From: Zhongshania sp.
Lineage (GTDB): Bacteria; Pseudomonadota; Gammaproteobacteria; Pseudomonadales; Spongiibacteraceae
Assembly (NCBI RefSeq): GCF_029212375.1
Contig: NZ_JARGNU010000007.1
Span: 62,001-126,000, forward strand
Length of the DNA stretch: 64,000 nucleotides
Direction of reading: 5' to 3'
The position numbers were made by a program, and so were the translations under genes. Under the pieces are notes generated by a model. That model did not search any database. It had not been told where the DNA came from and was given only the letters and a program-made list of their open reading frames with translations. Positions 1 through 64,000 of this stretch are shown piece by piece; within the stretch, counting starts at the first letter, position 1, and each line of letters starts with the position of its first letter.

Positions 1-771
1 GATCCCAATTTGCAGAATATTCCAATTCGCAGCGCTGAGGGGCGGCGCATTCGTCAGGCCTTTATTGCGCCGCCTGGCTATGTGATTTTAGCTGCGGATT
101 ACTCGCAAATTGAATTGCGCATAATGGCCCATTTGTCGGGAGATCGCGGCTTAATTGACGCTTTTTCTCGGGGCGAAGATATTCATCGCGCCACCGCTGC
201 CGAGGTTTTTGGGGTGAGTCCCGCCGAGGTTAGCGACGAGCAGCGCCGCAATGCCAAGGCGATAAACTTTGGTTTGATCTACGGTATGTCGGCTTTTGGC
301 CTAGCGCGGCAGTTGCACCTAGGGCGCAAAGAGGCTCAGCAATATATCGATCTGTATTTTGAGCGCTACCCTGGGGTATTGCGCTATATGGACGAAACTC
401 GGGTGCTGGCATCTGAAAATGGCTATGTCGAAACTTTATTTGGGCGTCGCCTGCATCTGCCTGAAATCAATGCCCGCAACGGCATGCGTCGCCAGGCGGC
501 AGAGCGCACCGCAATTAACGCGCCTATGCAGGGTTCGGCAGCAGACATTATTAAGCGGGCGATGATCTCTGTAGATCAATATTTGAGCAGTAGTGCCGTG
601 GACGCGCGCATGATTATGCAGGTTCACGATGAATTGGTGTTAGAAGTGGCGCCAGCGGTGTTAGAGGTGGTTCAGGCCGAGGTGGTACGCCTGATGATGG
701 CCGCCGCGGCGCTTGCGGTGCCGCTGGAAGTGGGGGTTGGGGTTGGCGCAAATTGGGATGAGGCGCATTAA
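1..771 (+). CDS. polA: DNA polymerase I, C-terminal part (5' end outside the window)
   Basis: The reading frame is open from base 1, so this is the last 256 residues of a longer gene. It covers the polymerase palm and fingers. Motif A is visible as [16 protein letters not shown], the O-helix/motif B as [19 protein letters not shown], and motif C as [13 protein letters not shown] with the catalytic HDE. The enzyme fills gaps in DNA repair and replaces RNA primers on the lagging strand. The 5'-nuclease and 3'-5' exonuclease domains would lie upstream and cannot be checked. A candidate small RNA and then convergent engB follow, the same neighbourhood as in E. coli and Pseudomonas. Confidence 0.97.
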
Positions 772-787
772 CTTTACAGCGCGGGGT

Positions 788-816
788 TTGCGAAATTAGA
801 AAACTAGGTCTAAAGT
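788..816 (+). promoter_or_regulatory. candidate sigma70 promoter for the polA-engB small RNA
   Basis: TTGCGA (788-793) and TAAAGT (811-816) are separated by exactly 17 bases. Each matches the sigma70 consensus at four of six positions. The start point would fall near 823. It lies just after the polA stop, with no protein gene downstream on this strand before the terminator at 900-930. Confidence 0.45.
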
Positions 817-822
817 CTAATT

Positions 823-930
823 GCCGTCTTCGTGAAGTGCTTGAGGATGGCGCCCGCGTTGGAGACTTGTCTCCCCCTGGCTCCAATAGGAGTAGGATTG
901 CCCGGTGACTTGAGTCCGCCGGGCTTTTTT
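823..930 (+). ncRNA. candidate small regulatory RNA between polA and engB
   Basis: This is a stretch of about 108 bases bounded by a promoter-like pair upstream and a strong intrinsic terminator at its end. It contains a second hairpin, GGAGA-CTTG-TCTCC, at 861-874, followed by a C-rich single-stranded run (CCCCC). An alternative pairing of TTGGAG (859-864) with CTCCAA (881-886) is also possible. No credible protein is encoded. In E. coli this locus holds Spot 42 (spf), and in Pseudomonas it holds ErsA; both are Hfq-dependent sRNAs. Position, size and terminator support an RNA gene; identity with either family is inferred from synteny only. Confidence 0.5.
900..930 (+). terminator. intrinsic terminator of the candidate sRNA
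   Basis: GCCCGG (900-905) pairs with CCGGGC (919-924). Inside, GAC and GTC can extend the stem around a TTGA loop. Six Ts follow at 925-930. It sits 8 bases before the convergent engB stop. Confidence 0.8.
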
Positions 931-937
931 GCGGGAT

Positions 938-1627
938 TTATTTTGGGCTTTCGTCTTCATCGCTGCTAATGGGCGTGCCGTCGTCGTCAAGATAGCTGAC
1001 GTTGACCATATTGACGGTATCCAGCCACTCGTCGAGCTTATTGCGCAACTCTTGCAGGCCGTCACCATTGGGTGCAGAAAATAGCTGCACGCTAATTAAA
1101 TCGCCGTATTCGGCAAGGCTCTTGCGTACCATTAATAAGGTGGCAGTGGCCGGCCCGCGTTTTAATTTGTCTGATTTGGTCAATAAAATGTGCATAGGCA
1201 TGCTGCTTTTGGTGGCCCAGCGCACCATTTGCTCGTCGAATTCAGTGAGCGGATGGCGAATATCCATCATCAAAACCATGCCGCGCAAGGATTGACGCTT
1301 TTGTAAATAGGCTTCTAAATTGCGCTGCCACTCATTTTTTACCGCTAGGGGCACCTTGGCAAAACCGTAGCCCGGCAGGTCGACTAGGCGCTGGCGGCCG
1401 CTGTCGTCCAGCACAAAAAAGTTAAGTAACTGGGTGCGGCCGGGGGTTTTACTGGTTTTTGCCAGCTTCTTGTTTTCGGTTAAGCGGTTGATCGCGCTGG
1501 ACTTGCCGGCATTGGAGCGGCCTGCAAAGGCAACCTCGGCGCCGCTGTCGTCTGGGCAGTAGGTGAGGTTGGGCGAGCTTTTTAAATAGCTGGCACGGCG
1601 GTAGTTCAGGGCTGGGCTTGATGACAT
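938..1627 (-). CDS. engB: ribosome-biogenesis GTP-binding protein EngB/YsxC/YihA
   Basis: A 229-residue TrmE-Era-EngA-EngB-like GTPase. The G1/P-loop GRSNAGKSS lies at about residues 36-44, G2 region TPGRTQ near 61, G3 DLPGYG at 83-88 and G4 TKSD near 150. Family members act in late 50S ribosomal subunit assembly and are essential in many bacteria. The length is slightly above the usual 200-215 residues because of an acidic C-terminal tail rich in D and E. The ATG at 1627 starts the conserved N-terminal region. It is convergent with polA and divergent from the cytochrome genes. Confidence 0.96.
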
Positions 1628-1765
1628 AATCGGTCCGGGGGAATTTGCGAAAGCAGCGGCATTTTACGGCAATTATTGGCCCCAGCGCCATGTAGTTGTG
1701 TATAATGCCGCAGTTTTTACAATGACTCATCCTGCGCCGCTAAACGGAAAATTGAGAGGTAGATC

Positions 1766-2068
1766 ATGAATAAATGGCTTGTGGCTATACTGCTTTCATT
1801 GTCTGGAGTTTCTGCTTTTGCTGCTGAGCAAGCGGTACTGGATCGCTATCAGAAATCTTGTTTTGCCTGCCATGGCTTTGGTGCCAATGGCGCGCCAAAA
1901 ACAGGCGCTGTCGCCGATTGGGCGCCACGCTTAGAAAAAGGTATGGATACCTTGGTGAAACACGCCACCGACGGTTTTAATGCCATGCCGCCCAAGGGGC
2001 TGTGTTTTGATTGCAGCGCCGACGAATTTAAAGCCTTGATCGAATATATGGCTGCACCTCAGTCCTGA
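1766..2068 (+). CDS. cytochrome c5 family monoheme protein
   Basis: A 100-residue periplasmic cytochrome. The signal peptide is about residues 1-20 (ending AFA-AEQ), the heme site is CFACH at 32-36, the axial methionine lies in the NAMPPKG motif, and the C-terminal CFDC pair is the disulfide typical of c5 cytochromes. It is a small electron carrier to terminal oxidases or reductases. It lies 57 bases before the cytochrome c4 gene and is probably cotranscribed with it. An RBS-like GAGAGG precedes the ATG. The lipoprotein cytochrome at 9406-9810 is a clear paralogue. Confidence 0.93.
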   Translation: MNKWLVAILLSLSGVSAFAAEQAVLDRYQKSCFACHGFGANGAPKTGAVADWAPRLEKGMDTLVKHATDGFNAMPPKGLCFDCSADEFKALIEYMAAPQS

Positions 2069-2125
2069 GTTGACCGGTCTGAATGAAATTTTGCACAGAA
2101 TTATCTGCTTAAAGAGTACGTAACA

Positions 2126-2752
2126 ATGAATAAAACCGTATTAGTGATGTTTGCTTCCCTAATGTTTGCTGGCGCAGCCATGGCCGTAGACGGAAATCCC
2201 GCCGCGGGTAAAGCCAAGGCGGCAGCCTGCGCGGCGTGTCACGGTGCTGACGGCAATAGCGCGGCGCCCACCTTCCCTAAGTTGGCAGGTCAGGGTGAGC
2301 GCTATTTAGTTAAGCAAATTTCCGACATTAAATCGGGTGCGCGCTCGGTGCCGATGATGGCTGGCCAGCTTGATAATTTGTCTGAGCAAGATATTGCTAA
2401 TATTGCCGCGTTTTATGCGAGCAAGACGGCGAGTACCGGCCAAGCTGATCCGGCGCTGGCCGAAAAAGGCGCGGCGATTTATCGTGGCGGTATTGCAGAC
2501 CGCAATATCCCCGCGTGTTCAGCCTGTCATTCCCCTACTGGCAGCGGTATGGCTGCAGCGGGCTTCCCCGCCTTGAGTGGTCAACACGCAGACTACACCG
2601 CCACCCAGCTTAAAGCCTTCCGCGCTGCTGCAGATGGCCGCGAAGGTCGCAGCAACGATGGCGATGCGATGGTGATGCGCACAATAGCGTTTAAACTGAG
2701 TGATTCAGAAATTGAAGCCGTAGCAAGCTTCATTCAGGGCTTGCATAAGTAA
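2126..2752 (+). CDS. diheme cytochrome c4
   Basis: A 208-residue periplasmic protein of two homologous halves, each a class I cytochrome c domain. The signal peptide is residues 1-20 (AGAAMA-VDG). Heme sites are CAACH at about 35-39 and CSACH at about 131-135. The axial-methionine regions are VPMMAG in the first half and GDAMVMRTIA in the second. Cytochrome c4 carries electrons from the bc1 complex to cbb3 or other terminal oxidases. It follows c5 and precedes a thiol oxidoreductase gene; in Pseudomonas the cytochrome c4 gene also lies near polA, engB and dsbA, so the order is ancestral. A strong terminator follows at 2764-2791. Confidence 0.95.
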   Translation: MNKTVLVMFASLMFAGAAMAVDGNPAAGKAKAAACAACHGADGNSAAPTFPKLAGQGERYLVKQISDIKSGARSVPMMAGQLDNLSEQDIANIAAFYASKTASTGQADPALAEKGAAIYRGGIADRNIPACSACHSPTGSGMAAAGFPALSGQHADYTATQLKAFRAAADGREGRSNDGDAMVMRTIAFKLSDSEIEAVASFIQGLHK

Positions 2753-2763
2753 GCGCTGAATAG

Positions 2764-2791
2764 AAAAAAGGCGGCTTAGGCCGCCTTTTTT
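2764..2791 (+). terminator. intrinsic terminator after cytochrome c4
   Basis: GGCGGC (2770-2775), loop TTAG, GCCGCC (2780-2785) and a run of six Ts. A run of As before the stem pairs with the T run, so it could also work on the other strand. Confidence 0.9.
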
Positions 2792-2924
2792 ATCGCTGTA
2801 ATTTGTAGCTGCGAAACCATTGCTCGCCGCGGCGGTCAGAATTGGCTTATATATTGAAAAAATAATGATGCCGAGCGTGTCTTTGACTCACATTACCGCA
2901 TTCGAAAGTATAAAAGGGGGCTCC

Positions 2925-3623
2925 ATGCTTAAGAAAGTCATTTCCTTATTTAGTGTGTTTAGTTTTTTACTACTGGTATCGGCATGTAGCGATGGTGCTG
3001 AGCCGGCCAAGCCCGCTGCGCCAGCGGCCAAAGTTGCCGCCGCAGCCAGTGCTGAGAGCGTGGCCAGTAGCGGCGAGCATTACCTGCGCATTGCGCAGCC
3101 GGTGCATACTGCAAATCCAGATAAAATCGAAGTGACTGAGGTGTTCTGGTACGGCTGCAGCCACTGCTTTGATTTTGACCCGATGTTAGAAGCGTGGAAA
3201 AAGCAGTTGCCAGCAGATGTAGAGTTTCGTCGCTCACCAGCAATGTGGAATGAGTTGATGGTGGTGCACGCCAAAGCCTTCTATACCGCTGAAGCATTGG
3301 GCGTGATCGATGAAATGCACACCCCATTATTTAACGCTATTAATGTTGATCGCAACCCGTTGCGTGACAGCGCCGCCATCGAGAAGTTGTTTGTGGCCCA
3401 TACTAGCGTGGATGCTGAGAAATTTCGCAAAACCTTCGACTCTTTTGGCGTGAACAGCCAAGTGAAGCAGGCCGATGCCCGTGCCAGAGCTTATGGTATT
3501 GCCGGTACGCCAGAGTTGATCGTGAATGGTAAATATCGCATAACCGGCCGTTCGGCTGGTGGCAAAGCAGAAATGCTAAAAGTGGCTGAAGAGCTTATTG
3601 CCAAGGAGCGCGCTGCCAAATAA
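2925..3623 (+). CDS. dsbA: thiol:disulfide interchange protein DsbA, predicted lipoprotein
   Basis: A 232-residue thioredoxin-fold oxidase that introduces disulfides into exported proteins. The active site is CSHC at about residues 78-81, in FWYGCSHC; the cis-proline is in GIAGTPELI. A longer reading frame opens at 2820, but the ATG at 2925 has a G-rich RBS (AGGGGG) and begins a signal peptide. That signal ends in the lipobox LVSAC, with Cys21 as the likely lipidated residue, followed by an Ala/Pro-rich linker. Most proteobacterial DsbA proteins are soluble; lipid-anchored versions are known, for example in Neisseria. The DsbA call is firm; the lipid anchor rests on sequence only. Confidence 0.92.
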   Translation: MLKKVISLFSVFSFLLLVSACSDGAEPAKPAAPAAKVAAAASAESVASSGEHYLRIAQPVHTANPDKIEVTEVFWYGCSHCFDFDPMLEAWKKQLPADVEFRRSPAMWNELMVVHAKAFYTAEALGVIDEMHTPLFNAINVDRNPLRDSAAIEKLFVAHTSVDAEKFRKTFDSFGVNSQVKQADARARAYGIAGTPELIVNGKYRITGRSAGGKAEMLKVAEELIAKERAAK

Positions 3624-3636
3624 GGGTAGCTGCTCT

Positions 3637-3689
3637 AAAAACCGCTTACTTCCTCGGTGCTATCGCCGGTGGAATTAAGCGGTTTTTTT
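3637..3689. terminator. bidirectional terminator between dsbA and the ATP-grasp ligase gene
   Basis: AAAAACCGCTTA (3637-3648) pairs with TAAGCGGTTTTT (from 3676) around a loop of about 27 bases that itself can fold. T runs occur on both strands. It overlaps the last codon of the convergent gene at 3688. Confidence 0.8.
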
Positions 3690-4752
3690 ATGGCTGCTGA
3701 TTAGTGGCGGTTACATCAGAATTGGCTTCAGTGGGGGCCGCGAACGTCTCGTTATCACTATTCAATGCGCCGAGATTTTGCAGTGGCTGGGCAAATTCAC
3801 GCTGGCAAAATGCCATGCGCTTGGTCGGATTGGCGGTGGTAATGCCTTTGGCGTTGAGGCGATCAATCTCATCCTCTACCTGTTTGCAGCGCGCCGCTAA
3901 GCCGGCATCGTTGGCGATTTGAATGTTGAGGCCGGGTCTGGCGTTCAATTCCAGCATCAGCGGGCCTTGGTCTTTATCCAGTACCATGTCTACGCCGAGA
4001 TAGCCGAGGCCGGTCAATTCATAGCAGCGAGTGGCGAGCGACATAAAGCCATCCCAGTATGGCAGCTGTACGCCGCGCACGGGGTTGGTGGTGTCTGGGT
4101 GCTTATTGATGAGCTTATTGAGCCAAGTGCCATCGAGGGTGATGCCCGTGGCTAAATCGACACCGACGCCGATCGCGCCCTGGTGTAAGTTGGCTTTGCC
4201 GCCTGACTGGCGGGTGGGCAGCCGCAACATGGCGAGCAGAGGGTAGCCCTTGAGCACAATAATGCGAATGTCGGGCACGCCCTCATAGCTAATGGCGCTG
4301 AAGATGGGGTCTGGTATGACTCGGTACTCGATTAGCGCGCGGTCGCGATGTCCGCCCAGCGAGTAAATTCCCGAGAGAATTCCCGATATGTGAAACTCAA
4401 TATCTTCGGTGCTTAACAAGCGGCCAGAGGTAGTGCGGTAATAGCCTTCAAATTGATCGGCAATAACCAGAATACCGTCACCGCCTGCGCCTTGTGCGGG
4501 TTTAATCACAAAGTCGCTATGCCCTTTAACAATGTCTTTTAACTTGCCGATGCCTTTGTCGGAATCAATAATTCCGTACATGGTCGGCACGTGGATGCCG
4601 GCCTTGATGGCGCGCTCCTTGGTTTTGATTTTGTCATCGACCAAGGGGTAGAGATGGCGCTGGTTATAGCGCAATACATAATCTGCATTGCGCTGATTGA
4701 TGCCCATTACGCCGCGTTGGCGAAGATCTTTCCAAGTGCTGAATAAGGACAT
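3688..4752 (-). CDS. alpha-L-glutamate ligase-related ATP-grasp protein (RimK-like)
   Basis: A 354-residue ATP-grasp enzyme. The ATP-binding part is seen in FVIKPAQGAGGDGILVI (about residues 84-100), with the metal/ATP-binding LELNARPGLNIQIAN near 270-284 and a conserved SGGKANLHQGAIG segment. RimK relatives add glutamate or other amino acids to a carboxyl group; the substrate here is unknown. The start codon overlaps the stop of the upstream membrane protein gene by one base, and the three genes 6874-3688 form one operon conserved in proteobacteria. From memory, mutant-fitness work links this trio to osmotic stress. The C-terminal 40 residues (Q/N/T rich) are not conserved-looking. Confidence 0.88.
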   Translation of the reverse strand: MSLFSTWKDLRQRGVMGINQRNADYVLRYNQRHLYPLVDDKIKTKERAIKAGIHVPTMYGIIDSDKGIGKLKDIVKGHSDFVIKPAQGAGGDGILVIADQFEGYYRTTSGRLLSTEDIEFHISGILSGIYSLGGHRDRALIEYRVIPDPIFSAISYEGVPDIRIIVLKGYPLLAMLRLPTRQSGGKANLHQGAIGVGVDLATGITLDGTWLNKLINKHPDTTNPVRGVQLPYWDGFMSLATRCYELTGLGYLGVDMVLDKDQGPLMLELNARPGLNIQIANDAGLAARCKQVEDEIDRLNAKGITTANPTKRMAFCQREFAQPLQNLGALNSDNETFAAPTEANSDVTATNQQP

Positions 4753-6287
4753 TATTGCCTACCCTTGATCATGGCGTTGAAACGGAATAATTCAGTCAGT
4801 CGGTAGCCGCGGTAATGGCCGAGAATTAACATGAATGCCATAAATATCAACAGCATACCTGGGAAGGTAAACACGAAATAGGTCCATGCTGGATACGTCA
4901 TCATAAGGTGGGACAATGTCGCCGCGATAAGGGTGCCAATACCCACTTTGCCGGCGTGCAGGCCACCCCGCTCCTCCCAGACAATCGACATGCGCTCGAT
5001 CGACATGGTGAGAATAACCATGGGGAACAGGGCGATAGACAGGCCGCGGTCTAGGCCCAAGCGATGGCCGAGTACGCTGATCAAGGCCATGATAATCACC
5101 ACAAAGGTCAGTACCACCGAGAGTCGGGACAGCAGCTGGAGATGGAGATGCTCTAGATAGGATCGTATCGACAGGCCCAGCGCGGTGATTAAGGTGAATA
5201 GAATAATGCCCCACACCACTTGAGTTTCTCGGAACGCAAGGCCGATCAGGACCGGCGTAAAGGTGCCGAGGGTCTCAAGGCCAACTACATTGCGCAATAA
5301 TAAAATCAGCATTACGCCAATGGGAATCATCAAAATGATTTCAAAGGTTTGCTGGGACTGCAAGGGTAAGTCGTAGAGCGACAGCGCCCAGAATTTGTTC
5401 TCTTTTCTCTCGGCAATGGATTGCGCCAAGGTTATGGAATTCATAACTTTTTGGTTGGCAGTGATTTCCACTTTTAAATGGCGGCCACCTTCAACTTTGG
5501 CAATGGAGTCGTTGCCGGTCCACCACACCACGCGGTCGTCGGGCAGGCCCTGGGTGCCGGTCTCGGGATTAAAATACAGCCAGCGCTTGCCGTTATAGCT
5601 GCGCATCCACAGCTCTGGGCTCTGCGCTACGCCGCTAATTAAACGCAGGGTACGCACTCTTTCTACCGGAATATGCGCTGACGACAGCAGCAGTTCCAGT
5701 ACCATCGATTTATTGTCTTGGGTGTAATTATTGCCTAGCAATAGTCGGGCATTGTCATTGCTGGGCTCATTGATGAGCTTAATTGCTTCGCGAATAAAAG
5801 TTTCTATGTCGGCAGAGTGCTCGCGAATTGGCTTTAACAGAGCCTCCACTGCGACTTTTTCAACACCTTCTAGTTTGGGGCTTTCCTTAAACAGTGGGCC
5901 GGGTTCAGACTCGGAGAAGCGCGAATTGCTGCGCTTGGTCAGCATTAGCCGGTAAAACAGTTGTTGCTGGCCTTCGGCGCGGCGGGCCGACCACACTGCT
6001 TGACGATTATCGTCGACAGCATCGGTGTTTACCCCGTAGTTTTTAGAGATAAAACTCTCGTTAAGGGTAATGAACTTGCTCCAGCTTGGCGGTACATACA
6101 TTTGTACTTTGACTGGGGTGTTGTCGCGGGCGCTAAAGGTGAGCTTGGTATCAATTACCCACACCGGTTCCGTGGTGTCGGCAGATACGGGAATATTTAG
6201 CACGAAAATCTGCCATGCAGTACTGCCAGCGCCAATCAATAATAGCGCTAGTGCCAGTACCCTGACGTGTAATTTTACGCCCTTCAT
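4752..6287 (-). CDS. inactive transglutaminase fused to seven transmembrane helices (UUP1 family)
   Basis: A 511-residue membrane protein. It has an N-terminal signal anchor (about residues 8-28), then a large periplasmic region with a transglutaminase-like fold (around RVRTLRLISGVAQ and the PELWMRSYNGKRWLYFNP segment), then about seven hydrophobic helices from about residue 310 onward. The family is annotated as having lost the transglutaminase catalytic triad. It overlaps the upstream protease gene by four bases (ATGA) and the downstream ligase by one, so the three products are probably made together. A role in envelope or osmotic homeostasis is inferred from the family. Confidence 0.87.
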   Translation of the reverse strand: MKGVKLHVRVLALALLLIGAGSTAWQIFVLNIPVSADTTEPVWVIDTKLTFSARDNTPVKVQMYVPPSWSKFITLNESFISKNYGVNTDAVDDNRQAVWSARRAEGQQQLFYRLMLTKRSNSRFSESEPGPLFKESPKLEGVEKVAVEALLKPIREHSADIETFIREAIKLINEPSNDNARLLLGNNYTQDNKSMVLELLLSSAHIPVERVRTLRLISGVAQSPELWMRSYNGKRWLYFNPETGTQGLPDDRVVWWTGNDSIAKVEGGRHLKVEITANQKVMNSITLAQSIAERKENKFWALSLYDLPLQSQQTFEIILMIPIGVMLILLLRNVVGLETLGTFTPVLIGLAFRETQVVWGIILFTLITALGLSIRSYLEHLHLQLLSRLSVVLTFVVIIMALISVLGHRLGLDRGLSIALFPMVILTMSIERMSIVWEERGGLHAGKVGIGTLIAATLSHLMMTYPAWTYFVFTFPGMLLIFMAFMLILGHYRGYRLTELFRFNAMIKGRQ

Positions 6288-6874
6288 TCATTGTGCTCCT
6301 TGGCGTCTGCTTTTTTGCTGCAGAGGGATTTGTCTAGTAAGTATTTTTTGCTTGGATCCACCAGCGCGCCAAAGGCGGTCAGCGGCTCGGAGCCCACCAG
6401 CATCGGCTTTGAAAATTGGCGGCGATCGGCGAGATTTACCTCAACCAAATGCGACTGGCCGCCAACACACAGCGTTAATTCCAGAACTGGGCGGCGAGTG
6501 TAATCCTTTTCGTCTTCACCGTAATCAGATGCGCGCCGTTTGATGCGAATGTGTTTGCTCAGTGGCAGGGTAACGGATTTAAGCGTGTTATCTGGCAGTA
6601 CAAGATCAAAGTGGACAAGGTCATCTTTTTTGCCTTTGCCCTTCTCTACTTTGGCGTTAATTGCGTTGATTGAGGCGCTCTCGGCACCGGTGTCAATTTT
6701 CGCCTTATAGCGCACACCTAATTCTTCAATGTACACGTACTCGCTCAGACCAAACACGAGCTGGGGTTCGGCGCTGGCATTGTTGGGGTGGCAAATTAAA
6801 ATGGCGTTAATCAGTAATAGACTTAGGACAGCAGATCGCACGGTTTCTCCTTTCATTTTATTGTGCTCCGGCAA
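6284..6874 (-). CDS. retropepsin-like aspartic protease (ATP-dependent zinc protease family, DUF785)
   Basis: A 196-residue exported protein with a hydrophobic N-terminus (about residues 12-35, ending NNASA-EP). The aspartic-protease signature DTGAESASINA lies at about 62-72, preceded by GVRYKAKI. The fold is that of a single-domain retropepsin. It is first in a three-gene operon with the inactive transglutaminase and ATP-grasp ligase. The old label of ATP-dependent zinc protease is historical; the visible active-site motif is aspartic. ATG at 6874 is the first start, but an internal ATG six codons later (MKGETV) would give a tighter signal peptide. Confidence 0.85.
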   Translation of the reverse strand: MPEHNKMKGETVRSAVLSLLLINAILICHPNNASAEPQLVFGLSEYVYIEELGVRYKAKIDTGAESASINAINAKVEKGKGKKDDLVHFDLVLPDNTLKSVTLPLSKHIRIKRRASDYGEDEKDYTRRPVLELTLCVGGQSHLVEVNLADRRQFSKPMLVGSEPLTAFGALVDPSKKYLLDKSLCSKKADAKEHNE

Positions 6875-6954
6875 GCCCCCATAGCATAGTTCACTATCGA
6901 GCTGATTAGCCAGCGGCGGCGCTAGCGCGAAGCAATAAAAGTACTTACGGGGGC

Positions 6955-8325
6955 TTAGTCCCTCGCATCTTGAAAAAGTGCGAGGGTAATATGTCGCATT
7001 ATTCCGTGATCGACAATCGGTGCCGGATAATTGGCTTGGGTGGGAGGCTGATGGATAGACTTGCCTTGCAGGTGGGCTAGTTCGGGAATAAAACGGCGAA
7101 TAAAATGGCCGTCTGGGTCAAAGCGCTGCCCCTGGGTGGTGGGATTGAAAATACGAAAATAGGGGGCGGCGTCGGTGCCCGTAGAGGCGGCCCATTGCCA
7201 GCCGCCGTTGTTGGCGGCGAAATCGGCGTCGATGAGATTTTCCATAAAGTGGCGCTCTCCCCAGCGCCAGTCGATATGCAGATCTTTGCACAGAAACGAG
7301 GCGGTAATCATGCGCAGGCGATTGTGCATCCAGCCGGTGTCGCGCAGCTGCCGCATACCAGCATCGACAATGGGGTAGCCGGTGCGCCCTTCCCGCCAAG
7401 CATCAAATAAGCGCTGATCATTGGGCCAGGGAATTCGGTCGGTGTAGGCTTGATAGGCGCGCCCTTTTACCACTTGCGGGAAATGGTAGGCAATATGGCG
7501 ATAAAACTCGCGCCACAGCAACTCGTTAAGCCACGTGCCAGCGCCAGTTGTAGTGTTCCAAATAGCGTCGCCACACTCCTGCTGTAGGCGTGCTAGACAC
7601 TGCCTCGCACTGAGTAAGCCGAGTGCCAGAGTGGCGGATAGGCGCGAGGTGTTGTCGAGGTCGGGATAGTCGCGGCTGGCTTGGTAGTCGGCGGCGCGCT
7701 CGGTGCAAAAGCTGCGCAATTGCTCGAGTACAGCGGTTTGGCTAACCGGCCAGTCGTCAGATGCGCGCTCTTCGCCAAAAGCAGCGCAGTGGGGGTTGTT
7801 GGCGGCGGGGGCTTGGGCGGCGGGCCGGCGCAGGCAGCGAGGGAAATTGGCCATTAGATAATCGCGACTGCGCCGAGAAAATGGGGTGAATACTTTATAC
7901 GGTTCGCCGTTCGGCTTAGTGACCCGCAGCGGGTTAAGTAGGCTGTCGTCTATTAATTGCAGGGGAATGCCCTGTGAGAGACAGGCGTCGTCGCGCTGTA
8001 TTTCGTCAATGAGCCACTCGCGGTGAGCGTACACGGTATCGATATTATGTGCTTGGCAATAGTGCGTGAGCTGTCCAGCTATGTCACGGAAATGCCCCGC
8101 GTCGATGATGTCAAAAGCGATGCCCAGCTCGCCCAATTGCTGGCCCAGTTCATCCAGTGCGCGTCGCAAAAAATGCCGGCGTATTGGTGCAATGAGGTGT
8201 TCGTCTAGCTGCTGGGGACAGAGTAAATACACCCCGCGCACGGTCTCGTGCTCGGCGCAGGCGGCGCTCAATGCTGGGTGGTCTAGGCTGCGTAAGTCGT
8301 TGCGAAACCATACTAGTGCGGTCAT
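6955..8325 (-). CDS. phrB: deoxyribodipyrimidine photolyase (class I CPD type)
   Basis: A 456-residue light-dependent DNA repair enzyme that reverses cyclobutane pyrimidine dimers. The N-terminal antenna Rossmann domain begins ALVWFRNDLRSLDHPAL. The C-terminal FAD domain has TSRLSATLALGLLSARQ, ELLWREFYRH, GYPIVDAGMRQLRDTGWMHNRLRM and NNGGWQWAASTGTDAAPYFRIFNP, which carry the flavin-binding and electron-transfer tryptophan residues. The length matches E. coli PhrB (472). It starts 3 bases after the stop of the DUF523/DUF1722 gene, so both are one operon. A candidate ECF-type promoter lies upstream of the pair at 9321-9348. Confidence 0.96.
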   Translation of the reverse strand: MTALVWFRNDLRSLDHPALSAACAEHETVRGVYLLCPQQLDEHLIAPIRRHFLRRALDELGQQLGELGIAFDIIDAGHFRDIAGQLTHYCQAHNIDTVYAHREWLIDEIQRDDACLSQGIPLQLIDDSLLNPLRVTKPNGEPYKVFTPFSRRSRDYLMANFPRCLRRPAAQAPAANNPHCAAFGEERASDDWPVSQTAVLEQLRSFCTERAADYQASRDYPDLDNTSRLSATLALGLLSARQCLARLQQECGDAIWNTTTGAGTWLNELLWREFYRHIAYHFPQVVKGRAYQAYTDRIPWPNDQRLFDAWREGRTGYPIVDAGMRQLRDTGWMHNRLRMITASFLCKDLHIDWRWGERHFMENLIDADFAANNGGWQWAASTGTDAAPYFRIFNPTTQGQRFDPDGHFIRRFIPELAHLQGKSIHQPPTQANYPAPIVDHGIMRHITLALFQDARD

Positions 8326-8328
8326 GGT

Positions 8329-9279
8329 TTACAGGCCCATGCGCAGTTTTAAGTCCCGTGGGTAGGGATCGAAGTAGTATTGGTCGAGCAGATAATCTAT
8401 TTGGTATTTTCTTAAATAGAGGCTTAGCATTTCCAGTGGTACAAGCAGGGGTAGCATGCCCGCCGCGTAGTCGCGGATCACTTCGGTGAGCCTGATTTTG
8501 TCATCGGCGTCGAGATGGTCTTTAAAAAAGCCTTGGATATGCATCAGGGTGTTGGTGTGATTTTTGATGCTGGCGGGCTGTTTTAGGGCTTGCATAAATT
8601 TGGCGATGTAGCGATCGGCCCTATCGTCAAGATCGCCTGCTTCGGCAACGATGGGGCCCAATTCGCGATAAATCGGCTGATTGTGAGCTAGTAACAGGAA
8701 TTTATGGCGGCGGTGAAAGTCTTCGAGACGCTTGGCGGTTAAGCCTTGTGCTGCAATCGCTTGCCAGCGCGCGTAGGCAACTACCCGCGACACAAAATTC
8801 TCACGCAAATGCACGTCGTTGAGGCGGCCGTTTTCTTCAACGGGTAATAGCGGCTGGGCGGCCATTAGCTCGCGGGCGTAAAGGCCAACGCCAACCTTGC
8901 CTAGGCCATTGCCCTTGTCGTCGTATACCGGCACTCGCTCCATGCCGCAGCTGGGGGATTTGGCGCAGAGTATATAGCCGCTGATGTGGTTGAGCTTAGC
9001 GACGGTGCGCTTGGCATAGCTCTGCATTTGTGAAGTGACATTCAGACTGCTGTCGCTACTGCCAATCAGTTGCGGATTGGCAGGCTCGCCGACAAGGCGA
9101 ATGGTTGGCCGTGGCACGCCCATGCCAATGGCCTGCTCGGGGCAAATGCTGACAAAACTGAAATGTCTGGCCAGTTCTTCTGAGGCAAAGGGCAGGCGCT
9201 TGTGGCCACCGTCATAGCGCACTTGCTCGCCGAGTAAGCAGGCGCTGATACCAATGCGGATGGAGTCAGAGTCGGGCAT
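8329..9279 (-). CDS. DUF523 and DUF1722 domain protein (YbgA-like)
   Basis: A 316-residue protein. The N-terminal DUF523 (about 1-155) starts IGISACLLGEQVRYDGGHK and includes a cysteine-bearing AKSPSCGMERVPVY. The C-terminal DUF1722/YbgA domain (about 190-310) contains EDFHRRHKFLLLAHNQ and a YLLDQYYFDPYPRDLKLRMGL tail. In many proteobacteria, including E. coli, this family sits beside the photolyase gene; its biochemical role is unknown. Here it is first in the operon and translationally close to phrB. Its promoter region carries TGATCT-N16-CGTAAG, like the lipid locus near 59.4 kb. Confidence 0.88.
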   Translation of the reverse strand: MPDSDSIRIGISACLLGEQVRYDGGHKRLPFASEELARHFSFVSICPEQAIGMGVPRPTIRLVGEPANPQLIGSSDSSLNVTSQMQSYAKRTVAKLNHISGYILCAKSPSCGMERVPVYDDKGNGLGKVGVGLYARELMAAQPLLPVEENGRLNDVHLRENFVSRVVAYARWQAIAAQGLTAKRLEDFHRRHKFLLLAHNQPIYRELGPIVAEAGDLDDRADRYIAKFMQALKQPASIKNHTNTLMHIQGFFKDHLDADDKIRLTEVIRDYAAGMLPLLVPLEMLSLYLRKYQIDYLLDQYYFDPYPRDLKLRMGL

Positions 9280-9320
9280 GGCGGCTTGGTGTCCTTGGTA
9301 AGTGGGTTCTAACGCGAAAG

Positions 9321-9348
9321 CTTACGTAATTGCGATGGCGGTAGATCA
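9321..9348 (-). promoter_or_regulatory. candidate ECF sigma (ChrR/sigma-E-type) promoter of the DUF523-phrB operon
   Basis: On the minus strand TGATCT (9348-9343) is followed after 16 bases by CGTAAG (9326-9321), giving TGATCT-N18-TAAG. The start point would fall near 9314, about 35 bases before the ATG at 9279. This matches the spacing and core I recall for Rhodobacter sigma-E (TGATCC-N18-TAAGA), whose regulon includes a photolyase. The same layout occurs twice at 59416-59461. Confidence 0.55.
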
Positions 9349-9405
9349 TGATACCGCCGTTGCTATTAGCCTAGTCGGTCTTGGTGGTTTTGCCTGTGTC
9401 GCGCG

Positions 9406-9810
9406 TTATTTGGCTTCGCCTGCCAAAAATAAAATTAGCGCCCGAAAGTCGTCGTCGCTGCAGTTTACGCACATACCCTTGGGTGGCATGCTGTTAATTC
9501 CGCTTTTAGTGTTAGCGAGTAATCCTTCTAAGCCTTTTTGCAGGCGTGGTGCCCACTGATCCCTGTTGCCGCTGCGGGGCGCGCCGGCGGCGCCGGCACT
9601 GTGGCAGCCATAGCAGCTTTGAATATATAAGGACTTTAACGCTGGATCGCTGGGCATGCGGCTGCGGCTAGCGGCATTGGCAGCGCTTGCGGTATTTGCC
9701 GCTACTTGACCGTCGGTGTTGCTGGCCTCGGGGCTGCATGCGCTTAAACCTATTAGCAAGAGCCCAGTGAACAGGGTTTGGCTGAGGCGAAAAGACGGAA
9801 ATATCGGCAT
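9406..9810 (-). CDS. cytochrome c5-like lipoprotein
   Basis: A 134-residue monoheme cytochrome. The signal peptide ends in the lipobox LIGLSAC (Cys at about residue 25), then an Ala/Asn/Ser-rich linker. The heme site is CYGCH near residues 66-70, the axial-methionine motif is NSMPPKG, and the C-terminal pair is CVNC. It aligns almost end to end with the soluble c5 cytochrome at 1766-2068, so they are paralogues with different localisation: one free, one lipid-anchored. It probably passes electrons at the membrane; the partner is unknown. It runs alone between the DUF523 operon and a methyltransferase gene. Confidence 0.88.
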   Translation of the reverse strand: MPIFPSFRLSQTLFTGLLLIGLSACSPEASNTDGQVAANTASAANAASRSRMPSDPALKSLYIQSCYGCHSAGAAGAPRSGNRDQWAPRLQKGLEGLLANTKSGINSMPPKGMCVNCSDDDFRALILFLAGEAK

Positions 9811-9850
9811 TAATTTGGCTCCGAAAAACGAGTAGAGCGCAGTTTACCGT

Positions 9851-10636
9851 TTAAATCGCCGCTTTGTCAGAGCCTTGGCCTTGCTGAGGGCGAGTTGCGT
9901 TAGCTGCTCGCTTTTGCGCCAATACTTTTAAGGTGGGTTTAAAATTGGGTCGAAAATTCACTTTGCTAAACTGATGTGTTTCTAGCAGCTGCTTGAGTGA
10001 AGGCTTGGCGAAATACAGCAAATGTTCTGGCGGTCGAATTGCGGTCCAATCGAGCAGGTTCTGCTTTACGGAGAAGTGGCCAATGTCGGGGGTGGTTAAA
10101 AATAAAACGCCGCCATCATTTAGCAAGGTGTAAAGGGCGTCGAGAAAGGTTTGAGGATTGGCAAGGTGCTCAATGACTTCGCAACAGTAAATAATGTCAA
10201 AGCCTTCACCTTGGGCGGCGAGGGCTTCTGCAGAAATCGTTTGAAATTGGGCAAGTGGGTATTGGCGCTGGGCAAACTCAATGCTGCTGCTGTCTAGGTC
10301 GATACCTAGTGCATCAAGGCCTAAGCTGCGCGCCGCCTCTACGGCAAAGCCGGCATTGCAGCCAATATCAATAAAGCGCTTGCCCTTGCTCAGCCGTTTT
10401 AAGGACCAGATGCGCTTGGTCGCTCGGCGCTGCTTGGATTTAAGTTTGCGAGTGTATTGGGGGGTTTTGTGGTAGTCGTGGTAAAAGGCCGCGAGTGCGT
10501 CGGGGGCGGGCATGGGGTGCACATAAATTAAGGTGCAGTGTTGGCACTCGTATAAATCGTGGGCATTTTTACTGCCGTAAAAAGTGGTTTCCGTTTGGAA
10601 GCAACTTGGGCACTCCATGGAGGCGATCCTTTGCAT
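9851..10636 (-). CDS. class I SAM-dependent methyltransferase with N-terminal zinc ribbon
   Basis: A 261-residue protein. Residues about 9-37 form a zinc ribbon (CPSC ... CQHC). The methyltransferase fold begins with motif I FIDIGCNAGFAVEAA (about residues 87-101), with a DLDSSSIEFAQ acidic loop and IIYCCEVIEHL at strand 4. The arrangement resembles the methyltransferases that modify lipids, quinones or surface sugars; the substrate cannot be told from sequence. The neighbouring genes give no firm clue. The start could be either the TTG/ATG near 10636 or the internal MECPSC methionine (residue 7), which has the conserved ribbon immediately after it. Confidence 0.83.
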   Translation of the reverse strand: MQRIASMECPSCFQTETTFYGSKNAHDLYECQHCTLIYVHPMPAPDALAAFYHDYHKTPQYTRKLKSKQRRATKRIWSLKRLSKGKRFIDIGCNAGFAVEAARSLGLDALGIDLDSSSIEFAQRQYPLAQFQTISAEALAAQGEGFDIIYCCEVIEHLANPQTFLDALYTLLNDGGVLFLTTPDIGHFSVKQNLLDWTAIRPPEHLLYFAKPSLKQLLETHQFSKVNFRPNFKPTLKVLAQKRAANATRPQQGQGSDKAAI

Positions 10637-10718
10637 TGATGCAGATATAAGTACTCATCAATGTAATGACCTAGTGTGGCAGTTTTGTGAAATGAGTGCG
10701 CTATTAGCGATTGCTCGC

Positions 10719-11237
10719 TTAGTCGCTAGAAAATCCGAATGAGTGGGTTTCGTCCTCGCTCTGGCGGTCGATAGCGCCAACATCAAGCACGGGTGCGGCG
10801 TCGATGTGCTGGGCGTCCATCATATGCGCTACGCGTTGCAGGGCGCTGATAATTTGGGTTTGTTCCCAGTCCTGGAGATCGCTGAACTGGCGAGTAAAAT
10901 AGTCGTGCAGGGGCATGGGCGCGTTGCGAATGAGGTCATTGCCAGCGTCCGTTAGGCAGGCAAATACTTTGCGTTTGTCTTGGCTAGAGCGCTCTCTGGC
11001 GACGAGGCCGCGCTTTTCGAGGCGGTCGAGTATGCTGGTTACGGTGGCTTGGCTGAGGCTGACCTGATTGGCGACGTCACTGATAATGGCGTCGCCCTTA
11101 TCGCGCAGGGTTTGCAGTATTAACATTTGCGGCGCGGTGAGTCCGGCGGTCTTCATTAAATGCTTTGAATGCAAATCAATTGCCCGAGTTACTCGGCGCA
11201 GCGAGACTAATACTTCGTTTATATGATTCATTTTCAC
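10719..11237 (-). CDS. ectR: MarR-family regulator of ectoine synthesis, EctR-like
   Basis: A 172-residue winged-helix regulator. The recognition region is ISDVANQVSLSQATVTSILDRLEKRGLV (about residues 53-80), followed by the wing RERSSQDKRKVFACLT. Size and sequence match EctR1-type repressors, which in methanotrophs bind the ectA promoter. It is divergent from ectA across 246 bases, the usual layout. An 18-bp palindrome just before ectA (11461-11478) is a candidate operator. The C-terminal extension (about residues 140-172) is acidic and variable. Confidence 0.88.
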   Translation of the reverse strand: MKMNHINEVLVSLRRVTRAIDLHSKHLMKTAGLTAPQMLILQTLRDKGDAIISDVANQVSLSQATVTSILDRLEKRGLVARERSSQDKRKVFACLTDAGNDLIRNAPMPLHDYFTRQFSDLQDWEQTQIISALQRVAHMMDAQHIDAAPVLDVGAIDRQSEDETHSFGFSSD

Positions 11238-11324
11238 CGTCTGTCGATTGGCTTAGCGGCCCAATGGTAGCGGCTTGTGGCGGTTTTTGCATCAGTTATC
11301 CCCTGCGTTTGTCAATAGCTGGCC

Positions 11325-11354
11325 TTGAGATAATGCAATAAAAGCGCGTATAAT
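11325..11354 (+). promoter_or_regulatory. candidate sigma70 promoter upstream of ectA
   Basis: TTGAGA (11325-11330) and a perfect TATAAT (11349-11354) are separated by 18 bases in the ectR-ectA intergenic region. The start near 11361 would leave a leader of about 120 bases before ectA. A second weaker pair, TTGAAT (11434-11439) and TAAATT (11458-11463), lies closer to ectA and overlaps the palindrome at 11461-11478, suggesting two promoters as reported for other ectoine operons. Confidence 0.6.
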
Positions 11355-11460
11355 GCTTCGTGTTCTAAGTAATTAATCAGGAGGTTGGGTTCATCGATTT
11401 ACGGGAAATTGGCGATATTTAAGGGATTATCACTTGAATATCACGTAATTTACTCGCTAA

Positions 11461-11478
11461 ATTAGTATGAACACTAAT
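11461..11478. promoter_or_regulatory. 18-bp palindrome, candidate EctR operator
   Basis: ATTAGT-ATGAAC-ACTAAT is a perfect 6-bp inverted repeat with a 6-bp spacer, the size typical of MarR dimers. It ends 5 bases before the GTG start of ectA and overlaps the -10 of the proximal promoter candidate, so a bound repressor would block initiation. No binding data; inference from position and symmetry. Confidence 0.45.
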
Positions 11479-11483
11479 AGATT

Positions 11484-12005
11484 GTGTTGAAATCAAATAG
11501 CGCGACGCAAGCCACGGCTGCCACGCTTCGTTTTCGCCAGCCAACGGCGGAAGATGGTTACGCCCTAAACCAATTAGTGGCGGCCAGCCCACCACTAGAC
11601 ACCAATTCTGTTTACTGCAATCTGCTGCATTGCACTCACTTTGCCGAAACCGCGGTTGCCGCTGAAGAAGACGGCAAGTTAGTGGGCTTTATTTCTGCGC
11701 ACATTATTCCCGCTAAGCCGAACACCGTTTTTGTGTGGCAGGTGGTGGTGGATAAGAGTCAGCGCGGGCGGGGATTGGCCAAGAAGATGCTCAAAGAAGT
11801 GATAAAGCGTCCGGCCTGCGCCGAAGTGAAATATATGGAAACTACTATTACACCAGATAACGAAGCATCTTGGGCTTTGTTCCGCAGTTTTGCTCGGGAC
11901 CTAGACACCGAATTAAATCATAGCCTCTGGTTTGAAAAAGAGGCGCATTTTGGCGGCCAGCACGACAGCGAAGCGCTGCTGTGTATCGGCCCCTTCGCTC
12001 AGTAG
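11484..12005 (+). CDS. ectA: L-2,4-diaminobutyrate N-acetyltransferase
   Basis: A 173-residue GNAT-fold enzyme that acetylates L-2,4-diaminobutyrate on the gamma-amino group, the second ectoine-specific step. Family signatures are PPLDTNSVYCNLLHCTHFAET, FVWQVVVDKSQRGRGLAKKML (acetyl-CoA pyrophosphate loop RGRGLA) and TTITPDNEASWALFRSFARDL. The start is uncertain: no ATG is available, GTG 11484 or TTG 11487 must be used, and no clear Shine-Dalgarno precedes them. It is the first gene of the ectABC-ask operon, 65 bases before ectB. Confidence 0.95.
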   Translation: MLKSNSATQATAATLRFRQPTAEDGYALNQLVAASPPLDTNSVYCNLLHCTHFAETAVAAEEDGKLVGFISAHIIPAKPNTVFVWQVVVDKSQRGRGLAKKMLKEVIKRPACAEVKYMETTITPDNEASWALFRSFARDLDTELNHSLWFEKEAHFGGQHDSEALLCIGPFAQ

Positions 12006-12070
12006 GCTTGAGCCAATATCTTTTTACTCAGTATTCATCCGCTCAGTAAAGGACACTAAGAGGACTAAAC

Positions 12071-13345
12071 ATGACTATTTTTGACAGACTTGAATCCGAA
12101 GTACAATCCTACGCCCGCTCATTTCCGGTGACCTTTGATAAGGCCCAAGGCGAGCACTTGTACTCTACCGACGGCAAGCAATACATCGACTTTTTGGCTG
12201 GCGCAGGCACCTTAAACTACGGCCACAATAACCCCGTACTTAAAAAGGCGTTGGTTGATTACATCATGCGTGACGGCATCACCCATGGCCTAGATATGCA
12301 CACCGAGGCCAAAGGCGATTTTTTACAGGCTTTTAACGAGCATATTCTTGCGCCGCGAGACATGACCTACACTTTTCAGTTTACTGGCCCCACTGGTACT
12401 AACGCGGTGGAAGCGGCGCTGAAATTGGCACGCAAAGTAACCGGTCGTACCAGTATTGTTTCGTTCACCAACGGCTTTCACGGCGTAACCCTGGGCGCAG
12501 TTGCGGCCACCGGTAATAGCCATCACCGTGGTGGCGCTGGCGTGGCGCTGGGCGATGTTACCCGTATGCCGTTTTGTGGCTACTACGGTCGCGATGCCGA
12601 CAGCCTGAAAATGATGGACAAGCTGCTCTCAGATCCGTCTTCGGGTGTCGATCTGCCTGCGGCAATGATTGTTGAGCCAGTGCAGGGCGAGGGTGGCTTA
12701 AATGTCGCCAATAATGATTGGCTGCGCGGCTTGGAAAAACTGTGTCGCAAACACGATATTTTGTTGATTGTTGACGACATTCAAGCGGGCTGCGGTCGCA
12801 CCGGTACTTTCTTTAGTTTTGAAGGTAGCGGTATCAAGCCCGACATTATCACCATGTCTAAATCATTGAGCGGCTACGGCCTGCCCTTCGCGATTGTACT
12901 GATTCGCCCCGATTTAGATATTTGGGAACCGGGTGAGCACAACGGTACCTTCCGCGGTAATAACCACGCCTTTATCACCGCAGCGGCGGCTATTCGCCAC
13001 TACTGGAAAGACGATAAGTTTGCCGCTGAGATCGTAGAGAAATCAGCCATCGTCAGCCACCGCTTTAAGAAGCTTTCTGATCTTTATGGCGTTACCAAAT
13101 TGCAGCCCAAGGGCCGCGGTATGATGCAGGGTCTGGCTTGTCGCGACGGTGATATTGCCGACGAAATTGGTCGCGCTTGCTTTGAGCGGGGCTTGGTCAT
13201 TGAAACCTGTGGTAACCGTGGTCACGTAGTTAAAGTGTTTTGCCCATTAACCATTGATAAAGCCGAGTTAATGCGCGGGCTGGATATTTTGTCTGACAGT
13301 ATCGCCGAAGTATTGGGTGAGTCAGTAGCTAAAAAAGCCTCGTAA
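12071..13345 (+). CDS. ectB: diaminobutyrate-2-oxoglutarate aminotransferase
   Basis: A 424-residue class III PLP aminotransferase that converts aspartate semialdehyde to L-2,4-diaminobutyrate using glutamate. PLP-binding elements are [33 protein letters not shown] and the Schiff-base lysine in [10 protein letters not shown] (Lys264). The length is normal for EctB. The ATG at 12071 follows an AGAGGA ribosome site. It is the second gene of the ectoine operon, with 104 bases to ectC. Confidence 0.98.
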
Positions 13346-13449
13346 GCGGCTGAGCATACGCCTCTTCTGCAGATAAACATTTGCGGAAGTGGCGTGCTTT
13401 ATTCAGCAACTGAGCTAACGAATTTTAGTATTAGGAAAAGGAACACAAG

Positions 13450-13848
13450 ATGATTGTAAGAACACTGGAAGAATGTCAAAACTCTGAGCGCCGCGTTGAT
13501 AGTGACAACTGGAACAGCGTGCGAATGTTACTGAAAGACGACAAAATGGGTTTTTCATTCCATATCACCACTATTTACGCCAATACTGAGACCCCAATTC
13601 ACTACCAGAACCATCTGGAGTCGGTGTACTGCATGTCGGGCAATGGTGAAGTTGAAACTTTAAGTGACGGCAAAGTTTATAAAATTGAAGCAGGCACCTT
13701 GTACATTCTCGATAAGCACGACAATCATTTACTGCGCGGCGGCAGCGAAGACATGAAAATGGCCTGTGTATTTAATCCACCGCTGAACGGCAAAGAAGTG
13801 CATGACGAAAATGGAGTCTACCCATTGGCGGCTGAGGCAGTGACCTGA
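13450..13848 (+). CDS. ectC: L-ectoine synthase
   Basis: A 132-residue cupin that cyclises N-gamma-acetyl-diaminobutyrate to ectoine in the cytoplasm. The N-terminus [16 protein letters not shown] and the core [23 protein letters not shown] are typical of EctC, with metal-binding residues around Glu57, Tyr85 and His93 expected from the family. AGGAAAAGGA lies before the ATG. No ectD (ectoine hydroxylase) follows, so the product here is ectoine rather than 5-hydroxyectoine unless ectD lies elsewhere. Confidence 0.98.
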
Positions 13849-13896
13849 GCTATTGAATTTTAAAAAAATATTTTTTAAATTCAAGGGAGAGTAGCA

Positions 13897-15333
13897 GTGG
13901 GACACAGTGTAGAGAAAATTGGCGGCACCTCAATGACCAACTACGAGGCGGTGCGCGACAATGTTATTTTAGCTGGCGGTGAGAATGGCAATATTTATCA
14001 GCGTATCTTCGTGGTTTCAGCTTACGGCGGCGTAACCGATTTATTATTAGAAAATAAGCGTACTAGTCATCCTGGGGTTTACGCTCTGTTTGCCGATGAC
14101 GGCGCCGAAACTTTGTGGCGCGATGCGCTAAGTAATGTCGGTAATGCTTTAAAAGAAATCAATGCTGGTTTGTTTCCCGATGCCGAGCAGCTTGAGGCCG
14201 CCAATACCTATATTGAAGGCCGGCTGTTTGAAGCCGAGCGCTGCATGGATAATTTACATAGGCTTTGCCAGCATGGTCATTTTGGTTTAGAAGACCATCT
14301 GCTTACCGTGCGCGAAATGCTGGCCAGTATTGGCGAGGCGCACAGCGCGTGGAATACCGCCACCTTGCTTAAGCGCGATGGCATTAATACTCGTTATATT
14401 GATCTTTCTGGCTGGCGCGCAGAGGAAGCTTTGCCCCTAGATCAGCATATAAGTGAGGCTTTGTCCGGTATCGATTTAAATACCACTATGCCGATTGTTA
14501 CGGGCTATGCCCACTGTAAAGAAGGCCTAATGGCGAGCTTTGATCGCGGCTATAGCGAAATGACCTTCAGTCGTATGGCGGTTATTAGTGGTGCTCGCGA
14601 AGCGGTTATTCACAAAGAGTATCACCTTAGTAGCGCCGACCCGCGTTTGGTGGGCGCCGATAAAGTGGTGCCGATAGGCCGCACCAATTACGATGTTGCC
14701 GACCAGCTTGCCAACTTGGGCATGGAGGCAATTCACCCTCGCGCTGCCAAAGGTTTGCGCCAGCAAAAAATTGCTTTGCGGGTAAAAAACACCTTTGAGC
14801 CTCATCACTCGGGTACGCTTATTGATTGCGATTACCGCAGTGAAAAGCCCTGTGTTGAAATTATTGCCGGTCGCAAGCAAGTCTATGCACTGGAAGTTTT
14901 CGACCAAGATATGGTGGGTGCGCTGTGGCAGTATGAGCAAAAAATACTGGGCGCGATTGAGCGCTATAAAGGCACGGTGATCACTAAAGACATCAACGCC
15001 AATACCATTACTAATTATCTGGGTGTTAATTTAAAAACCGTGAAACGCATTGTGAGCGCGGTTAAAGAATTGTTCCCCGATGCCGAAGTCAGCACCCGCA
15101 AAGTAGCCATTATTTCGGCGATTGGCAGCGATATGCAGGTGCCAGGTATGTTGGCTAAAACCGTGGTGGCCTTGGCGTCGGCAAACATTAGCGTGTTGGC
15201 CATGCACCAGTCTATGCGTCAGGTCGACATGCAGTTTGTGGTGAACGAAGACGACTACGAAAAAGGCGTCGCAAGTCTGCATCGTTGCTTAGTCGAGGTG
15301 TACGACCACGGTGATGCTATATGCGCAGCGTAA
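13897..15333 (+). CDS. ask_ect: aspartate kinase of the ectoine operon (Ask_Ect)
   Basis: A 478-residue aspartokinase that makes aspartyl phosphate, the precursor for EctB. The kinase start VEKIGGTSMTNYEAVRDN differs from housekeeping LysC by KIGGTSM rather than KFGGTS, as in other Ask_Ect proteins. C-terminal ACT domains begin near VAIISAIGSDMQVPGM. This dedicated isoform is thought to escape lysine/threonine feedback. The start is GTG at 13897 after GGGAGAG. Its 3' end overlaps the next gene by 13 bases, which suggests translational coupling. Confidence 0.96.
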   Translation: MGHSVEKIGGTSMTNYEAVRDNVILAGGENGNIYQRIFVVSAYGGVTDLLLENKRTSHPGVYALFADDGAETLWRDALSNVGNALKEINAGLFPDAEQLEAANTYIEGRLFEAERCMDNLHRLCQHGHFGLEDHLLTVREMLASIGEAHSAWNTATLLKRDGINTRYIDLSGWRAEEALPLDQHISEALSGIDLNTTMPIVTGYAHCKEGLMASFDRGYSEMTFSRMAVISGAREAVIHKEYHLSSADPRLVGADKVVPIGRTNYDVADQLANLGMEAIHPRAAKGLRQQKIALRVKNTFEPHHSGTLIDCDYRSEKPCVEIIAGRKQVYALEVFDQDMVGALWQYEQKILGAIERYKGTVITKDINANTITNYLGVNLKTVKRIVSAVKELFPDAEVSTRKVAIISAIGSDMQVPGMLAKTVVALASANISVLAMHQSMRQVDMQFVVNEDDYEKGVASLHRCLVEVYDHGDAICAA

Positions 15334-16220
15334 TACAGGGGTTTATCCTCTGTTGGGGGCTGTTGCCCCTGTTCGCGGTTGCGGCGGAAAGCACTGAGTC
15401 AAAACCTAGTGCGGCGCAAGTCGATGCCAGTATTGATAATTTAGATAAACCGCTCTACTCGCCTTTTATTGAGCGCTATATGCTCGATGAAGTGCGCAAC
15501 CTGCGTATCGACATGGAGCGTGCCCATCGCGAATTAGCCGCCGAAGTAGTCGACCGCGAATTAGGCGCCGCCGATAAGGCGGTGTCTTACGCAACCAACA
15601 CGGTTACCTATTTTTTCTACCTTATCGCGGGGGTGAGTTCGGCTCTTGTATTAATGGGTTGGAATTCGGTGCGCGATATAAAAGAAAAAGTGCACAGTGT
15701 TGCTAACGAACAAGTTGCCGAATTGGTTGAAGAGTACGAGAAACGTCTGCGCGCGATTGAAAAGCAGTTAAAGCAAGAAACTGCACATATCGAGTCTAAC
15801 CGCGAAGAAATTACCCTTACTCAAGAGATTCATTCGCTGTGGCTGCGAGCCAGTCAGGAATCGAGTCCGGCGGGCAAAATCGCAATATACGACCAAATTC
15901 TGGCGGCGCGAGGCGACGATATTGAGGCCATCACTTATAAGGCTGATGCGGCACTCGATCAAAACGAGCCCCAGTGGGCAATCAATCTCTGTCAGCAAGC
16001 GTTGCTGCTAGACGAAACCAATGCCCACGCGTTTTATCAGTTGGCCTGCGCTCATACTTGCCAAGGAAATCTCGACGACGCGGCGCGCTACTTTACGCAC
16101 GCCGTGGCGCAGTCCGAATCATATCGAGAAGAGCTGTATCGCGATCCGGCGCTGTCCGAATTGCGAGAGCATCCGCTGCTGATTGAGTTGCTGGCCCCAA
16201 CGGTTGAGCACCCTTCATAG
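15321..16220 (+). CDS. membrane-anchored coiled-coil TPR protein in the ectoine operon
   Basis: A 299-residue protein of unknown function. It has an N-terminal signal peptide (about 1-22, ending AVAAES), an extracytoplasmic stretch, one transmembrane helix (about residues 94-114, TYFFYLIAGVSSALVLMGW), a coiled coil (about 125-165, rich in E/K/Q) and two or three TPR-like repeats (about 185-285, with AIYDQILAARGDDIEAITYKAD and AINLCQQALLLDETNAHAFYQLA). The helix would place the TPRs in the cytoplasm. It overlaps the aspartokinase gene by 13 bases and is followed by a symporter gene, so it is likely part of the osmoprotection operon, perhaps as a scaffold or sensor. Confidence 0.75.
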   Translation: MRSVIQGFILCWGLLPLFAVAAESTESKPSAAQVDASIDNLDKPLYSPFIERYMLDEVRNLRIDMERAHRELAAEVVDRELGAADKAVSYATNTVTYFFYLIAGVSSALVLMGWNSVRDIKEKVHSVANEQVAELVEEYEKRLRAIEKQLKQETAHIESNREEITLTQEIHSLWLRASQESSPAGKIAIYDQILAARGDDIEAITYKADAALDQNEPQWAINLCQQALLLDETNAHAFYQLACAHTCQGNLDDAARYFTHAVAQSESYREELYRDPALSELREHPLLIELLAPTVEHPS

Positions 16221-16268
16221 GCTTAACTTTTTTCGCCCACTCAAAACCAAAATAGTTTGGATCTGAAT

Positions 16269-17696
16269 ATGGTAACTGCTTGGAGTTTCGCGGCGTTTTT
16301 AACGTTTTTTGTATTAATTGGGCTGTCGTCAGTCTTTTTAAGCAGGCATCACAGTAGCGACTATTATCTGGCTAGCAATTCGGTTCAGCCGTGGTTGGTT
16401 GGCTTATCGGCGGTGGCGACCAATAACAGCGGCTATATGTTTATCGGCGTTATTGGCTACACCTATACCGTGGGTTTGTCGGCATTTTGGGTGATGGCGG
16501 GTTGGATCGCCGGTGACTTCATCGCCTCGCAATTAGTGCACAAACGGCTGCGCGCCATGACCGAGAGCAGTGGCGAACTCAGTTATATTGGGGTGCTCAG
16601 TAATTGGACTGGCACAAGTATGGGGCGCTACCAAAAACTCGCCGCCCTTCTGTCTCTGGTTTTGCTGCTTGCCTACGCCGCCGCGCAATTACTGGCGGGG
16701 GGCAAGGCCCTTCAGGCCTTGTTTGACTGGCCACGCTGGGCAGGCGCTGTTGCCGGTTCGGTATTAGTCGCAGCCTACTGTTTAGCGGGGGGTATTCGCG
16801 CCTCCATCTGGACGGATGCGGCACAGTCAGTGGTTATGATAAGCGCAATGGGTGTTTTACTTTGGGTGGCCATAGCCGCACTGGGTGGTCCGGTTGCCAC
16901 CGTTGACGCGCTATACCAAATCCCGAATTACATGAACTGGTTTCCCGAAGACCTCGCCTTTCCAGGTGCGGCTGGGGCGATACTGTTTGCGCTGGGCTGG
17001 CTGTTTGCAGGCTTTTCGGTGGCGGGGCAGCCCCATGTGATGGTGCGCTTTATGACCTTGGCTAATACGGGCGACATGAATCGCGCACGGGTTTGGTATT
17101 ATCTGTGGTTCGTTGCCTTCTATCTGATGGCGACAGCGGTTGGTCTATTGTCGCGAATTTACCTGCCAGAAATTGGCAGCTTTGACGCAGAATTGGCCCT
17201 GCCAACTATGGCTCAGCAATTACTGTCGCCAGTTATGGTCGGTCTTATTTTAGCGGGGATATTCGCGGCGACGTTATCTACCGCAGACTCGCTAATACTT
17301 AGCGCCTCAGCGGCGCTGACCCACGACCTTGCCCCTAAAAATATCGAGCGCCCCGCACTCATTAAATTAGCTACATTTGGCGTTACCTTGTTTGCGCTGG
17401 GCTGGGCGTTAATTAGTGCGCAAACCGTGTTTGGCATGGTGGTTATGGCGTGGTCTGGCTTAGCGAGCGCATTTGTTCCGGTGTTAGCAATACTCATTAG
17501 TGGCCGTCGTCCGAACGAGAGCACGCTGATTGCGGTGAGTGCCGTTGGCGTTCTAACTGCCCTGCTCTGGCGCTATTTTGATTTACACAATATGGTGTAC
17601 GAAGGCTTCCCTGGTATTGTTGCGGGTATTGCTACCTACCCTATTGCCCAGTGGCTGAGTGCTGGTAAGAAGACGGGCGATAAACTTACCAATTAG
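16269..17696 (+). CDS. sodium:solute symporter (SSS/PutP family)
   Basis: A 475-residue carrier with about 12-13 membrane segments. SSS features include the N-terminal SDYYLASNSVQPWLVGLSA, the AGWIAGDF loop, and the sodium-site region FAATLSTADSLILSASAALTHD. Family members take up proline, betaines, pantothenate or other solutes with sodium. The place at the end of the ectoine operon suggests uptake of ectoine or a related compatible solute; this is inference. ATG at 16269 is preferred over an in-frame TTG at 16257, which would add four residues. Confidence 0.88.
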   Translation: MVTAWSFAAFLTFFVLIGLSSVFLSRHHSSDYYLASNSVQPWLVGLSAVATNNSGYMFIGVIGYTYTVGLSAFWVMAGWIAGDFIASQLVHKRLRAMTESSGELSYIGVLSNWTGTSMGRYQKLAALLSLVLLLAYAAAQLLAGGKALQALFDWPRWAGAVAGSVLVAAYCLAGGIRASIWTDAAQSVVMISAMGVLLWVAIAALGGPVATVDALYQIPNYMNWFPEDLAFPGAAGAILFALGWLFAGFSVAGQPHVMVRFMTLANTGDMNRARVWYYLWFVAFYLMATAVGLLSRIYLPEIGSFDAELALPTMAQQLLSPVMVGLILAGIFAATLSTADSLILSASAALTHDLAPKNIERPALIKLATFGVTLFALGWALISAQTVFGMVVMAWSGLASAFVPVLAILISGRRPNESTLIAVSAVGVLTALLWRYFDLHNMVYEGFPGIVAGIATYPIAQWLSAGKKTGDKLTN

Positions 17697-17705
17697 ATCC
17701 GAGTG

Positions 17706-17729
17706 GCGCGCTAGCTATTCGCGCTTTTT
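17706..17729 (+). terminator. possible terminator after the ectoine locus
   Basis: GCGCG (17706-17710) pairs with CGCGC (17720-17724) across 9 bases and is followed by five Ts. The stem is short, so this is weak. Confidence 0.4.
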
Positions 17730-17754
17730 GTGCTCTTGCCCAAGTGACACCTTT

Positions 17755-17782
17755 AGTCATTCCCGCGGAAGCGGAAATCTCA
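17755..17782. repeat. degenerate REP-like palindrome
   Basis: GTCATTCCCGCGGAAGCGGA resembles the CATTCCCGCGAAAGCGGGAAT palindromes scattered in many gamma- and betaproteobacteria. TTCCCGC and GCGGAAA are inverted with one mismatch around GGAA. Only this copy was noticed in the window. Confidence 0.35.
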
Positions 17783-17918
17783 GGTCAGCGCGTCATAATT
17801 TGCCCATTGCTATTGTCAGCGGACGATAATAACTAACGGTGGTAGCGCGGTGCTCGCGGGATTCTTGTTAAGCTACTTCTTCGCTCAAAATACAGCTAAT
17901 CTGTAATAGTAAAAAAGT

Positions 17919-18377
17919 TTAAGGGCCCAGTTCTGCGGCTTCCTGCAAAAAAATATCGCTAATCAAATCAGCAATCGCACGCACTCTGGGTGAGCGTCTT
18001 ACGTCGGGGTGCATAACTAGCCACAACTCCCTGCGTGGTGGTGCTGTACACGGAATAGCGATGACACTACTCAGCTGGCGAACTTGATAGTGGGCCAAGC
18101 ATGCAATACCAAGGCCGGCTTGTACTGCGCTAATGATAATTCCTTGGTCATTGCTGCGCAGCTTAAAGGGTCTATCTGCAGCGTAGCTTTCTAGGTATTT
18201 TTGTTGGGGAAGATGGCGCAGACTGTCGTCGTAACCAATAAACGCCCAGCTGCGCTCGTCACGCTGTAGGTGATTTTTGTGGGCGTATAAGCCAAAGTCC
18301 AGTGAGCCTAGTGTGCGTACAACTAGGCCCTGATCTTGAGGCCGGTTTAGGCGCAGAGCGAGTTTGGCGCTAGCCAT
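17919..18377 (-). pseudogene. LysR-family regulator, C-terminal remnant
   Basis: The 152 codons encode only the last part of a LysR effector-binding domain: LALRLNRPQDQGLVVRTLGSLDFGLYA, a GIIISAVQAGLGIACLAHYQV stretch and a terminal RVRAIADLI helix. The helix-turn-helix, linker and first half of the effector domain are missing. The ATG at 18377 lies only four codons after a stop, and upstream minus-strand sequence does not resume LysR coding. The break coincides with the truncated 5' end of the oppositely oriented DUF3465 gene, so a deletion joined the two. A full LysR protein would be about 300 residues. Confidence 0.75.
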
Positions 18378-18695
18378 GATGGTAGTCTGTTAGCGGAGAC
18401 ATTTAAGCCCGAGCAAGAGCATGTAATGGTGGTGGGCTCGGGTACCATTATTGAGATCTTGACTGAGCCGCCGCTGCAAAAGTTTATTGTGCGCTTGGCG
18501 AATAGCCGTATTTTACATGTTGTTCACAATACAGAATTGGCGGCTCCAATTCCGGAGCTAAAAGAGGGTGATATTATTGAATTTCGCGGCAAATATGAGT
18601 GGACACCCGAGGGCGGGCAGTTGACGCATACCTATTTAAATAGCAACGAGAATGAAAGTGGTTGGCTGCGTTATCACGGAATGTTATTTCAATGA
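18378..18695 (+). pseudogene. DUF3465-like gene, 5'-truncated
   Basis: Recognisable DUF3465-like sequence runs from about 18384 (SLLAETFKPEQEHVMVVGSGT) to the stop at 18695, including FIVRLANSRILHVVHNTELAAPI and GDIIEFRGKYEWTPEGG. Similarity begins before the first usable ATG (18426), while upstream the frame enters the remnant of the LysR gene with no start codon. Family members usually have a signal peptide, absent here. Thus the 5' end and promoter are lost. An 89-residue fragment could still be translated from 18426. The usual HHDP segment is replaced by THTYLNSNENESG. Confidence 0.6.
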
Positions 18696-19028
18696 TATTG
18701 TGTAACTTAATTGAACCGCGACGGTTTTTATATGTAAGTCAGTGCTTACCTTTGCCATAGACCACTGCTAGTTCTGGCTAGATTTACGCCTATCGCCCGC
18801 CATTGAAGCTGAATCCTTCCAGCATTAAGTCTCACATAGTCTATCTCGTGCCATAGCAGTGCTTTTGCTGGCGATTTTTGAGATGCTTCGCACACTTACG
18901 GTTAGCTTTATGATGTATTCTTCCGTTCTATTCAACCTTATCGTGTCAGCTCACGCTTTGGCAGTAACGGCTTGGGTAGTCCATATGACAATTAAATTTA
19001 TACACGCACTAATTACGTGGAGTACATT
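18696..19028. other. intergenic region without recognised gene
   Basis: AT-rich DNA between the truncated DUF3465 gene and the secreted repeat protein. I see no open frame of note. It must contain the promoter of the downstream gene; GGAG at about 19019-19022, just ahead of ATG 19029, is its ribosome site. Confidence 0.4.
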
Positions 19029-19619
19029 ATGAAAAAGAATAATACAAGCAAGCTTGCGGTAGCCGTAATGCTGGCATCATTATCATCGTTTAGTGTCGCC
19101 GATCCACTGGCACCCGTGATTGGTATCTTTAGTGGTTCTTTGGGTTCTTTGGGTTCTTTGGGTTCTTTGGGTTCGCTGGGTGGACTTGGCTCGCTGGGCG
19201 GTGGCGGACTTGTTGGTTTAGACTCGCTGCCCGTCGATCTGTCGGTACTATTGGGCGGCAGTGGCAATTTGGTATCGATTGGCAGTTTGCCGGTGACCCC
19301 CGCTGACTTGCTCAGCGCAAGTAAATTGATTCCCATTCAGACGGTTACCGACGCTATTGCAGATTCCGGCTTGCCGCTAGACTCAACTGTCGTGCTCGTA
19401 GGCGGTCTTGCAGATTATAATTCTCTGCCAATTAATCCATTTTCTTTGTTAGCCGGTGGCGGACTGTCGGGCGTGCCAGCTTTTCCAGCATTGCTTTTGG
19501 GCGGTGGCTTACCAGGTCTTGAGCTAATTCCAGTTGCACCGCTGGCGGCCATTCTTGGTAGCGGTCTTCCTGATCTTGGCGCGCTACCAGTATCTTTTCT
19601 AACGGTAATTCCGATTTAA
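19029..19619 (+). CDS. secreted Gly/Leu/Ser-rich low-complexity protein
   Basis: A 196-residue protein of unknown function. The ATG at 19029 begins a signal peptide (MKKNNTSKLAVAVMLASLSSFSVA), likely cleaved before DPLAP. The mature protein is extremely hydrophobic-aliphatic, without Cys, with few charges. It opens with a (GSL)n tract encoded by a 9-bp tandem repeat and continues with irregular motifs of the form GSGLPxLxxLPVxxL. The spacing of LP and GG units suggests a repetitive beta structure or surface/fibrous protein. A strong terminator follows. It is flanked by a deletion scar and the thiamine operon, so context does not suggest a role. Confidence 0.7.
   Translation: MKKNNTSKLAVAVMLASLSSFSVADPLAPVIGIFSGSLGSLGSLGSLGSLGGLGSLGGGGLVGLDSLPVDLSVLLGGSGNLVSIGSLPVTPADLLSASKLIPIQTVTDAIADSGLPLDSTVVLVGGLADYNSLPINPFSLLAGGGLSGVPAFPALLLGGGLPGLELIPVAPLAAILGSGLPDLGALPVSFLTVIPI
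19134..19178 (+). repeat. 9-bp in-frame tandem repeat
   Basis: Four exact copies of GGTTCTTTG (19134-19169) plus a fifth degenerate copy GGTTCGCTG encode Gly-Ser-Leu repeats. Copy number changes would keep the reading frame and alter only the tract length. Confidence 0.9.
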
Positions 19620-19652
19620 TAAAAATCGCTTATTTTTAGACTAGCTACTAGT

Positions 19653-19688
19653 AAAAAAGGCCGGAGCCACCCGCTCCGGCCTTTTTTT
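19653..19688. terminator. bidirectional intrinsic terminator
   Basis: GGCCGGAGC (19659-19667), loop CACCC, GCTCCGGCC (19673-19681), flanked by six As and seven Ts. It serves the secreted repeat protein and possibly the convergent thiamine operon. Confidence 0.9.
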
Positions 19689-19721
19689 GTGCGCGCCAGA
19701 GTTAGGCTATTTAATACAAGT

Positions 19722-20654
19722 CTAGGATCGTTCAGATTTTTTGTGATTTGTTAATGGCGTTGCGTTTGCGCTGCTGCGCGGCATGTTTGCCATTAAGGCC
19801 GCTATGCGGTCAATTTGCTGAGTAATAGCGCTGCTCACCACGGGTTCATCCATTGCCCCAGCGGACCATTGCACTGCGTACCACAGCGCCGTTAAATAGC
19901 AGTAAACCAGCTGGCAAAGATAAAGTCGCTGCCAGTCAGGTGCATTGGCAGGTCTGCTGAGGTAGCTCGTTAGCAGCAAATGCTGTTGTTGCTGGTTTAG
20001 ATTGTGCCCTTCTGTAATAACGGCGAGATCATAAAATGGGTCGCCCATTGCAGCGTATTCCCAATCGATGACATAAAGTTTTCCATCGCTAGTTGTAATT
20101 AAATTGTCGGCCAGTAAATCATTGTGGCAGAGGCAGTTGCCTTGGCTAAGTGCGCTGGCTTTATCTATAGAGACGTGAATCCTTTGGTGCAGGGAATGCA
20201 GCTGTTTGATAAAGCCCGCATTACTATCGCTCTTTATGCCACGCCAGTAATGTGCAATTTTATCGGCAATGATTAAGTGCGCATCAATTGATGGTAGCCG
20301 GTGTATTTTTTGTAAGTGCTGCGCTAATTGCGCTAGGTTAGTTGCGCTGCTATTCCAGCTCTCGCCACGTATAAAGCGGCTGACCATGTATTTATGTTGG
20401 CGGTCGTAATGGATGAGTGGCGCGCAGAGCCCTGCTTTATCAGCTAGGCGCAAAGCTTGGTGCTCTGCGTTGCGGTTTAAATTTAACGCGCTGCTGTGTG
20501 CGGAGTTGATGCGCAACACTACGTCGCCGCCTGCCGTAGTTAACAGAAAGCTTTTATTGGTTAAACCGCCGGTAATTGCGCAGCGCAGCGTGGGTTTTGT
20601 AGCACTCCACAGCGGCCAGTCGGCGGGAATAATATCAGTGACGATTTTGTTCAT
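19722..20654 (-). CDS. phosphotransferase of the aminoglycoside/choline kinase fold, probable thiamine kinase
   Basis: A 310-residue small-molecule kinase. It shows an N-lobe (CAITGGLTNKSFLLTTAGGDVVLRI), the catalytic loop CLCHNDLLADNLIT (HND with the catalytic Asp) and the metal motif YVIDWEYAAMGDPFYDLAVI. These features are shared by aminoglycoside phosphotransferases, choline kinase and ThiK. Because it is the last gene of an operon led by a TPP riboswitch, with a PnuC/PnuT-type transporter and an outer-membrane receptor, phosphorylation of imported thiamine is the best inference. This step would also trap the vitamin in the cell. It begins 16 bases after the transporter stop. Confidence 0.82.
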   Translation of the reverse strand: MNKIVTDIIPADWPLWSATKPTLRCAITGGLTNKSFLLTTAGGDVVLRINSAHSSALNLNRNAEHQALRLADKAGLCAPLIHYDRQHKYMVSRFIRGESWNSSATNLAQLAQHLQKIHRLPSIDAHLIIADKIAHYWRGIKSDSNAGFIKQLHSLHQRIHVSIDKASALSQGNCLCHNDLLADNLITTSDGKLYVIDWEYAAMGDPFYDLAVITEGHNLNQQQQHLLLTSYLSRPANAPDWQRLYLCQLVYCYLTALWYAVQWSAGAMDEPVVSSAITQQIDRIAALMANMPRSSANATPLTNHKKSERS

Positions 20655-20670
20655 AGCGCTGCTACCATGG

Positions 20671-21291
20671 CTAGTTCAGCCGCTGCTGGCGCTGGTAAAT
20701 CGCATACCACTGGAAAAAACCAATCACGACTAATACCACATACATCACAAATAATAAGGCGGTGAGGTAGAGCTCTCGGTCTATATACAAGTACACCGAA
20801 GCGGCGTCGATCACCAGCCAGTATACCCAGTTTTCTAATACTTTTTTGGTCACCATATAGGTGGTGATCACCGCACCCCAAGTGGTGAAAGAATCGAGAT
20901 AGGGTAGGGCGGCGTTGGTATTATGATGCAGGCCATAGCCAAAGCCGACACTCAGTGCGCAGACGGCTAAAATTACTACGCCGTGAGTTTTTAAAGACCA
21001 GCAATGAATCTGTAATTCCTGCTGCTTATCGCCATGTTTCCGCCATTGCCACCAGCCATACACCGCCATGACCAGATAGAATATCTGCAGGGCAGATTCC
21101 ATTAATAAGCTGACATCCCAAAACAAGAAGACGTAAATAGCAGTGCTAACAAATGCCGCATACCAACAGCTTATTTTTTCTTTCATGGCGAGTAATAAAT
21201 ACGCCAAGGCCAGCACCACGGCAAGCAGCTCCCACAGCGACATAGCGGCAAACGCATTGCCAATGGCGTTGAGCGTTTCCTCGTTAAGCAT
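20671..21291 (-). CDS. pnuT: PnuC/PnuT-family vitamin transporter, probably for thiamine
   Basis: A 206-residue inner-membrane protein with about seven helices. Family marks are WYAAFVSTAIYVFLFWD, YGWWQWRKHG and the conserved ENWVYWLVIDAASVYLYI segment near residues 145-162. PnuC carries nicotinamide riboside; PnuT relatives behind TPP riboswitches carry thiamine by facilitated diffusion driven by downstream phosphorylation. The operon context favours thiamine. It overlaps the preceding YkoF-like gene by 8 bases and precedes a kinase gene. Confidence 0.85.
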   Translation of the reverse strand: MLNEETLNAIGNAFAAMSLWELLAVVLALAYLLLAMKEKISCWYAAFVSTAIYVFLFWDVSLLMESALQIFYLVMAVYGWWQWRKHGDKQQELQIHCWSLKTHGVVILAVCALSVGFGYGLHHNTNAALPYLDSFTTWGAVITTYMVTKKVLENWVYWLVIDAASVYLYIDRELYLTALLFVMYVVLVVIGFFQWYAIYQRQQRLN

Positions 21292-21547
21292 TGTTAGTTA
21301 CTGGGCTTAAATCGCCGTCGATAAATTTACAAACAAAAATAGCGCGACCGTGCTTTTCATAAGAGATCCGCATTTCTTGTTTAATAATATCCATCACCAA
21401 ATCGTAGTCGCCAAAAATCTGGGTGCTCATGGTGTTGGTGATCACCTGCAGTGCGGCGTGGCTGTTAAGGCGATCAATAAAATTTTGAATACTGGGTATG
21501 TATTCCTCTTTGAGCGGATACATACTAATTTCAACAGAGAGTTTCAT
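21284..21547 (-). CDS. YkoF/MTH1187-like thiamine-binding protein
   Basis: An 87-residue protein with a ferredoxin-like alpha/beta pattern: VEISMYPLKEEYIPSIQNFIDRL, VITNTMSTQIFGDYDLVMDII and a C-terminal strand RAIFVCKFI. Small proteins of this family bind thiamine or HMP and occur in thiamine operons. Here it sits between the TonB receptor and the PnuT-like transporter, overlapping the latter by 8 bases. A role in carrying or sensing thiamine is inferred. Confidence 0.75.
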   Translation of the reverse strand: MKLSVEISMYPLKEEYIPSIQNFIDRLNSHAALQVITNTMSTQIFGDYDLVMDIIKQEMRISYEKHGRAIFVCKFIDGDLSPVTNNA

Positions 21548-21602
21548 TGTGCTTGCTCCACATTCAATGCAAAAAAAGGGCGGTTATAGCCGCCCCGTGA
21601 GC

Positions 21603-23774
21603 CTAAAAAGTATAGCTGGCCGAGATGCCCGCTACCCGTGGCTCGCCAAACTGGTAGTAGGCTTCTGGCGCATAACCGTTGGCTGGGTTATTGCCGAATT
21701 GATTGCTAAAGTAGAAACCGCGAGTTTGGTAATCTTCGTTGCTAAGATTGCGTCCCCACAACGCAACATCCCAATTGCTGGCGATATAGCTTAGGCGCGC
21801 ATTGAATAATTCGTAGCTGCTGGATTTTTCATTGTGGCTATTAGAAAAGTAAAACTCGTCCTTGCCTTCAACTTCTAAACGCAAAATAAGATTTGGCAGT
21901 AGCGCGAGTTCGGTGCCGACAAAAAATTGATACTCTGGTGCGTGAGCTACCTCGCGGCCATCAAGGTCTACCGGCGCAAGCACCACACCGTTCCAGTCGT
22001 CTTTGGCATCGACATGGGAGGAGCTGGTAAAGCCCTTAAACTCGGCGCTAAGCCAACCCGCGGCGGCAAATAATCTAACGCGCTCGCTGGCCAAATAATT
22101 CAGTTCCAGCTCTAGACCCTGTGTCGCTCCACCCGCGGCATTGGTTAGGTAATCGTCGAAGGAAAAATTATTGGGATCGAAAATAGATTGCTTCGCTTGG
22201 ACATCGCTGCGATCTTGATAAAAAGCTGCAATTTGCGCCTGCAGGCGGCTCTCAAACCATGTGCCTTTGATACCGAGCTCGTAGTTAATCATGTGCTCGG
22301 TATCAAACTCGTACATATCACTGTTGATGTCTGCGTTGGTGGTTGATGCCGAGATGATTTTTCCATTGATACCGCCAGATTTATAACCGCGAGAAATCGT
22401 GCCGTAGATCAACTTGCTGTCGGTGTAGCGGTATTCTAAGGTGAGGTTGCCGCCCCATAAATCTTCGTTATTGTCAGAGTTCACCGCGAGCGAGTCGCGG
22501 TAATCGGCATCGCGTTTTTCTAAGCGCAGACCACTGACTAAATCAACTTTGTCGCTGAGGGCGCTACGCAATTGGCCGTAAACCGCCATATTGTTAGTTT
22601 CAAATTGGCTGGTAAACGCGGGCTGCGCGATGAAGTCTTTGTCTTTAATCCGCAGCAGCGTTTCTTCTTCACTGCGGAAATAGCTGCCTACCACCCAGCT
22701 CGTGCTGCCGCCAAACAGCGCTGATTCTGCCGTGGAGATAAAACGGAAATCGGCGCTGATATTGTCTTTGTCGCGCTGATAGTTGTCCGCTGAACTGTAT
22801 TCATCGGCGTGAAAGCCAATATAGCTCCAGTCTTCGTCATAGCCGTATTCAGTCTCTGAGGCGGCCATGCTTAAAACGGATTCCAAGCTAAATAATTCAT
22901 TGCCAGACCACAGCGCGGTGACGGAAGCAGCCACAGTTTCTTGGCTGTCGCGGCCGGGCTGGTCAGATAGGGTCTTGCGGCTATTGTCTAAGGTGAATAC
23001 ATCGTAGCCATTGTCGGCATCAATATAGAGTAGTGATAAATCCAACTGCAGATCGTCGTGGGCCTGAATATGCAATTTGCCGCGCAGCACCGATTCGTCG
23101 ATATTATTGGTGTCGTCGCGGCCTAAATAAGTGTTTTTAATATAGCCGTCGGACTGCTGATTTTGTGCCGCGACTCGGTAGCTCACGGTGTCGCTGATCG
23201 GACCGCTGCCCACCAGTGATAAAGTGCGACCATTGTATTGCGTCACTTCAGTCGCCACCTTGAACATCGGCGCTGTTGTTGGTGCTTGGCTGCGCATGGT
23301 AATTAGCCCCGCGAGGGCATTGGCGCCGTACACAGTTCCCTGCGGGCCGCGCAAAATTTCAACTTGAGCGATGTCCAAGGTGCTGGCCGCTAGGCCTAGG
23401 CCGGTAAAGTCGATGCCGTCGATAATAAGGCCAACCGAGGGGTTTACTGGGTCTATAAACTGGCTGCGTTCTCCAATACCGCGAATTTGGAAGAAACGGC
23501 CCCGCGAGGCGCCCGCCGAGAAATTAACGTTGGGGGCGAGATTGAGTAGCTGTTCAAGATTAGTTGCGCCGCGAGCATCGATAGTGGCCTGATCAAACAC
23601 GCTAACGCTGCTCGACAGATCGAGTAGACGAGTGTCGCGAAATTGGCTGGTGACGATTATTTCTTCGACGCTATTTTGCTTAGCGGGGCTTTCGGCATAT
23701 GCGGCGCCTGCCGTCATGCAGCCGGCAAGACTCAGTGCGTGCGCAAGGGTGTTCAATTTACGTAGATACTTCAT
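21603..23774 (-). CDS. TonB-dependent outer-membrane receptor, probably for thiamine
   Basis: A 723-residue receptor. The ATG at 23774 follows GAGAGA and starts a signal peptide ending AYA-ESP. The TonB box region is VEEIIVTSQFRDTR, the plug contains LEQLLNLAPNVNFSAGASRGRFFQIRGIGERSQF and VEILRGPQGTVYGANALAG, and the barrel ends with the outer-membrane signature GISASYTF. Longer upstream frames run through the TPP riboswitch and are not coding. The riboswitch and the downstream vitamin genes make thiamine or its phosphates the likely ligand. Confidence 0.9.
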   Translation of the reverse strand: MKYLRKLNTLAHALSLAGCMTAGAAYAESPAKQNSVEEIIVTSQFRDTRLLDLSSSVSVFDQATIDARGATNLEQLLNLAPNVNFSAGASRGRFFQIRGIGERSQFIDPVNPSVGLIIDGIDFTGLGLAASTLDIAQVEILRGPQGTVYGANALAGLITMRSQAPTTAPMFKVATEVTQYNGRTLSLVGSGPISDTVSYRVAAQNQQSDGYIKNTYLGRDDTNNIDESVLRGKLHIQAHDDLQLDLSLLYIDADNGYDVFTLDNSRKTLSDQPGRDSQETVAASVTALWSGNELFSLESVLSMAASETEYGYDEDWSYIGFHADEYSSADNYQRDKDNISADFRFISTAESALFGGSTSWVVGSYFRSEEETLLRIKDKDFIAQPAFTSQFETNNMAVYGQLRSALSDKVDLVSGLRLEKRDADYRDSLAVNSDNNEDLWGGNLTLEYRYTDSKLIYGTISRGYKSGGINGKIISASTTNADINSDMYEFDTEHMINYELGIKGTWFESRLQAQIAAFYQDRSDVQAKQSIFDPNNFSFDDYLTNAAGGATQGLELELNYLASERVRLFAAAGWLSAEFKGFTSSSHVDAKDDWNGVVLAPVDLDGREVAHAPEYQFFVGTELALLPNLILRLEVEGKDEFYFSNSHNEKSSSYELFNARLSYIASNWDVALWGRNLSNEDYQTRGFYFSNQFGNNPANGYAPEAYYQFGEPRVAGISASYTF

Positions 23775-23839
23775 GGTTCTCTCTCGAAGGAACAGCTGTG
23801 AAAGAGACCCGGTGTGCGACGTGAAGAGGATTGTTGAAT

Positions 23840-23940
23840 TACCTATTCCTACGCCGGTATTAACCGGATCAGGTTCAAGGGTTTGCGCATTGGTATATGG
23901 TCGCCAATAGCATCTCAGGCCGAAGCCACCCCTTAGGTTT
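23840..23940 (-). promoter_or_regulatory. TPP riboswitch (THI element)
   Basis: On the minus strand the element starts near CCTAAGGGGTGGC, has the conserved CTGAGATG, then ACCCTTGAACCTGATC, the stem CCGGTTAATACCGG and the end CGTAGGAATAGGTA. All invariant THI-box blocks are present in order. It lies 65 bases before the ATG of the receptor gene, so binding of thiamine pyrophosphate would switch off the whole uptake operon 23774-19722. Confidence 0.96.
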
Positions 23941-24095
23941 TGCGGGCCAGATTGTAGCAGAAATGCCTTTAGCTCGAAATCAATACTTAGTGGCGGTTTC
24001 GCTATATTTAGACGCCGTTTGACCAATATAGGGCCAAAACTGGTTTAATATGGGGGTGTAATGTCTCTGTGGAAAGCGAGTAAGAGCGACAGCCT

Positions 24096-25286
24096 ATGAA
24101 ACTGACAGCCCTGCAAACCTACAATATTGAGAAGGCCTTAACGAAGGGTAAGACCATAGAGGCGATTCGCATTTACCGTGAAGCAACAGGCTGTAGCTTG
24201 GTAGAGGCTAAGACGGAAATTGATCGCCTCAAGGCGGTGCTTAAAGTCCAAAAGCCCTGGTATTTTAAAGACGAAAACCTAGACGCTAAGCCAGTGTCAG
24301 CAGACCATGCGCCAAAAAAGGCCTTGCGTATGTCTACGGTTTTTTTTGCTTTTATTGTGGTCGACCTTATTATTTTTGCGGGCCTTATGTATTTTAAGGT
24401 ATTTGACAGTGACGCAGCGCGCAGTAGTTCGGCGCAAGCATTGTTGCCGCAAGCTAAAAGCCAGGGACGTGCTAAGCGGATTGAATTGCCGAGCGTGGTC
24501 GACGCGAGCAGTTATTCTGCAAATTTGGCGCCCGATGAAAATTTTAAATCGCTTTATAAAAATAAAATGAATAGTGCGGCGTATATAAGAAGAAAGTCGT
24601 CCTCTGCTAGCAGCAGTTACGACGACAGCCTGCTGGAACGCAAAATTAAATCGGCGCGCAGTTTACTGGCTGCGCAGCGTAGCGCGCCGGCGGGCCAGCC
24701 CATCAATAGTATTGCTCGCAGTGCAAAGCGTCCCGAACTCGACGGTGTAATGAGTGATGGCGAGTGGTCTGAGGCCAGCCAAATTGTGGTTGATGACGCA
24801 CTGCAATCGCGGCTGTATTTACAAAGTGATGGCGAGTGGTTGTTTATTGCCTGTGACGTACCGGAGGAGCGCAGTGCCAAGGGTTACGATCAGTGCCGTA
24901 TCTATTTTCACGCGGGCTTGTTGGCTAAGTTAGTGAATGAGCGTATTCACATTGGCCGCAGCGCAGGCCTTACCAGTATTCGCCAAACCCAATTTAAGTG
25001 GCAGGGCGAAGCCCCGAAAACAAATGATGAGCGTTGGAAAAGGTATTCGATTAGCGATTGGGGAGTTTACCAATACGCGTACGGGAGCTCCTCTATGGTA
25101 TCTGGCCACCGCCAGTATGAAGCCGCTATTCATCTAGGTGAAGCGGGTTTACACGCGGGGGTTCCCTTCACCCTTTACGCCGAGATCGAAACTGATCCTC
25201 TCAAGGATGAACAGGGCAAATTTGTTGAGCGGCGATATTTAGGCGAGCTGGGGAGCAGGAGCAGCCCAGTGTGGATGGTGTTTTAA
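24096..25286 (+). CDS. membrane protein with L7/L12-like N-terminal domain and CBM9-like C-terminal domain
   Basis: A 396-residue protein of unusual build. Residues 1-50 resemble the ribosomal L7/L12 C-terminal fold (KTIEAIRIYREATGCSLVEAKTEID). A single transmembrane helix lies at about 79-101 (STVFFAFIVVDLIIFAGLMYF). A Ser/Ala/Lys-rich linker follows to about 205. The C-terminal part (about 210-396) resembles family 9 carbohydrate-binding/DOMON-like domains (RPELDGVMSDGEWSEAS ... DGEWLFIACDVPEE ... YEAAIHLGEAG). Topology would put the L7/L12-like domain in the cytoplasm and the sugar-binding-like domain outside. Function unknown; it is divergent from the thiamine operon and convergent with katG. 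Confidence 0.75.
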   Translation: MKLTALQTYNIEKALTKGKTIEAIRIYREATGCSLVEAKTEIDRLKAVLKVQKPWYFKDENLDAKPVSADHAPKKALRMSTVFFAFIVVDLIIFAGLMYFKVFDSDAARSSSAQALLPQAKSQGRAKRIELPSVVDASSYSANLAPDENFKSLYKNKMNSAAYIRRKSSSASSSYDDSLLERKIKSARSLLAAQRSAPAGQPINSIARSAKRPELDGVMSDGEWSEASQIVVDDALQSRLYLQSDGEWLFIACDVPEERSAKGYDQCRIYFHAGLLAKLVNERIHIGRSAGLTSIRQTQFKWQGEAPKTNDERWKRYSISDWGVYQYAYGSSSMVSGHRQYEAAIHLGEAGLHAGVPFTLYAEIETDPLKDEQGKFVERRYLGELGSRSSPVWMVF

Positions 25287-25331
25287 ATTATTACGTGGAG
25301 ACTTAAGGCGTGTGGGCCACGAGGGGGAATA

Positions 25332-25359
25332 CAAGCGCAGCGTATCAACGCTGCGCTTG
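25332..25359. terminator. hairpin between convergent genes
   Basis: CAAGCGCAGCG (25332-25342), loop TATCAA, CGCTGCGCTTG (25349-25359): a perfect 11-bp stem without a T run, placed between the CBM9-like gene and katG ends. A terminator or transcript-end stabiliser is likely. Confidence 0.5.
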
Positions 25360-25377
25360 AACAAGGCTTATTAGCAA

Positions 25378-28034
<2,657 letters not shown>

Positions 28035-29144
28035 TTACTCATTGAGTGGAACTTGCTTAGGCACACTCAGCTCACTCACCATTAACTTAATCTCTTCTAG
28101 TACTGCGCCTTTTACATCGTGCAGTTGCAACTGCAGTAGCGCGTCGTCGCCTTGGCGCTCAATTTGAATAGAGCCAAAGTTATCGATGGGGAAATTATTG
28201 GCCGTGGTGCGCAGGCCATTAGGTTCAACAGCTGCGGGGCTATTGGCGCCTAGTGCCGAGTTCAAACCGCTGGCGGTGATTTCGTAAAGTGGATAGGCGA
28301 GTACACCGTCTAATTTAGAAATTTCTGCTAGTTGGCGATCACCGCTAACAATAATTGCGCCATTGACACCACTGGTCTTAAGGAGATCAAATAGACGCTG
28401 ACGCTCATTAGGGAAATTGGCCCATTTGTCGTCACAATGCTCGGTGGGCAGGACCTGAATGCTACTGGCAATAATGCGTAAATCTGCGGGCTTCTTGAAC
28501 TCTTTCCACAGCCATTTCCACTGTTCTTCTCCTAAGATAGTTGCGCCTGCGGCAGTGTTGGCTATCGGTTCACAGGTAGATGGCTGTAGCTGCTTTGCTA
28601 AAGAGCTACGGTAGCTGCGGGTATCTAACATAAGGAACTGCACTCTGAGCCCGCCGATGTCGCGATACTGAGCGTGAAAGATGCCGCGCTCTTCGGTATC
28701 GCCAATGCTATCGAGCTCAAGACCAAAGAATTCAGCAAAATAGCGACGAGACTCTGTTAGATACGGGAAGTTGGCGTTGCCGCCGTCTTCCCCATAATCG
28801 TGATCGTTCCACGTCGCGAAGACATCTATAGCTTTTGCCATACCAAAGCGCTGTAATTCTTTCACTTTTCCTAAGTCGCGATAGGCTTTGTTAATCCGCT
28901 CCGGCAGCTCAGTACTTAAGTAGGGTTCAGCGTCGGTGTACACATTGTCGCCAAGGAACATAAAGACTTGAGGCTTTTGAGCCAGCACGGATTGCCATAC
29001 GGGCTGGGCGTGCCACTGCTCAAGACTGGCGCCAAAGGCTATGCTGGCCTTATGGTGTATGTGTGTAAGGGAATAGCCCGCAGCGGACAAGGGGAGGCAG
29101 ATTGCCGCGACGAGTACAATCAAGTTTCGAGATACAAGGTGCAT
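28035..29144 (-). CDS. PhoD-like alkaline phosphatase/phosphodiesterase
   Basis: A 369-residue exported metallophosphatase-like protein. A signal peptide (about residues 1-22, ending SAAGYS) is followed by FMFLGDNVYTDAEP, the metal site ATWNDHDYGEDGG, RVQFLMLDTRSYRS, ILGEEQWKWLWKEFKK, and a late IIVSGDRQLAEIS. These match the PhoD/metallophosphatase superfamily that hydrolyses phosphate esters outside the cytoplasm. Two oddities: the usual AFGSC motif reads AFGAS, so the metal-ligand cysteine is serine, and GDRH reads GDRQ near the end. Substrate or metal use may therefore differ from classical PhoD. It appears monocistronic. Confidence 0.82.
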   Translation of the reverse strand: MHLVSRNLIVLVAAICLPLSAAGYSLTHIHHKASIAFGASLEQWHAQPVWQSVLAQKPQVFMFLGDNVYTDAEPYLSTELPERINKAYRDLGKVKELQRFGMAKAIDVFATWNDHDYGEDGGNANFPYLTESRRYFAEFFGLELDSIGDTEERGIFHAQYRDIGGLRVQFLMLDTRSYRSSLAKQLQPSTCEPIANTAAGATILGEEQWKWLWKEFKKPADLRIIASSIQVLPTEHCDDKWANFPNERQRLFDLLKTSGVNGAIIVSGDRQLAEISKLDGVLAYPLYEITASGLNSALGANSPAAVEPNGLRTTANNFPIDNFGSIQIERQGDDALLQLQLHDVKGAVLEEIKLMVSELSVPKQVPLNE

Positions 29145-29592
29145 GGATGATTCGGCCCTAATGAAGGAAAATAGCGGCGCTTTCGACAGGCTGGCATGAA
29201 ATATGAGCAGCGGTGATGGTTTGCAAATTCAGTGCAGTCTAGCTATGTGCGCCTATAGTGGTGGTCAGCACAAATCATGCCGCGCAAGCCCAATCATAAT
29301 TTATGTGCAATTCAATTTTGTAAGACGTTTCGCCCAACAAGGCGGGAGCCTCATAAGGTAGGGGGCTTTCAGTTCGCTTGGCTGGCCAATAGTCTTGGCG
29401 AAATTTTAGGATGTCATCACCGCCACGTTAGATTTAATGCCCAATACAGGGCGTTGTAGCGCGGCCGCGCATATTGTTTGCGCACCTTAATGGCGCGCTA
29501 GTCAGGCGATTTGCTATTCCCTGAATGGGAACTAAGCTTAGCTCGCACAGTCAGATACCCTGTTCGTTTCCTTAATAGACAATCGAGATATT
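29145..29592. other. 448-bp intergenic region
   Basis: I found no supported gene between the divergently transcribed PhoD-like and small lipoprotein genes. A 60-codon open frame at 29277-29459 lacks an RBS and family-like features. The region must contain both promoters. Confidence 0.35.
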
Positions 29593-29811
29593 ATGAAACA
29601 AATTTTGATAGCAACTTCACTAGCCGCTTTCGCGATATTGATAATGGCTTGTTCAGATGACAAGACTGCCGCTCCCGCTGCGAAACAAGGCTCCACTGCA
29701 ATTAGTATCGATACCGGCGAAGGATCTTTTGGTTTTAAGAGTGACAGCGATGGCGAAAATACCTCGCTAACAGTAGACGCTGATGGCGATAGTGGCAAAG
29801 GCAAAAAATAG
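29593..29811 (+). CDS. small lipoprotein
   Basis: A 72-residue predicted lipoprotein. The signal ends with the lipobox LIMAC (Cys20), followed by a short acidic, Ser/Gly/Asp-rich tail (DTGEGSFGFKSDSDGENTS) ending in GKGKK. The ATG at 29593 follows a weak GAG. The mature part is only about 52 residues and probably disordered. No function can be assigned. A terminator follows at 29829. Confidence 0.65.
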   Translation: MKQILIATSLAAFAILIMACSDDKTAAPAAKQGSTAISIDTGEGSFGFKSDSDGENTSLTVDADGDSGKGKK

Positions 29812-29828
29812 ATTTAATATTTAAAATA

Positions 29829-29869
29829 AATTTAGGGCAGGTCACGTCATGTGGCCTGCTCTAAATTTT
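29829..29869. terminator. bidirectional terminator hairpin
   Basis: AATTTAGGGCAGG (29829-29841) and CCTGCTCTAAATT (29855-29867) pair with one mismatch around 13 bases, flanked by AT tracts. It separates the small lipoprotein gene from the convergent LRR-kinase gene. Confidence 0.65.
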
Positions 29870-29874
29870 CTGTG

Positions 29875-31116
29875 CTATTGATAACGCGCGTGTTTTAATT
29901 TGGTGAACTGTTCAGTGCGCCGATCTTCTTCAGCACAAATACTTAATAGATCGTCAATAAAGTTGTGTAATGCACGGCGCTCTACATATTGGATTTTTGT
30001 TTGCTGCTCGCTAGTTAACATGTGATACATCGACGCCGCGCCAAAGTCGCCAAATAAAATATCACCGTTGTTATCAACTAAGGTGTTATGGGCGTATATG
30101 TCGCCGTGGCAAATCTGCTGTGACTGCAGGTGGCTGAGTACCGAGCTCATTTGTGTCACAATTTTTGTGATTGTAGCTATTGGCAAAGAAAATTCTTTGG
30201 GAAAGGTGTCGCGGGTGCAACTGGTAAAACTGGGCGGAAGACCGAGGTTTTTATAGTTGGCTGGGATCAGCTTCATTATTAATGCTAGGCAGTCAGCCTC
30301 ATTAACTTGGGCGAGTGGCTGCACTAAATTAGGATGACTCCCCGCTTTTAAACAGGCGCGTAGCTCGTCTTGAGGGTAACCGTCGCTCGTAAGCACGCCT
30401 TTAAATATCTTTACCGCGACCTCTTTGGGAAAGCTATCTTGGGCGGTATTCCACGTTGCCTTAGAAATTAGCCCGGAGGCGCCCTCGCCAAGTATGTTTT
30501 GCAGGGTATAGCTAGAGGACGCGACTTCAATGACCGCCGCCGCGCCGATGTTGGACTGACTAAAAGGATTGCCAGCAAAGGCCAGCCACGCCAATTTGGG
30601 CAGCTCTAGTAATTGATCGGGGAAGGCGCTTAGCTGATTAGCCGAAATGCGAATTAACTCCAGGTTCTGGCACAGCGCTAAACTCTGGGGTAGCCGCTGT
30701 AAGCGATTACAGGCCAGCAGTAGTTTCTGTAGTCGCGGCCGCTGGCCCAATGCCTCGGGTAGCGTCTCTATTTGATTACCCGTTAAAGTCAGCCACCGTA
30801 ATTTTGGGGGTAGCGCGTCGCCAGAAACGTGTTTGATTTGGTTGGATTTAAATCCTACCATTTCTAAGTTTTCACACTGACCAAGCACCTCGGGCAGGGA
30901 TTCAAACTGATTATTTGAAGCAAAAATAATTTTTAGTTTTTTAAGCTGACGAAGTTCAACGGGTAAGTTGCGCAATTGGTTGTTGGAAATATCGAGTATT
31001 TCTAAACTATCCGCCAAGGTGAGAATCTCTAAAGGGAGTGATTCAAGCTTAGCCGATAGGCTTAGGCGCTGAATGCCGGCTAATTCGCCAGATTTTAATT
31101 GGGCAAGGGTATGCAA
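29875..31116 (-). CDS. leucine-rich-repeat protein kinase
   Basis: A 413-residue cytoplasmic protein. Residues about 15-190 hold seven or so bacterial-type leucine-rich repeats (for example LEILDISNNQLRNLPVELRQ and LRWLTLTGNQIETLPEALGQ). A Ser/Thr-kinase-like domain follows (about 205-400): glycine loop LGEGASGLISKA, ATP-binding lysine in EVAVKIFKG, catalytic loop ICHGDIYAHNTLVD (HGD instead of HRD) and metal motif LFGDFGAASMY. Close homologues occur singly in Pseudomonas and relatives. The start is TTG at 31116 because no ATG is available and a stop lies nine codons upstream. Substrate unknown. Confidence 0.85.
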   Translation of the reverse strand: MHTLAQLKSGELAGIQRLSLSAKLESLPLEILTLADSLEILDISNNQLRNLPVELRQLKKLKIIFASNNQFESLPEVLGQCENLEMVGFKSNQIKHVSGDALPPKLRWLTLTGNQIETLPEALGQRPRLQKLLLACNRLQRLPQSLALCQNLELIRISANQLSAFPDQLLELPKLAWLAFAGNPFSQSNIGAAAVIEVASSSYTLQNILGEGASGLISKATWNTAQDSFPKEVAVKIFKGVLTSDGYPQDELRACLKAGSHPNLVQPLAQVNEADCLALIMKLIPANYKNLGLPPSFTSCTRDTFPKEFSLPIATITKIVTQMSSVLSHLQSQQICHGDIYAHNTLVDNNGDILFGDFGAASMYHMLTSEQQTKIQYVERRALHNFIDDLLSICAEEDRRTEQFTKLKHARYQ

Positions 31117-31256
31117 GGTATCTAGTCCACGATGAGTGCGCTATTAAGCGCTTGAAGCCTACTGAATATGCCCGTAAAAAGAAAGAATCAAGGGCGCTAA
31201 TGCATATACACCAAGGTGTGGCAAAGCGCTGATCTACGGTAATGATAGGTAATACT

Positions 31257-31547
31257 ATGAATGGTGACTCTGATACCCGCGACAAATTGGCGCTTGAACG
31301 TACTCGCCTCGCAAACGAGCGCACTTTTCTGGCTTATATCCGCACAGGCTTGTCGTTACTGGCCGCCGCTGTTGTGCTATTTCAATTTTTTTCCGAATTG
31401 CACTCTTATATCGCTACCGCATGGGGGCTAGCAGCGTGTGGTTTGGTGGTGTTGGTGATCGGTTTGTTTCGGTTTAATAGCGTGCGGGCCGAGCTTAATC
31501 GCTATGCGGTGAGTTTGGCGGAACCCAAGCCGGCGCCAAGGGAGTAA
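31257..31547 (+). CDS. DUF202 (YidH-type) small membrane protein
   Basis: A 96-residue membrane protein. The DUF202 signature is LALERTRLANERTFLAYIRTGLS, followed by two helices (about residues 36-55 and 62-80). ATG 31257 is preferred over ATG 31242 because AGGT lies 6-7 bases before it. Function unknown. It precedes other small membrane protein genes on the same strand. Confidence 0.82.
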   Translation: MNGDSDTRDKLALERTRLANERTFLAYIRTGLSLLAAAVVLFQFFSELHSYIATAWGLAACGLVVLVIGLFRFNSVRAELNRYAVSLAEPKPAPRE

Positions 31548-31666
31548 GTCGGCGCGTGTAGTTATGTCGTTGGCCGCCTACCGTCTGCGCTGGGGTCAAT
31601 CATGACTGATCTGTGCTACCGTGAATAACACCGCACAGCTTTAGCAACGAAAGAGTGTAAATTTTT

Positions 31667-31825
31667 ATGGATATTATTCGCATTATTTTTGCCATTTTTT
31701 TACCGCCCGTTGGTGTATTTCTACAAGTGGGCTTTGGTAAACACTTCTGGATAAATATCATCCTTACCTTGTGTGGTTATTTGCCAGGGATTATTCATGC
31801 GGTCTACATCATAGGCAAAAAGTAG
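31667..31825 (+). CDS. PMP3/YqaE-family proteolipid
   Basis: A 52-residue protein with two transmembrane helices: MDIIRIIFAIFLPPVGVFLQ and INIILTLCGYLPGIIHAVYI, ending IGKK. The PPVGVFLQVG and GYLPGIIHA motifs are diagnostic for PMP3/YqaE proteins, which respond to salt, cold or membrane stress in plants, yeast and bacteria. It lies 4 bases before the DUF4112 gene, so they are probably cotranscribed. Confidence 0.88.
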   Translation: MDIIRIIFAIFLPPVGVFLQVGFGKHFWINIILTLCGYLPGIIHAVYIIGKK

Positions 31826-31829
31826 ATAA

Positions 31830-32183
31830 ATGGATGCAAGCGAAGTTCAAGCACGGCTGCGCCGCAGTCAGCAATTGGCTACCCTGCTCGACGGCGCTTG
31901 GGGTATTCCAAATACACGATGGCGCTTCGGTGTAGACGCGCTGCTGGGTTTGTTACCAGTTGCTGGTGATTTACTCAGCGCTCTTCTCGGCCTAGGAGTG
32001 GTCTGGCAGGCCCGCCAAATTGGCGCGCCGCGGTCACTGCAATTAAAAATGCTGGCGAATATCGGCTTGGATTTTTTGCTGGGCAGCGTGCCGATAATCG
32101 GCGATATTGCCGATGTTGCGTTTCGTAAAAACCTGCGCAATGCCGCGCTACTTGAGGCTTGGGTAACGAGTGAAATGAGTTAA
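31830..32183 (+). CDS. DUF4112 family membrane protein
   Basis: A 117-residue protein. DUF4112 features are LATLLDGAWGIPNTRWRFGVDALLGLLPVAGD and LDFLLGSVPIIGDIADVAFRKNLRNAALLE. Two hydrophobic hairpins flank GDLL and GDIAD motifs. It follows the PMP3-like gene by 4 bases. The function is unknown; the family commonly occurs alone. Confidence 0.85.
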   Translation: MDASEVQARLRRSQQLATLLDGAWGIPNTRWRFGVDALLGLLPVAGDLLSALLGLGVVWQARQIGAPRSLQLKMLANIGLDFLLGSVPIIGDIADVAFRKNLRNAALLEAWVTSEMS

Positions 32184-32213
32184 TTTAGCTGGTGTTTGCC
32201 ATTCAAGCTAAAA

Positions 32214-33671
32214 TTAACTCTTCCAGTACGTTGGCGTTAGCACCAAAATCACGGTCATAAATTCCAGTCTACCGAGTAACATTCCTAAACTTAAAATCCA
32301 TTTACTGCTGTCGGGCAAACTAGAGAAATTGCCTGCGGGGCCGATAATGTCGCCGAGTCCTGGGCCAACGTTCATCAGTGCGGTGGCGGCGCCGGTGAGG
32401 CTGGTGACGAGGTCTAAGCCGCTAAAGGCGAGTAGCAGGGTTATCATTACGAGAGATAACAACATAATAAAAACAAAGGTGACTGCCGACAGCACAATGC
32501 TGTCGTCTACCGGACGCTTATTGTAGTAACGGCGGATCATGGCTCGGGGATGCACGGCGCGGATGATGCTTTCTTGCATCATCATAAACAGTAACTGGAA
32601 ACGGAATATTTTAATGCCGCCGCTGGTCGATCCCGAGCAACCGCCAATAAACATAGCGAAGAAAAAGGCGGCGACAGCAAGTTCGCCCCACTGGGAGTAG
32701 TCGCCGCTGGCAAAGCCGGTGGTGGTAATGACCGAGACCAAGTTAAAGGTGGCGTAAGTGAAGGCGTGGGCGAGGTCTATGTCGGTTTCTGAGAGCAGAT
32801 GTAGGGTAATAACCACACTGAGAACGAGCAGGGTGAGCAAAAAGCCGCGAATTTGTTGGTCGTTAAAAACCTGCCAGTGCCGCTTAATAACAAAGTGGAC
32901 ATAAATGGTAAACGGCATGGCGCCCAAGATCATAAAAAAGATGGCGATCCAATGGCTCGGCAGGTCGGCGAACTGCGCAAAGGAGCTGTCTGAAGTCGAG
33001 TAGCCGCCAGTCGAGATGGTAGTCATGGCGTGGTTAACCGCGTGAAAGCCATCCATGCCGTCGAGCATATAGGCCCCAGCGCACAAAAAAGTGAGAATGA
33101 TGTAAATGTAGATAATCATCGTCACCATTATCCCTGAGCGGGTGGTTTTGTCTGACCAGTCGGATGATTCGGTTTGGAATAGACGCATGCCGCCTACTTT
33201 CAAAAATGGCAGTATTGCCACTGCCATGCCAATAACGCCAAGCCCGCCAACCCACTGCAACATTGAACGCCACACTAAAATGTCGTGGGCCATGCCGTCT
33301 AACCCCACCAATACGGTAGAACCGGTGGTGGTTAGGCCAGACACTGACTCAAATACGGCGTCGGTGAAATCGCAAAAGTCGGGTATGAGCAGAAATGGTA
33401 GCGCGCCGGTCAGCGAGATGAGTAGCCATGAACTGGTGGTGATTAAAAACATTTGCCGCGGCGTGAGCATATTCATGTGGTAGGAGCGCGATAGCATCCA
33501 GCCACAGGCGGCGAGGGTTACCGTTAGGGTCAGTGCACTGGCAAAGGCGCGGCTATTGCCGGTGTTATAGATAATTGCCATGAGTAGCGGTACCGCCATC
33601 AGCAGGCCAAACACCAGCAGAATTAAGCTGCAGACCTTAAGTACGGGTTTGATTAGGTTAGCTTGGTTCAT
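32214..33671 (-). CDS. trkH: Trk-type potassium uptake protein TrkH
   Basis: A 485-residue potassium channel-like subunit with about 10-12 membrane segments. Selectivity-filter loops are visible: SGLTTTGSTVL, MTTISTGGYSTSD, VSVITTTGFASGDYSQW and the last pore near MNVGPGLGDIIGP. It works with the cytoplasmic regulator TrkA (not in this window). Potassium uptake is the first osmotic-stress response, consistent with the ectoine system in the same region. A DUF502 gene lies upstream on the same strand. Confidence 0.96.
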   Translation of the reverse strand: MNQANLIKPVLKVCSLILLVFGLLMAVPLLMAIIYNTGNSRAFASALTLTVTLAACGWMLSRSYHMNMLTPRQMFLITTSSWLLISLTGALPFLLIPDFCDFTDAVFESVSGLTTTGSTVLVGLDGMAHDILVWRSMLQWVGGLGVIGMAVAILPFLKVGGMRLFQTESSDWSDKTTRSGIMVTMIIYIYIILTFLCAGAYMLDGMDGFHAVNHAMTTISTGGYSTSDSSFAQFADLPSHWIAIFFMILGAMPFTIYVHFVIKRHWQVFNDQQIRGFLLTLLVLSVVITLHLLSETDIDLAHAFTYATFNLVSVITTTGFASGDYSQWGELAVAAFFFAMFIGGCSGSTSGGIKIFRFQLLFMMMQESIIRAVHPRAMIRRYYNKRPVDDSIVLSAVTFVFIMLLSLVMITLLLAFSGLDLVTSLTGAATALMNVGPGLGDIIGPAGNFSSLPDSSKWILSLGMLLGRLEFMTVILVLTPTYWKS

Positions 33672-33711
33672 AGCGGAATGCTTTTTGATCGGTTATTAGC
33701 GTGGGCCATGC

Positions 33712-34353
33712 TCATGGGTTTGCGGTCTTTTGTTCGGTGTTTGTTGTGATAATACCCAATTCGGCTGAACCGGCACCACAGGAGATTATAGACCGGAAGG
33801 CGGCGTCTAATTTAATGTCGGGTCGCGGTTCTACACAATCTGGCGGCAGGTGATAGACAAAGCCCGAGGTTGGGTTGGGGCCGGTGGGTACAAACACGGT
33901 ATACCAGCCATTGCTGTGGCGGCTGGTGATAATGGCGGTGGCGCGGGCTGGGCTCTGGGTGCCGTAAAGCTGAACTACGGCGGCTTCGCCGCGGGTAAAC
34001 GGTGAATTGCTATTAGCGCCAAACATTTGCTGAATAATGTCGCGGATTAATTTGTAGCCTGGGGCAAAGCGGGCGAGGTGGTTGTCGATAAAATTTTGCA
34101 GCCAGCGACCCGCGCTGGTAGCAACCAAGGTACCAACCATAAAGCAGCCCAGCAGAATAAGGGCGATAACGAGAGCGTCTATGGCCAAGCTCGGTGCGCC
34201 GGTAAGTCGCTCAAGTGGGTTGGTGAGCGGGGCAATGAGCGCCTGAACGCTGTTCATGGCCCAGCGCATGGCCAGTAATAAAATAATAATCGGCGCTATA
34301 ACCAGCACGCCACCGATAAAAGACTGACTGATAAAATGCTTGAGCTTGTTCAT
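33712..34353 (-). CDS. DUF502 family membrane protein
   Basis: A 213-residue protein with two N-terminal membrane helices (about residues 12-30 and 55-80) and a cytoplasmic-looking C-terminal domain. DUF502 marks are FISQSFIGGVLVIAPI, IPLVRGIY-like RFAPGYKLIRDIIQQM, VFVPTGPNPTSGFVYHLP and a late SIISCGAG. It lies 40 bases before trkH on the same strand and may share its transcript. Function unknown. Confidence 0.88.
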   Translation of the reverse strand: MNKLKHFISQSFIGGVLVIAPIIILLLAMRWAMNSVQALIAPLTNPLERLTGAPSLAIDALVIALILLGCFMVGTLVATSAGRWLQNFIDNHLARFAPGYKLIRDIIQQMFGANSNSPFTRGEAAVVQLYGTQSPARATAIITSRHSNGWYTVFVPTGPNPTSGFVYHLPPDCVEPRPDIKLDAAFRSIISCGAGSAELGIITTNTEQKTANP

Positions 34354-34455
34354 GGGTGTCCGCGAAGGTTTGGGTCAGTGCTTATAGTAGCGAGTTTACC
34401 CGCTGACTACATCGCCAGTGAGGGTGTATTTGTGCCGAGCAATTTTCACAGCTCT

Positions 34456-35916
34456 TTAACGTAATAGACTTAATAGGCCGTCTAGTAATCGCTCTAGTTT
34501 GCGCAAGGAGCCGCATTCCGCAACATAGTGGGCGGCACTCTGGTAGCGGCGTATTTCGGAATCGCCGGTATTCCAGCTGTAGTGCGACTCTGGATTAAAC
34601 CACAGCACGAGGCGGGCGCGGTGGTAGATGTCGCGCAGTGCGGCAATGCCGGTGTCGCCACCGTTGCCGCGGCCATCACCAAGGACTATGACGCAGCTGC
34701 GGCGGTTGAGTTTGTCGCTAATTTGCTCGCGAAAGCTATTCAGTGCCAAACCGTAGTCGCTGCCACCTAAACCGTGGCGCTGCTGGATAATCGCCAGCGC
34801 TTGGTCGGCGGGGTACTGGCGAAATAAATCTGTTACTTCAATGCTCTGGCCGCAAAATACAAAGCAGCGCGTGCTGGGTAATACATCGCTGAGCGCCTGC
34901 ATAAACAGCAACAGCACACGGGACCAAGCGCTGACCGAGCCGCTAACATCACAGAGCACAAAAATTTCGCTTTTGTCTTTGCGAGTGGTTTTCCAGAAGC
35001 GATGAAAGGGAATGCCGCCGTAGGCAATATTGCGACGCAGGGTTTTACCCAAGTCGAGCTTGCCCTTGCGGGCGTGGCGATGGCGCTGGCGATGCCGAGC
35101 AGCAAGCTTTTTGGCGAGTTTGCGAATCAGCGGCGGCAGGCGTTCGCGGTGGTAAGACTCCATGGCCGACAGCGAGCTGTTCTGGAGAATATCGTCGCGA
35201 ATCTCGCGGTTGGCGGCATCATTATTGAGTAGTAATTGCCGATTGATTGCCTCGATCACGAGGCCAATCTGAGCTTGGCGAATTTGTTCAAGCCAGTCAG
35301 CCTGCTCGTCGTTACCCGCATCGCGCAGTGCTTGAATGTCGATTTGGCGCTGCTTGTCGCCGAGGGCGTCGAGAATGCGGCGCCGAAAAATGCCGCGCTG
35401 GGTGCGGTACTGAATATCTTCTAGTTTGGCTTCAGCGGCGGCGCGCACTACCTCGGCGCGACGTTGGCTGCCCTGCCCGCCGCCACCGCCGCCCTTGCCT
35501 GGCATAGTCGCGCTGCTTTCACCTTGTGCGCCCGCCTCGCCTTGACCCTGACTGTTGGCGTCTCCCTCACCCTGCCCCGCGCCCTCATCGCTGGCCTCGG
35601 TTCCGCCTTGGCCGCTGCTAGACGTTTCATCGGCCAGGCCTTCATTTGGCGTGGCGCTGGGCTCGACATCTGAGTTTGGCGCTGCTGCTGGGTCGAGAGC
35701 CCTTTCTAAGTGGAAAAAGCGCTCAAAACACTGGGTAAAGGTGTCGTTGTCGTCCACGGTCTTGGCTAGGCAGCTGGCTAGGCCATCGCGCAGCAATACG
35801 GGGTCGTTGTAGCCTAGGGTCGCGGTGACTTGCATGGCGTCCAAGGTTTCGGCGGTCGACACCGGCAAACCGTGGTGGCGCAGGTGGCGGATGAATTGCA
35901 GCAGGATATTGTCCAT
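34456..35916 (-). CDS. VWA-domain protein (CoxE-like)
   Basis: A 486-residue protein. A helical N-terminal region (about 1-75) precedes a low-complexity Gln/Gly/Ser/Glu linker (about 78-160), then a CoxE-type von Willebrand factor A domain. The metal-ion-dependent adhesion site is seen as FVLCDVSGSVSAWS (DxSxS) and VIVLGDGRGNG. It starts 12 bases after the stop of a MoxR-type AAA+ gene; such pairs act as chaperone modules that insert metals or assemble complexes. The client complex is not encoded nearby, except perhaps molybdenum cofactor gene moaA. Confidence 0.88.
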   Translation of the reverse strand: MDNILLQFIRHLRHHGLPVSTAETLDAMQVTATLGYNDPVLLRDGLASCLAKTVDDNDTFTQCFERFFHLERALDPAAAPNSDVEPSATPNEGLADETSSSGQGGTEASDEGAGQGEGDANSQGQGEAGAQGESSATMPGKGGGGGGQGSQRRAEVVRAAAEAKLEDIQYRTQRGIFRRRILDALGDKQRQIDIQALRDAGNDEQADWLEQIRQAQIGLVIEAINRQLLLNNDAANREIRDDILQNSSLSAMESYHRERLPPLIRKLAKKLAARHRQRHRHARKGKLDLGKTLRRNIAYGGIPFHRFWKTTRKDKSEIFVLCDVSGSVSAWSRVLLLFMQALSDVLPSTRCFVFCGQSIEVTDLFRQYPADQALAIIQQRHGLGGSDYGLALNSFREQISDKLNRRSCVIVLGDGRGNGGDTGIAALRDIYHRARLVLWFNPESHYSWNTGDSEIRRYQSAAHYVAECGSLRKLERLLDGLLSLLR

Positions 35917-35928
35917 AACAGCCTAAGC

Positions 35929-36861
35929 CTAGCGACCGTCGTCGGATTTTTTGATAAGGCTGTGCAATTCCGGCGTGATCATGGCGATATCTTCCTCGTA
36001 TTTGAGCAATACATTGAGGGTGTCTTCGACCAATTGCTTAGACAGGCTGCTGCTGTGCAGCAACAGTAAACTGCGCGCCCAGTCGATGGTTTCACTGATC
36101 GCCGGCTGTTTCTTTAAATCGAAACTGCGCACGCTGTGCACAAAGTTGACCAGCTGGCGGCGCAGGGCCTCGGGCACCTCGGGTACCCTGCTCTGCACAA
36201 TTTGGTTCTCGAGCTTGGCTTCTGGAAAGGGAATATACAGATGTAGGCAGCGCCGTTTGAGGGCGTCACTGAGGTCGCGGGTATTATTGCTGGTGAGAAT
36301 AACCAGTGGTTTGTGGACTGCGCTCAAGGTGCCAATTTCCGGCAGAGTCACTTTAAAGTCGGCGAGAATTTCCAGCAGCAAGGACTCAAATTCGTAGTCC
36401 GCTTTGTCGATCTCGTCGATAAGTAATACCGCGCCGCTCTCGCTTTGCAGCGCTTTGAGCAGCGGGCGGGGTTCAAGAAAACGCTCTGAGTAAAAAATAT
36501 CGTCAAAATTGTGCAGGCGTTCAACCGCTGAGCTGAGGCCTTCGGCGCCATCGAGAATTTCCTGTAATTGTTCCTTTAGCACCTGCACATACAGTAATTG
36601 CTTGCTGTATTTCCAGTCGTACAAGGCTTTGCTTTCGTCTAGGCCCTCGTAACATTGTAGGCGAAACATGGGCTTATTGAGCATGGCGGCGGTGGCATTG
36701 GCGAGTTCGGTTTTACCGACCCCCGGTGGCCCTTCAATGAGAATCGGGCGCTCTAATTGCTGGGCAATATACAGGGTGGTGGCAATTGCTGAGCTGGCGA
36801 TATAGCCCTGCTTGGCCAGTTCGGCGATGAGTTGGTCGATATTATTGCGGGCGTCGCTCAT
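35929..36861 (-). CDS. MoxR-family AAA+ ATPase
   Basis: A 310-residue ATPase. Walker A is EGPPGVGKTELAN (about residues 39-51), Walker B is VLLIDEIDKAD, sensor 1 is VILTSNNTRDLSDALKRRC. The frame is open further upstream (to 36996), but the ATG at 36861 begins the conserved MSDARNNIDQLIAELAKQGY, and the upstream part overlaps the cupin gene in another frame. Partner of the VWA protein 12 bases downstream. Confidence 0.92.
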   Translation of the reverse strand: MSDARNNIDQLIAELAKQGYIASSAIATTLYIAQQLERPILIEGPPGVGKTELANATAAMLNKPMFRLQCYEGLDESKALYDWKYSKQLLYVQVLKEQLQEILDGAEGLSSAVERLHNFDDIFYSERFLEPRPLLKALQSESGAVLLIDEIDKADYEFESLLLEILADFKVTLPEIGTLSAVHKPLVILTSNNTRDLSDALKRRCLHLYIPFPEAKLENQIVQSRVPEVPEALRRQLVNFVHSVRSFDLKKQPAISETIDWARSLLLLHSSSLSKQLVEDTLNVLLKYEEDIAMITPELHSLIKKSDDGR

Positions 36862-36877
36862 GGCTGGGCTTCCGGTG

Positions 36878-37387
36878 TTATTGATTTTTGTCGTCGCGTA
36901 TTGCGGATGAAATAAGGTGTGCCACGGCTGGCCAGTGCTCGGCGTAGTCGCGCTGGATTTGCGCGGCACTGGCCAATTCGTGATCGGCAAAGTCAAAGCC
37001 GGGGCAGACTGCTTCTGAGATAAGCCCGTAGTCGCAATTGGCCGAATGATGGTCTTTCAGTTCGGAGGCTTTCCAGTAGCCGCCCGGCACCAGCATTTGC
37101 AGTACTTCGCCTTTGCTAATATCGGGCCCCATGACTGGCTGACTTAACTCGCCTGTTGGCGAGATTAGCGTGTAGTGCAGCGCACTGCCGCCCTGCCAAA
37201 AATGCAGAATGTCCGAGCGATTACGATGTAAATGACCGCGGGGGCTGGCGGTGCTGAGCAAATAGTAAATTGCCGACATCGCGGCGCGGCCATTGAGCGC
37301 GTGCGGCGCAGTATAGCTGCGCCGAAAATAGCCACCTTCAAGGTGGGGCTCAAGACCGAGTTGGGCAATTACGGTGGCACTGTTCAT
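36878..37387 (-). CDS. cupin of the DUF985 family
   Basis: A 169-residue cupin. Signatures are LEPHLEGGYFRRSY, IYYLLSTASPRGHLHRNRSDILHFWQGG (cupin motif 1 with two His and Glu-like positions) and the terminal CPGFDFADHELA. Relatives include yeast YML079w and sugar epimerase-like folds of unknown substrate. It lies 16 bases before the MoxR gene on the same strand. Confidence 0.88.
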   Translation of the reverse strand: MNSATVIAQLGLEPHLEGGYFRRSYTAPHALNGRAAMSAIYYLLSTASPRGHLHRNRSDILHFWQGGSALHYTLISPTGELSQPVMGPDISKGEVLQMLVPGGYWKASELKDHHSANCDYGLISEAVCPGFDFADHELASAAQIQRDYAEHWPAVAHLISSAIRDDKNQ

Positions 37388-37436
37388 GGCGACGCCGGCT
37401 GACGTGGACCCTGGCTAGGCGGCGATAGCTTGCGCA

Positions 37437-38438
37437 TTAGCCGCCAGTGGTATTCATAAAGCGCACGATTTGGGGCTCGCCGTCGAGATCAAAGTGATGG
37501 CGCTCGGGCTTGAGGTCCATGGCCTTGATGAGTGCGGCTTGCAAAATGCCGTCGTCGCCGGGGTGGGCCTCGATAATTTCTTTGAGATTTAGCGAGTGTT
37601 CATTGCCTAGGCACAGCAGCAGGCGGCCTTCTACTGTTAGTCGTACCCGATTGCACAGATGGCAAAAATTGTGGCTGTGGGGCGAGATAAAGCCTATGCG
37701 GCTCTGGCTGTCGGCCATGCGGTGATAGCGCGAGGGCCCGCCGGTGGTCTCGGTGCTGGTGGTTAAGGGGTAGCGGGCGTGGATGATGTCGCGAATTTGC
37801 TCGCTGCTAATAAAACTTTTGGCGCGGTCGTGTTCACTAATTTGGCCCAGCGGCATTTCTTCGATAAAGCTGATATCAATATTTTTATGGCGGGCAAAAT
37901 CGACCAAATCTAGGATTTCGTCGTCGTTCCTGCCCTTTAGAATAACGGCATTGAGTTTGATGCGCTGGAAGCCGACGGTAACGGCGGCATCGATACCCGC
38001 CAGCACTTTGCTGAGTTCGCCGAAGCGAGTCAGGGCCTTAAAGCGGTCGGGCTGGAGGCTGTCGATGCTGATATTCATGCCGGTCAGGCCGGCCGCTTTG
38101 AGGGGGGCGGCGTATTTGTCGAGCTGGGCACCGTTAGTGGTTAAGTGCAGCTGCTCAAGTTGTTCGAGCTTACCGAGGCGCTCAACAAGCGCCATAACAT
38201 TGTTGCGGACCAGTGGTTCGCCGCCGGTGAGGCGTATTTTTTTAACGCCAAGTTGCACAAAGTTACTGGCAATATCGTATAGCTGCTCAAGGCTGAGAAT
38301 TTGCTTGCGGGGCAAAAAAGTCATATCTTCCGCCATGCAATATACACAGCGGAAATCGCAGCGATCAGTGACCGAGAGCCGCAGGTAGTCGACACTGCGA
38401 CCAAAGCGGTCTTGTAGTGGGGCGCTTGTGCTAGTCAT
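37437..38438 (-). CDS. moaA: GTP 3',8-cyclase
   Basis: A 333-residue radical SAM enzyme for the first step of molybdenum cofactor synthesis. The N-terminal cluster motif is CDFRCVYC (Cys27, Cys31, Cys34), with IRLTGGEPL for SAM binding. The C-terminal cluster is [19 protein letters not shown]. The protein ends in Gly-Gly, as active MoaA proteins do. No other moa/moe genes are in the window. The cupin gene follows 50 bases downstream. Confidence 0.97.
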
Positions 38439-38537
38439 GCTTCTGATATTATCACAGGTGGAGCCGTCAGGCTTTGTATGTATGGTGCTGAGAAGTGTTT
38501 AAATAGTATTAAAATTAGGTCAATTTAGGGGTGATAC

Positions 38538-39155
38538 ATGAAGGTTTTCAATATGTTGGCGGGGATTACACTCTGTGTTGCACTGCCTTTGCAGGCAGCT
38601 GAATCGGCAGCAAAAGCCCAAGAAACTAGCGTTGCAGACGCCTCTACTAGTGCGTCGGAGACTCAAACAGCGGTGATATACGATCGCCATGGGCGCCCTA
38701 TTACGGCAGTGCAGGCCGGCAAGGCGCGCGCGGCTGAAGCGGCAGTGCGCAAAGCGGGTGTGGCGCCAGACTCTACTGAAGCGGCGATGATTCGCATTAG
38801 CATGGGCCAAGCGCCAGAAACTGCGTATGAACCCAACGATGGTATTTATGATGCTAAGGGCAACCCCATCGACAGCCGCCAAGCGGCCGAAGATTTGGCG
38901 GTGGTGGAAGTAATGCGCCGCGGTGGTATTGAACCTGGTTCTGAGCAAGATGCCATGATCCGCGCGGCTGCCGATGGCGAGGCCGAAACCCCAGAGGGCG
39001 AGCCCGTTGACGAGCAAACCATGGAAGATGTCGCCAAGGAAATTGCGGTGCAGCAAACAATTTTGGCTACAGGTGTTCAGCCTGGGTCGCCCAATGAATC
39101 GCTAATCCGTATGGGTGCGGATGTAATGATGGAAAAATACAAAAACTGGCGTTAA
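38538..39155 (+). CDS. secreted protein with three internal repeats, unknown
   Basis: A 205-residue exported protein (signal peptide about 1-20, LPLQA-AES). It is built from three related units: AAVRKAGVAPDSTEAAMIRI, VMRRGGIEPGSEQDAMIRAA and ILATGVQPGSPNESLIRMGA. The first two are preceded by IYDRHGRPITAVQAGKA and IYDAKGNPIDSRQAAED. There is no cysteine. No family is recognised. It is transcribed away from moaA and followed by a large inverted repeat at 39196-39255. Confidence 0.68.
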   Translation: MKVFNMLAGITLCVALPLQAAESAAKAQETSVADASTSASETQTAVIYDRHGRPITAVQAGKARAAEAAVRKAGVAPDSTEAAMIRISMGQAPETAYEPNDGIYDAKGNPIDSRQAAEDLAVVEVMRRGGIEPGSEQDAMIRAAADGEAETPEGEPVDEQTMEDVAKEIAVQQTILATGVQPGSPNESLIRMGADVMMEKYKNWR

Positions 39156-39195
39156 GTGCTGGCCGCCGCGCCTGTGGTGGCCAAAGCGCTCAATG

Positions 39196-39255
39196 ACCGA
39201 AAATAAAATAGCCAAATAATATGTCGCCGTATTATTTGGCTATTTTATTTTCGGT
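39196..39255. terminator. perfect 26-bp inverted repeat, probable bidirectional terminator
   Basis: Arms 39196-39221 and 39230-39255 are exact reverse complements with an 8-base loop (TGTCGCCG). The arms start ACCGAAAATAAAATAGCC. It lies 40 bases after the repeat-protein stop. It is longer and more AT-rich than other terminators in the window. Confidence 0.7.
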
Positions 39256-39339
39256 GTTTCTATTTTGCGTGTTTGTTGGGGCTATGCCGTTGTGGAACTG
39301 GGGTATACTCTGGCGAAGAAATTTTTCTGGATCGACATA

Positions 39340-39678
39340 ATGCGTTTTTTTGCGGCTATTTTTTTTGCGATGATGATCTGGGCGCCTATTGCTAAGGCCG
39401 CGTGTATTTTGCCGTTAATGCCGCAGGATTTAATTGATGGCGAAATTGCTGATTTTGAGGACATGAATGTGGCGAAACGTCGCGTTGAACGTTTTTTAGA
39501 AGACAGCCAGCGCTATTTGAAATGCTTGGATACCATGGATAAAACGGCACTGGGTACTGGCCGCGACAACGACGAGCGCCGCCGCAAGCGCATCGCTAAT
39601 TACAATGCTGCAATGGAAAATATGAGTGAGGTTATTAGCACTTATAACGCCAATGTCGGTGATTTTAATCAGCGCTAA
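39340..39678 (+). CDS. small exported protein, unknown
   Basis: A 112-residue protein with a signal peptide (MRFFAAIFFAMMIWAPIAKA, cleaved before ACIL). The mature part is mostly helical and charged, with cysteines at the start of the mature chain and in YLKCLD. The frame is open from 39265 but the ATG at 39340 begins the signal peptide. The 3' end overlaps the convergent murI gene by 14 bases. No family recognised. Confidence 0.65.
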   Translation: MRFFAAIFFAMMIWAPIAKAACILPLMPQDLIDGEIADFEDMNVAKRRVERFLEDSQRYLKCLDTMDKTALGTGRDNDERRRKRIANYNAAMENMSEVISTYNANVGDFNQR

Positions 39679-40474
39679 TGTGAATATTTTTTTCTTGTAA
39701 ATACCGTTTTAAATTTGCGCTCGGACGCTCATCGCCGAGTATGATCGCCGCGTGATTGCCAGCTTCTCCCCCTCCTGTTTCTAAACCCAGTTCCTCAATT
39801 AGGTAGGCGACGCGTCGCGCAATGGCCTGCCCCGAATCTACCCATTTTATATTTGGTAGCAAGGCGGCCAACTGCGGCTGCACCAACGGAAAGTGTGTGC
39901 AGGCCAAAATGACGGTGTCCATTGTGGCAAAGTCGCGGTGTTGGCTAAATTCGCGCTCAACATTTGCCAATACCGAATCTAGCGCTTGTTGATGCCAGAT
40001 GAAATTTTCTACGGCCGGTGCTAGCTCGCGACTGCCAACGGCGATTACCGTGCAGTCTGCAGCAAAGTCTTGAATTAGTTGGGCGGTATAAGGGCGACTC
40101 ACCGTGCCGGGGGTGGCCAGTAAGCCTATAACACCACTTTGGCTTAATGCCGCCGCCGGCTTGATGGCGGGCACCACGCCTACAATCGGAATTTGTATTT
40201 GGCTGCGCAGTGCCGGTAATACCGCCGTGCTGGCAGAGTTGCAGGCCATGACCAGTAAATCGACCTTGTGGGCGGCTAGAACTCGGCTTACCGTGGCGCA
40301 GATATGCGTAATTAACAGGGCTTCATCCCACTCGCCGTAGGGGAAACCGCCGTGATCCATAACATAGAGCAGGTCAATTGCCGGGAGCAGATCGTGTATT
40401 GCGGCGCCAATACTCAGTGAGCCGACGCCGGAATCGAAGATCAGCACACGGGGCGTGTGCTGGTTTGAACTCAC
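39665..40474 (-). CDS. murI: glutamate racemase
   Basis: A 269-residue enzyme that makes D-glutamate for peptidoglycan. The two catalytic cysteines are in LLVMACNSAST and VILACTHFPLV; the N-terminal VLIFDSGVGSLSIGAAI carries the Asp-Ser substrate motif. The usual GDTARVPYG segment reads MDHGGFPYGEWD, a moderate divergence. Its start overlaps the end of the peroxiredoxin gene by 4 bases (ATGA). Confidence 0.93.
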   Translation of the reverse strand: MSSNQHTPRVLIFDSGVGSLSIGAAIHDLLPAIDLLYVMDHGGFPYGEWDEALLITHICATVSRVLAAHKVDLLVMACNSASTAVLPALRSQIQIPIVGVVPAIKPAAALSQSGVIGLLATPGTVSRPYTAQLIQDFAADCTVIAVGSRELAPAVENFIWHQQALDSVLANVEREFSQHRDFATMDTVILACTHFPLVQPQLAALLPNIKWVDSGQAIARRVAYLIEELGLETGGGEAGNHAAIILGDERPSANLKRYLQEKNIHISAD

Positions 40475-40950
40475 AATAGAGCGAGGACTTTTTCTGCGGC
40501 GCTAACGTCGACACCGCCGGCGGGTTCAACGGCAATGTGACTAACCGTGCCGTTGTCGACAATCATGGCAAAACGTTTAGAGCGACTGCCCATGCCAAAA
40601 CCGGTGGCATCCATTTCTAAGCCCAGCGCTTTGGTAAAGTCGCCGTTGCCATCGGCCAGCATCAATAATTCCTCGGCATTTTGTGCTTTGCCCCAAGCGT
40701 CCATCACAAAGGCGTCATTCACGGCCATGCACACAATGGTATCAACGCCAGCAGCTTTGATTTTGTCGGCATTAACCACATAGCCTGGTAGGTGGGTAAG
40801 TGAGCAGCCGGGGGTGAATGCACCTGGAACGGCAAATAAGACTACTTTTTTACCGGCAAAAATTTCTTCACTCGTAATGTCTTGGGGGCCTTTTTCGCCC
40901 ATTACTTTCAGGTTTGCCGCGGGAATTCTATCGCCAGTCTGAATGCTCAT
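40471..40950 (-). CDS. peroxiredoxin, Prx5 type
   Basis: A 159-residue thiol peroxidase. The peroxidatic cysteine is in VPGAFTPGCSLTHLPGY (about residue 49). AVNDAFVMDAWGK is typical of the Prx5 subgroup. It reduces hydrogen and alkyl peroxides with glutathione or thioredoxin. No second conserved C-terminal cysteine is visible, which fits a 1-Cys glutathione-dependent type. It is cotranscribed with murI. Confidence 0.93.
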   Translation of the reverse strand: MSIQTGDRIPAANLKVMGEKGPQDITSEEIFAGKKVVLFAVPGAFTPGCSLTHLPGYVVNADKIKAAGVDTIVCMAVNDAFVMDAWGKAQNAEELLMLADGNGDFTKALGLEMDATGFGMGSRSKRFAMIVDNGTVSHIAVEPAGGVDVSAAEKVLALL

Positions 40951-41209
40951 AGTAGGACCTTAATATTATGTAATGAGTGTGATTTGCCAGTTTAGCAGAG
41001 CAATGGCTTGGGCGTAATCCACTTCAAAATCTAAAATGGACAATTCCCAGTTGGTAGCGCTGAAGGTGCTTGCCATGGTGCGATTTGCGAGCAGAGCGGC
41101 AATAAAAGCACAACAATATTGGCGGGCTTGTTACACTGCCCATCTTGAATGCTGAGCTGGGCTTCGTTCTGGCAGCGCTGTTTGTTTTGTCACAAAGTGG
41201 AGTTCGGTT

Positions 41210-41974
41210 TTGATTTCTCGCCAGCGATGTCGCTATGAATGGCAGGTCTTATTGTTGGCGGTAGGGTTTCTCACCCGCCTGCCGGTGCCCGCAGACCCCA
41301 GTTTTAGCGACAATAAGCTCAACGGCGCGTCGCGCTACTTTCCCTTGGTGGGGCTATTGGTTGGGGCGTTAGCGGCTGGGGTTTACGGCGCGGCCTTGGC
41401 GGTGTTCGCAAACAGCCTTATTGCTATTTTACTGTCGATGGTTGCGTCGATTCTGATTACCGGCTCCTTCCACGAAGACGGCTTTGCAGACAGCTGTGAT
41501 GGCTTTGGCGGCGGCTTTCGCAGCGAAGATGTGCTGCGCATCATGAAAGATTCGCGCATTGGCACCTACGGCACTGTCGGCTTGATCTCGATTTTGGCTT
41601 TGAAAGCGGCGAGCTTGCATGCGATGCCGACAAACTCGGTGGTAATCGCTGGGCTGCTCTGGGGTCACGTATTTAGTCGCTGGGTGTCGACCTCGTATTT
41701 GTTGGATCTCAACTATGTGCGCGGTGAGGGCAAGTCTAAACCGCTGGCGACGACTATGCCGTTTAAGCATTGGCTGTACTCTGGCGCGCCACTGCTGCCG
41801 CTACTACTTGTAATCGATGTCTATTCTTTAATGGGGCTGATGGTTATGGCCGCCCTGTTTCGAATAGCATTTGCTTGGTATTTGCGTCGACGAATAGGCG
41901 GTTACACCGGTGATGCGCTCGGTGCTGCCCAGCAAGTGGTTGAAATATTAGTGTATTTTGCCATTTTGCTATGA
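41210..41974 (+). CDS. cobS: adenosylcobinamide-GDP ribazoletransferase (cobalamin synthase)
   Basis: A 254-residue inner-membrane enzyme that joins the lower ligand to cobinamide in vitamin B12 assembly. Signatures are VGFLTRLPVP, FPLVGLLVG, the metal-binding GSFHEDGFADSCDGFGGGF, MKDSRIGTYGTVGLI and the C-terminal GYTGDALGAAQQVVE. The start is probably TTG 41210, 7 bases after GGAG. It stands alone here; no cobalamin riboswitch was found upstream. Confidence 0.95.
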   Translation: MISRQRCRYEWQVLLLAVGFLTRLPVPADPSFSDNKLNGASRYFPLVGLLVGALAAGVYGAALAVFANSLIAILLSMVASILITGSFHEDGFADSCDGFGGGFRSEDVLRIMKDSRIGTYGTVGLISILALKAASLHAMPTNSVVIAGLLWGHVFSRWVSTSYLLDLNYVRGEGKSKPLATTMPFKHWLYSGAPLLPLLLVIDVYSLMGLMVMAALFRIAFAWYLRRRIGGYTGDALGAAQQVVEILVYFAILL

Positions 41975-42111
41975 AGTAAACCGAGCTAGTGCGGTTTAGC
42001 ACTAATTCTCAAAGTGTGAATACTGCACAGTCTTAAACCACTCTTTGGTGGCACTCCTCACTGCAATTACAGTCATAATGTCACGAGACATTTATGACTG
42101 AGGACGCAGGC

Positions 42112-42681
42112 ATGAACACAAATTTATTAGTGGGCGGTATATTTGGCGCGGTTGCGGTTACTGCCGCAGGCAGTTATGCGGGTTACACCACCCTGGTAGA
42201 GAATAAAAAGCCACAGTTTGCTGAGGTTATCGAGAGCCAGCCGATTACCGAAACCTATTACACCGACCGTCAAGAGTGTTACGACGAAGTTGTGCAGCAT
42301 CAGGCTGAAGTGAAAGATGGCAACCAAGTCACTGGTACGGTCATTGGTGCGGTATTAGGTGCGGTTATTGGTAAGCAAGTTGGCGGCGGCAATGGCAAAA
42401 AGCTAGCGACGGTTGCTGGCGCCGCGGCGGGTGGTTACGCGGGCAATAAAGTGCAGAAAAATATGCAGCAAAAAGACGTGTACACCACGACAGAGCAGCG
42501 CTGCAATACCGTGCAAGACCCACATCAGAAAATTACCGGCTATAGTGTTACCTACCAGTTAGACGGCAAAACTGAAACGATAGTCATGGATCACAAACCG
42601 GAGTCGACAATTCCTGTAGAGAATGGCCAGTTGGTGTTGAGCGCGCCAGCGAGCGAAAAATCGGAAACAACGCAGTTATAA
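42112..42681 (+). CDS. glycine-zipper 2TM domain protein
   Basis: A 189-residue envelope protein. An N-terminal hydrophobic segment (NLLVGGIFGAVAVTAAGSYAGY) acts as signal or anchor. The glycine zipper lies at about 75-115 (VTGTVIGAVLGAVIGKQVGGG ... ATVAGAAAGGYAGNKVQ). A C-terminal domain (QRCNTVQDPHQKITGYSVTYQLDGK) is typical of the PcpY/SlyB-like group that binds outer-membrane components. ATG 42112 is preferred over 42094 because GAGGACG precedes it. Confidence 0.83.
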   Translation: MNTNLLVGGIFGAVAVTAAGSYAGYTTLVENKKPQFAEVIESQPITETYYTDRQECYDEVVQHQAEVKDGNQVTGTVIGAVLGAVIGKQVGGGNGKKLATVAGAAAGGYAGNKVQKNMQQKDVYTTTEQRCNTVQDPHQKITGYSVTYQLDGKTETIVMDHKPESTIPVENGQLVLSAPASEKSETTQL

Positions 42682-42757
42682 ACAACGCTTTACCACGGCT
42701 GTATCGGAATCGAATGCGATGAGATATGACGATAATTTGCAAAATGGAGTGAGCTGT

Positions 42758-43156
42758 ATGACAACGAAATTAGCGAAGCGTAGCACGGCCGTAGTAATGA
42801 GCGGTTTTATGATTTGGACGGGCTTATTAGCCAGCACCGCCTCTGCGGCGGTGATTAGCACCGATAACATGGTGGCAGAGTATTCTGTTAAATCTGATCG
42901 CGCTGAAATGAAAGCGGCGCTGGCCAGTAAAGATGTGAGCGCGCGCTTGCTAGAGTTGGGCGTGTCACCGGCAGATGTCGAGGCGCGTATTGATTCATTA
43001 AGCCCCACCGAGTTAGCCATGTTGCACGACCGCATGGACGAAATGCCTGCGGGTTCCGGCGCGGTTGGCCTGTTAGCGCTGTTGGTATTAATCTTCTTTA
43101 TTACTGACGTGCTGGGTATTACCGATATCTTCCCCTTTGTTAATGCGGCGAAGTAA
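42758..43156 (+). CDS. PA2779 family protein
   Basis: A 132-residue exported protein. The signal peptide ends about TASA-AVIS. A conserved helix-rich domain follows (VSARLLELGVSPADVEARIDSLSPTELAMLHDRMDEMPAGSG), then a C-terminal membrane helix (VGLLALLVLIFFITDVLG). ATG 42758 follows GGAG. In Pseudomonas PA2779 is paired with the cysteine peptidase PA2778; the same pair is kept here, with a 14-base overlap. Confidence 0.85.
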   Translation: MTTKLAKRSTAVVMSGFMIWTGLLASTASAAVISTDNMVAEYSVKSDRAEMKAALASKDVSARLLELGVSPADVEARIDSLSPTELAMLHDRMDEMPAGSGAVGLLALLVLIFFITDVLGITDIFPFVNAAK

Positions 43157-44087
43157 TACCCTTCTTCTTCTGTGCCTGCTATTGCAGGCCTGTTCTGGTT
43201 TACCGCTAAAGGAATACGCCGAGACCCTTGGGACTCGGCGTCAGTTAGACGTGCCGTTTATTGCCCAACAGCAATTTTATTGTGGCCCTGCAGCCTTGGC
43301 TGAAGTTGCTCAGTATCGCGGTATTGATGCTGATCAGAACGCTTTGGCTAAGCAGCTTTTTATTCCCGATAAAAAAGGTTCGCTGGCGGTAGAGATGCAG
43401 GCGGCGAGCCGTCGGCTGGGATTACTGCCCTACCCCTTAGCCAAAGATCTTTATGCGCTACTTAAAGAGATTGATGCTGGCAATCCGGTGTTGGTCTTTC
43501 AAAATTTGACCTTTTCTTGGTTGCCTCAGTGGCACTATGCGCTAGCCCTTGGCTACGATTTAGATAGCGAAGAGCTGATTTTGCACTCGGGTAGCCACGC
43601 CTATTACCGGCTGCCCTTTTCGACCTTTATGGCAACATGGTCGCGGACTAACAACTGGGCGCGAGTGATGGTCGATAGCAGTCGCCTGCCAGTAACCGCT
43701 GAGCCTGTCGAGACAATCAGCAGCGCGTATGCATTTGAGCAAACTGGTCACCCTGAACTTGCGGCGGGCTTTTATGCCTTGGCCGCGGAGCGCTGGCCAG
43801 ATTCTCAGCCGGTACTCACTGCGCAGGCGAATTTAGCTCTGTCTCAGGGGGAGCATCAGCGCGCTATTGTGTTATTTGAACGTTTATTGGCACTAACAGA
43901 AGACGATCCGGCGCTGTGGAATAACTACGCCTACGCACTGCTGGCCGGTGGTTGCAAGGCGCAGGCGCTCAGGGCGATTAGTCGTGCTGAATCGCTGGCG
44001 CCAGATGACGAGCAGTATCGTGATAGCGCCAGTGACATCCGCGCCGCCGAAGCGGCTGCGGAACAGTGTGAATTGCAAAGCCAGTAA
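43143..44087 (+). CDS. PA2778 family C39-like cysteine peptidase with TPR domain, lipoprotein
   Basis: A 314-residue predicted lipoprotein (lipobox LLQACSG, Cys at about 17). A C39-type papain-like domain follows: RQLDVPFIAQQQFYCGPAALAEVAQY with the catalytic Cys, and WHYALALGYD with the catalytic His. The C-terminal half (about 185-310) has TPR-like repeats (FAAGFYALAAERWPDSQPVLTAQANLALSQG and ALWNNYAYALLAGGCKAQAL). ATG 43143 is chosen over TTG 43137. It overlaps the PA2779-like gene by 14 bases. A role in maturing an envelope protein is inferred. Confidence 0.85.
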   Translation: MRRSNTLLLLCLLLQACSGLPLKEYAETLGTRRQLDVPFIAQQQFYCGPAALAEVAQYRGIDADQNALAKQLFIPDKKGSLAVEMQAASRRLGLLPYPLAKDLYALLKEIDAGNPVLVFQNLTFSWLPQWHYALALGYDLDSEELILHSGSHAYYRLPFSTFMATWSRTNNWARVMVDSSRLPVTAEPVETISSAYAFEQTGHPELAAGFYALAAERWPDSQPVLTAQANLALSQGEHQRAIVLFERLLALTEDDPALWNNYAYALLAGGCKAQALRAISRAESLAPDDEQYRDSASDIRAAEAAAEQCELQSQ

Positions 44088-44095
44088 CCGTGGGG

Positions 44096-46402
44096 TTAGC
44101 GCTTCTTTTGCTTAGCCTGCGCAAATAGCGCGGCCATGGTGGTGTTCTCCGCTTTTTGGGGCTGCTTGGGCATGGCCGCTGGCTTGTTGCGCGCGCCGCG
44201 CCGTTCGCCGCTGCTATTGGCCGCTTGCACCTCGCTGGCCTTGTCTTCTAAACGCATAGACAGCGCGATCCGCTTGCGCTGCGCGTCGACTTCCATAACC
44301 TTCACTTTGACAATATCACCCGCTTTAACGACGCTGTGAGGGTCTTTCACAAACTGATTGGCAAGCGCCGAGATATGCACCAAACCGTCTTGGTGCACGC
44401 CAATATCGACAAAGGCGCCAAAGTTAGTGACATTGGTGACGACCCCTTCCAGGATCATGTCCGGTTCAAGATCCGAAATTTTCTCGATGCCGTCTTTAAA
44501 CGTCGCGGTTTTGAAATCGGGTCGGGGGTCGCGGCCGGGCTTGTCTAGCTCGGCGAAAATATCGGTAACGGTGGGAATACCAAAGCGTTCATCGGCGTAT
44601 TCAGCCGGCTTTAGGGTTTTTAAGAAACTGCTGTCGCCCAGTACGTTTTTGACTTCGCGCCCGCAGCGGTTAACGATTTTTTCCACCACGCTATAAGACT
44701 CAGGGTGTACCGCCGAGGCATCCAGCGGATTGTCGCCGCCCACAACCCGTAAAAAGCCTGCCGCTTGCTCAAAAGTTTTGGCGCCAAAGCGGTTAACTTC
44801 TTTTAATTGCTCGCGGCTTTTAAAGGCGCCGTTGCGGTCGCGATATTCAACAATATTGGCCGAGATGCTTTGGTTTAAGCCCGATACGCGGGCCAGCAGT
44901 GCCGGTGAGGCGGTGTTTACATCCACACCTACCGCGTTTACACAGTCTTCGACCACCGTCTCTAGGGTGCGCGATAGCGCAGTTTGCGATACATCGTGTT
45001 GGTACTGACCAACACCGATCGATTTGGGGTCGATCTTAACTAATTCGGCCAGCGGGTCCTGCAGGCGACGGGCAATGGAAATGGCGCCGCGAATGGTGAC
45101 GTCGAGATCGGGGAATTCCTTGGCCGCGTATTCTGATGCCGAGTAAATCGAGGCGCCAGACTCGTTTACCATCACGCTGGTGCAGCCCAGCTCGGGGCGC
45201 GCGGTGAGCACGTCTTTCACAAAGCGCTCGGTTTCGCGGCTGGCAGTGCCGTTGCCAATGGCGATAAGCTGTACGCCGTGCTTTTTGATTAGTGCCAATA
45301 GCACTGCGGCGGATTCGGCAATCTTGTTCTGTGGCGGCGTGGGGAAAATAGCGCAGTGGTCGACCACTTTGCCTGTGGCGTCGATAACCGCCACTTTTAC
45401 ACCGGTGCGCATGCCGGGGTCTAGGCCGATGGTGGCGCGCTGTCCGGCTGGTGCAGCCAAGAGCAAGTCTTTAAGATTGTGAGCAAATACGTCAATTGCA
45501 GCGGTGTCGGCTAGTTCGCGCAACTGCCCTAGTAAATCGGTTTCGAGGTGGGTGTAGAGCTTAATGCGCCAGGTCCAGCGAATCACTTCTTTTAACCAAG
45601 TATCGGCAGGGCGCCCTTCGTCCTTCACTTTCCAAAATTCGGCGACCATGCCCTCGCAGGGATGAGTCGTGCCCTCTTCTTCACTAAATTTAATGGCGAG
45701 ACTGAGAATGCTCTCGTTGCGGCCGCGAAACATCGCTAAGGCGCGGTGTGAGGGCGTGGTTTTAAGCGGCTCGCTATGGGCGAAGTAATCTCTAAACTTC
45801 TCGCCTTCTTGCTCCTTGCCGGTCATGACGGTGCTGCACAGCAGGCACTCATTCCACAGAAAACTGCGCAGTTTGGCGAGTAAGTTGGCGTCTTCGCTAA
45901 GGCGTTCCATCAAAATGTATTTGGCGCCGTCGAGCGCGCCTTTAACATCATTGATACCCAGCTCTGGGTTTAAATAATTCAGCGCCAAGCTGGCGGGCTC
46001 TTGATTTGGATCGTCAAACAGGGTGTTAGCCAGCGGTTCTAAGCCGGCTTCAATGGCGATTTGGCCTTTGGTGCGACGCTTGGGCTTATAGGGCAGGTAT
46101 AAGTCTTCTAGGCGGTTCTTGGTGTCGGCGGCGCGAATATCGCGCTCTAGCTCGGGGCTGAGTTTGTCTTGCTCGCGAATGCTGCTGAGAATGGTCTCGC
46201 GCCGATCTTCCAGCTCCCGCAAATAGCCTAGCCGCGACTCTAGATCACGCATTTGGGTGTCGTCTAGGCCGCCAGTTACTTCTTTACGGTAGCGGGAGAT
46301 AAACGGAACAGTGGCGCCCTCGTCTAATAAGGCAACGGCAGCGCTAACCTGCGCTTCTTTAACACCAAGTTCCTGAGCGATACGGCTGGAGATGGAATTC
46401 AT
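44096..46402 (-). CDS. tex: Tex-family RNA-binding transcription accessory protein
   Basis: A 768-residue protein of the Tex/YhgF family. The N-terminal helical domain starts [35 protein letters not shown] YqgF-like RNase H fold follows ([18 protein letters not shown] near residues 325-342), then helix-hairpin-helix segments ([19 protein letters not shown]) and a C-terminal S1 RNA-binding domain ([31 protein letters not shown]). It is linked to transcription and RNA handling and to toxin expression in Bordetella. It converges with the peptidase gene, leaving 8 bases between stops. Confidence 0.97.
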
Positions 46403-46499
46403 ATTATCGGCTTATCTAATACTGGAAGCCGGACATTATGCAAAAACTATGGCGCGGGTGCGAGGCTTGACAACAAGGTTTTTTAGACGCGCGGGAGAC

Positions 46500-46578
46500 G
46501 CTTGATGGGAGATGGAAGACGCAAAGCTAATTCAGGGCTTTGGTTTGACTTATTAGCGTCTCCCATCTCCCGTCAAGC
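46500..46578. repeat. 23-bp imperfect inverted repeat around a 33-base loop
   Basis: Arms 46500-46522 and 46556-46578 match at 21 of 23 positions (start GCTTGATGGGAGATGG; reverse arm ends CATCTCCCGTCAAGC). It lies between phaD's 3' end and tex's 5' end. It may be the phaD terminator or a dispersed miniature repeat. Confidence 0.6.
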
Positions 46579-46595
46579 ATTCTGCCGTGAGCACA

Positions 46596-47237
46596 CTAGC
46601 CCTCACTTTGCGCTAAAGCCTCAAACAAGGCGCAGCACTCGTCGTAAAAGTAACGGTATTCTGGGCGCAGATGCTGGGTGATCAGCGACATAATTTGGAA
46701 TACACCTTGGTGAATCATCATTTCATTACTGGTGTGACGCTCGCGCAGTTGGTTGTAATTCAACCAAAAGGTTAGCGACATGGCGATGTTGTCGCAGAGC
46801 CGAGTAAGTTGAGCGTCGTCGAGGTCGAGAAAGTTTTGACTGCGTAATTCTAGGGCAACCGCGCGGGCCGCTTGTACTTTTAGTTCGAGCAGTTTCGAAA
46901 ACTTTTTAGCGATTTGTGGGTAGCGTTGCAGAATGTCGTTGAGATTGCGGTAGAGGTAGCGGTGGTTAAATATGTGTTCAAAAACGATGTATAAATAAAA
47001 CCACGCGTCTTGGGCGCCGAGGGTTTTTTCGAGTGGCGCGCTGAGAATATCAACAAGTTCTAGTTCAAAGGCAGCGTAAAGCTCGGGGATGATTTCGTCT
47101 TTGCCATGGAAGTGGTAGTAAAGATTGCCGGGGCTAATGTTTAGCTCGTTGGCAATGTCTACCGCAGTGACATTCGGTTCGCCGTCGGTATTAAACAGCG
47201 TGAGGCTACGCAATAAAATTTTGTCGCGGGTTTTCAT
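46596..47237 (-). CDS. phaD: TetR-family regulator PhaD
   Basis: A 213-residue regulator. The helix-turn-helix is VTAVDIANELNISPGNLYYHFHGKDEIIPELY (about residues 24-55), close to PhaD of Pseudomonas, which activates phasin genes. The C-terminal ligand-binding domain follows. The frame is open upstream to 47477 with basic low-complexity sequence, which is an artefact of reading the phasin tail antisense; the ATG at 47237 starts the conserved MKTRDKILLRSLTLFN. Two phasin genes lie upstream on the same strand, as in pha clusters. Confidence 0.88.
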   Translation of the reverse strand: MKTRDKILLRSLTLFNTDGEPNVTAVDIANELNISPGNLYYHFHGKDEIIPELYAAFELELVDILSAPLEKTLGAQDAWFYLYIVFEHIFNHRYLYRNLNDILQRYPQIAKKFSKLLELKVQAARAVALELRSQNFLDLDDAQLTRLCDNIAMSLTFWLNYNQLRERHTSNEMMIHQGVFQIMSLITQHLRPEYRYFYDECCALFEALAQSEG

Positions 47238-47394
47238 CCGAGATAACAGACTCCTGTGAGCGAGGCCACAAGGTGCCACGAACCTTGCGTGAATGTCCAG
47301 CAGTGTCAGCGTGTTAAGCGGTTTATAAAAGGTTAGCGGTGAGATGTATTTTTTTCCGAGGAGGGCGAGTCGCTCGCCCTCCTCGGGAAATATT

Positions 47395-47874
47395 TTATTC
47401 GGCTTTGGTAGCCGCTTTTTTAACGGGTGCTTTGCGCGGGGCTTTCGCTTTGGCTGGCGCCTTTGGTGCCGTTTCAACAGCGGGCTTGGCCGCCTTGCTA
47501 AGGCTGTCTACTTTCTTGCTAAGCGCATCTAGTTTCTTCTCTAAACGGCTTAGGTCGTCGGCGCTGGCAGTGTGACCAAAACCAAGGCTGGCGCGCATTT
47601 TACTGATGCGCTCTTCAATGGAGATGGTTTTGCCAATGTTAGTGGCTTCGCCAAGTTTGGCGCGGGCCTGAGTTTCCAAGCGGTTGCCCTTGTCCACTAA
47701 CTCGGTGAACAGCTTTGGGGTTTCCTTGCTGGCTTTTTCAAGTGCTTCGTGGGCTTCGTCGTAGGCGCGGCCGTAGGCGCCAAGTCCGGCGAGCCAAATG
47801 TTTTTAGCTACTTCGCCAGCGTGGTTGGTGGCGTCTTTTAGGTCTTGCAGGCTTTTTTTACTGTCTTTGCTCAT
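47395..47874 (-). CDS. phaF: PhaF-like phasin with Ala/Lys-rich tail
   Basis: A 159-residue phasin. The N-terminal phasin domain (about 1-90: NIWLAGLGAYGRAYDEAHEALEKAS ... FTELVDKGNRLETQARAK) is amphipathic and binds polyhydroxyalkanoate granules. A coiled coil (LSRLEKKLDALSKKVDSLSK) follows, then a histone H1-like tail of AKA/PKA units that binds DNA, as in Pseudomonas PhaF. The ATG at 47874 has GGAGA before it; the ATG at 47886 lacks one. Confidence 0.9.
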   Translation of the reverse strand: MSKDSKKSLQDLKDATNHAGEVAKNIWLAGLGAYGRAYDEAHEALEKASKETPKLFTELVDKGNRLETQARAKLGEATNIGKTISIEERISKMRASLGFGHTASADDLSRLEKKLDALSKKVDSLSKAAKPAVETAPKAPAKAKAPRKAPVKKAATKAE

Positions 47875-47965
47875 GGTGTTCTCCATTGCAAAATAAAATG
47901 GCTGAATCTACTGCATAGGTAAGGATACCCTACAAATGCGAATTTTTAATCTGAGCTCAGTTATG

Positions 47966-47998
47966 AAAAAAGCACGATGGCCATACGGCGCATCGTGC
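47966..47998 (-). terminator. intrinsic terminator after the upstream phasin gene
   Basis: On the minus strand GCACGATG (47998-47991) pairs with CATCGTGC (47979-47972), followed by six Ts. It lies between the two phasin genes. Confidence 0.85.
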
Positions 47999-48056
47999 AA
48001 AAGCATAGGTGAGATACAGACCTAGGATTTGACACCCTAAAACGGGTGTCGAATGC

Positions 48057-48533
48057 TTACGACGCGGTGGCTTCTGCTACAACTTCTGTTACTTCAGCCG
48101 TGCCGCGAGAAACTTTAGATTTCACTTTGTCAAAGCCTTCGCGAAGAGTTTTTAGCTGGCCTTCAACGGCGGCATTACTTTCGCTTTTCAGCTCTTCAAA
48201 CTTGGCTAGCGCCTGAGCTTTGCTGTCTTTGAATTTAGCAATGGCGGTAGATTTGCTACCTTCAATTTTGCTAGTTAGCTGCGTTTTGCTAGTTTCGAAT
48301 TTAGAAACTACGTCGCCTTGTACTTTTTCGCCGCGAACAACCAAGCTGTCGAAAAATTCGTTGCGCTTGCTGTAAGCGTCTTTGCATTTACTTTCGGTTT
48401 CTTTAAGCTTGGCTTCAGTCTGCTTAAACAGGTCTTGGCTCTGTTCAAATACTTTGCCTGCCAGACCTAGGTTGGCTAAAAAGATTTCTTTTGCCAGCGC
48501 GTTGGCTTTTTCAATTTTGCTTACTTCGGTCAT
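48057..48533 (-). CDS. phasin family protein (PhaI-like)
   Basis: A 158-residue phasin, helical and Lys/Ser/Glu-rich without cysteine other than CKDAYS. The start ANALAKEIFLANLGLAGKVFEQSQDLF is typical of phasin domains; the middle has heptad-like TSKTQLTSKIEGSKSTAIAKFKDSK repeats. It probably coats polyhydroxyalkanoate granules alongside the PhaF-like protein. GAGGAC precedes the ATG. PHA synthase is not in this window. Confidence 0.85.
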   Translation of the reverse strand: MTEVSKIEKANALAKEIFLANLGLAGKVFEQSQDLFKQTEAKLKETESKCKDAYSKRNEFFDSLVVRGEKVQGDVVSKFETSKTQLTSKIEGSKSTAIAKFKDSKAQALAKFEELKSESNAAVEGQLKTLREGFDKVKSKVSRGTAEVTEVVAEATAS

Positions 48534-48744
48534 GATGACGTCCTCATTGGGAAAGAATATTTGGGCTACTTGAGCCTAATTTGGCGAGAACTGCATTGGC
48601 TCGCTGACTTGTGGCCAGAATACGGTGTTTAATTAGAAAGCACATACTAAACTGCGCTAAGCCATTATTTTCGTGCAGTTAAACTTCTTATTAGCTTATT
48701 CCTTCAATTGGTCAGCGGCTCGGCTGCGTTGATATTCTTAGGCC

Positions 48745-49938
48745 TTAGGCGCTCTCTTGCAGTAGGCGTTCTAGGCAGTGTTCTTGAATGCCGTAAAAAG
48801 CTTTAATGCCCGCGATCTGTTGCAATACTTCGCTGTTGTCTTGGGGCTGGCGCCGCTTTTGGGCGAGGATCATTTTATTTTTACTGGTGTGCTCCAGTGA
48901 GATAAATTCGAATACTTTAGTGTCGTAGCCGTGCGCTTCCAATAATAGCGCGCGCAGGCCATCGGTGAGCATTTCGGCCTCTTGGCCAAGGTGAATACCG
49001 TGTTGTAGCAATGGTGCTAACAAGGCGGGGCTTTTTAGCTGGGGACGAATTTGTTTGTGGCAACACGGCGAGCACATAATAATGTTGGCGCCGCTGCGAA
49101 TGCCCATGTGAATGGCGTGGTCGGTGGCGGTGTCGCAGGCGTGCAGGGCAATCATGACGTTAATGTGCTGGGCGGCAAAATGCTGAACGTCGCCCTGTTC
49201 AAATTTAATGCCTTCCAAGGCTAAATTTGCCGCGGTTTTATTGCAGAGGTCGACGAGTTCTTGGCGCAATTCAACGCCGGTGACTTGGGCGGGGATATGC
49301 AGTTGGTCGTGAAGATAGTCGTGCAGGGCAAACGTTAGGTAGGCTTTACCCGAGCCAAAGTCGGCTATATGCAGTTCTTTTTGGGTGGCCAGTCCCGTTG
49401 TGTTTATCGCGCCAGCGAGCACTTCGATGAAGCGGTTTATCTGCTTCCATTTGCGTGACATCGCGGGAATGATTTGGGCTCGCTGATCGGTAATGCCAAG
49501 CGCTTGAAGATACGGGCGGCTCTGCTCTACAAAGCGATTTTTTTCGCGATTGTGTTGCTGAGTCTCGGTTTGGTTGTTGGTCTTGTTGCGGTGTTTATTG
49601 AGCAGTGCTTTGCCTTTTTTATTGAAGCGCAGTTGAATTTCCCATTCTGTGCTAATCAAGTGGGCGTTGTTGAAATCGTTGCCCAGCCAGCGGTGCAGCA
49701 GCCGCACGGCGTCTTCTATGCTCATGTTCTTGGTGACATGACGACTGCGGTATTCATAGAGGAATGACAGTAACGCGGTACTTTTTAGGTTTATTGGGCG
49801 AACGCTAATACGAGTAAGTTCGGGTTCATCACCCTGATACTTAGACAGTATTAAACGCTGCAATTGGCCATTTTGAAAAGCGTGTTGGCAGTCGCTGATA
49901 AAAATCGCGGTATGTTCTGCGGAGGAATCTGTTGTCAT
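48745..49938 (-). CDS. class I SAM-dependent methyltransferase, unknown substrate
   Basis: A 397-residue protein. A substrate-recognition-like N-terminal domain (about 1-150, containing ISVRPINLKSTALLSFLYEYRSRHVTKN) precedes a Rossmann methyltransferase domain. Motif I is LHIADFGSGKAYLTFALHDYL (about residues 190-210), with VTGVELRQELVDLCN and VMIALHACDTATDHAIH and the SPCCHKQIR motif. The CCHK motif is typical of a family annotated only as methyltransferase. No operon partner is evident. Confidence 0.85.
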   Translation of the reverse strand: MTTDSSAEHTAIFISDCQHAFQNGQLQRLILSKYQGDEPELTRISVRPINLKSTALLSFLYEYRSRHVTKNMSIEDAVRLLHRWLGNDFNNAHLISTEWEIQLRFNKKGKALLNKHRNKTNNQTETQQHNREKNRFVEQSRPYLQALGITDQRAQIIPAMSRKWKQINRFIEVLAGAINTTGLATQKELHIADFGSGKAYLTFALHDYLHDQLHIPAQVTGVELRQELVDLCNKTAANLALEGIKFEQGDVQHFAAQHINVMIALHACDTATDHAIHMGIRSGANIIMCSPCCHKQIRPQLKSPALLAPLLQHGIHLGQEAEMLTDGLRALLLEAHGYDTKVFEFISLEHTSKNKMILAQKRRQPQDNSEVLQQIAGIKAFYGIQEHCLERLLQESA

Positions 49939-50057
49939 TAGCCGTGTCCAGTAAAAAGCCGAGCTAATTAGAAGGGCTGAGCCCTTGCAGGCAGGGGAGT
50001 GGTAAGTGTGTGCCGGATTAGGGTGTCAGGCAAGTTTGGCGGCATATTTAACGGCAC

Positions 50058-50087
50058 AAAAAAGGGCAGCTAAGCTGCCCTTTTTTG
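50058..50087. terminator. bidirectional intrinsic terminator after pckA
   Basis: AAAAAAGGGCAGC, loop TAA, GCTGCCCTTTTTT: a 7-bp GC stem flanked by six As and six Ts, so it works on both strands. It ends pckA transcription. Confidence 0.92.
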
Positions 50088-50102
50088 TTACTCAGCCCGA
50101 AT

Positions 50103-51653
50103 TTACGCTTTAGGGCCTGCAGCAATAATCGCCTCAGAAACGTCAAATTTCTTGATGTTTTCTTGGAATAGGCGAGCAAGCTTAGTTGCTTCAGCGTCGT
50201 AGGCTGCAGTGTCGCCCCACGCTTTGCGCGGGTTGATGTATTTGTCATCAACACCTGGAATCGCTTTGGGGATAGTCAGGTTCAGCGCTTCGAGCTGCTC
50301 AGTTTCGGCGCCAATTAGAGTGCCGTTCTGGGCGGCAGCAACGACTGCGCGGGTAACTGGGATTGGGAAACGTGAGCCAGTGCCGCCAGCGGCGCCTGAA
50401 CCACCGGTCCAGCCGGTGTTGATCAGGTAAACCTGTGAGTCGAAGTCGTCGATACGTTTCATCAGCAGCTCGGCGTAGTCGCCAGCCGGACGAGGCATAA
50501 AGGGCGCGCCAAAGCAGGTGGAGAACGTGGGGTGGATACCCGCTTCTGCGCCCAGTTCAGTGGAGCCAACCCGTGCGGTGTAGCCGCTCAGGAAGTGAAA
50601 TGCCGCCGCTTCTTTAGACAGAATTGAAATTGGCGGAATCACGCCAGATACGTCGCAGGTCAGGAAGATAACGGTTTTGGGTTCGCCTGCAGCGTTCTCA
50701 ATAACACGTTTCTCTACGTTTTCCAGCGGGTAGCAGCAGCGGCCATTTTCAGTGAGGCTGGTGTCGTCGTAATCGGCGTGGCGAGTGTGGTCGTCAATAA
50801 CCACGTTCTCAACAATGGCGCCAAAGCGAATCGCGTCCCAAATAATGGGTTCGTTTTTCTGGCTTAGGTTGATGGTCTTGGCGTAGCAGCCGCCTTCAAT
50901 ATTAAATACCGAGCCTTTTGCCCAGCCGTGTTCGTCGTCACCGATCAAGTAGCAGCTTGGGTCGGCAGACAGGGTGGTCTTACCGGTGCCAGACAGACCG
51001 AAAAATAGGGTGGTTTGGCCAGACTCGTCGACGTTGGCCGAGCAGTGCATAGGCATAACGTCTTTTTCGGGGAGCAGGAAGTTCTGCACAGAGAACATCG
51101 CTTTCTTCATCTCACCAGCGTAGCGCATGCCTGCCAGCAGTACTTTGCGCTGGGCAAAATTGATGATGACACAGCCGTCTGAGTTAGTGCCATCGCGCTC
51201 AGGCTCGCAAACAAAACCCGCGCAGTTGATGATGGTCCACTCTTCTTTGCCCTTAGGATTGTATTTGGCGGGGCGCACAAACATATTGCGGCCGAACAAT
51301 CCCTGCCATGCAGTTTGGGTGTTTACTACCACGGGGATGTAGTGATCTTCGTGGGCGCCAACGTGGAGTGAGGAGACAAAGCTGTCGTGGTCGGCTAGGT
51401 AGTCTTCAACTCGGTTCCACAGGGCGTCGAATTTAGCGGCGTCGAAGGGACGGTTTACGCTGGTCCAGTCGATGGCGTCAGAGGTAGAGGGCTCTTGAAC
51501 GATATAGCGGTCGCCAGGTGAACGGCCAGTGCGCTTGCCGGTGGTGACTACCAGCGCGCCGCTGTCGGCGAGACGGCCTTCGCCGCGACTCAGGGCTTGC
51601 TCAATTAGTTGAGCGGGGGTCAAATCTGTGTAAATCGTCGTTTCAGCACTCAT
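50103..51653 (-). CDS. pckA: phosphoenolpyruvate carboxykinase (ATP)
   Basis: A 516-residue enzyme converting oxaloacetate and ATP to phosphoenolpyruvate in gluconeogenesis. The kinase P-loop is [13 protein letters not shown], the second metal motif is LIGDDEHGW, and the signature [11 protein letters not shown] precedes. The frame is open up to 51755, but ATG 51653 follows AACAGAGA and starts the conserved [16 protein letters not shown]. Next to hslO-hslR-yrfG as in E. coli. Confidence 0.97.
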
Positions 51654-51837
51654 TCTCTGTTTTCCTGTCGCGTAATCCTGAGAGCAGCCTTGGGTGTTGC
51701 TGTGGGGTGGGCAAGAAAGAGAACCCCCAAAGTGGCTGGTAATTTGGGGCGCCATTATTACAAAAAACCTGAAGCAGCGCTAATCTTTGCGGGCATAAAT
51801 CTCGGTTTGAGAAGTGTGCCCAAATATGGTGCTTAAT

Positions 51838-52689
51838 TTAATGACGGGTAATGTCGCTGCCTTGCTCAAAAAGGGCGTCGACATCGCTGGGGCTAAATTG
51901 GTAGAGGCGGTTGCAAAACTCGCAATTGGTCTCAATTTGGCCCTGCTCCAGAAGGATGTCGTCGAGCTCTTCGCGGCCGATAGATATTAGGGCTTGGGCG
52001 ACGCGTTCGCGGCTGCAGCGACAGCGGGCGACCATTGGCTTGCTGTCAAATAAGCGAACGGCGTCTTGGTGGTAGAGCCGATAGAGCAGCGTTTCGACAT
52101 CTAAATTGAGCAATTCGTCATTTTTGATGGTGTGGGCAATGGTGCTCAGGTGTTCCCAGCGGTCTAGGTCGGGTTTGATACTGGGCAATTGTTGCAATAG
52201 CAAGCCGCTGGCGTGTTGGCCGTCGGCGCACAGCCAAACGCGGGTGGCGAGCTGCTCGCTGCGCTGAAAATAGGCTTCTAGGCAGTGGGCGAGGCTATTG
52301 CCATCTAAGCTGACAATACCTTGGTAGGGTTTGCCGTTGTCTGGGGCGATGGTCATGGCCAGTTGCCCATTGCCGATCAGGGCTTTGAAGTCGGTGCTCA
52401 TGGCTTCGTTGGCATCGCGAGCAATGGCGCGGAGCTCTTGCTTGGAGTTGGCTTCGGCCATAATCAATGGGATTTCGCCGTCGCCGCGCACTTGCAGTAT
52501 CAGCGCACCTTCAAATTTAATAGTGGCGCTCAGTAAACTCGCGGCGGCGAGGAATTCGCCCAGCAAATTGGCGACGCCTGGGGGGTAGTGATGAATACTA
52601 AGAATGTCTTGGTAGCTTTTTTCTAAGCGAATATGCTCGCCACGAACATCGCTGTTGTCAAAAATAAAGCGGCTGATGGTATCGCTCAT
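51838..52689 (-). CDS. hslO: redox-regulated chaperone Hsp33
   Basis: A 283-residue chaperone activated by oxidation. The zinc-binding thiols are CRCSRE (about 229-231) and CEFC near the C-terminus, the CXC-X27-32-CXXC pattern of Hsp33. The N-terminal domain has YPPGVANLLGEFLAAASLLSATIKFEG. ATG 52689 is preferred to 52725 as it begins the conserved MSDTISRFIFDN. It lies downstream of hslR on the same strand. Confidence 0.96.
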   Translation of the reverse strand: MSDTISRFIFDNSDVRGEHIRLEKSYQDILSIHHYPPGVANLLGEFLAAASLLSATIKFEGALILQVRGDGEIPLIMAEANSKQELRAIARDANEAMSTDFKALIGNGQLAMTIAPDNGKPYQGIVSLDGNSLAHCLEAYFQRSEQLATRVWLCADGQHASGLLLQQLPSIKPDLDRWEHLSTIAHTIKNDELLNLDVETLLYRLYHQDAVRLFDSKPMVARCRCSRERVAQALISIGREELDDILLEQGQIETNCEFCNRLYQFSPSDVDALFEQGSDITRH

Positions 52690-52773
52690 GGCGGGTCTGG
52701 TGTCCGTGATCAAAGAAGCGGCCAATTATAGCGTTTAGGCAGGGCTGGGTCTTGTTTGACTTGCGGCTAATAT

Positions 52774-53175
52774 TTACTCGTCGTTTAGGTTTTTAAAGCG
52801 ATGGATTTGACGGCGTTGCTTTTTATTGGGTCGCTCGGGGTGTAATAGGCCGGCCGCCGCGCCGAGTATTTTGCGGTCGGCGGCGATTTGTTCGCGGGCG
52901 CGAATACTGTCTTCGGTCTCGCGGTAGAGTAGTGCCGCCTCTGGTGCGCCGCGGCGCTGGCCGGATAGCGCGATTACATCCACTACTTTGCTGTCCCAGC
53001 CCGAGCGAATCGTGAGCGTTGCGCCAACTTGCACTTCTTTACTCACTTTGCAGCGCTCGCCGTTGTAGTGAACCTTGCCGCCTTCTACGGCCTGTTTGGC
53101 AAGGCTGCGAGTTTTGTAAAAGCGCGCTGCCCACAGCCATTTGTCGAGGCGAATACCCGCTGGGTTATCAGTCAT
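52774..53175 (-). CDS. hslR: ribosome-associated heat shock protein Hsp15
   Basis: A 133-residue S4-domain protein that binds 50S subunits carrying nascent chains. The S4 domain is IRLDKWLWAARFYKTRSLAKQAVEGGKVHYNG (about residues 8-39). The C-terminus is basic (RPNKKQRRQIHRFK). It overlaps the upstream nucleotidase gene by 8 bases and precedes hslO, as in E. coli. Confidence 0.96.
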   Translation of the reverse strand: MTDNPAGIRLDKWLWAARFYKTRSLAKQAVEGGKVHYNGERCKVSKEVQVGATLTIRSGWDSKVVDVIALSGQRRGAPEAALLYRETEDSIRAREQIAADRKILGAAAGLLHPERPNKKQRRQIHRFKNLNDE

Positions 53176-53845
53176 TGGCCGTACTCCGCTTGGGAATGGG
53201 GAGTATTTCAGAAAAGTGGTGAATAGCGGGGTAGCTCAACTGCTCGCGGCTGGGTTGTTTGCTGTCCGGCTGGCGCAGGGTAAGTAGATGGCGAATACCA
53301 AATGCCGCGGCGGAATCGAGCACGCTGGCGGTGTCGTCAACCAGCAGCGTGCGCTCTGGATTAAAGTCCCAGTGCTGTTGTAGCCGATGCCAAAACTCGG
53401 GGTCTTCTTTGGGTTTGGCCAGCTCATGGGAGGTGATCATTTTGTGCATCCAGCGGGCTAGGTCGGTGTGCTCTAATTTTAGATTTAAGCTGCCGCGGTG
53501 GGCGTTGGTGACCAGCCAGGTTTCGCAGTGACTCGCGTCTAGGGCGTTTAAAAAATCCGCAGTGCTGGGGTGGGGAGCAATTAAGTGAGCTACTTCGCGC
53601 TTAAGGGCGACGATATCCACCTTAAGCTGATCTGACCAGTAGTCTAAGCAGTACCAATTGAGCGAGCCGCGCTCGGCCATAATGCGCTGTATTAAGTCTT
53701 GTGCTACTTGCTCTGGTTCGCCACCGTGAATTTCAGCGTAGCGCTTGGGGAGATGTTGCGACCAGAAAAAATTGTCGTAGTGTAAGTCGAGTAAAGTGCC
53801 GTCCATGTCGAGAAGAACGGTGTCAATTTCCTGCCAATTTATCAT
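53168..53845 (-). CDS. yrfG: HAD-family GMP/IMP nucleotidase YrfG-like
   Basis: A 225-residue HAD phosphatase. Motif I is VLLDMDGTLLDLHYDNFFW (catalytic Asp pair), motif II is WLVTNAH, motif III a lysine in HELAKPKEDPEFW, and motif IV LLVDDTASVLDSA. YrfG in E. coli hydrolyses GMP and IMP. The order yrfG-hslR-hslO is conserved. Three small paralogous genes precede it on the same strand, the nearest ending 28 bases upstream. Confidence 0.92.
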   Translation of the reverse strand: MINWQEIDTVLLDMDGTLLDLHYDNFFWSQHLPKRYAEIHGGEPEQVAQDLIQRIMAERGSLNWYCLDYWSDQLKVDIVALKREVAHLIAPHPSTADFLNALDASHCETWLVTNAHRGSLNLKLEHTDLARWMHKMITSHELAKPKEDPEFWHRLQQHWDFNPERTLLVDDTASVLDSAAAFGIRHLLTLRQPDSKQPSREQLSYPAIHHFSEILPIPKRSTAND

Positions 53846-53872
53846 AGAGTACCGGTGTTGAACGCACCGGCT

Positions 53873-54052
53873 TTAATTTGCTAAGCGAGTGCTATTGAGT
53901 TTGCCGTTGACTGCATCGCGCATGTCGATTACTTCGGCGTAATTAACATTCAGCCACCACTCGGCGCGGTTATTGCCGTAGGGGTTAATCGTGCGCGCAC
54001 CACGGCGAATTTCTTGGGAAAAAGTGCTATCTGATTTATTTGTTGTGGCCAT
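53873..54052 (-). CDS. small WWLNVNY-motif protein, copy A
   Basis: A 59-residue protein of an unrecognised family. Start ATG 54052 has GAGGG 8 bases upstream; an in-frame ATG at 54067 lacks an RBS. The conserved core is RAEWWLNVNYAEVIDMRDAV at residues about 29-48. The N-terminal third is polar (TTNKSDSTFSQ) and the C-terminus short and basic. No signal peptide or membrane helix is visible. It is the last of three tandem paralogues and lies 28 bases before yrfG, which it may share a transcript with. Confidence 0.7.
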   Translation of the reverse strand: MATTNKSDSTFSQEIRRGARTINPYGNNRAEWWLNVNYAEVIDMRDAVNGKLNSTRLAN

Positions 54053-54254
54053 TTTCGGCGCCCTCATTGGTTTTGCTCAGCGGCGTAATGCAGTGAGTAA
54101 CCAAGGTACCGACAGGGCTAGGAATGGAGTATAGGGAAAAGTCCCTAGCGAGTGAACCTGTGTATTCAAACTGTGAACTGAGTACGGTTTCTGAGGTGGG
54201 TGCAGGGCTTATGACGGCCGTAGTGGAGCTCAGAAATGGGGTAGAAGCAATTTG

Positions 54255-54274
54255 TGCTTGCTAGGATGGGGGTA
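54255..54274. promoter_or_regulatory. 20-bp element shared upstream of small genes (copy 1)
   Basis: TGCTTGCTAGGATGGGGGTA matches the element at 54896-54915 at 18 of 20 positions. It lies about 200 bases upstream of small gene A (54052). Reverse strand core: TACCCCCATCC. A regulator site is inferred from conservation only. Confidence 0.4.
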
Positions 54275-54318
54275 GATAACGCCGTGCATGACAACCTAAA
54301 ATTTGCTAGTGACGGAGT

Positions 54319-54537
54319 TCAGGGCTTGCGCTTTTCTCGCGCGGCCTTGGTGTCAATTGCTTTGTTCATATCGATGTCTTCGGAGTAGTTTACATCCAGC
54401 CACCAATCGCCACGATGGCTGCCGAACTGGCGTTTTGAGGTTGGTGCTTCGTCGACTTGCTCGAATGGTGTATTGACGGGGGGCTTGTCTTCGGGTTTTT
54501 TCATCTCGGTAGGGCTCGTAGCTGAGGCTTCATGCAC
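54319..54537 (-). CDS. small WWLDVNY-motif protein, copy B
   Basis: A 72-residue protein (61 residues if started at the internal ATG 54504, which would match its paralogues in length). The core is RGDWWLDVNYSEDIDMNKAI near the C-terminus, followed by a basic AAREKRKP tail. The N-terminal part is Pro/Glu-rich and probably disordered. Neither start has a strong RBS. It is the middle of three tandem paralogues. It is more diverged than A and C, replacing E by D and A by S in the motif. Confidence 0.68.
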   Translation of the reverse strand: MHEASATSPTEMKKPEDKPPVNTPFEQVDEAPTSKRQFGSHRGDWWLDVNYSEDIDMNKAIDTKAAREKRKP

Positions 54538-54632
54538 TCTTAAATTTAAAATACGACTTTTCCAGATAACTAAGTATAGGTGACTTTACTTAGTGGTGCG
54601 TAGCCAAAGATAAAACAGTGTCGTGCAGCGCT

Positions 54633-54818
54633 TTAGCTGGCGCGGCGCTGTAATGCGGAAACAGCGTGATTAATTTCAATGGTTTCAGCGTAATTTACGT
54701 TCAACCACCATTCGCTGCGTTTTAGGCCGTTTTGATTTAATGACGCTTGGCGCGAGATATTTTGGCCAAAAATAGTACCGTGTTCAGGCTGTGCTGGTGT
54801 TTTTTTTGCAGTTGCCAT
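54633..54818 (-). CDS. small WWLNVNY-motif protein, copy C
   Basis: A 61-residue protein beginning MATAKKTPAQ, like copy A's MATTNKSD. The core is RSEWWLNVNYAETIEINHAV, followed by SALQRRAS. GGGGAC precedes the ATG. It is first of the three paralogues in the transcription direction. No known domain is recognised; a cytoplasmic location is likely as there is no signal peptide. Confidence 0.7.
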   Translation of the reverse strand: MATAKKTPAQPEHGTIFGQNISRQASLNQNGLKRSEWWLNVNYAETIEINHAVSALQRRAS

Positions 54819-54895
54819 GGTTTTGTCCCCGAATCGTGTATTTTTTGTATGTAGTTACTTTAGCGATTAAGGGGCTGGCAGAATATGCGGAACAA

Positions 54896-54915
54896 TGCTT
54901 ACTCGGATGGGGGTA
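54896..54915. promoter_or_regulatory. 20-bp element shared upstream of small genes (copy 2)
   Basis: TGCTTACTCGGATGGGGGTA, 18 of 20 positions identical to 54255-54274. It lies about 78 bases upstream of small gene C. The distance fits an activator site ahead of a promoter. Confidence 0.4.
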
Positions 54916-55037
54916 TATGTGTAATAACGGTTGGGGTTGGCGGTATGGCTACCAAATGCGGTGTTGCGACCTACCGACGAAATAACACCGCACTAGAGTA
55001 GCGCGGCGTGATAAGGGCGCAGAGAGACCTAGCGGTC

Positions 55038-55616
55038 TCAAAGCATAAGCGCAAGCATACTGGCTTTAAATTGCTCTTTAGTGCTGGGGAATTGGCGGTA
55101 AGAGATAACTAGGCGACCGACGACTTTGATTAAGTCGTCGAGCTTTACGCTGCGTTTATTGCGTGCATTGTATGCATTTAGCGGCTCTTTGAGCAGTTCG
55201 CGCCAATGCTGGTCAGACTCGTCGGTGTCGATGTGCGGTGAGGCCTCGGCGGCATTAACGCCGGAAACCAAGTCGATCTTGCCCGCCTCTGGTGGCCGAT
55301 AGGTGGCGGCAAACCAAATACATTCCTCTAGCATTAGCGGAAAGTTATTGTCGTGCAATACAGCTATATCTTTGATTTTATAGAACATCCGTTGGCGTTC
55401 TATGTCGATCAAGGCCGTAATAATATCGGATTTACCGTTAAAATAGCGGTACACCGTACGCCGAGTAACATTGGCCACTTTGGCAATGTCTTCTATGGTC
55501 GTGGCTTTGATGCCTTTGGTCATAAAACAGTCAACGGCGGATTTGAGCAGAATTTTCTTACCGGTATCGAGATCGTCGACCCGCGCTCCGTTGCCCCATC
55601 GTTTATTTGTCTTCAT
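55038..55616 (-). CDS. TetR-family transcriptional regulator
   Basis: A 192-residue regulator. The helix-turn-helix is TTIEDIAKVANVTRRTVYRYFNGKSDIITALI (about residues 38-69), with the family-typical ILLKSAVDCFMTKGIKAT before it. The C-terminal domain gives no ligand clue. ATG 55616 (MKTNKRWGNG) is preferred; an upstream in-frame start at 55655 would add 13 basic residues. It lies between the small-protein cluster and the cfa locus and may control either. Confidence 0.85.
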   Translation of the reverse strand: MKTNKRWGNGARVDDLDTGKKILLKSAVDCFMTKGIKATTIEDIAKVANVTRRTVYRYFNGKSDIITALIDIERQRMFYKIKDIAVLHDNNFPLMLEECIWFAATYRPPEAGKIDLVSGVNAAEASPHIDTDESDQHWRELLKEPLNAYNARNKRSVKLDDLIKVVGRLVISYRQFPSTKEQFKASMLALML

Positions 55617-55980
55617 AGCGTTTGCTCTTCGGTTTTTCGTCCTGCCAATTGTCACTATCTTAGCATGCTGTAATCTTGTGGATGGCCTTAAAACCCGCTA
55701 ATTTCATAGTGGATTGTACGTATAACTCGGTTTTTCATGAACGTTTGGAGGTAGTTATACTTTATAAGTTCAAGTAAATATCGCCAGATTACGCCCTATT
55801 TCGGCTGCAAGTACTGCTGAGCATAATACGGCCTACCACTAACTCTGGCGGAGGGGAAAGTACTGTCAGTCAGCGGTTTAGCTAGGTGGGTGGCTGTTGT
55901 GCTGTGGTGAGGCTATGCGGATAGGGGATGAATTAATCTATATTTTAAACAGAGGGCCGCTAAGCGACCCTCTGTTTTTT
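55617..55980. other. intergenic region with terminator 55947-55980
   Basis: No gene seen. AAACAGAGGG (55947-55956) and CCCTCTGTTT (55968-55977) form a 10-bp stem with T tracts, directly after the cfa stop, so it terminates the lipid operon. The rest is AT-rich and must carry the promoter of the TetR gene. Confidence 0.6.
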
Positions 55981-57222
55981 TTAGTGCAGCGGCTTCTCAA
56001 GCACAAACTGATAAACATCAATCGATTTACCCCGAAACCCACCCTCGCAGTAGCCTAGGTAGTAATTCCACATCCGCTTAAAGCGTTGGTCAAAGCCCAG
56101 AGGTGCAATCTCGGACCAGTGTTGGTTAAAGCTTTTTGCCCACTCGTGCAGGGTGCGGGCGTAGCCCAAGCCAAAGGCCTCTTCATCTTTTATTGTTAGC
56201 CCAGCGGTTTGCGCTTCGGCGCGGAAGCGCTCGGGGCTGGGCAGCATGCCGCCGGGGAAAATATAGGTCTGAATAAAGTCGGGGTTGGCGCTATAGCCCG
56301 CAAAGCGGGCCTCTTCAATAGTTATAATTTGAATGGCGGCGCTGCCACCGGGTTTGAGGCGTTGGTACAGAGTATCGAAATAGGTCGGCCAATATTTCTC
56401 GCCGACTGCCTCGAGCATTTCTATCGACACAATATGGTCGTATTGGCTCTTGGTATCACGGTAATCGGTTAGGCTGAACTCGGCGCTACCGCGCAGTTCC
56501 CGCTTGCTAAGCCGCTGCTTGGCGTATTCCAGCTGGCGCTCCGACAGGGTGATGCCGTGGAGTTCAACGGTCTTTTGCAGGCAAAGCTGCTCGGCAAAGC
56601 CACCCCAGCCGCAGCCAATCTCTAGAATGCGGTCACCGTCTTTTATATTGATTAGGTCGATGAGTCGTTGATATTTTGCGTGCTGGGCGTCGTTGAGGCT
56701 TTGCTGCTCGTCGCGGTAGTAGGCGGCTGAGTAAGTCATGCTGGGGTCTAGCCAGCGCTCATAAAATTCGTTGCCCAAGTCGTAGTGGTAGCTAATGTTG
56801 CGGCGGCTGCCGCGCTTGCTATTGGCGTTGCGGCGATGCCGCCATTTTTGAATGGCGCCTTCTAATTTACCGCTGTCGAGCATGCCGTCAAAGTAGGCTT
56901 CGTTAACGGCAATCCACTCCACCAAAACAGCGAGATCGGGGCTGTCCCAATCGCCGTCCATGTACGCTTCGCTCCAGCCTACTGAGCCGCCGGTAAAGGC
57001 TTTGCGCACGGCTTTCCAGTTGTGCAGAGTCACTACTGGGTTTAAGCGTTCGCAGGGGTGGTCGCCAAATTCAATGCAACTACCATTGGGAAGCGTCAGG
57101 CTGAGCACACCTCGCGCCGCCTTGGATAAGGGCGCGAGCACTTTGGCGAGCATTTGCTGTTGGCGCTTTGCCCACCAGCCGGAATCAAGATGACTTTCTA
57201 AGGCAGCTGCAGCTGATTTCAT
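55981..57222 (-). CDS. cfa: cyclopropane-fatty-acyl-phospholipid synthase family methyltransferase
   Basis: A 413-residue enzyme that uses SAM to add a methylene or methyl group to unsaturated acyl chains of membrane lipids. Signatures are NISYHYDLGNEFYERWLDPSMTYSAAYY, ILEIGCGWGGFAEQL (SAM site, about 195-209), VSIEMLEAVGEKYWPTYF and the terminal RMWNYYLGYCEGGF. It is the third gene of the operon with FAD oxidoreductase and DUF1365. Relatives in such clusters can be UfaM-type methylases of furan fatty acid synthesis rather than true cyclopropane synthases; sequence alone does not separate them here. Confidence 0.93.
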   Translation of the reverse strand: MKSAAAALESHLDSGWWAKRQQQMLAKVLAPLSKAARGVLSLTLPNGSCIEFGDHPCERLNPVVTLHNWKAVRKAFTGGSVGWSEAYMDGDWDSPDLAVLVEWIAVNEAYFDGMLDSGKLEGAIQKWRHRRNANSKRGSRRNISYHYDLGNEFYERWLDPSMTYSAAYYRDEQQSLNDAQHAKYQRLIDLINIKDGDRILEIGCGWGGFAEQLCLQKTVELHGITLSERQLEYAKQRLSKRELRGSAEFSLTDYRDTKSQYDHIVSIEMLEAVGEKYWPTYFDTLYQRLKPGGSAAIQIITIEEARFAGYSANPDFIQTYIFPGGMLPSPERFRAEAQTAGLTIKDEEAFGLGYARTLHEWAKSFNQHWSEIAPLGFDQRFKRMWNYYLGYCEGGFRGKSIDVYQFVLEKPLH

Positions 57223-57249
57223 AGTAGACCCTTTGCGTATTCAGCATAT

Positions 57250-58035
57250 TTATTTATCAATACGTGAAATTGACGAACTTGGTTCAGCTGGCCGAGGGAC
57301 TAATTTCAAACCTTGGCAAAATAACTTTAGTGCCTCCCAGTGAATACCGCCAAGTACTTTCAACGTCATAAAGGGCAGGGTGCAGAAATTGCGCAGTAAT
57401 TCGCGATCGTTAAAGGGCCTGCGCTGGCCTTGGAATGCGGCGTGAAGCAGGTCTTTGGCGTCTGCTTGGACGCGAATACTAATGCCGATTTTATCTAGAG
57501 GCGGCAGAAGCCTGAATTTATAGCGCATGGCCATGCTGTTAAACGGCGACACGTAAAAATTTTTATCGCACTGTTGTTGAATTGTGGTTTTTTCGCGGTC
57601 CGCTTTGGCCACCGCAAATAAATAGCTGTGCCGCTGCTTAAAGGTATTGCTCACCTCATATAGAACGGCAAACAACTGCTGCTGCTCGTTATAACAGTAA
57701 TAGACGCTCAGTGGATTAAAGGTGTAGCCCATGATGCGGGGGTAGCAGAGTAAGCTGGCGCGCGCGAGGGTGTCATCGATTCCCTCTGCTTTCAGGCTGC
57801 GCTCAAGGTAGCTGCGGGGAGTTTCGCCGCTGCCATTGCCGATATCTTTAAAATGGAAGCTAAATAAATTAAAGCGATTCACCGAAAACCAGCGGCAATG
57901 GCTTGCCGCTTGGTCTAGCTCGTCTAGGTCAAACAGAAAACTGCTAATTCGGTAGGCAAAGCGGTGGCTCAGCGGCGCTAAGCGCTGGTGGCGAACTTCG
58001 CCGCGATAAATCGCGGTGCGCAACTCAGCGCTCAC
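57250..58035 (-). CDS. DUF1365 family protein
   Basis: A 261-residue protein. DUF1365 marks are YRGEVRHQRLAPLSHRFAYRISSFLFDLDEL, PRIMGYTFNPLSVYYCYN, EVSNTFKQRHSYLF and FYVSPFNSMAMRYKFRL. It nearly always sits beside a FAD-dependent amine-oxidase-like gene and a cfa-like gene; a role in acyl-chain modification of membrane lipids is inferred. Its start overlaps the end of the FAD oxidoreductase frame by 4 bases. Confidence 0.9.
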   Translation of the reverse strand: MSAELRTAIYRGEVRHQRLAPLSHRFAYRISSFLFDLDELDQAASHCRWFSVNRFNLFSFHFKDIGNGSGETPRSYLERSLKAEGIDDTLARASLLCYPRIMGYTFNPLSVYYCYNEQQQLFAVLYEVSNTFKQRHSYLFAVAKADREKTTIQQQCDKNFYVSPFNSMAMRYKFRLLPPLDKIGISIRVQADAKDLLHAAFQGQRRPFNDRELLRNFCTLPFMTLKVLGGIHWEALKLFCQGLKLVPRPAEPSSSISRIDK

Positions 58036-59404
58036 GCGGCATTATCGATCACCGGCTTAGTGCTCAGATGAATGCGGCCACTGGCATTGGGCACAATCCA
58101 CGGTCGCACGGTATTGCCCAGTTGCTCGGCCACCGCCAAGCCAGATTGAATGCCATCTTCATGAAAGCCATAGCCAAAATAGCTGCCACAGAACCACGTG
58201 CGGCGCTGGCCCTGTAGTTCCCAAAGATGCTGCTGGGCGTTGAGAGAGGCCTCGTTGAACACGGGGTGCTGGTAGTTAAAACGGCGGTAAACTTGATCTT
58301 TACGCGGCTCAGTCAGCGGATTTAGGGTGAGCAAAATCGACTCTTGGCAAGGTAGATGCTGAAGTAAGTTCATCCAGTAACTGACCGACACTTTTTTGCT
58401 TGTTTGCTTGTTTGCTTGGTGTCGGCGAGGTAATTCCAGCTCGACCACACCTCGCAGCGCTTGGGCATTAAACTTTCATCGCGGTGCAGCACGGCTTCGT
58501 TATTCTCGTAGGCAAAGGCGCCAAGTAAACTGCTTTCCGCTTGACTGGGCTCGTCAAGCAGAGCCAGCGACTGATCTGCATGGCCCGCCATCACCACGTG
58601 GTCAAAGCGGTGACTCTCGCCGTGTTCATCAATAAGGGTAACGTGGTCGCTGGCGCGGCGCACTTTGCTAATACCGCAATTCAGCTTAATAGTGCCGCCA
58701 AAGTCGCTGGCCATTCGCTTTACGTACTCCCGCGAGCCGTTGTTCACTGTTTGCCACTGGGGACGCTCATTGACCTGTAAAAGGCCGTGATTATCGCAAA
58801 AGCGCAAAAAGGTTTTGGCTGGGTAGGCGAGCATTTTCTCAATGGGGGTAGACCAAATCGCGGCGCTCATAGGCAGTAGGTGGTCTTCACAAAAGCCGGG
58901 CCCAAACTTCTCTTGGCGCAGTAATTCGCCAAGGGACAATTCGGCAGGAAGGGTTTCTAGCCAGCCGGCGCTTTGCTTATAAAAGCGCAGTAAATCCTGA
59001 ATCATGCCCCAGAAACGCGGCCGAAAAATATTGCGCTTTTGGGCGAACATGGTGGCTAAGGAGTTCGAGCCACTGTATTCCAGTCGGCCCTTATCTAAAG
59101 ACACGCCAAAGGACATATCGGTGCTTTGGTAGCCAACGCCTAAATGTTTAAACAGTGCTACTAGATTGGGGTAGCAGCGCTCGTTAAAAACGATAAATCC
59201 AGTATCTACGGCAATGGTGCCCGCACTGGTGAGGATATCGACAGTATTGCTGTGGCCGCCGAGGCGTGAATCCTGCTCAAAAAGAGTAACTTGGTGTTGC
59301 TTGCCCAGCAGCCACGCGCTGCTTAAGCCCGATATTCCGGAACCGATGACCGCAATTTTTAATGGCGCTAATGCCGCCGGTCTTAACGTTGTAGATGTTT
59401 GCAT
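58032..59404 (-). pseudogene. FAD-dependent amine-oxidase-like protein, frame broken at an 8-bp repeat (possibly phase-variable)
   Basis: The first part (59404-58370, 344 residues) has the FAD-binding IAVIGSGISGLSSAWLLGK, FEQDSRLGGHSNTVD and MLAYPAKTFLRFCDNHGLL. It runs out of frame after EVWSSWNYLADTKQTSK into KCRSVTG and a stop. The conserved end (KVSVSYWMNLLQHLPCQ ... TWFCGSYFGYGFHEDGIQSGL) continues in another frame to 58032. The break lies at three tandem copies of an 8-bp unit (58395-58418). With two copies the frame joins as TSKKVSVSYWMN and gives 454 residues. Related proteins are linked to fatty-acid modification in alphaproteobacteria (furan fatty acids). Either it is off in this isolate or it switches by slippage. 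Confidence 0.85.
58395..58418 (-). repeat. three tandem copies of an 8-bp unit inside the FAD oxidoreductase gene
   Basis: CAAGCAAA on the minus strand (TTTGCTTG on plus) occurs three times at 58395-58402, 58403-58410 and 58411-58418. Eight is not a multiple of three, so each gain or loss shifts the frame; loss of one copy restores the full frame. Confidence 0.95.
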
Positions 59405-59415
59405 AGATTTATCAC

Positions 59416-59443
59416 TGATCGCACTTTGTTATATTTACGTATA
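59416..59443 (+). promoter_or_regulatory. candidate ECF sigma promoter for the MFS/chalcone-isomerase-like genes
   Basis: TGATCG (59416-59421), 16 bases, CGTATA (59438-59443); start expected near 59450, about 70 bases before ATG 59519. It overlaps the opposing promoter at 59434-59461, sharing TTTACGTA. Same pattern as upstream of the photolyase operon. Confidence 0.5.
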
Positions 59444-59461
59444 TCTCCCCAGAACAGATCA
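59434..59461 (-). promoter_or_regulatory. candidate ECF sigma promoter for the FAD oxidoreductase-DUF1365-cfa operon
   Basis: On the minus strand TGATCT (59461-59456), 16 bases, CGTAAA (59439-59434); start near 59427, about 23 bases before ATG 59404. The spacing is identical to the photolyase promoter candidate (9321-9348) and to the divergent promoter at 59416-59443. Confidence 0.55.
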
Positions 59462-59518
59462 GCCGCTGTAAACACACGTGGCGAGGCAACATTAATTGCC
59501 GCTGTTATGGAGAAACAC

Positions 59519-60745
59519 ATGTGGAATCCTTTCCGAGTGTGGCCGCTTGTACGCTACGCCTTGCCAGGCTTGCCCTTAGCCGCCTTGGGGCTACCGTTTT
59601 ATCTTTACGCGCCGCTGTGGCTAGCAGAGCAGGGCGGCTATGGCTACAGCATAGTCGGTGCGCTGTTTTTTGCCGCCAGATTTAGCGATGTACTTAGCGA
59701 TCTGCCCGTGGGGGCTTGGATCGATAAGCACGGTAGTCATCGCAGCTTATGGCTTGGCGCATGGTTGCTCATTGCCAGCAGCGCACTTGCGCTGATCTAT
59801 TTGCCCCACCCCTGGCCCCTGCCATTATTACTAACTGGGCTGGTATTGCTCATGCTGGGCTGGACTGGCATTACTGTACCTTGGTTAGCGCTTCCTGTGA
59901 ATATCTCTGTTTCGGGCTTAGATCGCCTGCGCTATAACAGCAGCCGCGAAGCTCTGTTGTTATTGGGCACCCTGCTGGCAATGGTGCTGCCAGCGACCTT
60001 GACGCCGGCTATGATTCCCACAGCGCTGTTGCTGTTATTGGCGGTGTTGCTGCTCACAGTGTGCTTACAAGGCAGCCAAGGGCCGCCGCAAAATCGACAA
60101 ATACTTAATTTTAAAGTGTTGTTGGCCGACCAGCGGCTGCGCAGTTTAGCGCTGCCGTGGTTTGCCAACATGCTGGCCAATGCGATTCCCGGCACCGTGC
60201 TTATTTTGTTTATGCGGGAAGTGCTGCATGCCGAGAGTCAGTTGCCGGTGGTATTGATAAGCTATTTTCTTGCCGGCTTGGCTGGGGTGCCATTTTGGTA
60301 TTTCCTCGCGAGGCGTATTGGCAATCTGTGGGCGTGGCGCATTGGTTTGTGCAGTTCGGCGCTGTTGTTCAGCTTTGCGGCATTGCTGGGTGAGGGTGAT
60401 GTGGGCTGGTTTATCGCCATTAGCATTGGCACCGGCTTGGCTTTGGGGGCAGATCAAGCGCTGCCGTCGGCGCTGCAAACGGCCTTGGCGCAGACCTTGT
60501 CGGCCGAACACGGCGGCGCGGCGCTAGGCGCGAGAATGTTTGCGCTGTGGAGCATGCTGAGTAAAGCGGCCATGGGCGTGGCAGTTGGCGTGGCGTATTT
60601 GTGGTTGGGTAGCCAGACCGAGGCCGCCGCGCCGCCGGTGTGGGCGATTAGCGCAGTTTATGTATTGGCGCCGGTCATCCTCAAGCTGCTGGTGTTTTTT
60701 ATGTTGGGTCGCAAGTCGATGCTGGCGATTGATGGGGATTCTTAG
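59519..60745 (+). CDS. MFS transporter of the GPH sodium:sugar symporter type
   Basis: A 408-residue membrane protein with about 11-12 helices. GPH-like marks are ALPLAALGLPFYLYAPLWLAEQ at the N-terminus, RFSDVLSDLPVGAWIDKHGSHRS in loop 2-3 and GADQALPSALQTALAQ later. ATG 59519 has GGAG 6 bases before it; the open frame reaches back to 59399 through the divergent promoter region. Genes of this kind occur beside cfa/FAD oxidoreductase genes in the Rhodobacter sigma-E regulon. Its cargo is unknown; it may move lipid precursors. Confidence 0.85.
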   Translation: MWNPFRVWPLVRYALPGLPLAALGLPFYLYAPLWLAEQGGYGYSIVGALFFAARFSDVLSDLPVGAWIDKHGSHRSLWLGAWLLIASSALALIYLPHPWPLPLLLTGLVLLMLGWTGITVPWLALPVNISVSGLDRLRYNSSREALLLLGTLLAMVLPATLTPAMIPTALLLLLAVLLLTVCLQGSQGPPQNRQILNFKVLLADQRLRSLALPWFANMLANAIPGTVLILFMREVLHAESQLPVVLISYFLAGLAGVPFWYFLARRIGNLWAWRIGLCSSALLFSFAALLGEGDVGWFIAISIGTGLALGADQALPSALQTALAQTLSAEHGGAALGARMFALWSMLSKAAMGVAVGVAYLWLGSQTEAAAPPVWAISAVYVLAPVILKLLVFFMLGRKSMLAIDGDS

Positions 60746-60756
60746 TGGTGGCCATA

Positions 60757-61320
60757 ATGATCAAACACTGGCGCATACGTTTGCTGAGTATATCGCTATT
60801 GTTGCAGCCGGTAATTTTGCCAAGCCAGCTCTTGGCGGCAGACAACTGGCGCACGGTGAGCGCAGAAACATTTAGCCTACTGTGGAAGGATTTAACCTAT
60901 ACCCGTTTGCAGGTCGACCCTGTGCAAGCCCTGCCGGTGGATGGTGATATCCTCGAGCCCAGTTATGCCAAGCAGATCATCATCAAGTATAAAATTGGAG
61001 TGTCGGCAGAGCGCTTTCGCGGTATGACAAATAAAGCGCTGGCCAACTCTTATTCTGCAGAGGAATTGTCGGCAGCAGCAGCGGATATCGCGCGTTTTTG
61101 CAGCTGGTATAAGAGTGTCGAAAAAGGAGATCAGTATCATCTTGCATGGCGACCTGAACAGGGCTTGCAGCTGAGTTTAAATCAAGAGCTCTTAGGGGTG
61201 ATTCGCGATCCAAATTCTGCGGCGTTGATATTGAGTGTGTGGCTGGGCAGGGCCGCCGTTAGTGAGTCCCAGCGCGATTCCATGCTTGCGGCGTGGAGGG
61301 TGGCGGTGTCTACCGAATAG
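60757..61320 (+). CDS. chalcone-isomerase-like exported protein
   Basis: A 187-residue protein with a signal peptide (about 1-25, SQLLAA-DNW). The mature part resembles the bacterial chalcone isomerase-like fold: WRTVSAETFSLLWKDLTYTRLQVDP, KQIIIKYKIGVSAERFRGMTNKAL and LILSVWLGRAAVS. Such proteins accompany cfa-type lipid modification loci. ATG 60757 is used, but GTG 60745 overlaps the previous stop (TAGTG) and would couple translation, adding four residues. Function inferred from context only. Confidence 0.78.
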   Translation: MIKHWRIRLLSISLLLQPVILPSQLLAADNWRTVSAETFSLLWKDLTYTRLQVDPVQALPVDGDILEPSYAKQIIIKYKIGVSAERFRGMTNKALANSYSAEELSAAAADIARFCSWYKSVEKGDQYHLAWRPEQGLQLSLNQELLGVIRDPNSAALILSVWLGRAAVSESQRDSMLAAWRVAVSTE

Positions 61321-61487
61321 CTTAAGGCGATGCATGCAGTGTTTTTTACATAACATATTGAAAATATTATTAATAATTAAATGATCTAAGTTTAGAATAT
61401 TTGCTTTTGCGAGCGTCTAATGGCTTGAAAAGCCTAGGCTGAGCCCCTAGCATGCGCTGCTTTATGCCTGCCGAGAGCGAGACTTAG

Positions 61488-63964
61488 GTGAACCCCCCTG
61501 TAAAATTCAATTTAATACTATTGAGTGTGGTCTGTGCGACTGCCCTTAACGCCCAAGAAAACACCCAAACACGCCGAGGCTTAAGCATCGAAGAGGTCCT
61601 CGTTACGGCGCAAAAGCGTGAAGAGGGCGCCAATGATATCCCCTTGGCCATTGTTACCTATACCGGCGAAGATCTTGTTGCGCTAGGAGTGACTGACACG
61701 CGAGACCTTGGCAAGCTGCTACCTGGTTTTTCGTATGCCGACGGTGGTTTTAATACCCCAATCTACACCCTGCGCGGGGTAGGTTTTAATAAAAACAGTC
61801 AAACCGCCAGCGCTACCGTGGGCGTGTATATTGACGAGTTCAATTTGCCCTTTCCTATTATGACCAAGGGCAGCAATTTGGATCTTGCGCGGGTGGAGGT
61901 GCTAAAAGGCCCGCAGGGTACACTTTATGGCCGCAACACCACCGGTGGCGCCATAAATTATATAGCCAATAAGCCCAGCGATGACTTTAGCTATGGCGGC
62001 AGTGCCGGCTTTAGCAGCTATGAAACTAGCGAGGCCAATGGTTTTATTAGTGGCCCGCTGTCTGAAACCGTAAGCGCTCGCCTCGCCCTGCGCGCTATTA
62101 ATAGCAGTGAAGGCTGGCAGCGCAGCCGAACTCGCCACCCTAGTAGCGACGCCTATAACGGTAATACTGGCCGCAATATTGGCGGTGAATACCAGCAGTT
62201 TGGTTACGAGACATTAGGCAAGGTAGATAAGCAGAGCGCCCGTTTTTCAATGACGTGGTTGGCCGCCGACAATGTCGATGTTAGTTATCACCTCGACGGT
62301 TGGCGCGACCGCTCTGAGCCCCAGGCATTGCAGGTTATTGCCATTGAGTCACAAAACGCGATCTTGGGCGCGGCGGGTTTGCACCCCGAGGTTGCCGATT
62401 ACCCTGTTAACGACAAAAACACCCAAGACAACCGCGCCGCCGACTGGCCAAATGCCGGTATGGAGTTTCGCTTAAATGACAGTTTTTACTCGACCGGCGT
62501 GCGGGTGGGCTGGAGCTTGTCAGAAGACCTAGACGCGGTATTTTTGGGATCAATAGGCCGTTTTGAATCGGATGGTAGTTTTATTCCCCAGTCTGGGGTC
62601 GACACCGTAAACACCGAGCGCAATGTGTTTGCGACTACCGATTACTTCAATGTAGAGTGGCGCTTGTCGGGCAATGCTCACCCCGACGTGTTCTGGCAGC
62701 TGGGTGTTAATTACAGCGAAGATGATGTGGCTGAATTTCAGCGCCTGCATCACGAGACAGTCAGTATTATTTTCCCCGTTGACGCACCAAATGGGGATGG
62801 TGTGGCGGGGCTGGATAATCGCTCGGGTTTTGGTGGCAATCAGCTTGCTGAAGTGGCAGCGGTGTTTTTTTACACCGAGTGGGCAGTGGCCGACGACTGG
62901 ACCTTGAGCGGCGGCGCGCGCTATACCGACGAGTCGCGAAAGTTTAATGGCTGTGGCCAAGACGTGAATGTGGGCGACGAGCCGGGCGCCGACCAAGATT
63001 CACCGGGCGCTCAAGACGAAGGTGTCGGTTTGGCGGGGGCCTTTAGTGGCATTAGCGTGCTGCAATCACCGTTGGCTGGCTTTACCCCAGGCACTGCCGA
63101 GCGGGGCGGTTGTTTCACCCTAGACAATGAAACCCGTCGTCCGGGGCGTTACTTTGGTGAGCTGCAGGAAGACAATGTTGCTGGCCGCGTGGCGTTAGAT
63201 TGGCGCTTTGCCGAAGACATGCTGGCCTTTGCCGCGCTGAGCCGTGGTTTTAAGTCGGGTAGCTTTCCCGTAATTAATATTTCAGATTCGGCACAGTTTG
63301 AGCCAGTAACCCAAGAGCAGCTCGACGCAGTGGAGATTGGCAGCAATTAACCCTGCTCAACAAAGCCATGCAGCTCAATGCCTCGGTGTTTGATTACCGC
63401 TATAAAGACAAGCAGCTGGTGACTAACTTCCGCGATCCGGTATTTGGCGCGCTGCCTATTTTGCGCAACGCCCCTAAGTCGACCGTGCGCGGCGCTGAGT
63501 TGGATGTGAAATACACGCCAGTCGAAGGCCTGTATTTATCTCTGGCGGTGGCTTATTTAGACACCGAAGTGAAGGAGTTTATTAGCGGCGACAGCAACGG
63601 CGATGAATTCGATTTTACCGGCAAGCCCTTCAATTACAGTCCGCGCTGGGAATACACCCTGCTGGTGGACTACGTGCTGCCAGTATTTGAGCGCTACGAG
63701 TTGTCATTGGGTATTGATTACAGCTATAGCGGTGAGACCAATGCCTCGCTTGAGCAGGATGAACGTTTCTTTATTGACGATTATGGCCTGCTTAACGCGC
63801 GTATTGGTTTTGCGCCAACGGCAGGTCCGTGGCAGCTGATGTTGTGGAGCCGCAACCTCAGTGACGAGTACTACTATAATAATGTTACCAATCAGCTCGA
63901 CACCATTGGTCGCTATACCGGTATGCCGGTGACCTACGGCGTCACCCTGTCTTGGCAGCCCTAA
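61488..63964 (+). pseudogene. TonB-dependent receptor with a one-base frameshift near 63347
   Basis: The first frame (61488-63350, GTG start, signal peptide ending LNAQE) has SIEEVLVTAQKREEGANDIPLAI, a plug with VEVLKGPQGTLYGRNTTGGAINYIANKP and barrel strands, then stops at GSN. The rest (MQLNASVFDYRYKDKQLVTNF ... YGVTLSWQP) follows in another frame to 63964. Inserting one base after GGCAGCAA joins them as GSxLTLLNKAMQLN, giving 825 residues. Ligand unknown; the sequence is typical of the large receptor families of marine Cellvibrionales. A sequencing error or real inactivation cannot be separated here. Confidence 0.85.
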
Positions 63965-64000
63965 AAAGTTCGCTGTTTTCGTCGATGCGGCCTATATTAA

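Follow-up and report, generated by a model that had tools for sequence, protein, structure and literature searches.

The question raised by this locus is whether a promoter-like pattern that recurs ahead of a photolyase operon and ahead of both arms of a lipid locus marks the targets of a single sigma factor. The window, i.e. the whole stretch of DNA analyzed, comprises 64,000 nt of Zhongshania sp. GCF_029212375.1 (contig NZ_JARGNU010000007.1, positions 62,001-126,000, forward strand).

Promoter sites and genes in the window

The first-pass annotation listed three sites of the form TGATC(T/G)-N16-CGTA(A/T), and its coordinates, orientations and letters were all found to be correct. It also equated this pattern with TGATC-N18-TAA, which is off by one; the correct form is TGATC-N19-TA[A/T], and the third site ends with TAT, not TAA. 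Used as a motif, TGATC-N18-TAA yielded no matches in the window (1.16 expected), and the looser TGATC-N19-TA was set aside, with 378 matches in the genome vs 181 for the control. TGATC-N17-CGTA matches the window exactly three times, at the three sites (0.30 expected); three matches were also reached in one of 100 dinucleotide shuffles of the window, so the window evidence alone is only moderately significant.

The predicted ECF11-type promoter of the photolyase operon (9321-9348, minus strand; TGATCT-N16-CGTAAG, with the TGATC-N17-CGTA core at 9348-9323) precedes a YbgA-like DUF523/DUF1722 gene (8329-9279, minus strand; Pfam PF04463 and PF08349), followed by phrB (6955-8325, minus strand), identified as a deoxyribodipyrimidine photolyase by Pfam and by NF007955 (519.6 bits, cut-off 506). 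The other two sites face opposite directions: the leftward one (59461-59436, minus strand) lies on the side of a FAD oxidoreductase gene (ufaD) and the rightward one (59416-59441, plus strand) on the side of a gene for an MFS transporter.

The left arm comprises a ufaD-like FAD oxidoreductase (58032-59404, minus strand), a ufaO-like DUF1365 gene (57250-58035, minus strand; PF07103, 264 bits) and a ufaM/cfa-like SAM-dependent fatty-acyl methyltransferase (55981-57222, minus strand; PF02353, 287 bits). According to the Pfam domains, a FAD oxidoreductase, a DUF1365 protein and a CMAS-type methyltransferase are encoded together, and DUF1365 is described as contained in UfaO proteins (PMC7380195). 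Judged by its domains and gene grouping, the left arm corresponds to the ufaD-ufaO-ufaM operon for furan fatty acids. The ufa genes are not all intact in this genome: ufaD is split by a frameshift into two ORFs (59404-58370 and 58448-58032), with an 8-nt insertion at an 8-bp repeat present in 3.5 copies (58391-58418). The frame is open in 16 other genomes of the genus, and the frameshift may be an assembly error.

The right arm starts with the MFS transporter (GPH-like; 59519-60745, plus strand; PF13347), which has an orthologue in 17 of the 18 genus genomes, and continues with a chalcone-isomerase-like protein (60745-61320, plus strand; PF16036), whose gene adjoins the MFS gene in all seven named loci that have both the symmetric promoter and the genes. 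A TonB-dependent receptor (61488-63964, plus strand; frame slip near 63345) is a possible further member.

A putative symmetric two-way promoter

The two divergent sites overlap in a 46-bp symmetric predicted promoter, TGATC-N15-TACGTA-N15-GATCA (59416-59461, both strands), which has one match in the sequence and none in 100 shuffles. Its center is the palindrome TACGTA (59436-59441), a predicted -10 block that can be read on both strands, with a -35 element on each side. This common block was absent from the first-pass annotation.

We consider it an evenly balanced proposition that 59416-59461 is an ECF-sigma two-way promoter maintained by selection in the Zhongshania/Spongiibacter group, where each binding event would pick either furan-fatty-acid synthesis (left) or the operon of the transporter and the lipid-binding-like protein (right), the two outputs being tied by competition at abundant sigma. 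A serious competitor, to which we give somewhat less credence, is that the regulon is real but the element is just two ECF11 promoters that overlap by chance, neither coupled nor under selection for the common core. Eleven of 17 genus genomes have an exact match in both arms. In the other six, among them G002 and G011 as the two closest relatives, the symmetric pair is either absent or flawed: G001, G012 and G015 lack the pair, and G002, G011 and G007 have an imperfect opposite -35. These cases, with at least one arm kept in each of the six genomes, speak for a chance overlap, as does the separate position of the two divergent sites in order-level relatives; moreover, two-way Sigma70 promoters are described as showing little competition at basal activity (PMC12825309). 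Against a chance overlap, TACGTA occurs at 12/12 ufaD sites and 14/16 MFS sites, i.e. at 26 of 28 in the divergent locus, vs only one of 64 one-way sites elsewhere, and its offset is constant across genomes despite differing spacers. On the genus tree the presence of the pair requires at least three changes, and there are two long branches.

Among 369 sampled genomes of the class, in which the present genome alone represented the genus, the exact 46-bp pattern was found solely in the genome under study. The genome contig collection contains it in 37 stretches, seven of them beside regulon genes; the remaining 30 were taken as chance, because none of the 13 query proteins is encoded there. What looks new is the architecture, two opposed promoters interlocked on one palindromic TACGTA; the motif and the core regulon are already published. 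Our literature search, which mostly covered sources other than subscription journals, found no symmetric promoter of an ECF sigma factor among the papers listed, and this does not establish its absence from print.

The RpoE-ChrR pair

The first-pass annotation predicted an rpoE-chrR pair elsewhere in the genome, and the pair was indeed found on contig C19, with the motif ahead of it. The ChrR homologue (TIGR02451, 196 bits vs cut-off 124.5) is encoded directly behind an ECF sigma factor with Pfam regions 2 and 4, the best solved relative of which is Rhodobacter RpoE (2q1z/2z2s, 113 bits; the next relative scores 64 bits). When ChrR is aligned with 2z2s, the eight zinc-ligand positions of its Rhodobacter counterpart prove to be fully conserved; they are reported as H, H, C, C for the anti-sigma domain and as H, H, E, H for the cupin domain (PMC6852236). 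A genome without an ECF11-type sigma factor or a ChrR homologue had been named as grounds for abandoning the regulon reading, which passed this examination, as both are present.

TGATC-N17-CGTA lies 26 bp before rpoE in this genome. Across the genus the motif precedes rpoE in 15 of 18 genomes (the present one and 14 of the 17 others; the misses are G004, G008 and G010), and outside the genus in 3/3 sister-genus loci and 7/9 order-level loci.

It is improbable, in our estimate, that the sites are served by another ECF sigma factor or that the palindrome is an operator for a repressor or activator, such as a light regulator of the MerR/LitR type. The genome does encode other ECF sigma factors, with 30-37% identity, and in the reported blue-light response of Vibrio cholerae both MerR and ChrR act (PMC5241685). 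However, the motif, with its strict spacing, is found ahead of rpoE itself in most of the genus, it is non-palindromic at 63 of the 64 one-way sites, and it equals the ECF11 consensus as given in published work (PMC4336711, PMC5507510).

Conservation of the motif

By itself TGATC-N17-CGTA is a weak predictor: it matches 41 times in the whole genome, against 11 times for the reversed control, and 29 of the 38 matches outside the window fall within ORFs. Four of the nine intergenic ones are followed by a gene start at a distance of 26-43 bp; further intergenic matches are L018, L031, L036, L046 and L052. The decisive test on the level of sequence is whether orthologous positions keep the motif at a single spacing, for which we analyzed 114 upstream regions of seven genes across the genus, with spacers of 10-24 and 500 letter-shuffled motifs. 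The motif was found with spacer 17 in 84 regions and with spacer 18 in eight (92/114 together), while spacer 12 gave two matches, spacer 10 one and the remaining eleven none; the best shuffled motif reached two matches (mean 0.048). With the window's own genome excluded, the N17 or N18 motif is present in 85 of 107 regions. The reading of the sites as random hits of a nine-base pattern, in favor of which one could cite the one shuffle in 100 with three matches and the location of most genome matches within ORFs, is rejected as next to impossible in the face of this one-spacing conservation (92/114 vs at most two).

Most genus relatives have the motif upstream of the orthologues of each of the window's three transcription units. 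It occurs before DUF523, at the same position, in 15 of 18 genomes (misses: G001, G004 and G010) and before the MFS gene in 16 of 17 (miss: G001); it is absent from the ufaD regions of G002, G007, G011, G012 and G015 and from the DUF4331 region of G015. These misses tell against the regulon reading, as does the rarity of the motif outside the genus before DUF523 (0/2 and 1/10 loci) and before ufaD (3/10 order-level loci). NhaA (C19:83139) was rejected as a core member of the regulon, with the motif in three of 12 genomes that have a homologue, the present one included; this count leaves out a second copy in G006 (L190), which lacks the motif.

Proposed regulon and mechanism

The three sites are very probably promoters of one ECF11-type sigma factor, encoded with ChrR on C19, with its own operon, DUF523-phrB, ufaD-ufaO-ufaM, the MFS-chalcone-isomerase-like operon, a DUF4331 gene and an SDR/cyclase gene as predicted targets and 59416-59461 apparently acting as a single two-way promoter. 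The photo-oxidative regulon proposed in the first-pass annotation is thereby supported at the sequence level, because rpoE-chrR was found with the motif ahead of it, ChrR keeps its zinc ligands and the conservation in the genus is spacing-specific; the published gammaproteobacterial targets agree, as ybgA-phrB and cfa genes are reported to have the same motif upstream (PMC4336711, PMC5507510).

The signal that releases the sigma factor from ChrR is probably singlet oxygen or organic hydroperoxide. The freed sigma would transcribe its own operon, DUF523-phrB for DNA photorepair, ufaD-ufaO-ufaM for the putative synthesis of methylated furan fatty acids, the MFS-chalcone-isomerase-like operon and, outside the window, the DUF4331 and SDR/cyclase genes. 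At 59416-59461 two predicted -35 blocks flank one palindromic TACGTA in what would be a single symmetric promoter, so that the holoenzyme could bind in either orientation, presumably one at a time; the predicted starts are near 59429 (leftward) and 59449 (rightward), about 20 bp apart.

This assignment would place a known system for photo-oxidative stress in a further marine group and add two conserved candidate targets, the DUF4331 and SDR/cyclase genes, which are not among the published targets consulted for comparison. The symmetric promoter would be a naturally occurring system in which to test whether divergent transcription is driven by promoter symmetry: both directions would be under one inducible sigma, and the -35 of each direction can be changed separately.

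Comparison with known systems

The closest described parallel is the RpoE-ChrR (ECF11) singlet-oxygen regulon of Rhodobacter (Cereibacter) sphaeroides, which likewise combines an ECF sigma factor, a zinc/cupin anti-sigma factor and a TGATC -35, and whose reported targets include photolyase, UfaM, UfaD and UfaO genes (PMC6852236, PMC7380195). Unlike in R. sphaeroides, ufaM here shares an operon with ufaD-ufaO, phrB is paired with DUF523, and the MFS gene is divergent, with both arms on one palindromic -10. Shewanella oneidensis RpoE2-ChrR has similar promoters (TGATCC / CGTAAT) before rpoE2 and ybgA-phrB-cfa, and starts were mapped for rpoE2 and pgpD; its phrB and cfa are reported in one long operon, whereas here they are separate units ~50 kb apart (PMC4336711). 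For Pseudomonas syringae PSPTO_1043/1042, a system described as induced by singlet oxygen and organic hydroperoxide, the consensus TGATCC-N16-CGTA has a spacing identical to that found here, but most of its other reported targets are genes of P. syringae that we did not encounter here (PMC5507510). The two-way layout itself resembles that of bidirectional Sigma70 promoters, whose single near-symmetric -10 is likewise flanked by two -35 elements and which are defined by divergent starts 7-25 bp apart (PMC12825309, PMC10268837). The described cases, however, depend on the housekeeping sigma factor, whereas here both directions carry the consensus of an ECF sigma factor and lead to known targets of this factor.

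Predicted promoter sites in the window

The first-pass annotation had placed a common ECF-type promoter pattern ahead of three transcription units, and the sequence read-out confirmed the letters of all three sites, at the positions and on the strands claimed. One (9348-9321, minus strand, TGATCT-N16-CGTAAG) precedes the photolyase operon, with a DUF523/DUF1722 gene first and phrB second. Another (59461-59434, minus strand, TGATCT-N16-CGTAAA) precedes ufaD in the left arm of the lipid locus, whose FAD oxidoreductase, DUF1365 protein and CMAS-type methyltransferase, matched by domain families, correspond to the methylated furan fatty acid synthesis proteins UfaD, UfaO and UfaM (DUF1365 is described in UfaO proteins in PMC7380195). 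The third (59416-59443, plus strand, TGATCG-N16-CGTATA) precedes the right arm, which encodes an MFS transporter and a chalcone-isomerase-like protein and may also include a TonB-dependent receptor gene. The motif TGATC-N17-CGTA matches the window at precisely these three sites (0.30 matches expected; three reached in 1 of 100 shuffles), and its one-mismatch form matches 18 times (8.4 expected). The equivalence to TGATC-N18-TAA, also proposed, is one base off: the true spacer is N19, and TGATC-N18-TAA has no match in the window. Within ufaO, a one-mismatch TGAAC-N17-CGTA (57261-57286, minus strand), 39 bp upstream of the ufaM start, is a possible internal promoter.

Elsewhere in the window, the minus strand encodes a leucine-rich-repeat protein with a kinase domain (29875-31116), unusual for bacteria, and a 738-aa KatG-like member of the peroxidase family (25378-27594). 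The exact-match scan of the window found no motif ahead of the latter; katG is reported as a target of such a sigma factor in P. syringae (PMC5507510).

Sigma factor and anti-sigma factor

The rpoE-chrR pair, predicted to lie elsewhere in the genome (3.80 Mb, 29 contigs; the window is C26:62001-126000), was found on contig C19. The TIGR02451 profile search of the genome identified ChrR (C19:37829-38476) with 196 bits (cut-off 124.5), with an ECF sigma gene directly upstream; three other matches, on C3 and C9, are partial, weaker and under the cut-off. The sigma gene (187 aa, L013:7254-7817 in the extracted locus) overlaps the chrR start (L013:7814-8482) with its 3' end and is preceded, at 26 bp, by the motif TGATCT-N16-CGTATA. 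The closest solved relative of the sigma factor is Rhodobacter RpoE (113 bits; second best: 64), and ChrR aligns with 2z2s across residues 4-211, keeping all eight zinc ligands listed in PMC6852236. The genome also encodes other ECF sigma factors (30-37% identity). In ECF11 systems, according to the literature, ChrR retains the sigma factor until it is freed by singlet oxygen or organic hydroperoxide.

Conservation of the motif

The motif alone is a weak predictor: the genome holds 41 exact matches versus 11 for the reversed control, and the 38 outside the window fall inside ORFs (29) or between them (9). Four of the intergenic nine precede a gene by 26-43 bp, namely rpoE, a DUF4331 gene (L021, C3:66932), an SDR/polyketide-cyclase fusion (L030, C7:34390) and NhaA (L042).

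For seven genes we analyzed 175 bp ahead of the homology start (not the annotated start codon) in 18 genus genomes including G000, the window's own (114 regions). The motif at spacer 17 or 18 precedes rpoE in 15/18, DUF523 in 15/18, ufaD in 12/17, MFS in 16/17, DUF4331 in 15/16, SDR in 16/16 and NhaA in 3/12; several genomes are near-copies, so these counts are genomes and not independent events. It is missing ahead of rpoE in G004, G008 and G010, DUF523 in G001, G004 and G010, ufaD in G002, G007, G011, G012 and G015, MFS in G001, DUF4331 in G015 and NhaA in nine genomes. In G010, homologues of MFS, DUF4331 and SDR were not found at the thresholds used, and its ufaD-like gene (44% identity) was left out of the counts. 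With spacings from 10 to 24 tried on the 114 regions, N17 occurred in 84, N18 in 8, N12 in 2, N10 in 1 and the eleven others in none, and 500 letter-shuffled motifs at spacer 17 reached at most 2 regions (mean 0.048). Excluding G000, whose sites had brought the genes in, 85 of 107 regions carry the motif. The DUF4331 and SDR genes are conserved candidates for regulon membership outside the window; some members of the genus have spacer 18, and solely ahead of these two genes.

Outside the genus (300 bp ahead of each gene; returned loci only, at most 30 per search), the motif precedes, among the loci listed, rpoE in 3/3 from the sister genus and 7/9 at order level, ufaD in 3/3 and 3/10 (one at N18), and DUF523 in 0/2 and 1/10. 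In two relatives (G056, G027), ufaD and rpoE are divergent, each with a separate site of its own.

A predicted symmetric promoter with a common -10 element

The two sites at 59.4 kb interlock within 46 bp as TGATC-N15-TACGTA-N15-GATCA, a single TACGTA supplying CGTA on both strands; the window contains one copy of this pattern, and none of 100 shuffles contains any. Both arms are exact, at constant offset, in 11 of the 17 genus genomes having the locus; the opposite -35 element deviates at one position in G007 and at two positions in both G002 and G011, and the pair is absent from G001, G012 and G015. Mapped onto a tree built from these 17 loci, the presence of the pair requires at least three changes, whether gains or losses.

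TACGTA is present at 12/12 ufaD and 14/16 MFS sites versus 1/64 at the rpoE, DUF523, DUF4331, SDR and NhaA sites (the single case is a DUF523 site; the window's own DUF523 site reads TACGTA), which, judged from sequence, ties the palindrome to the divergent locus as its trait and not one of the sigma factor's usual consensus.

Scanning the species-genome collection returned 37 stretches with the exact 46-bp pattern, of which seven adjoin ufaD and MFS: five belong to Zhongshania, and the other two come from Spongiibacter marinus and Neomelitea salexigens. These records match promoter sequences found in the genus genomes, which suggests a position close to Zhongshania for the organism carrying the window. 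Beside the other 30 none of the 13 query proteins was found, and we take these as chance matches. Pseudomonas sp. EpS/L25 carries an identical, fully self-complementary version on two contigs (L220, L234), with no regulon genes alongside; this version probably belongs to a repeat element.

At the level of sequence, the sigma/anti-sigma pair, the common motif, its conservation and the common -10 element are established. Transcription would start near 59429 (leftward) and 59449 (rightward), the two directions would be mutually exclusive at the common core, and lipid synthesis and transport would be induced jointly.

Disrupted genes

In G000 there is one broken gene per arm of the symmetric promoter. 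The ufaD gene of the window has 8 nt more than all 10 genus relatives aligned, within 3.5 copies of an 8-bp repeat (58391-58418), and its frame is open (443-467 aa) in 16 genus relatives. A frame slip near 63345 interrupts the TonB-dependent receptor gene (61488-63964); in the loci L239 and L213 it is one long frame. Both breaks may be real mutations or assembly errors, and the ufaD repeat could also reflect repeat-length (phase) variation of furan fatty acid synthesis. If the ufaD break is true, the strain may produce no furan fatty acid.

Comparison with known systems

The motif and the core regulon are already published (review: PMC6852236): the promoter is given as TGATCC-N16-CGTA in P. 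syringae (PMC5507510) and TGATC-N16-18-CGTAW in Vibrio cholerae (PMC5241685). RpoE2 promoters are described in Shewanella, where the transcription starts of rpoE2 and pgpD have been mapped (PMC4336711). We found no published example of an ECF-sigma two-way promoter with a common -10 element, which is weak evidence because literature coverage was partial. For the housekeeping sigma factor such promoters are known (PMC12825309, PMC10268837), and for sigma70 two-way promoters it is suggested that competition counts only at high activity (PMC12825309).
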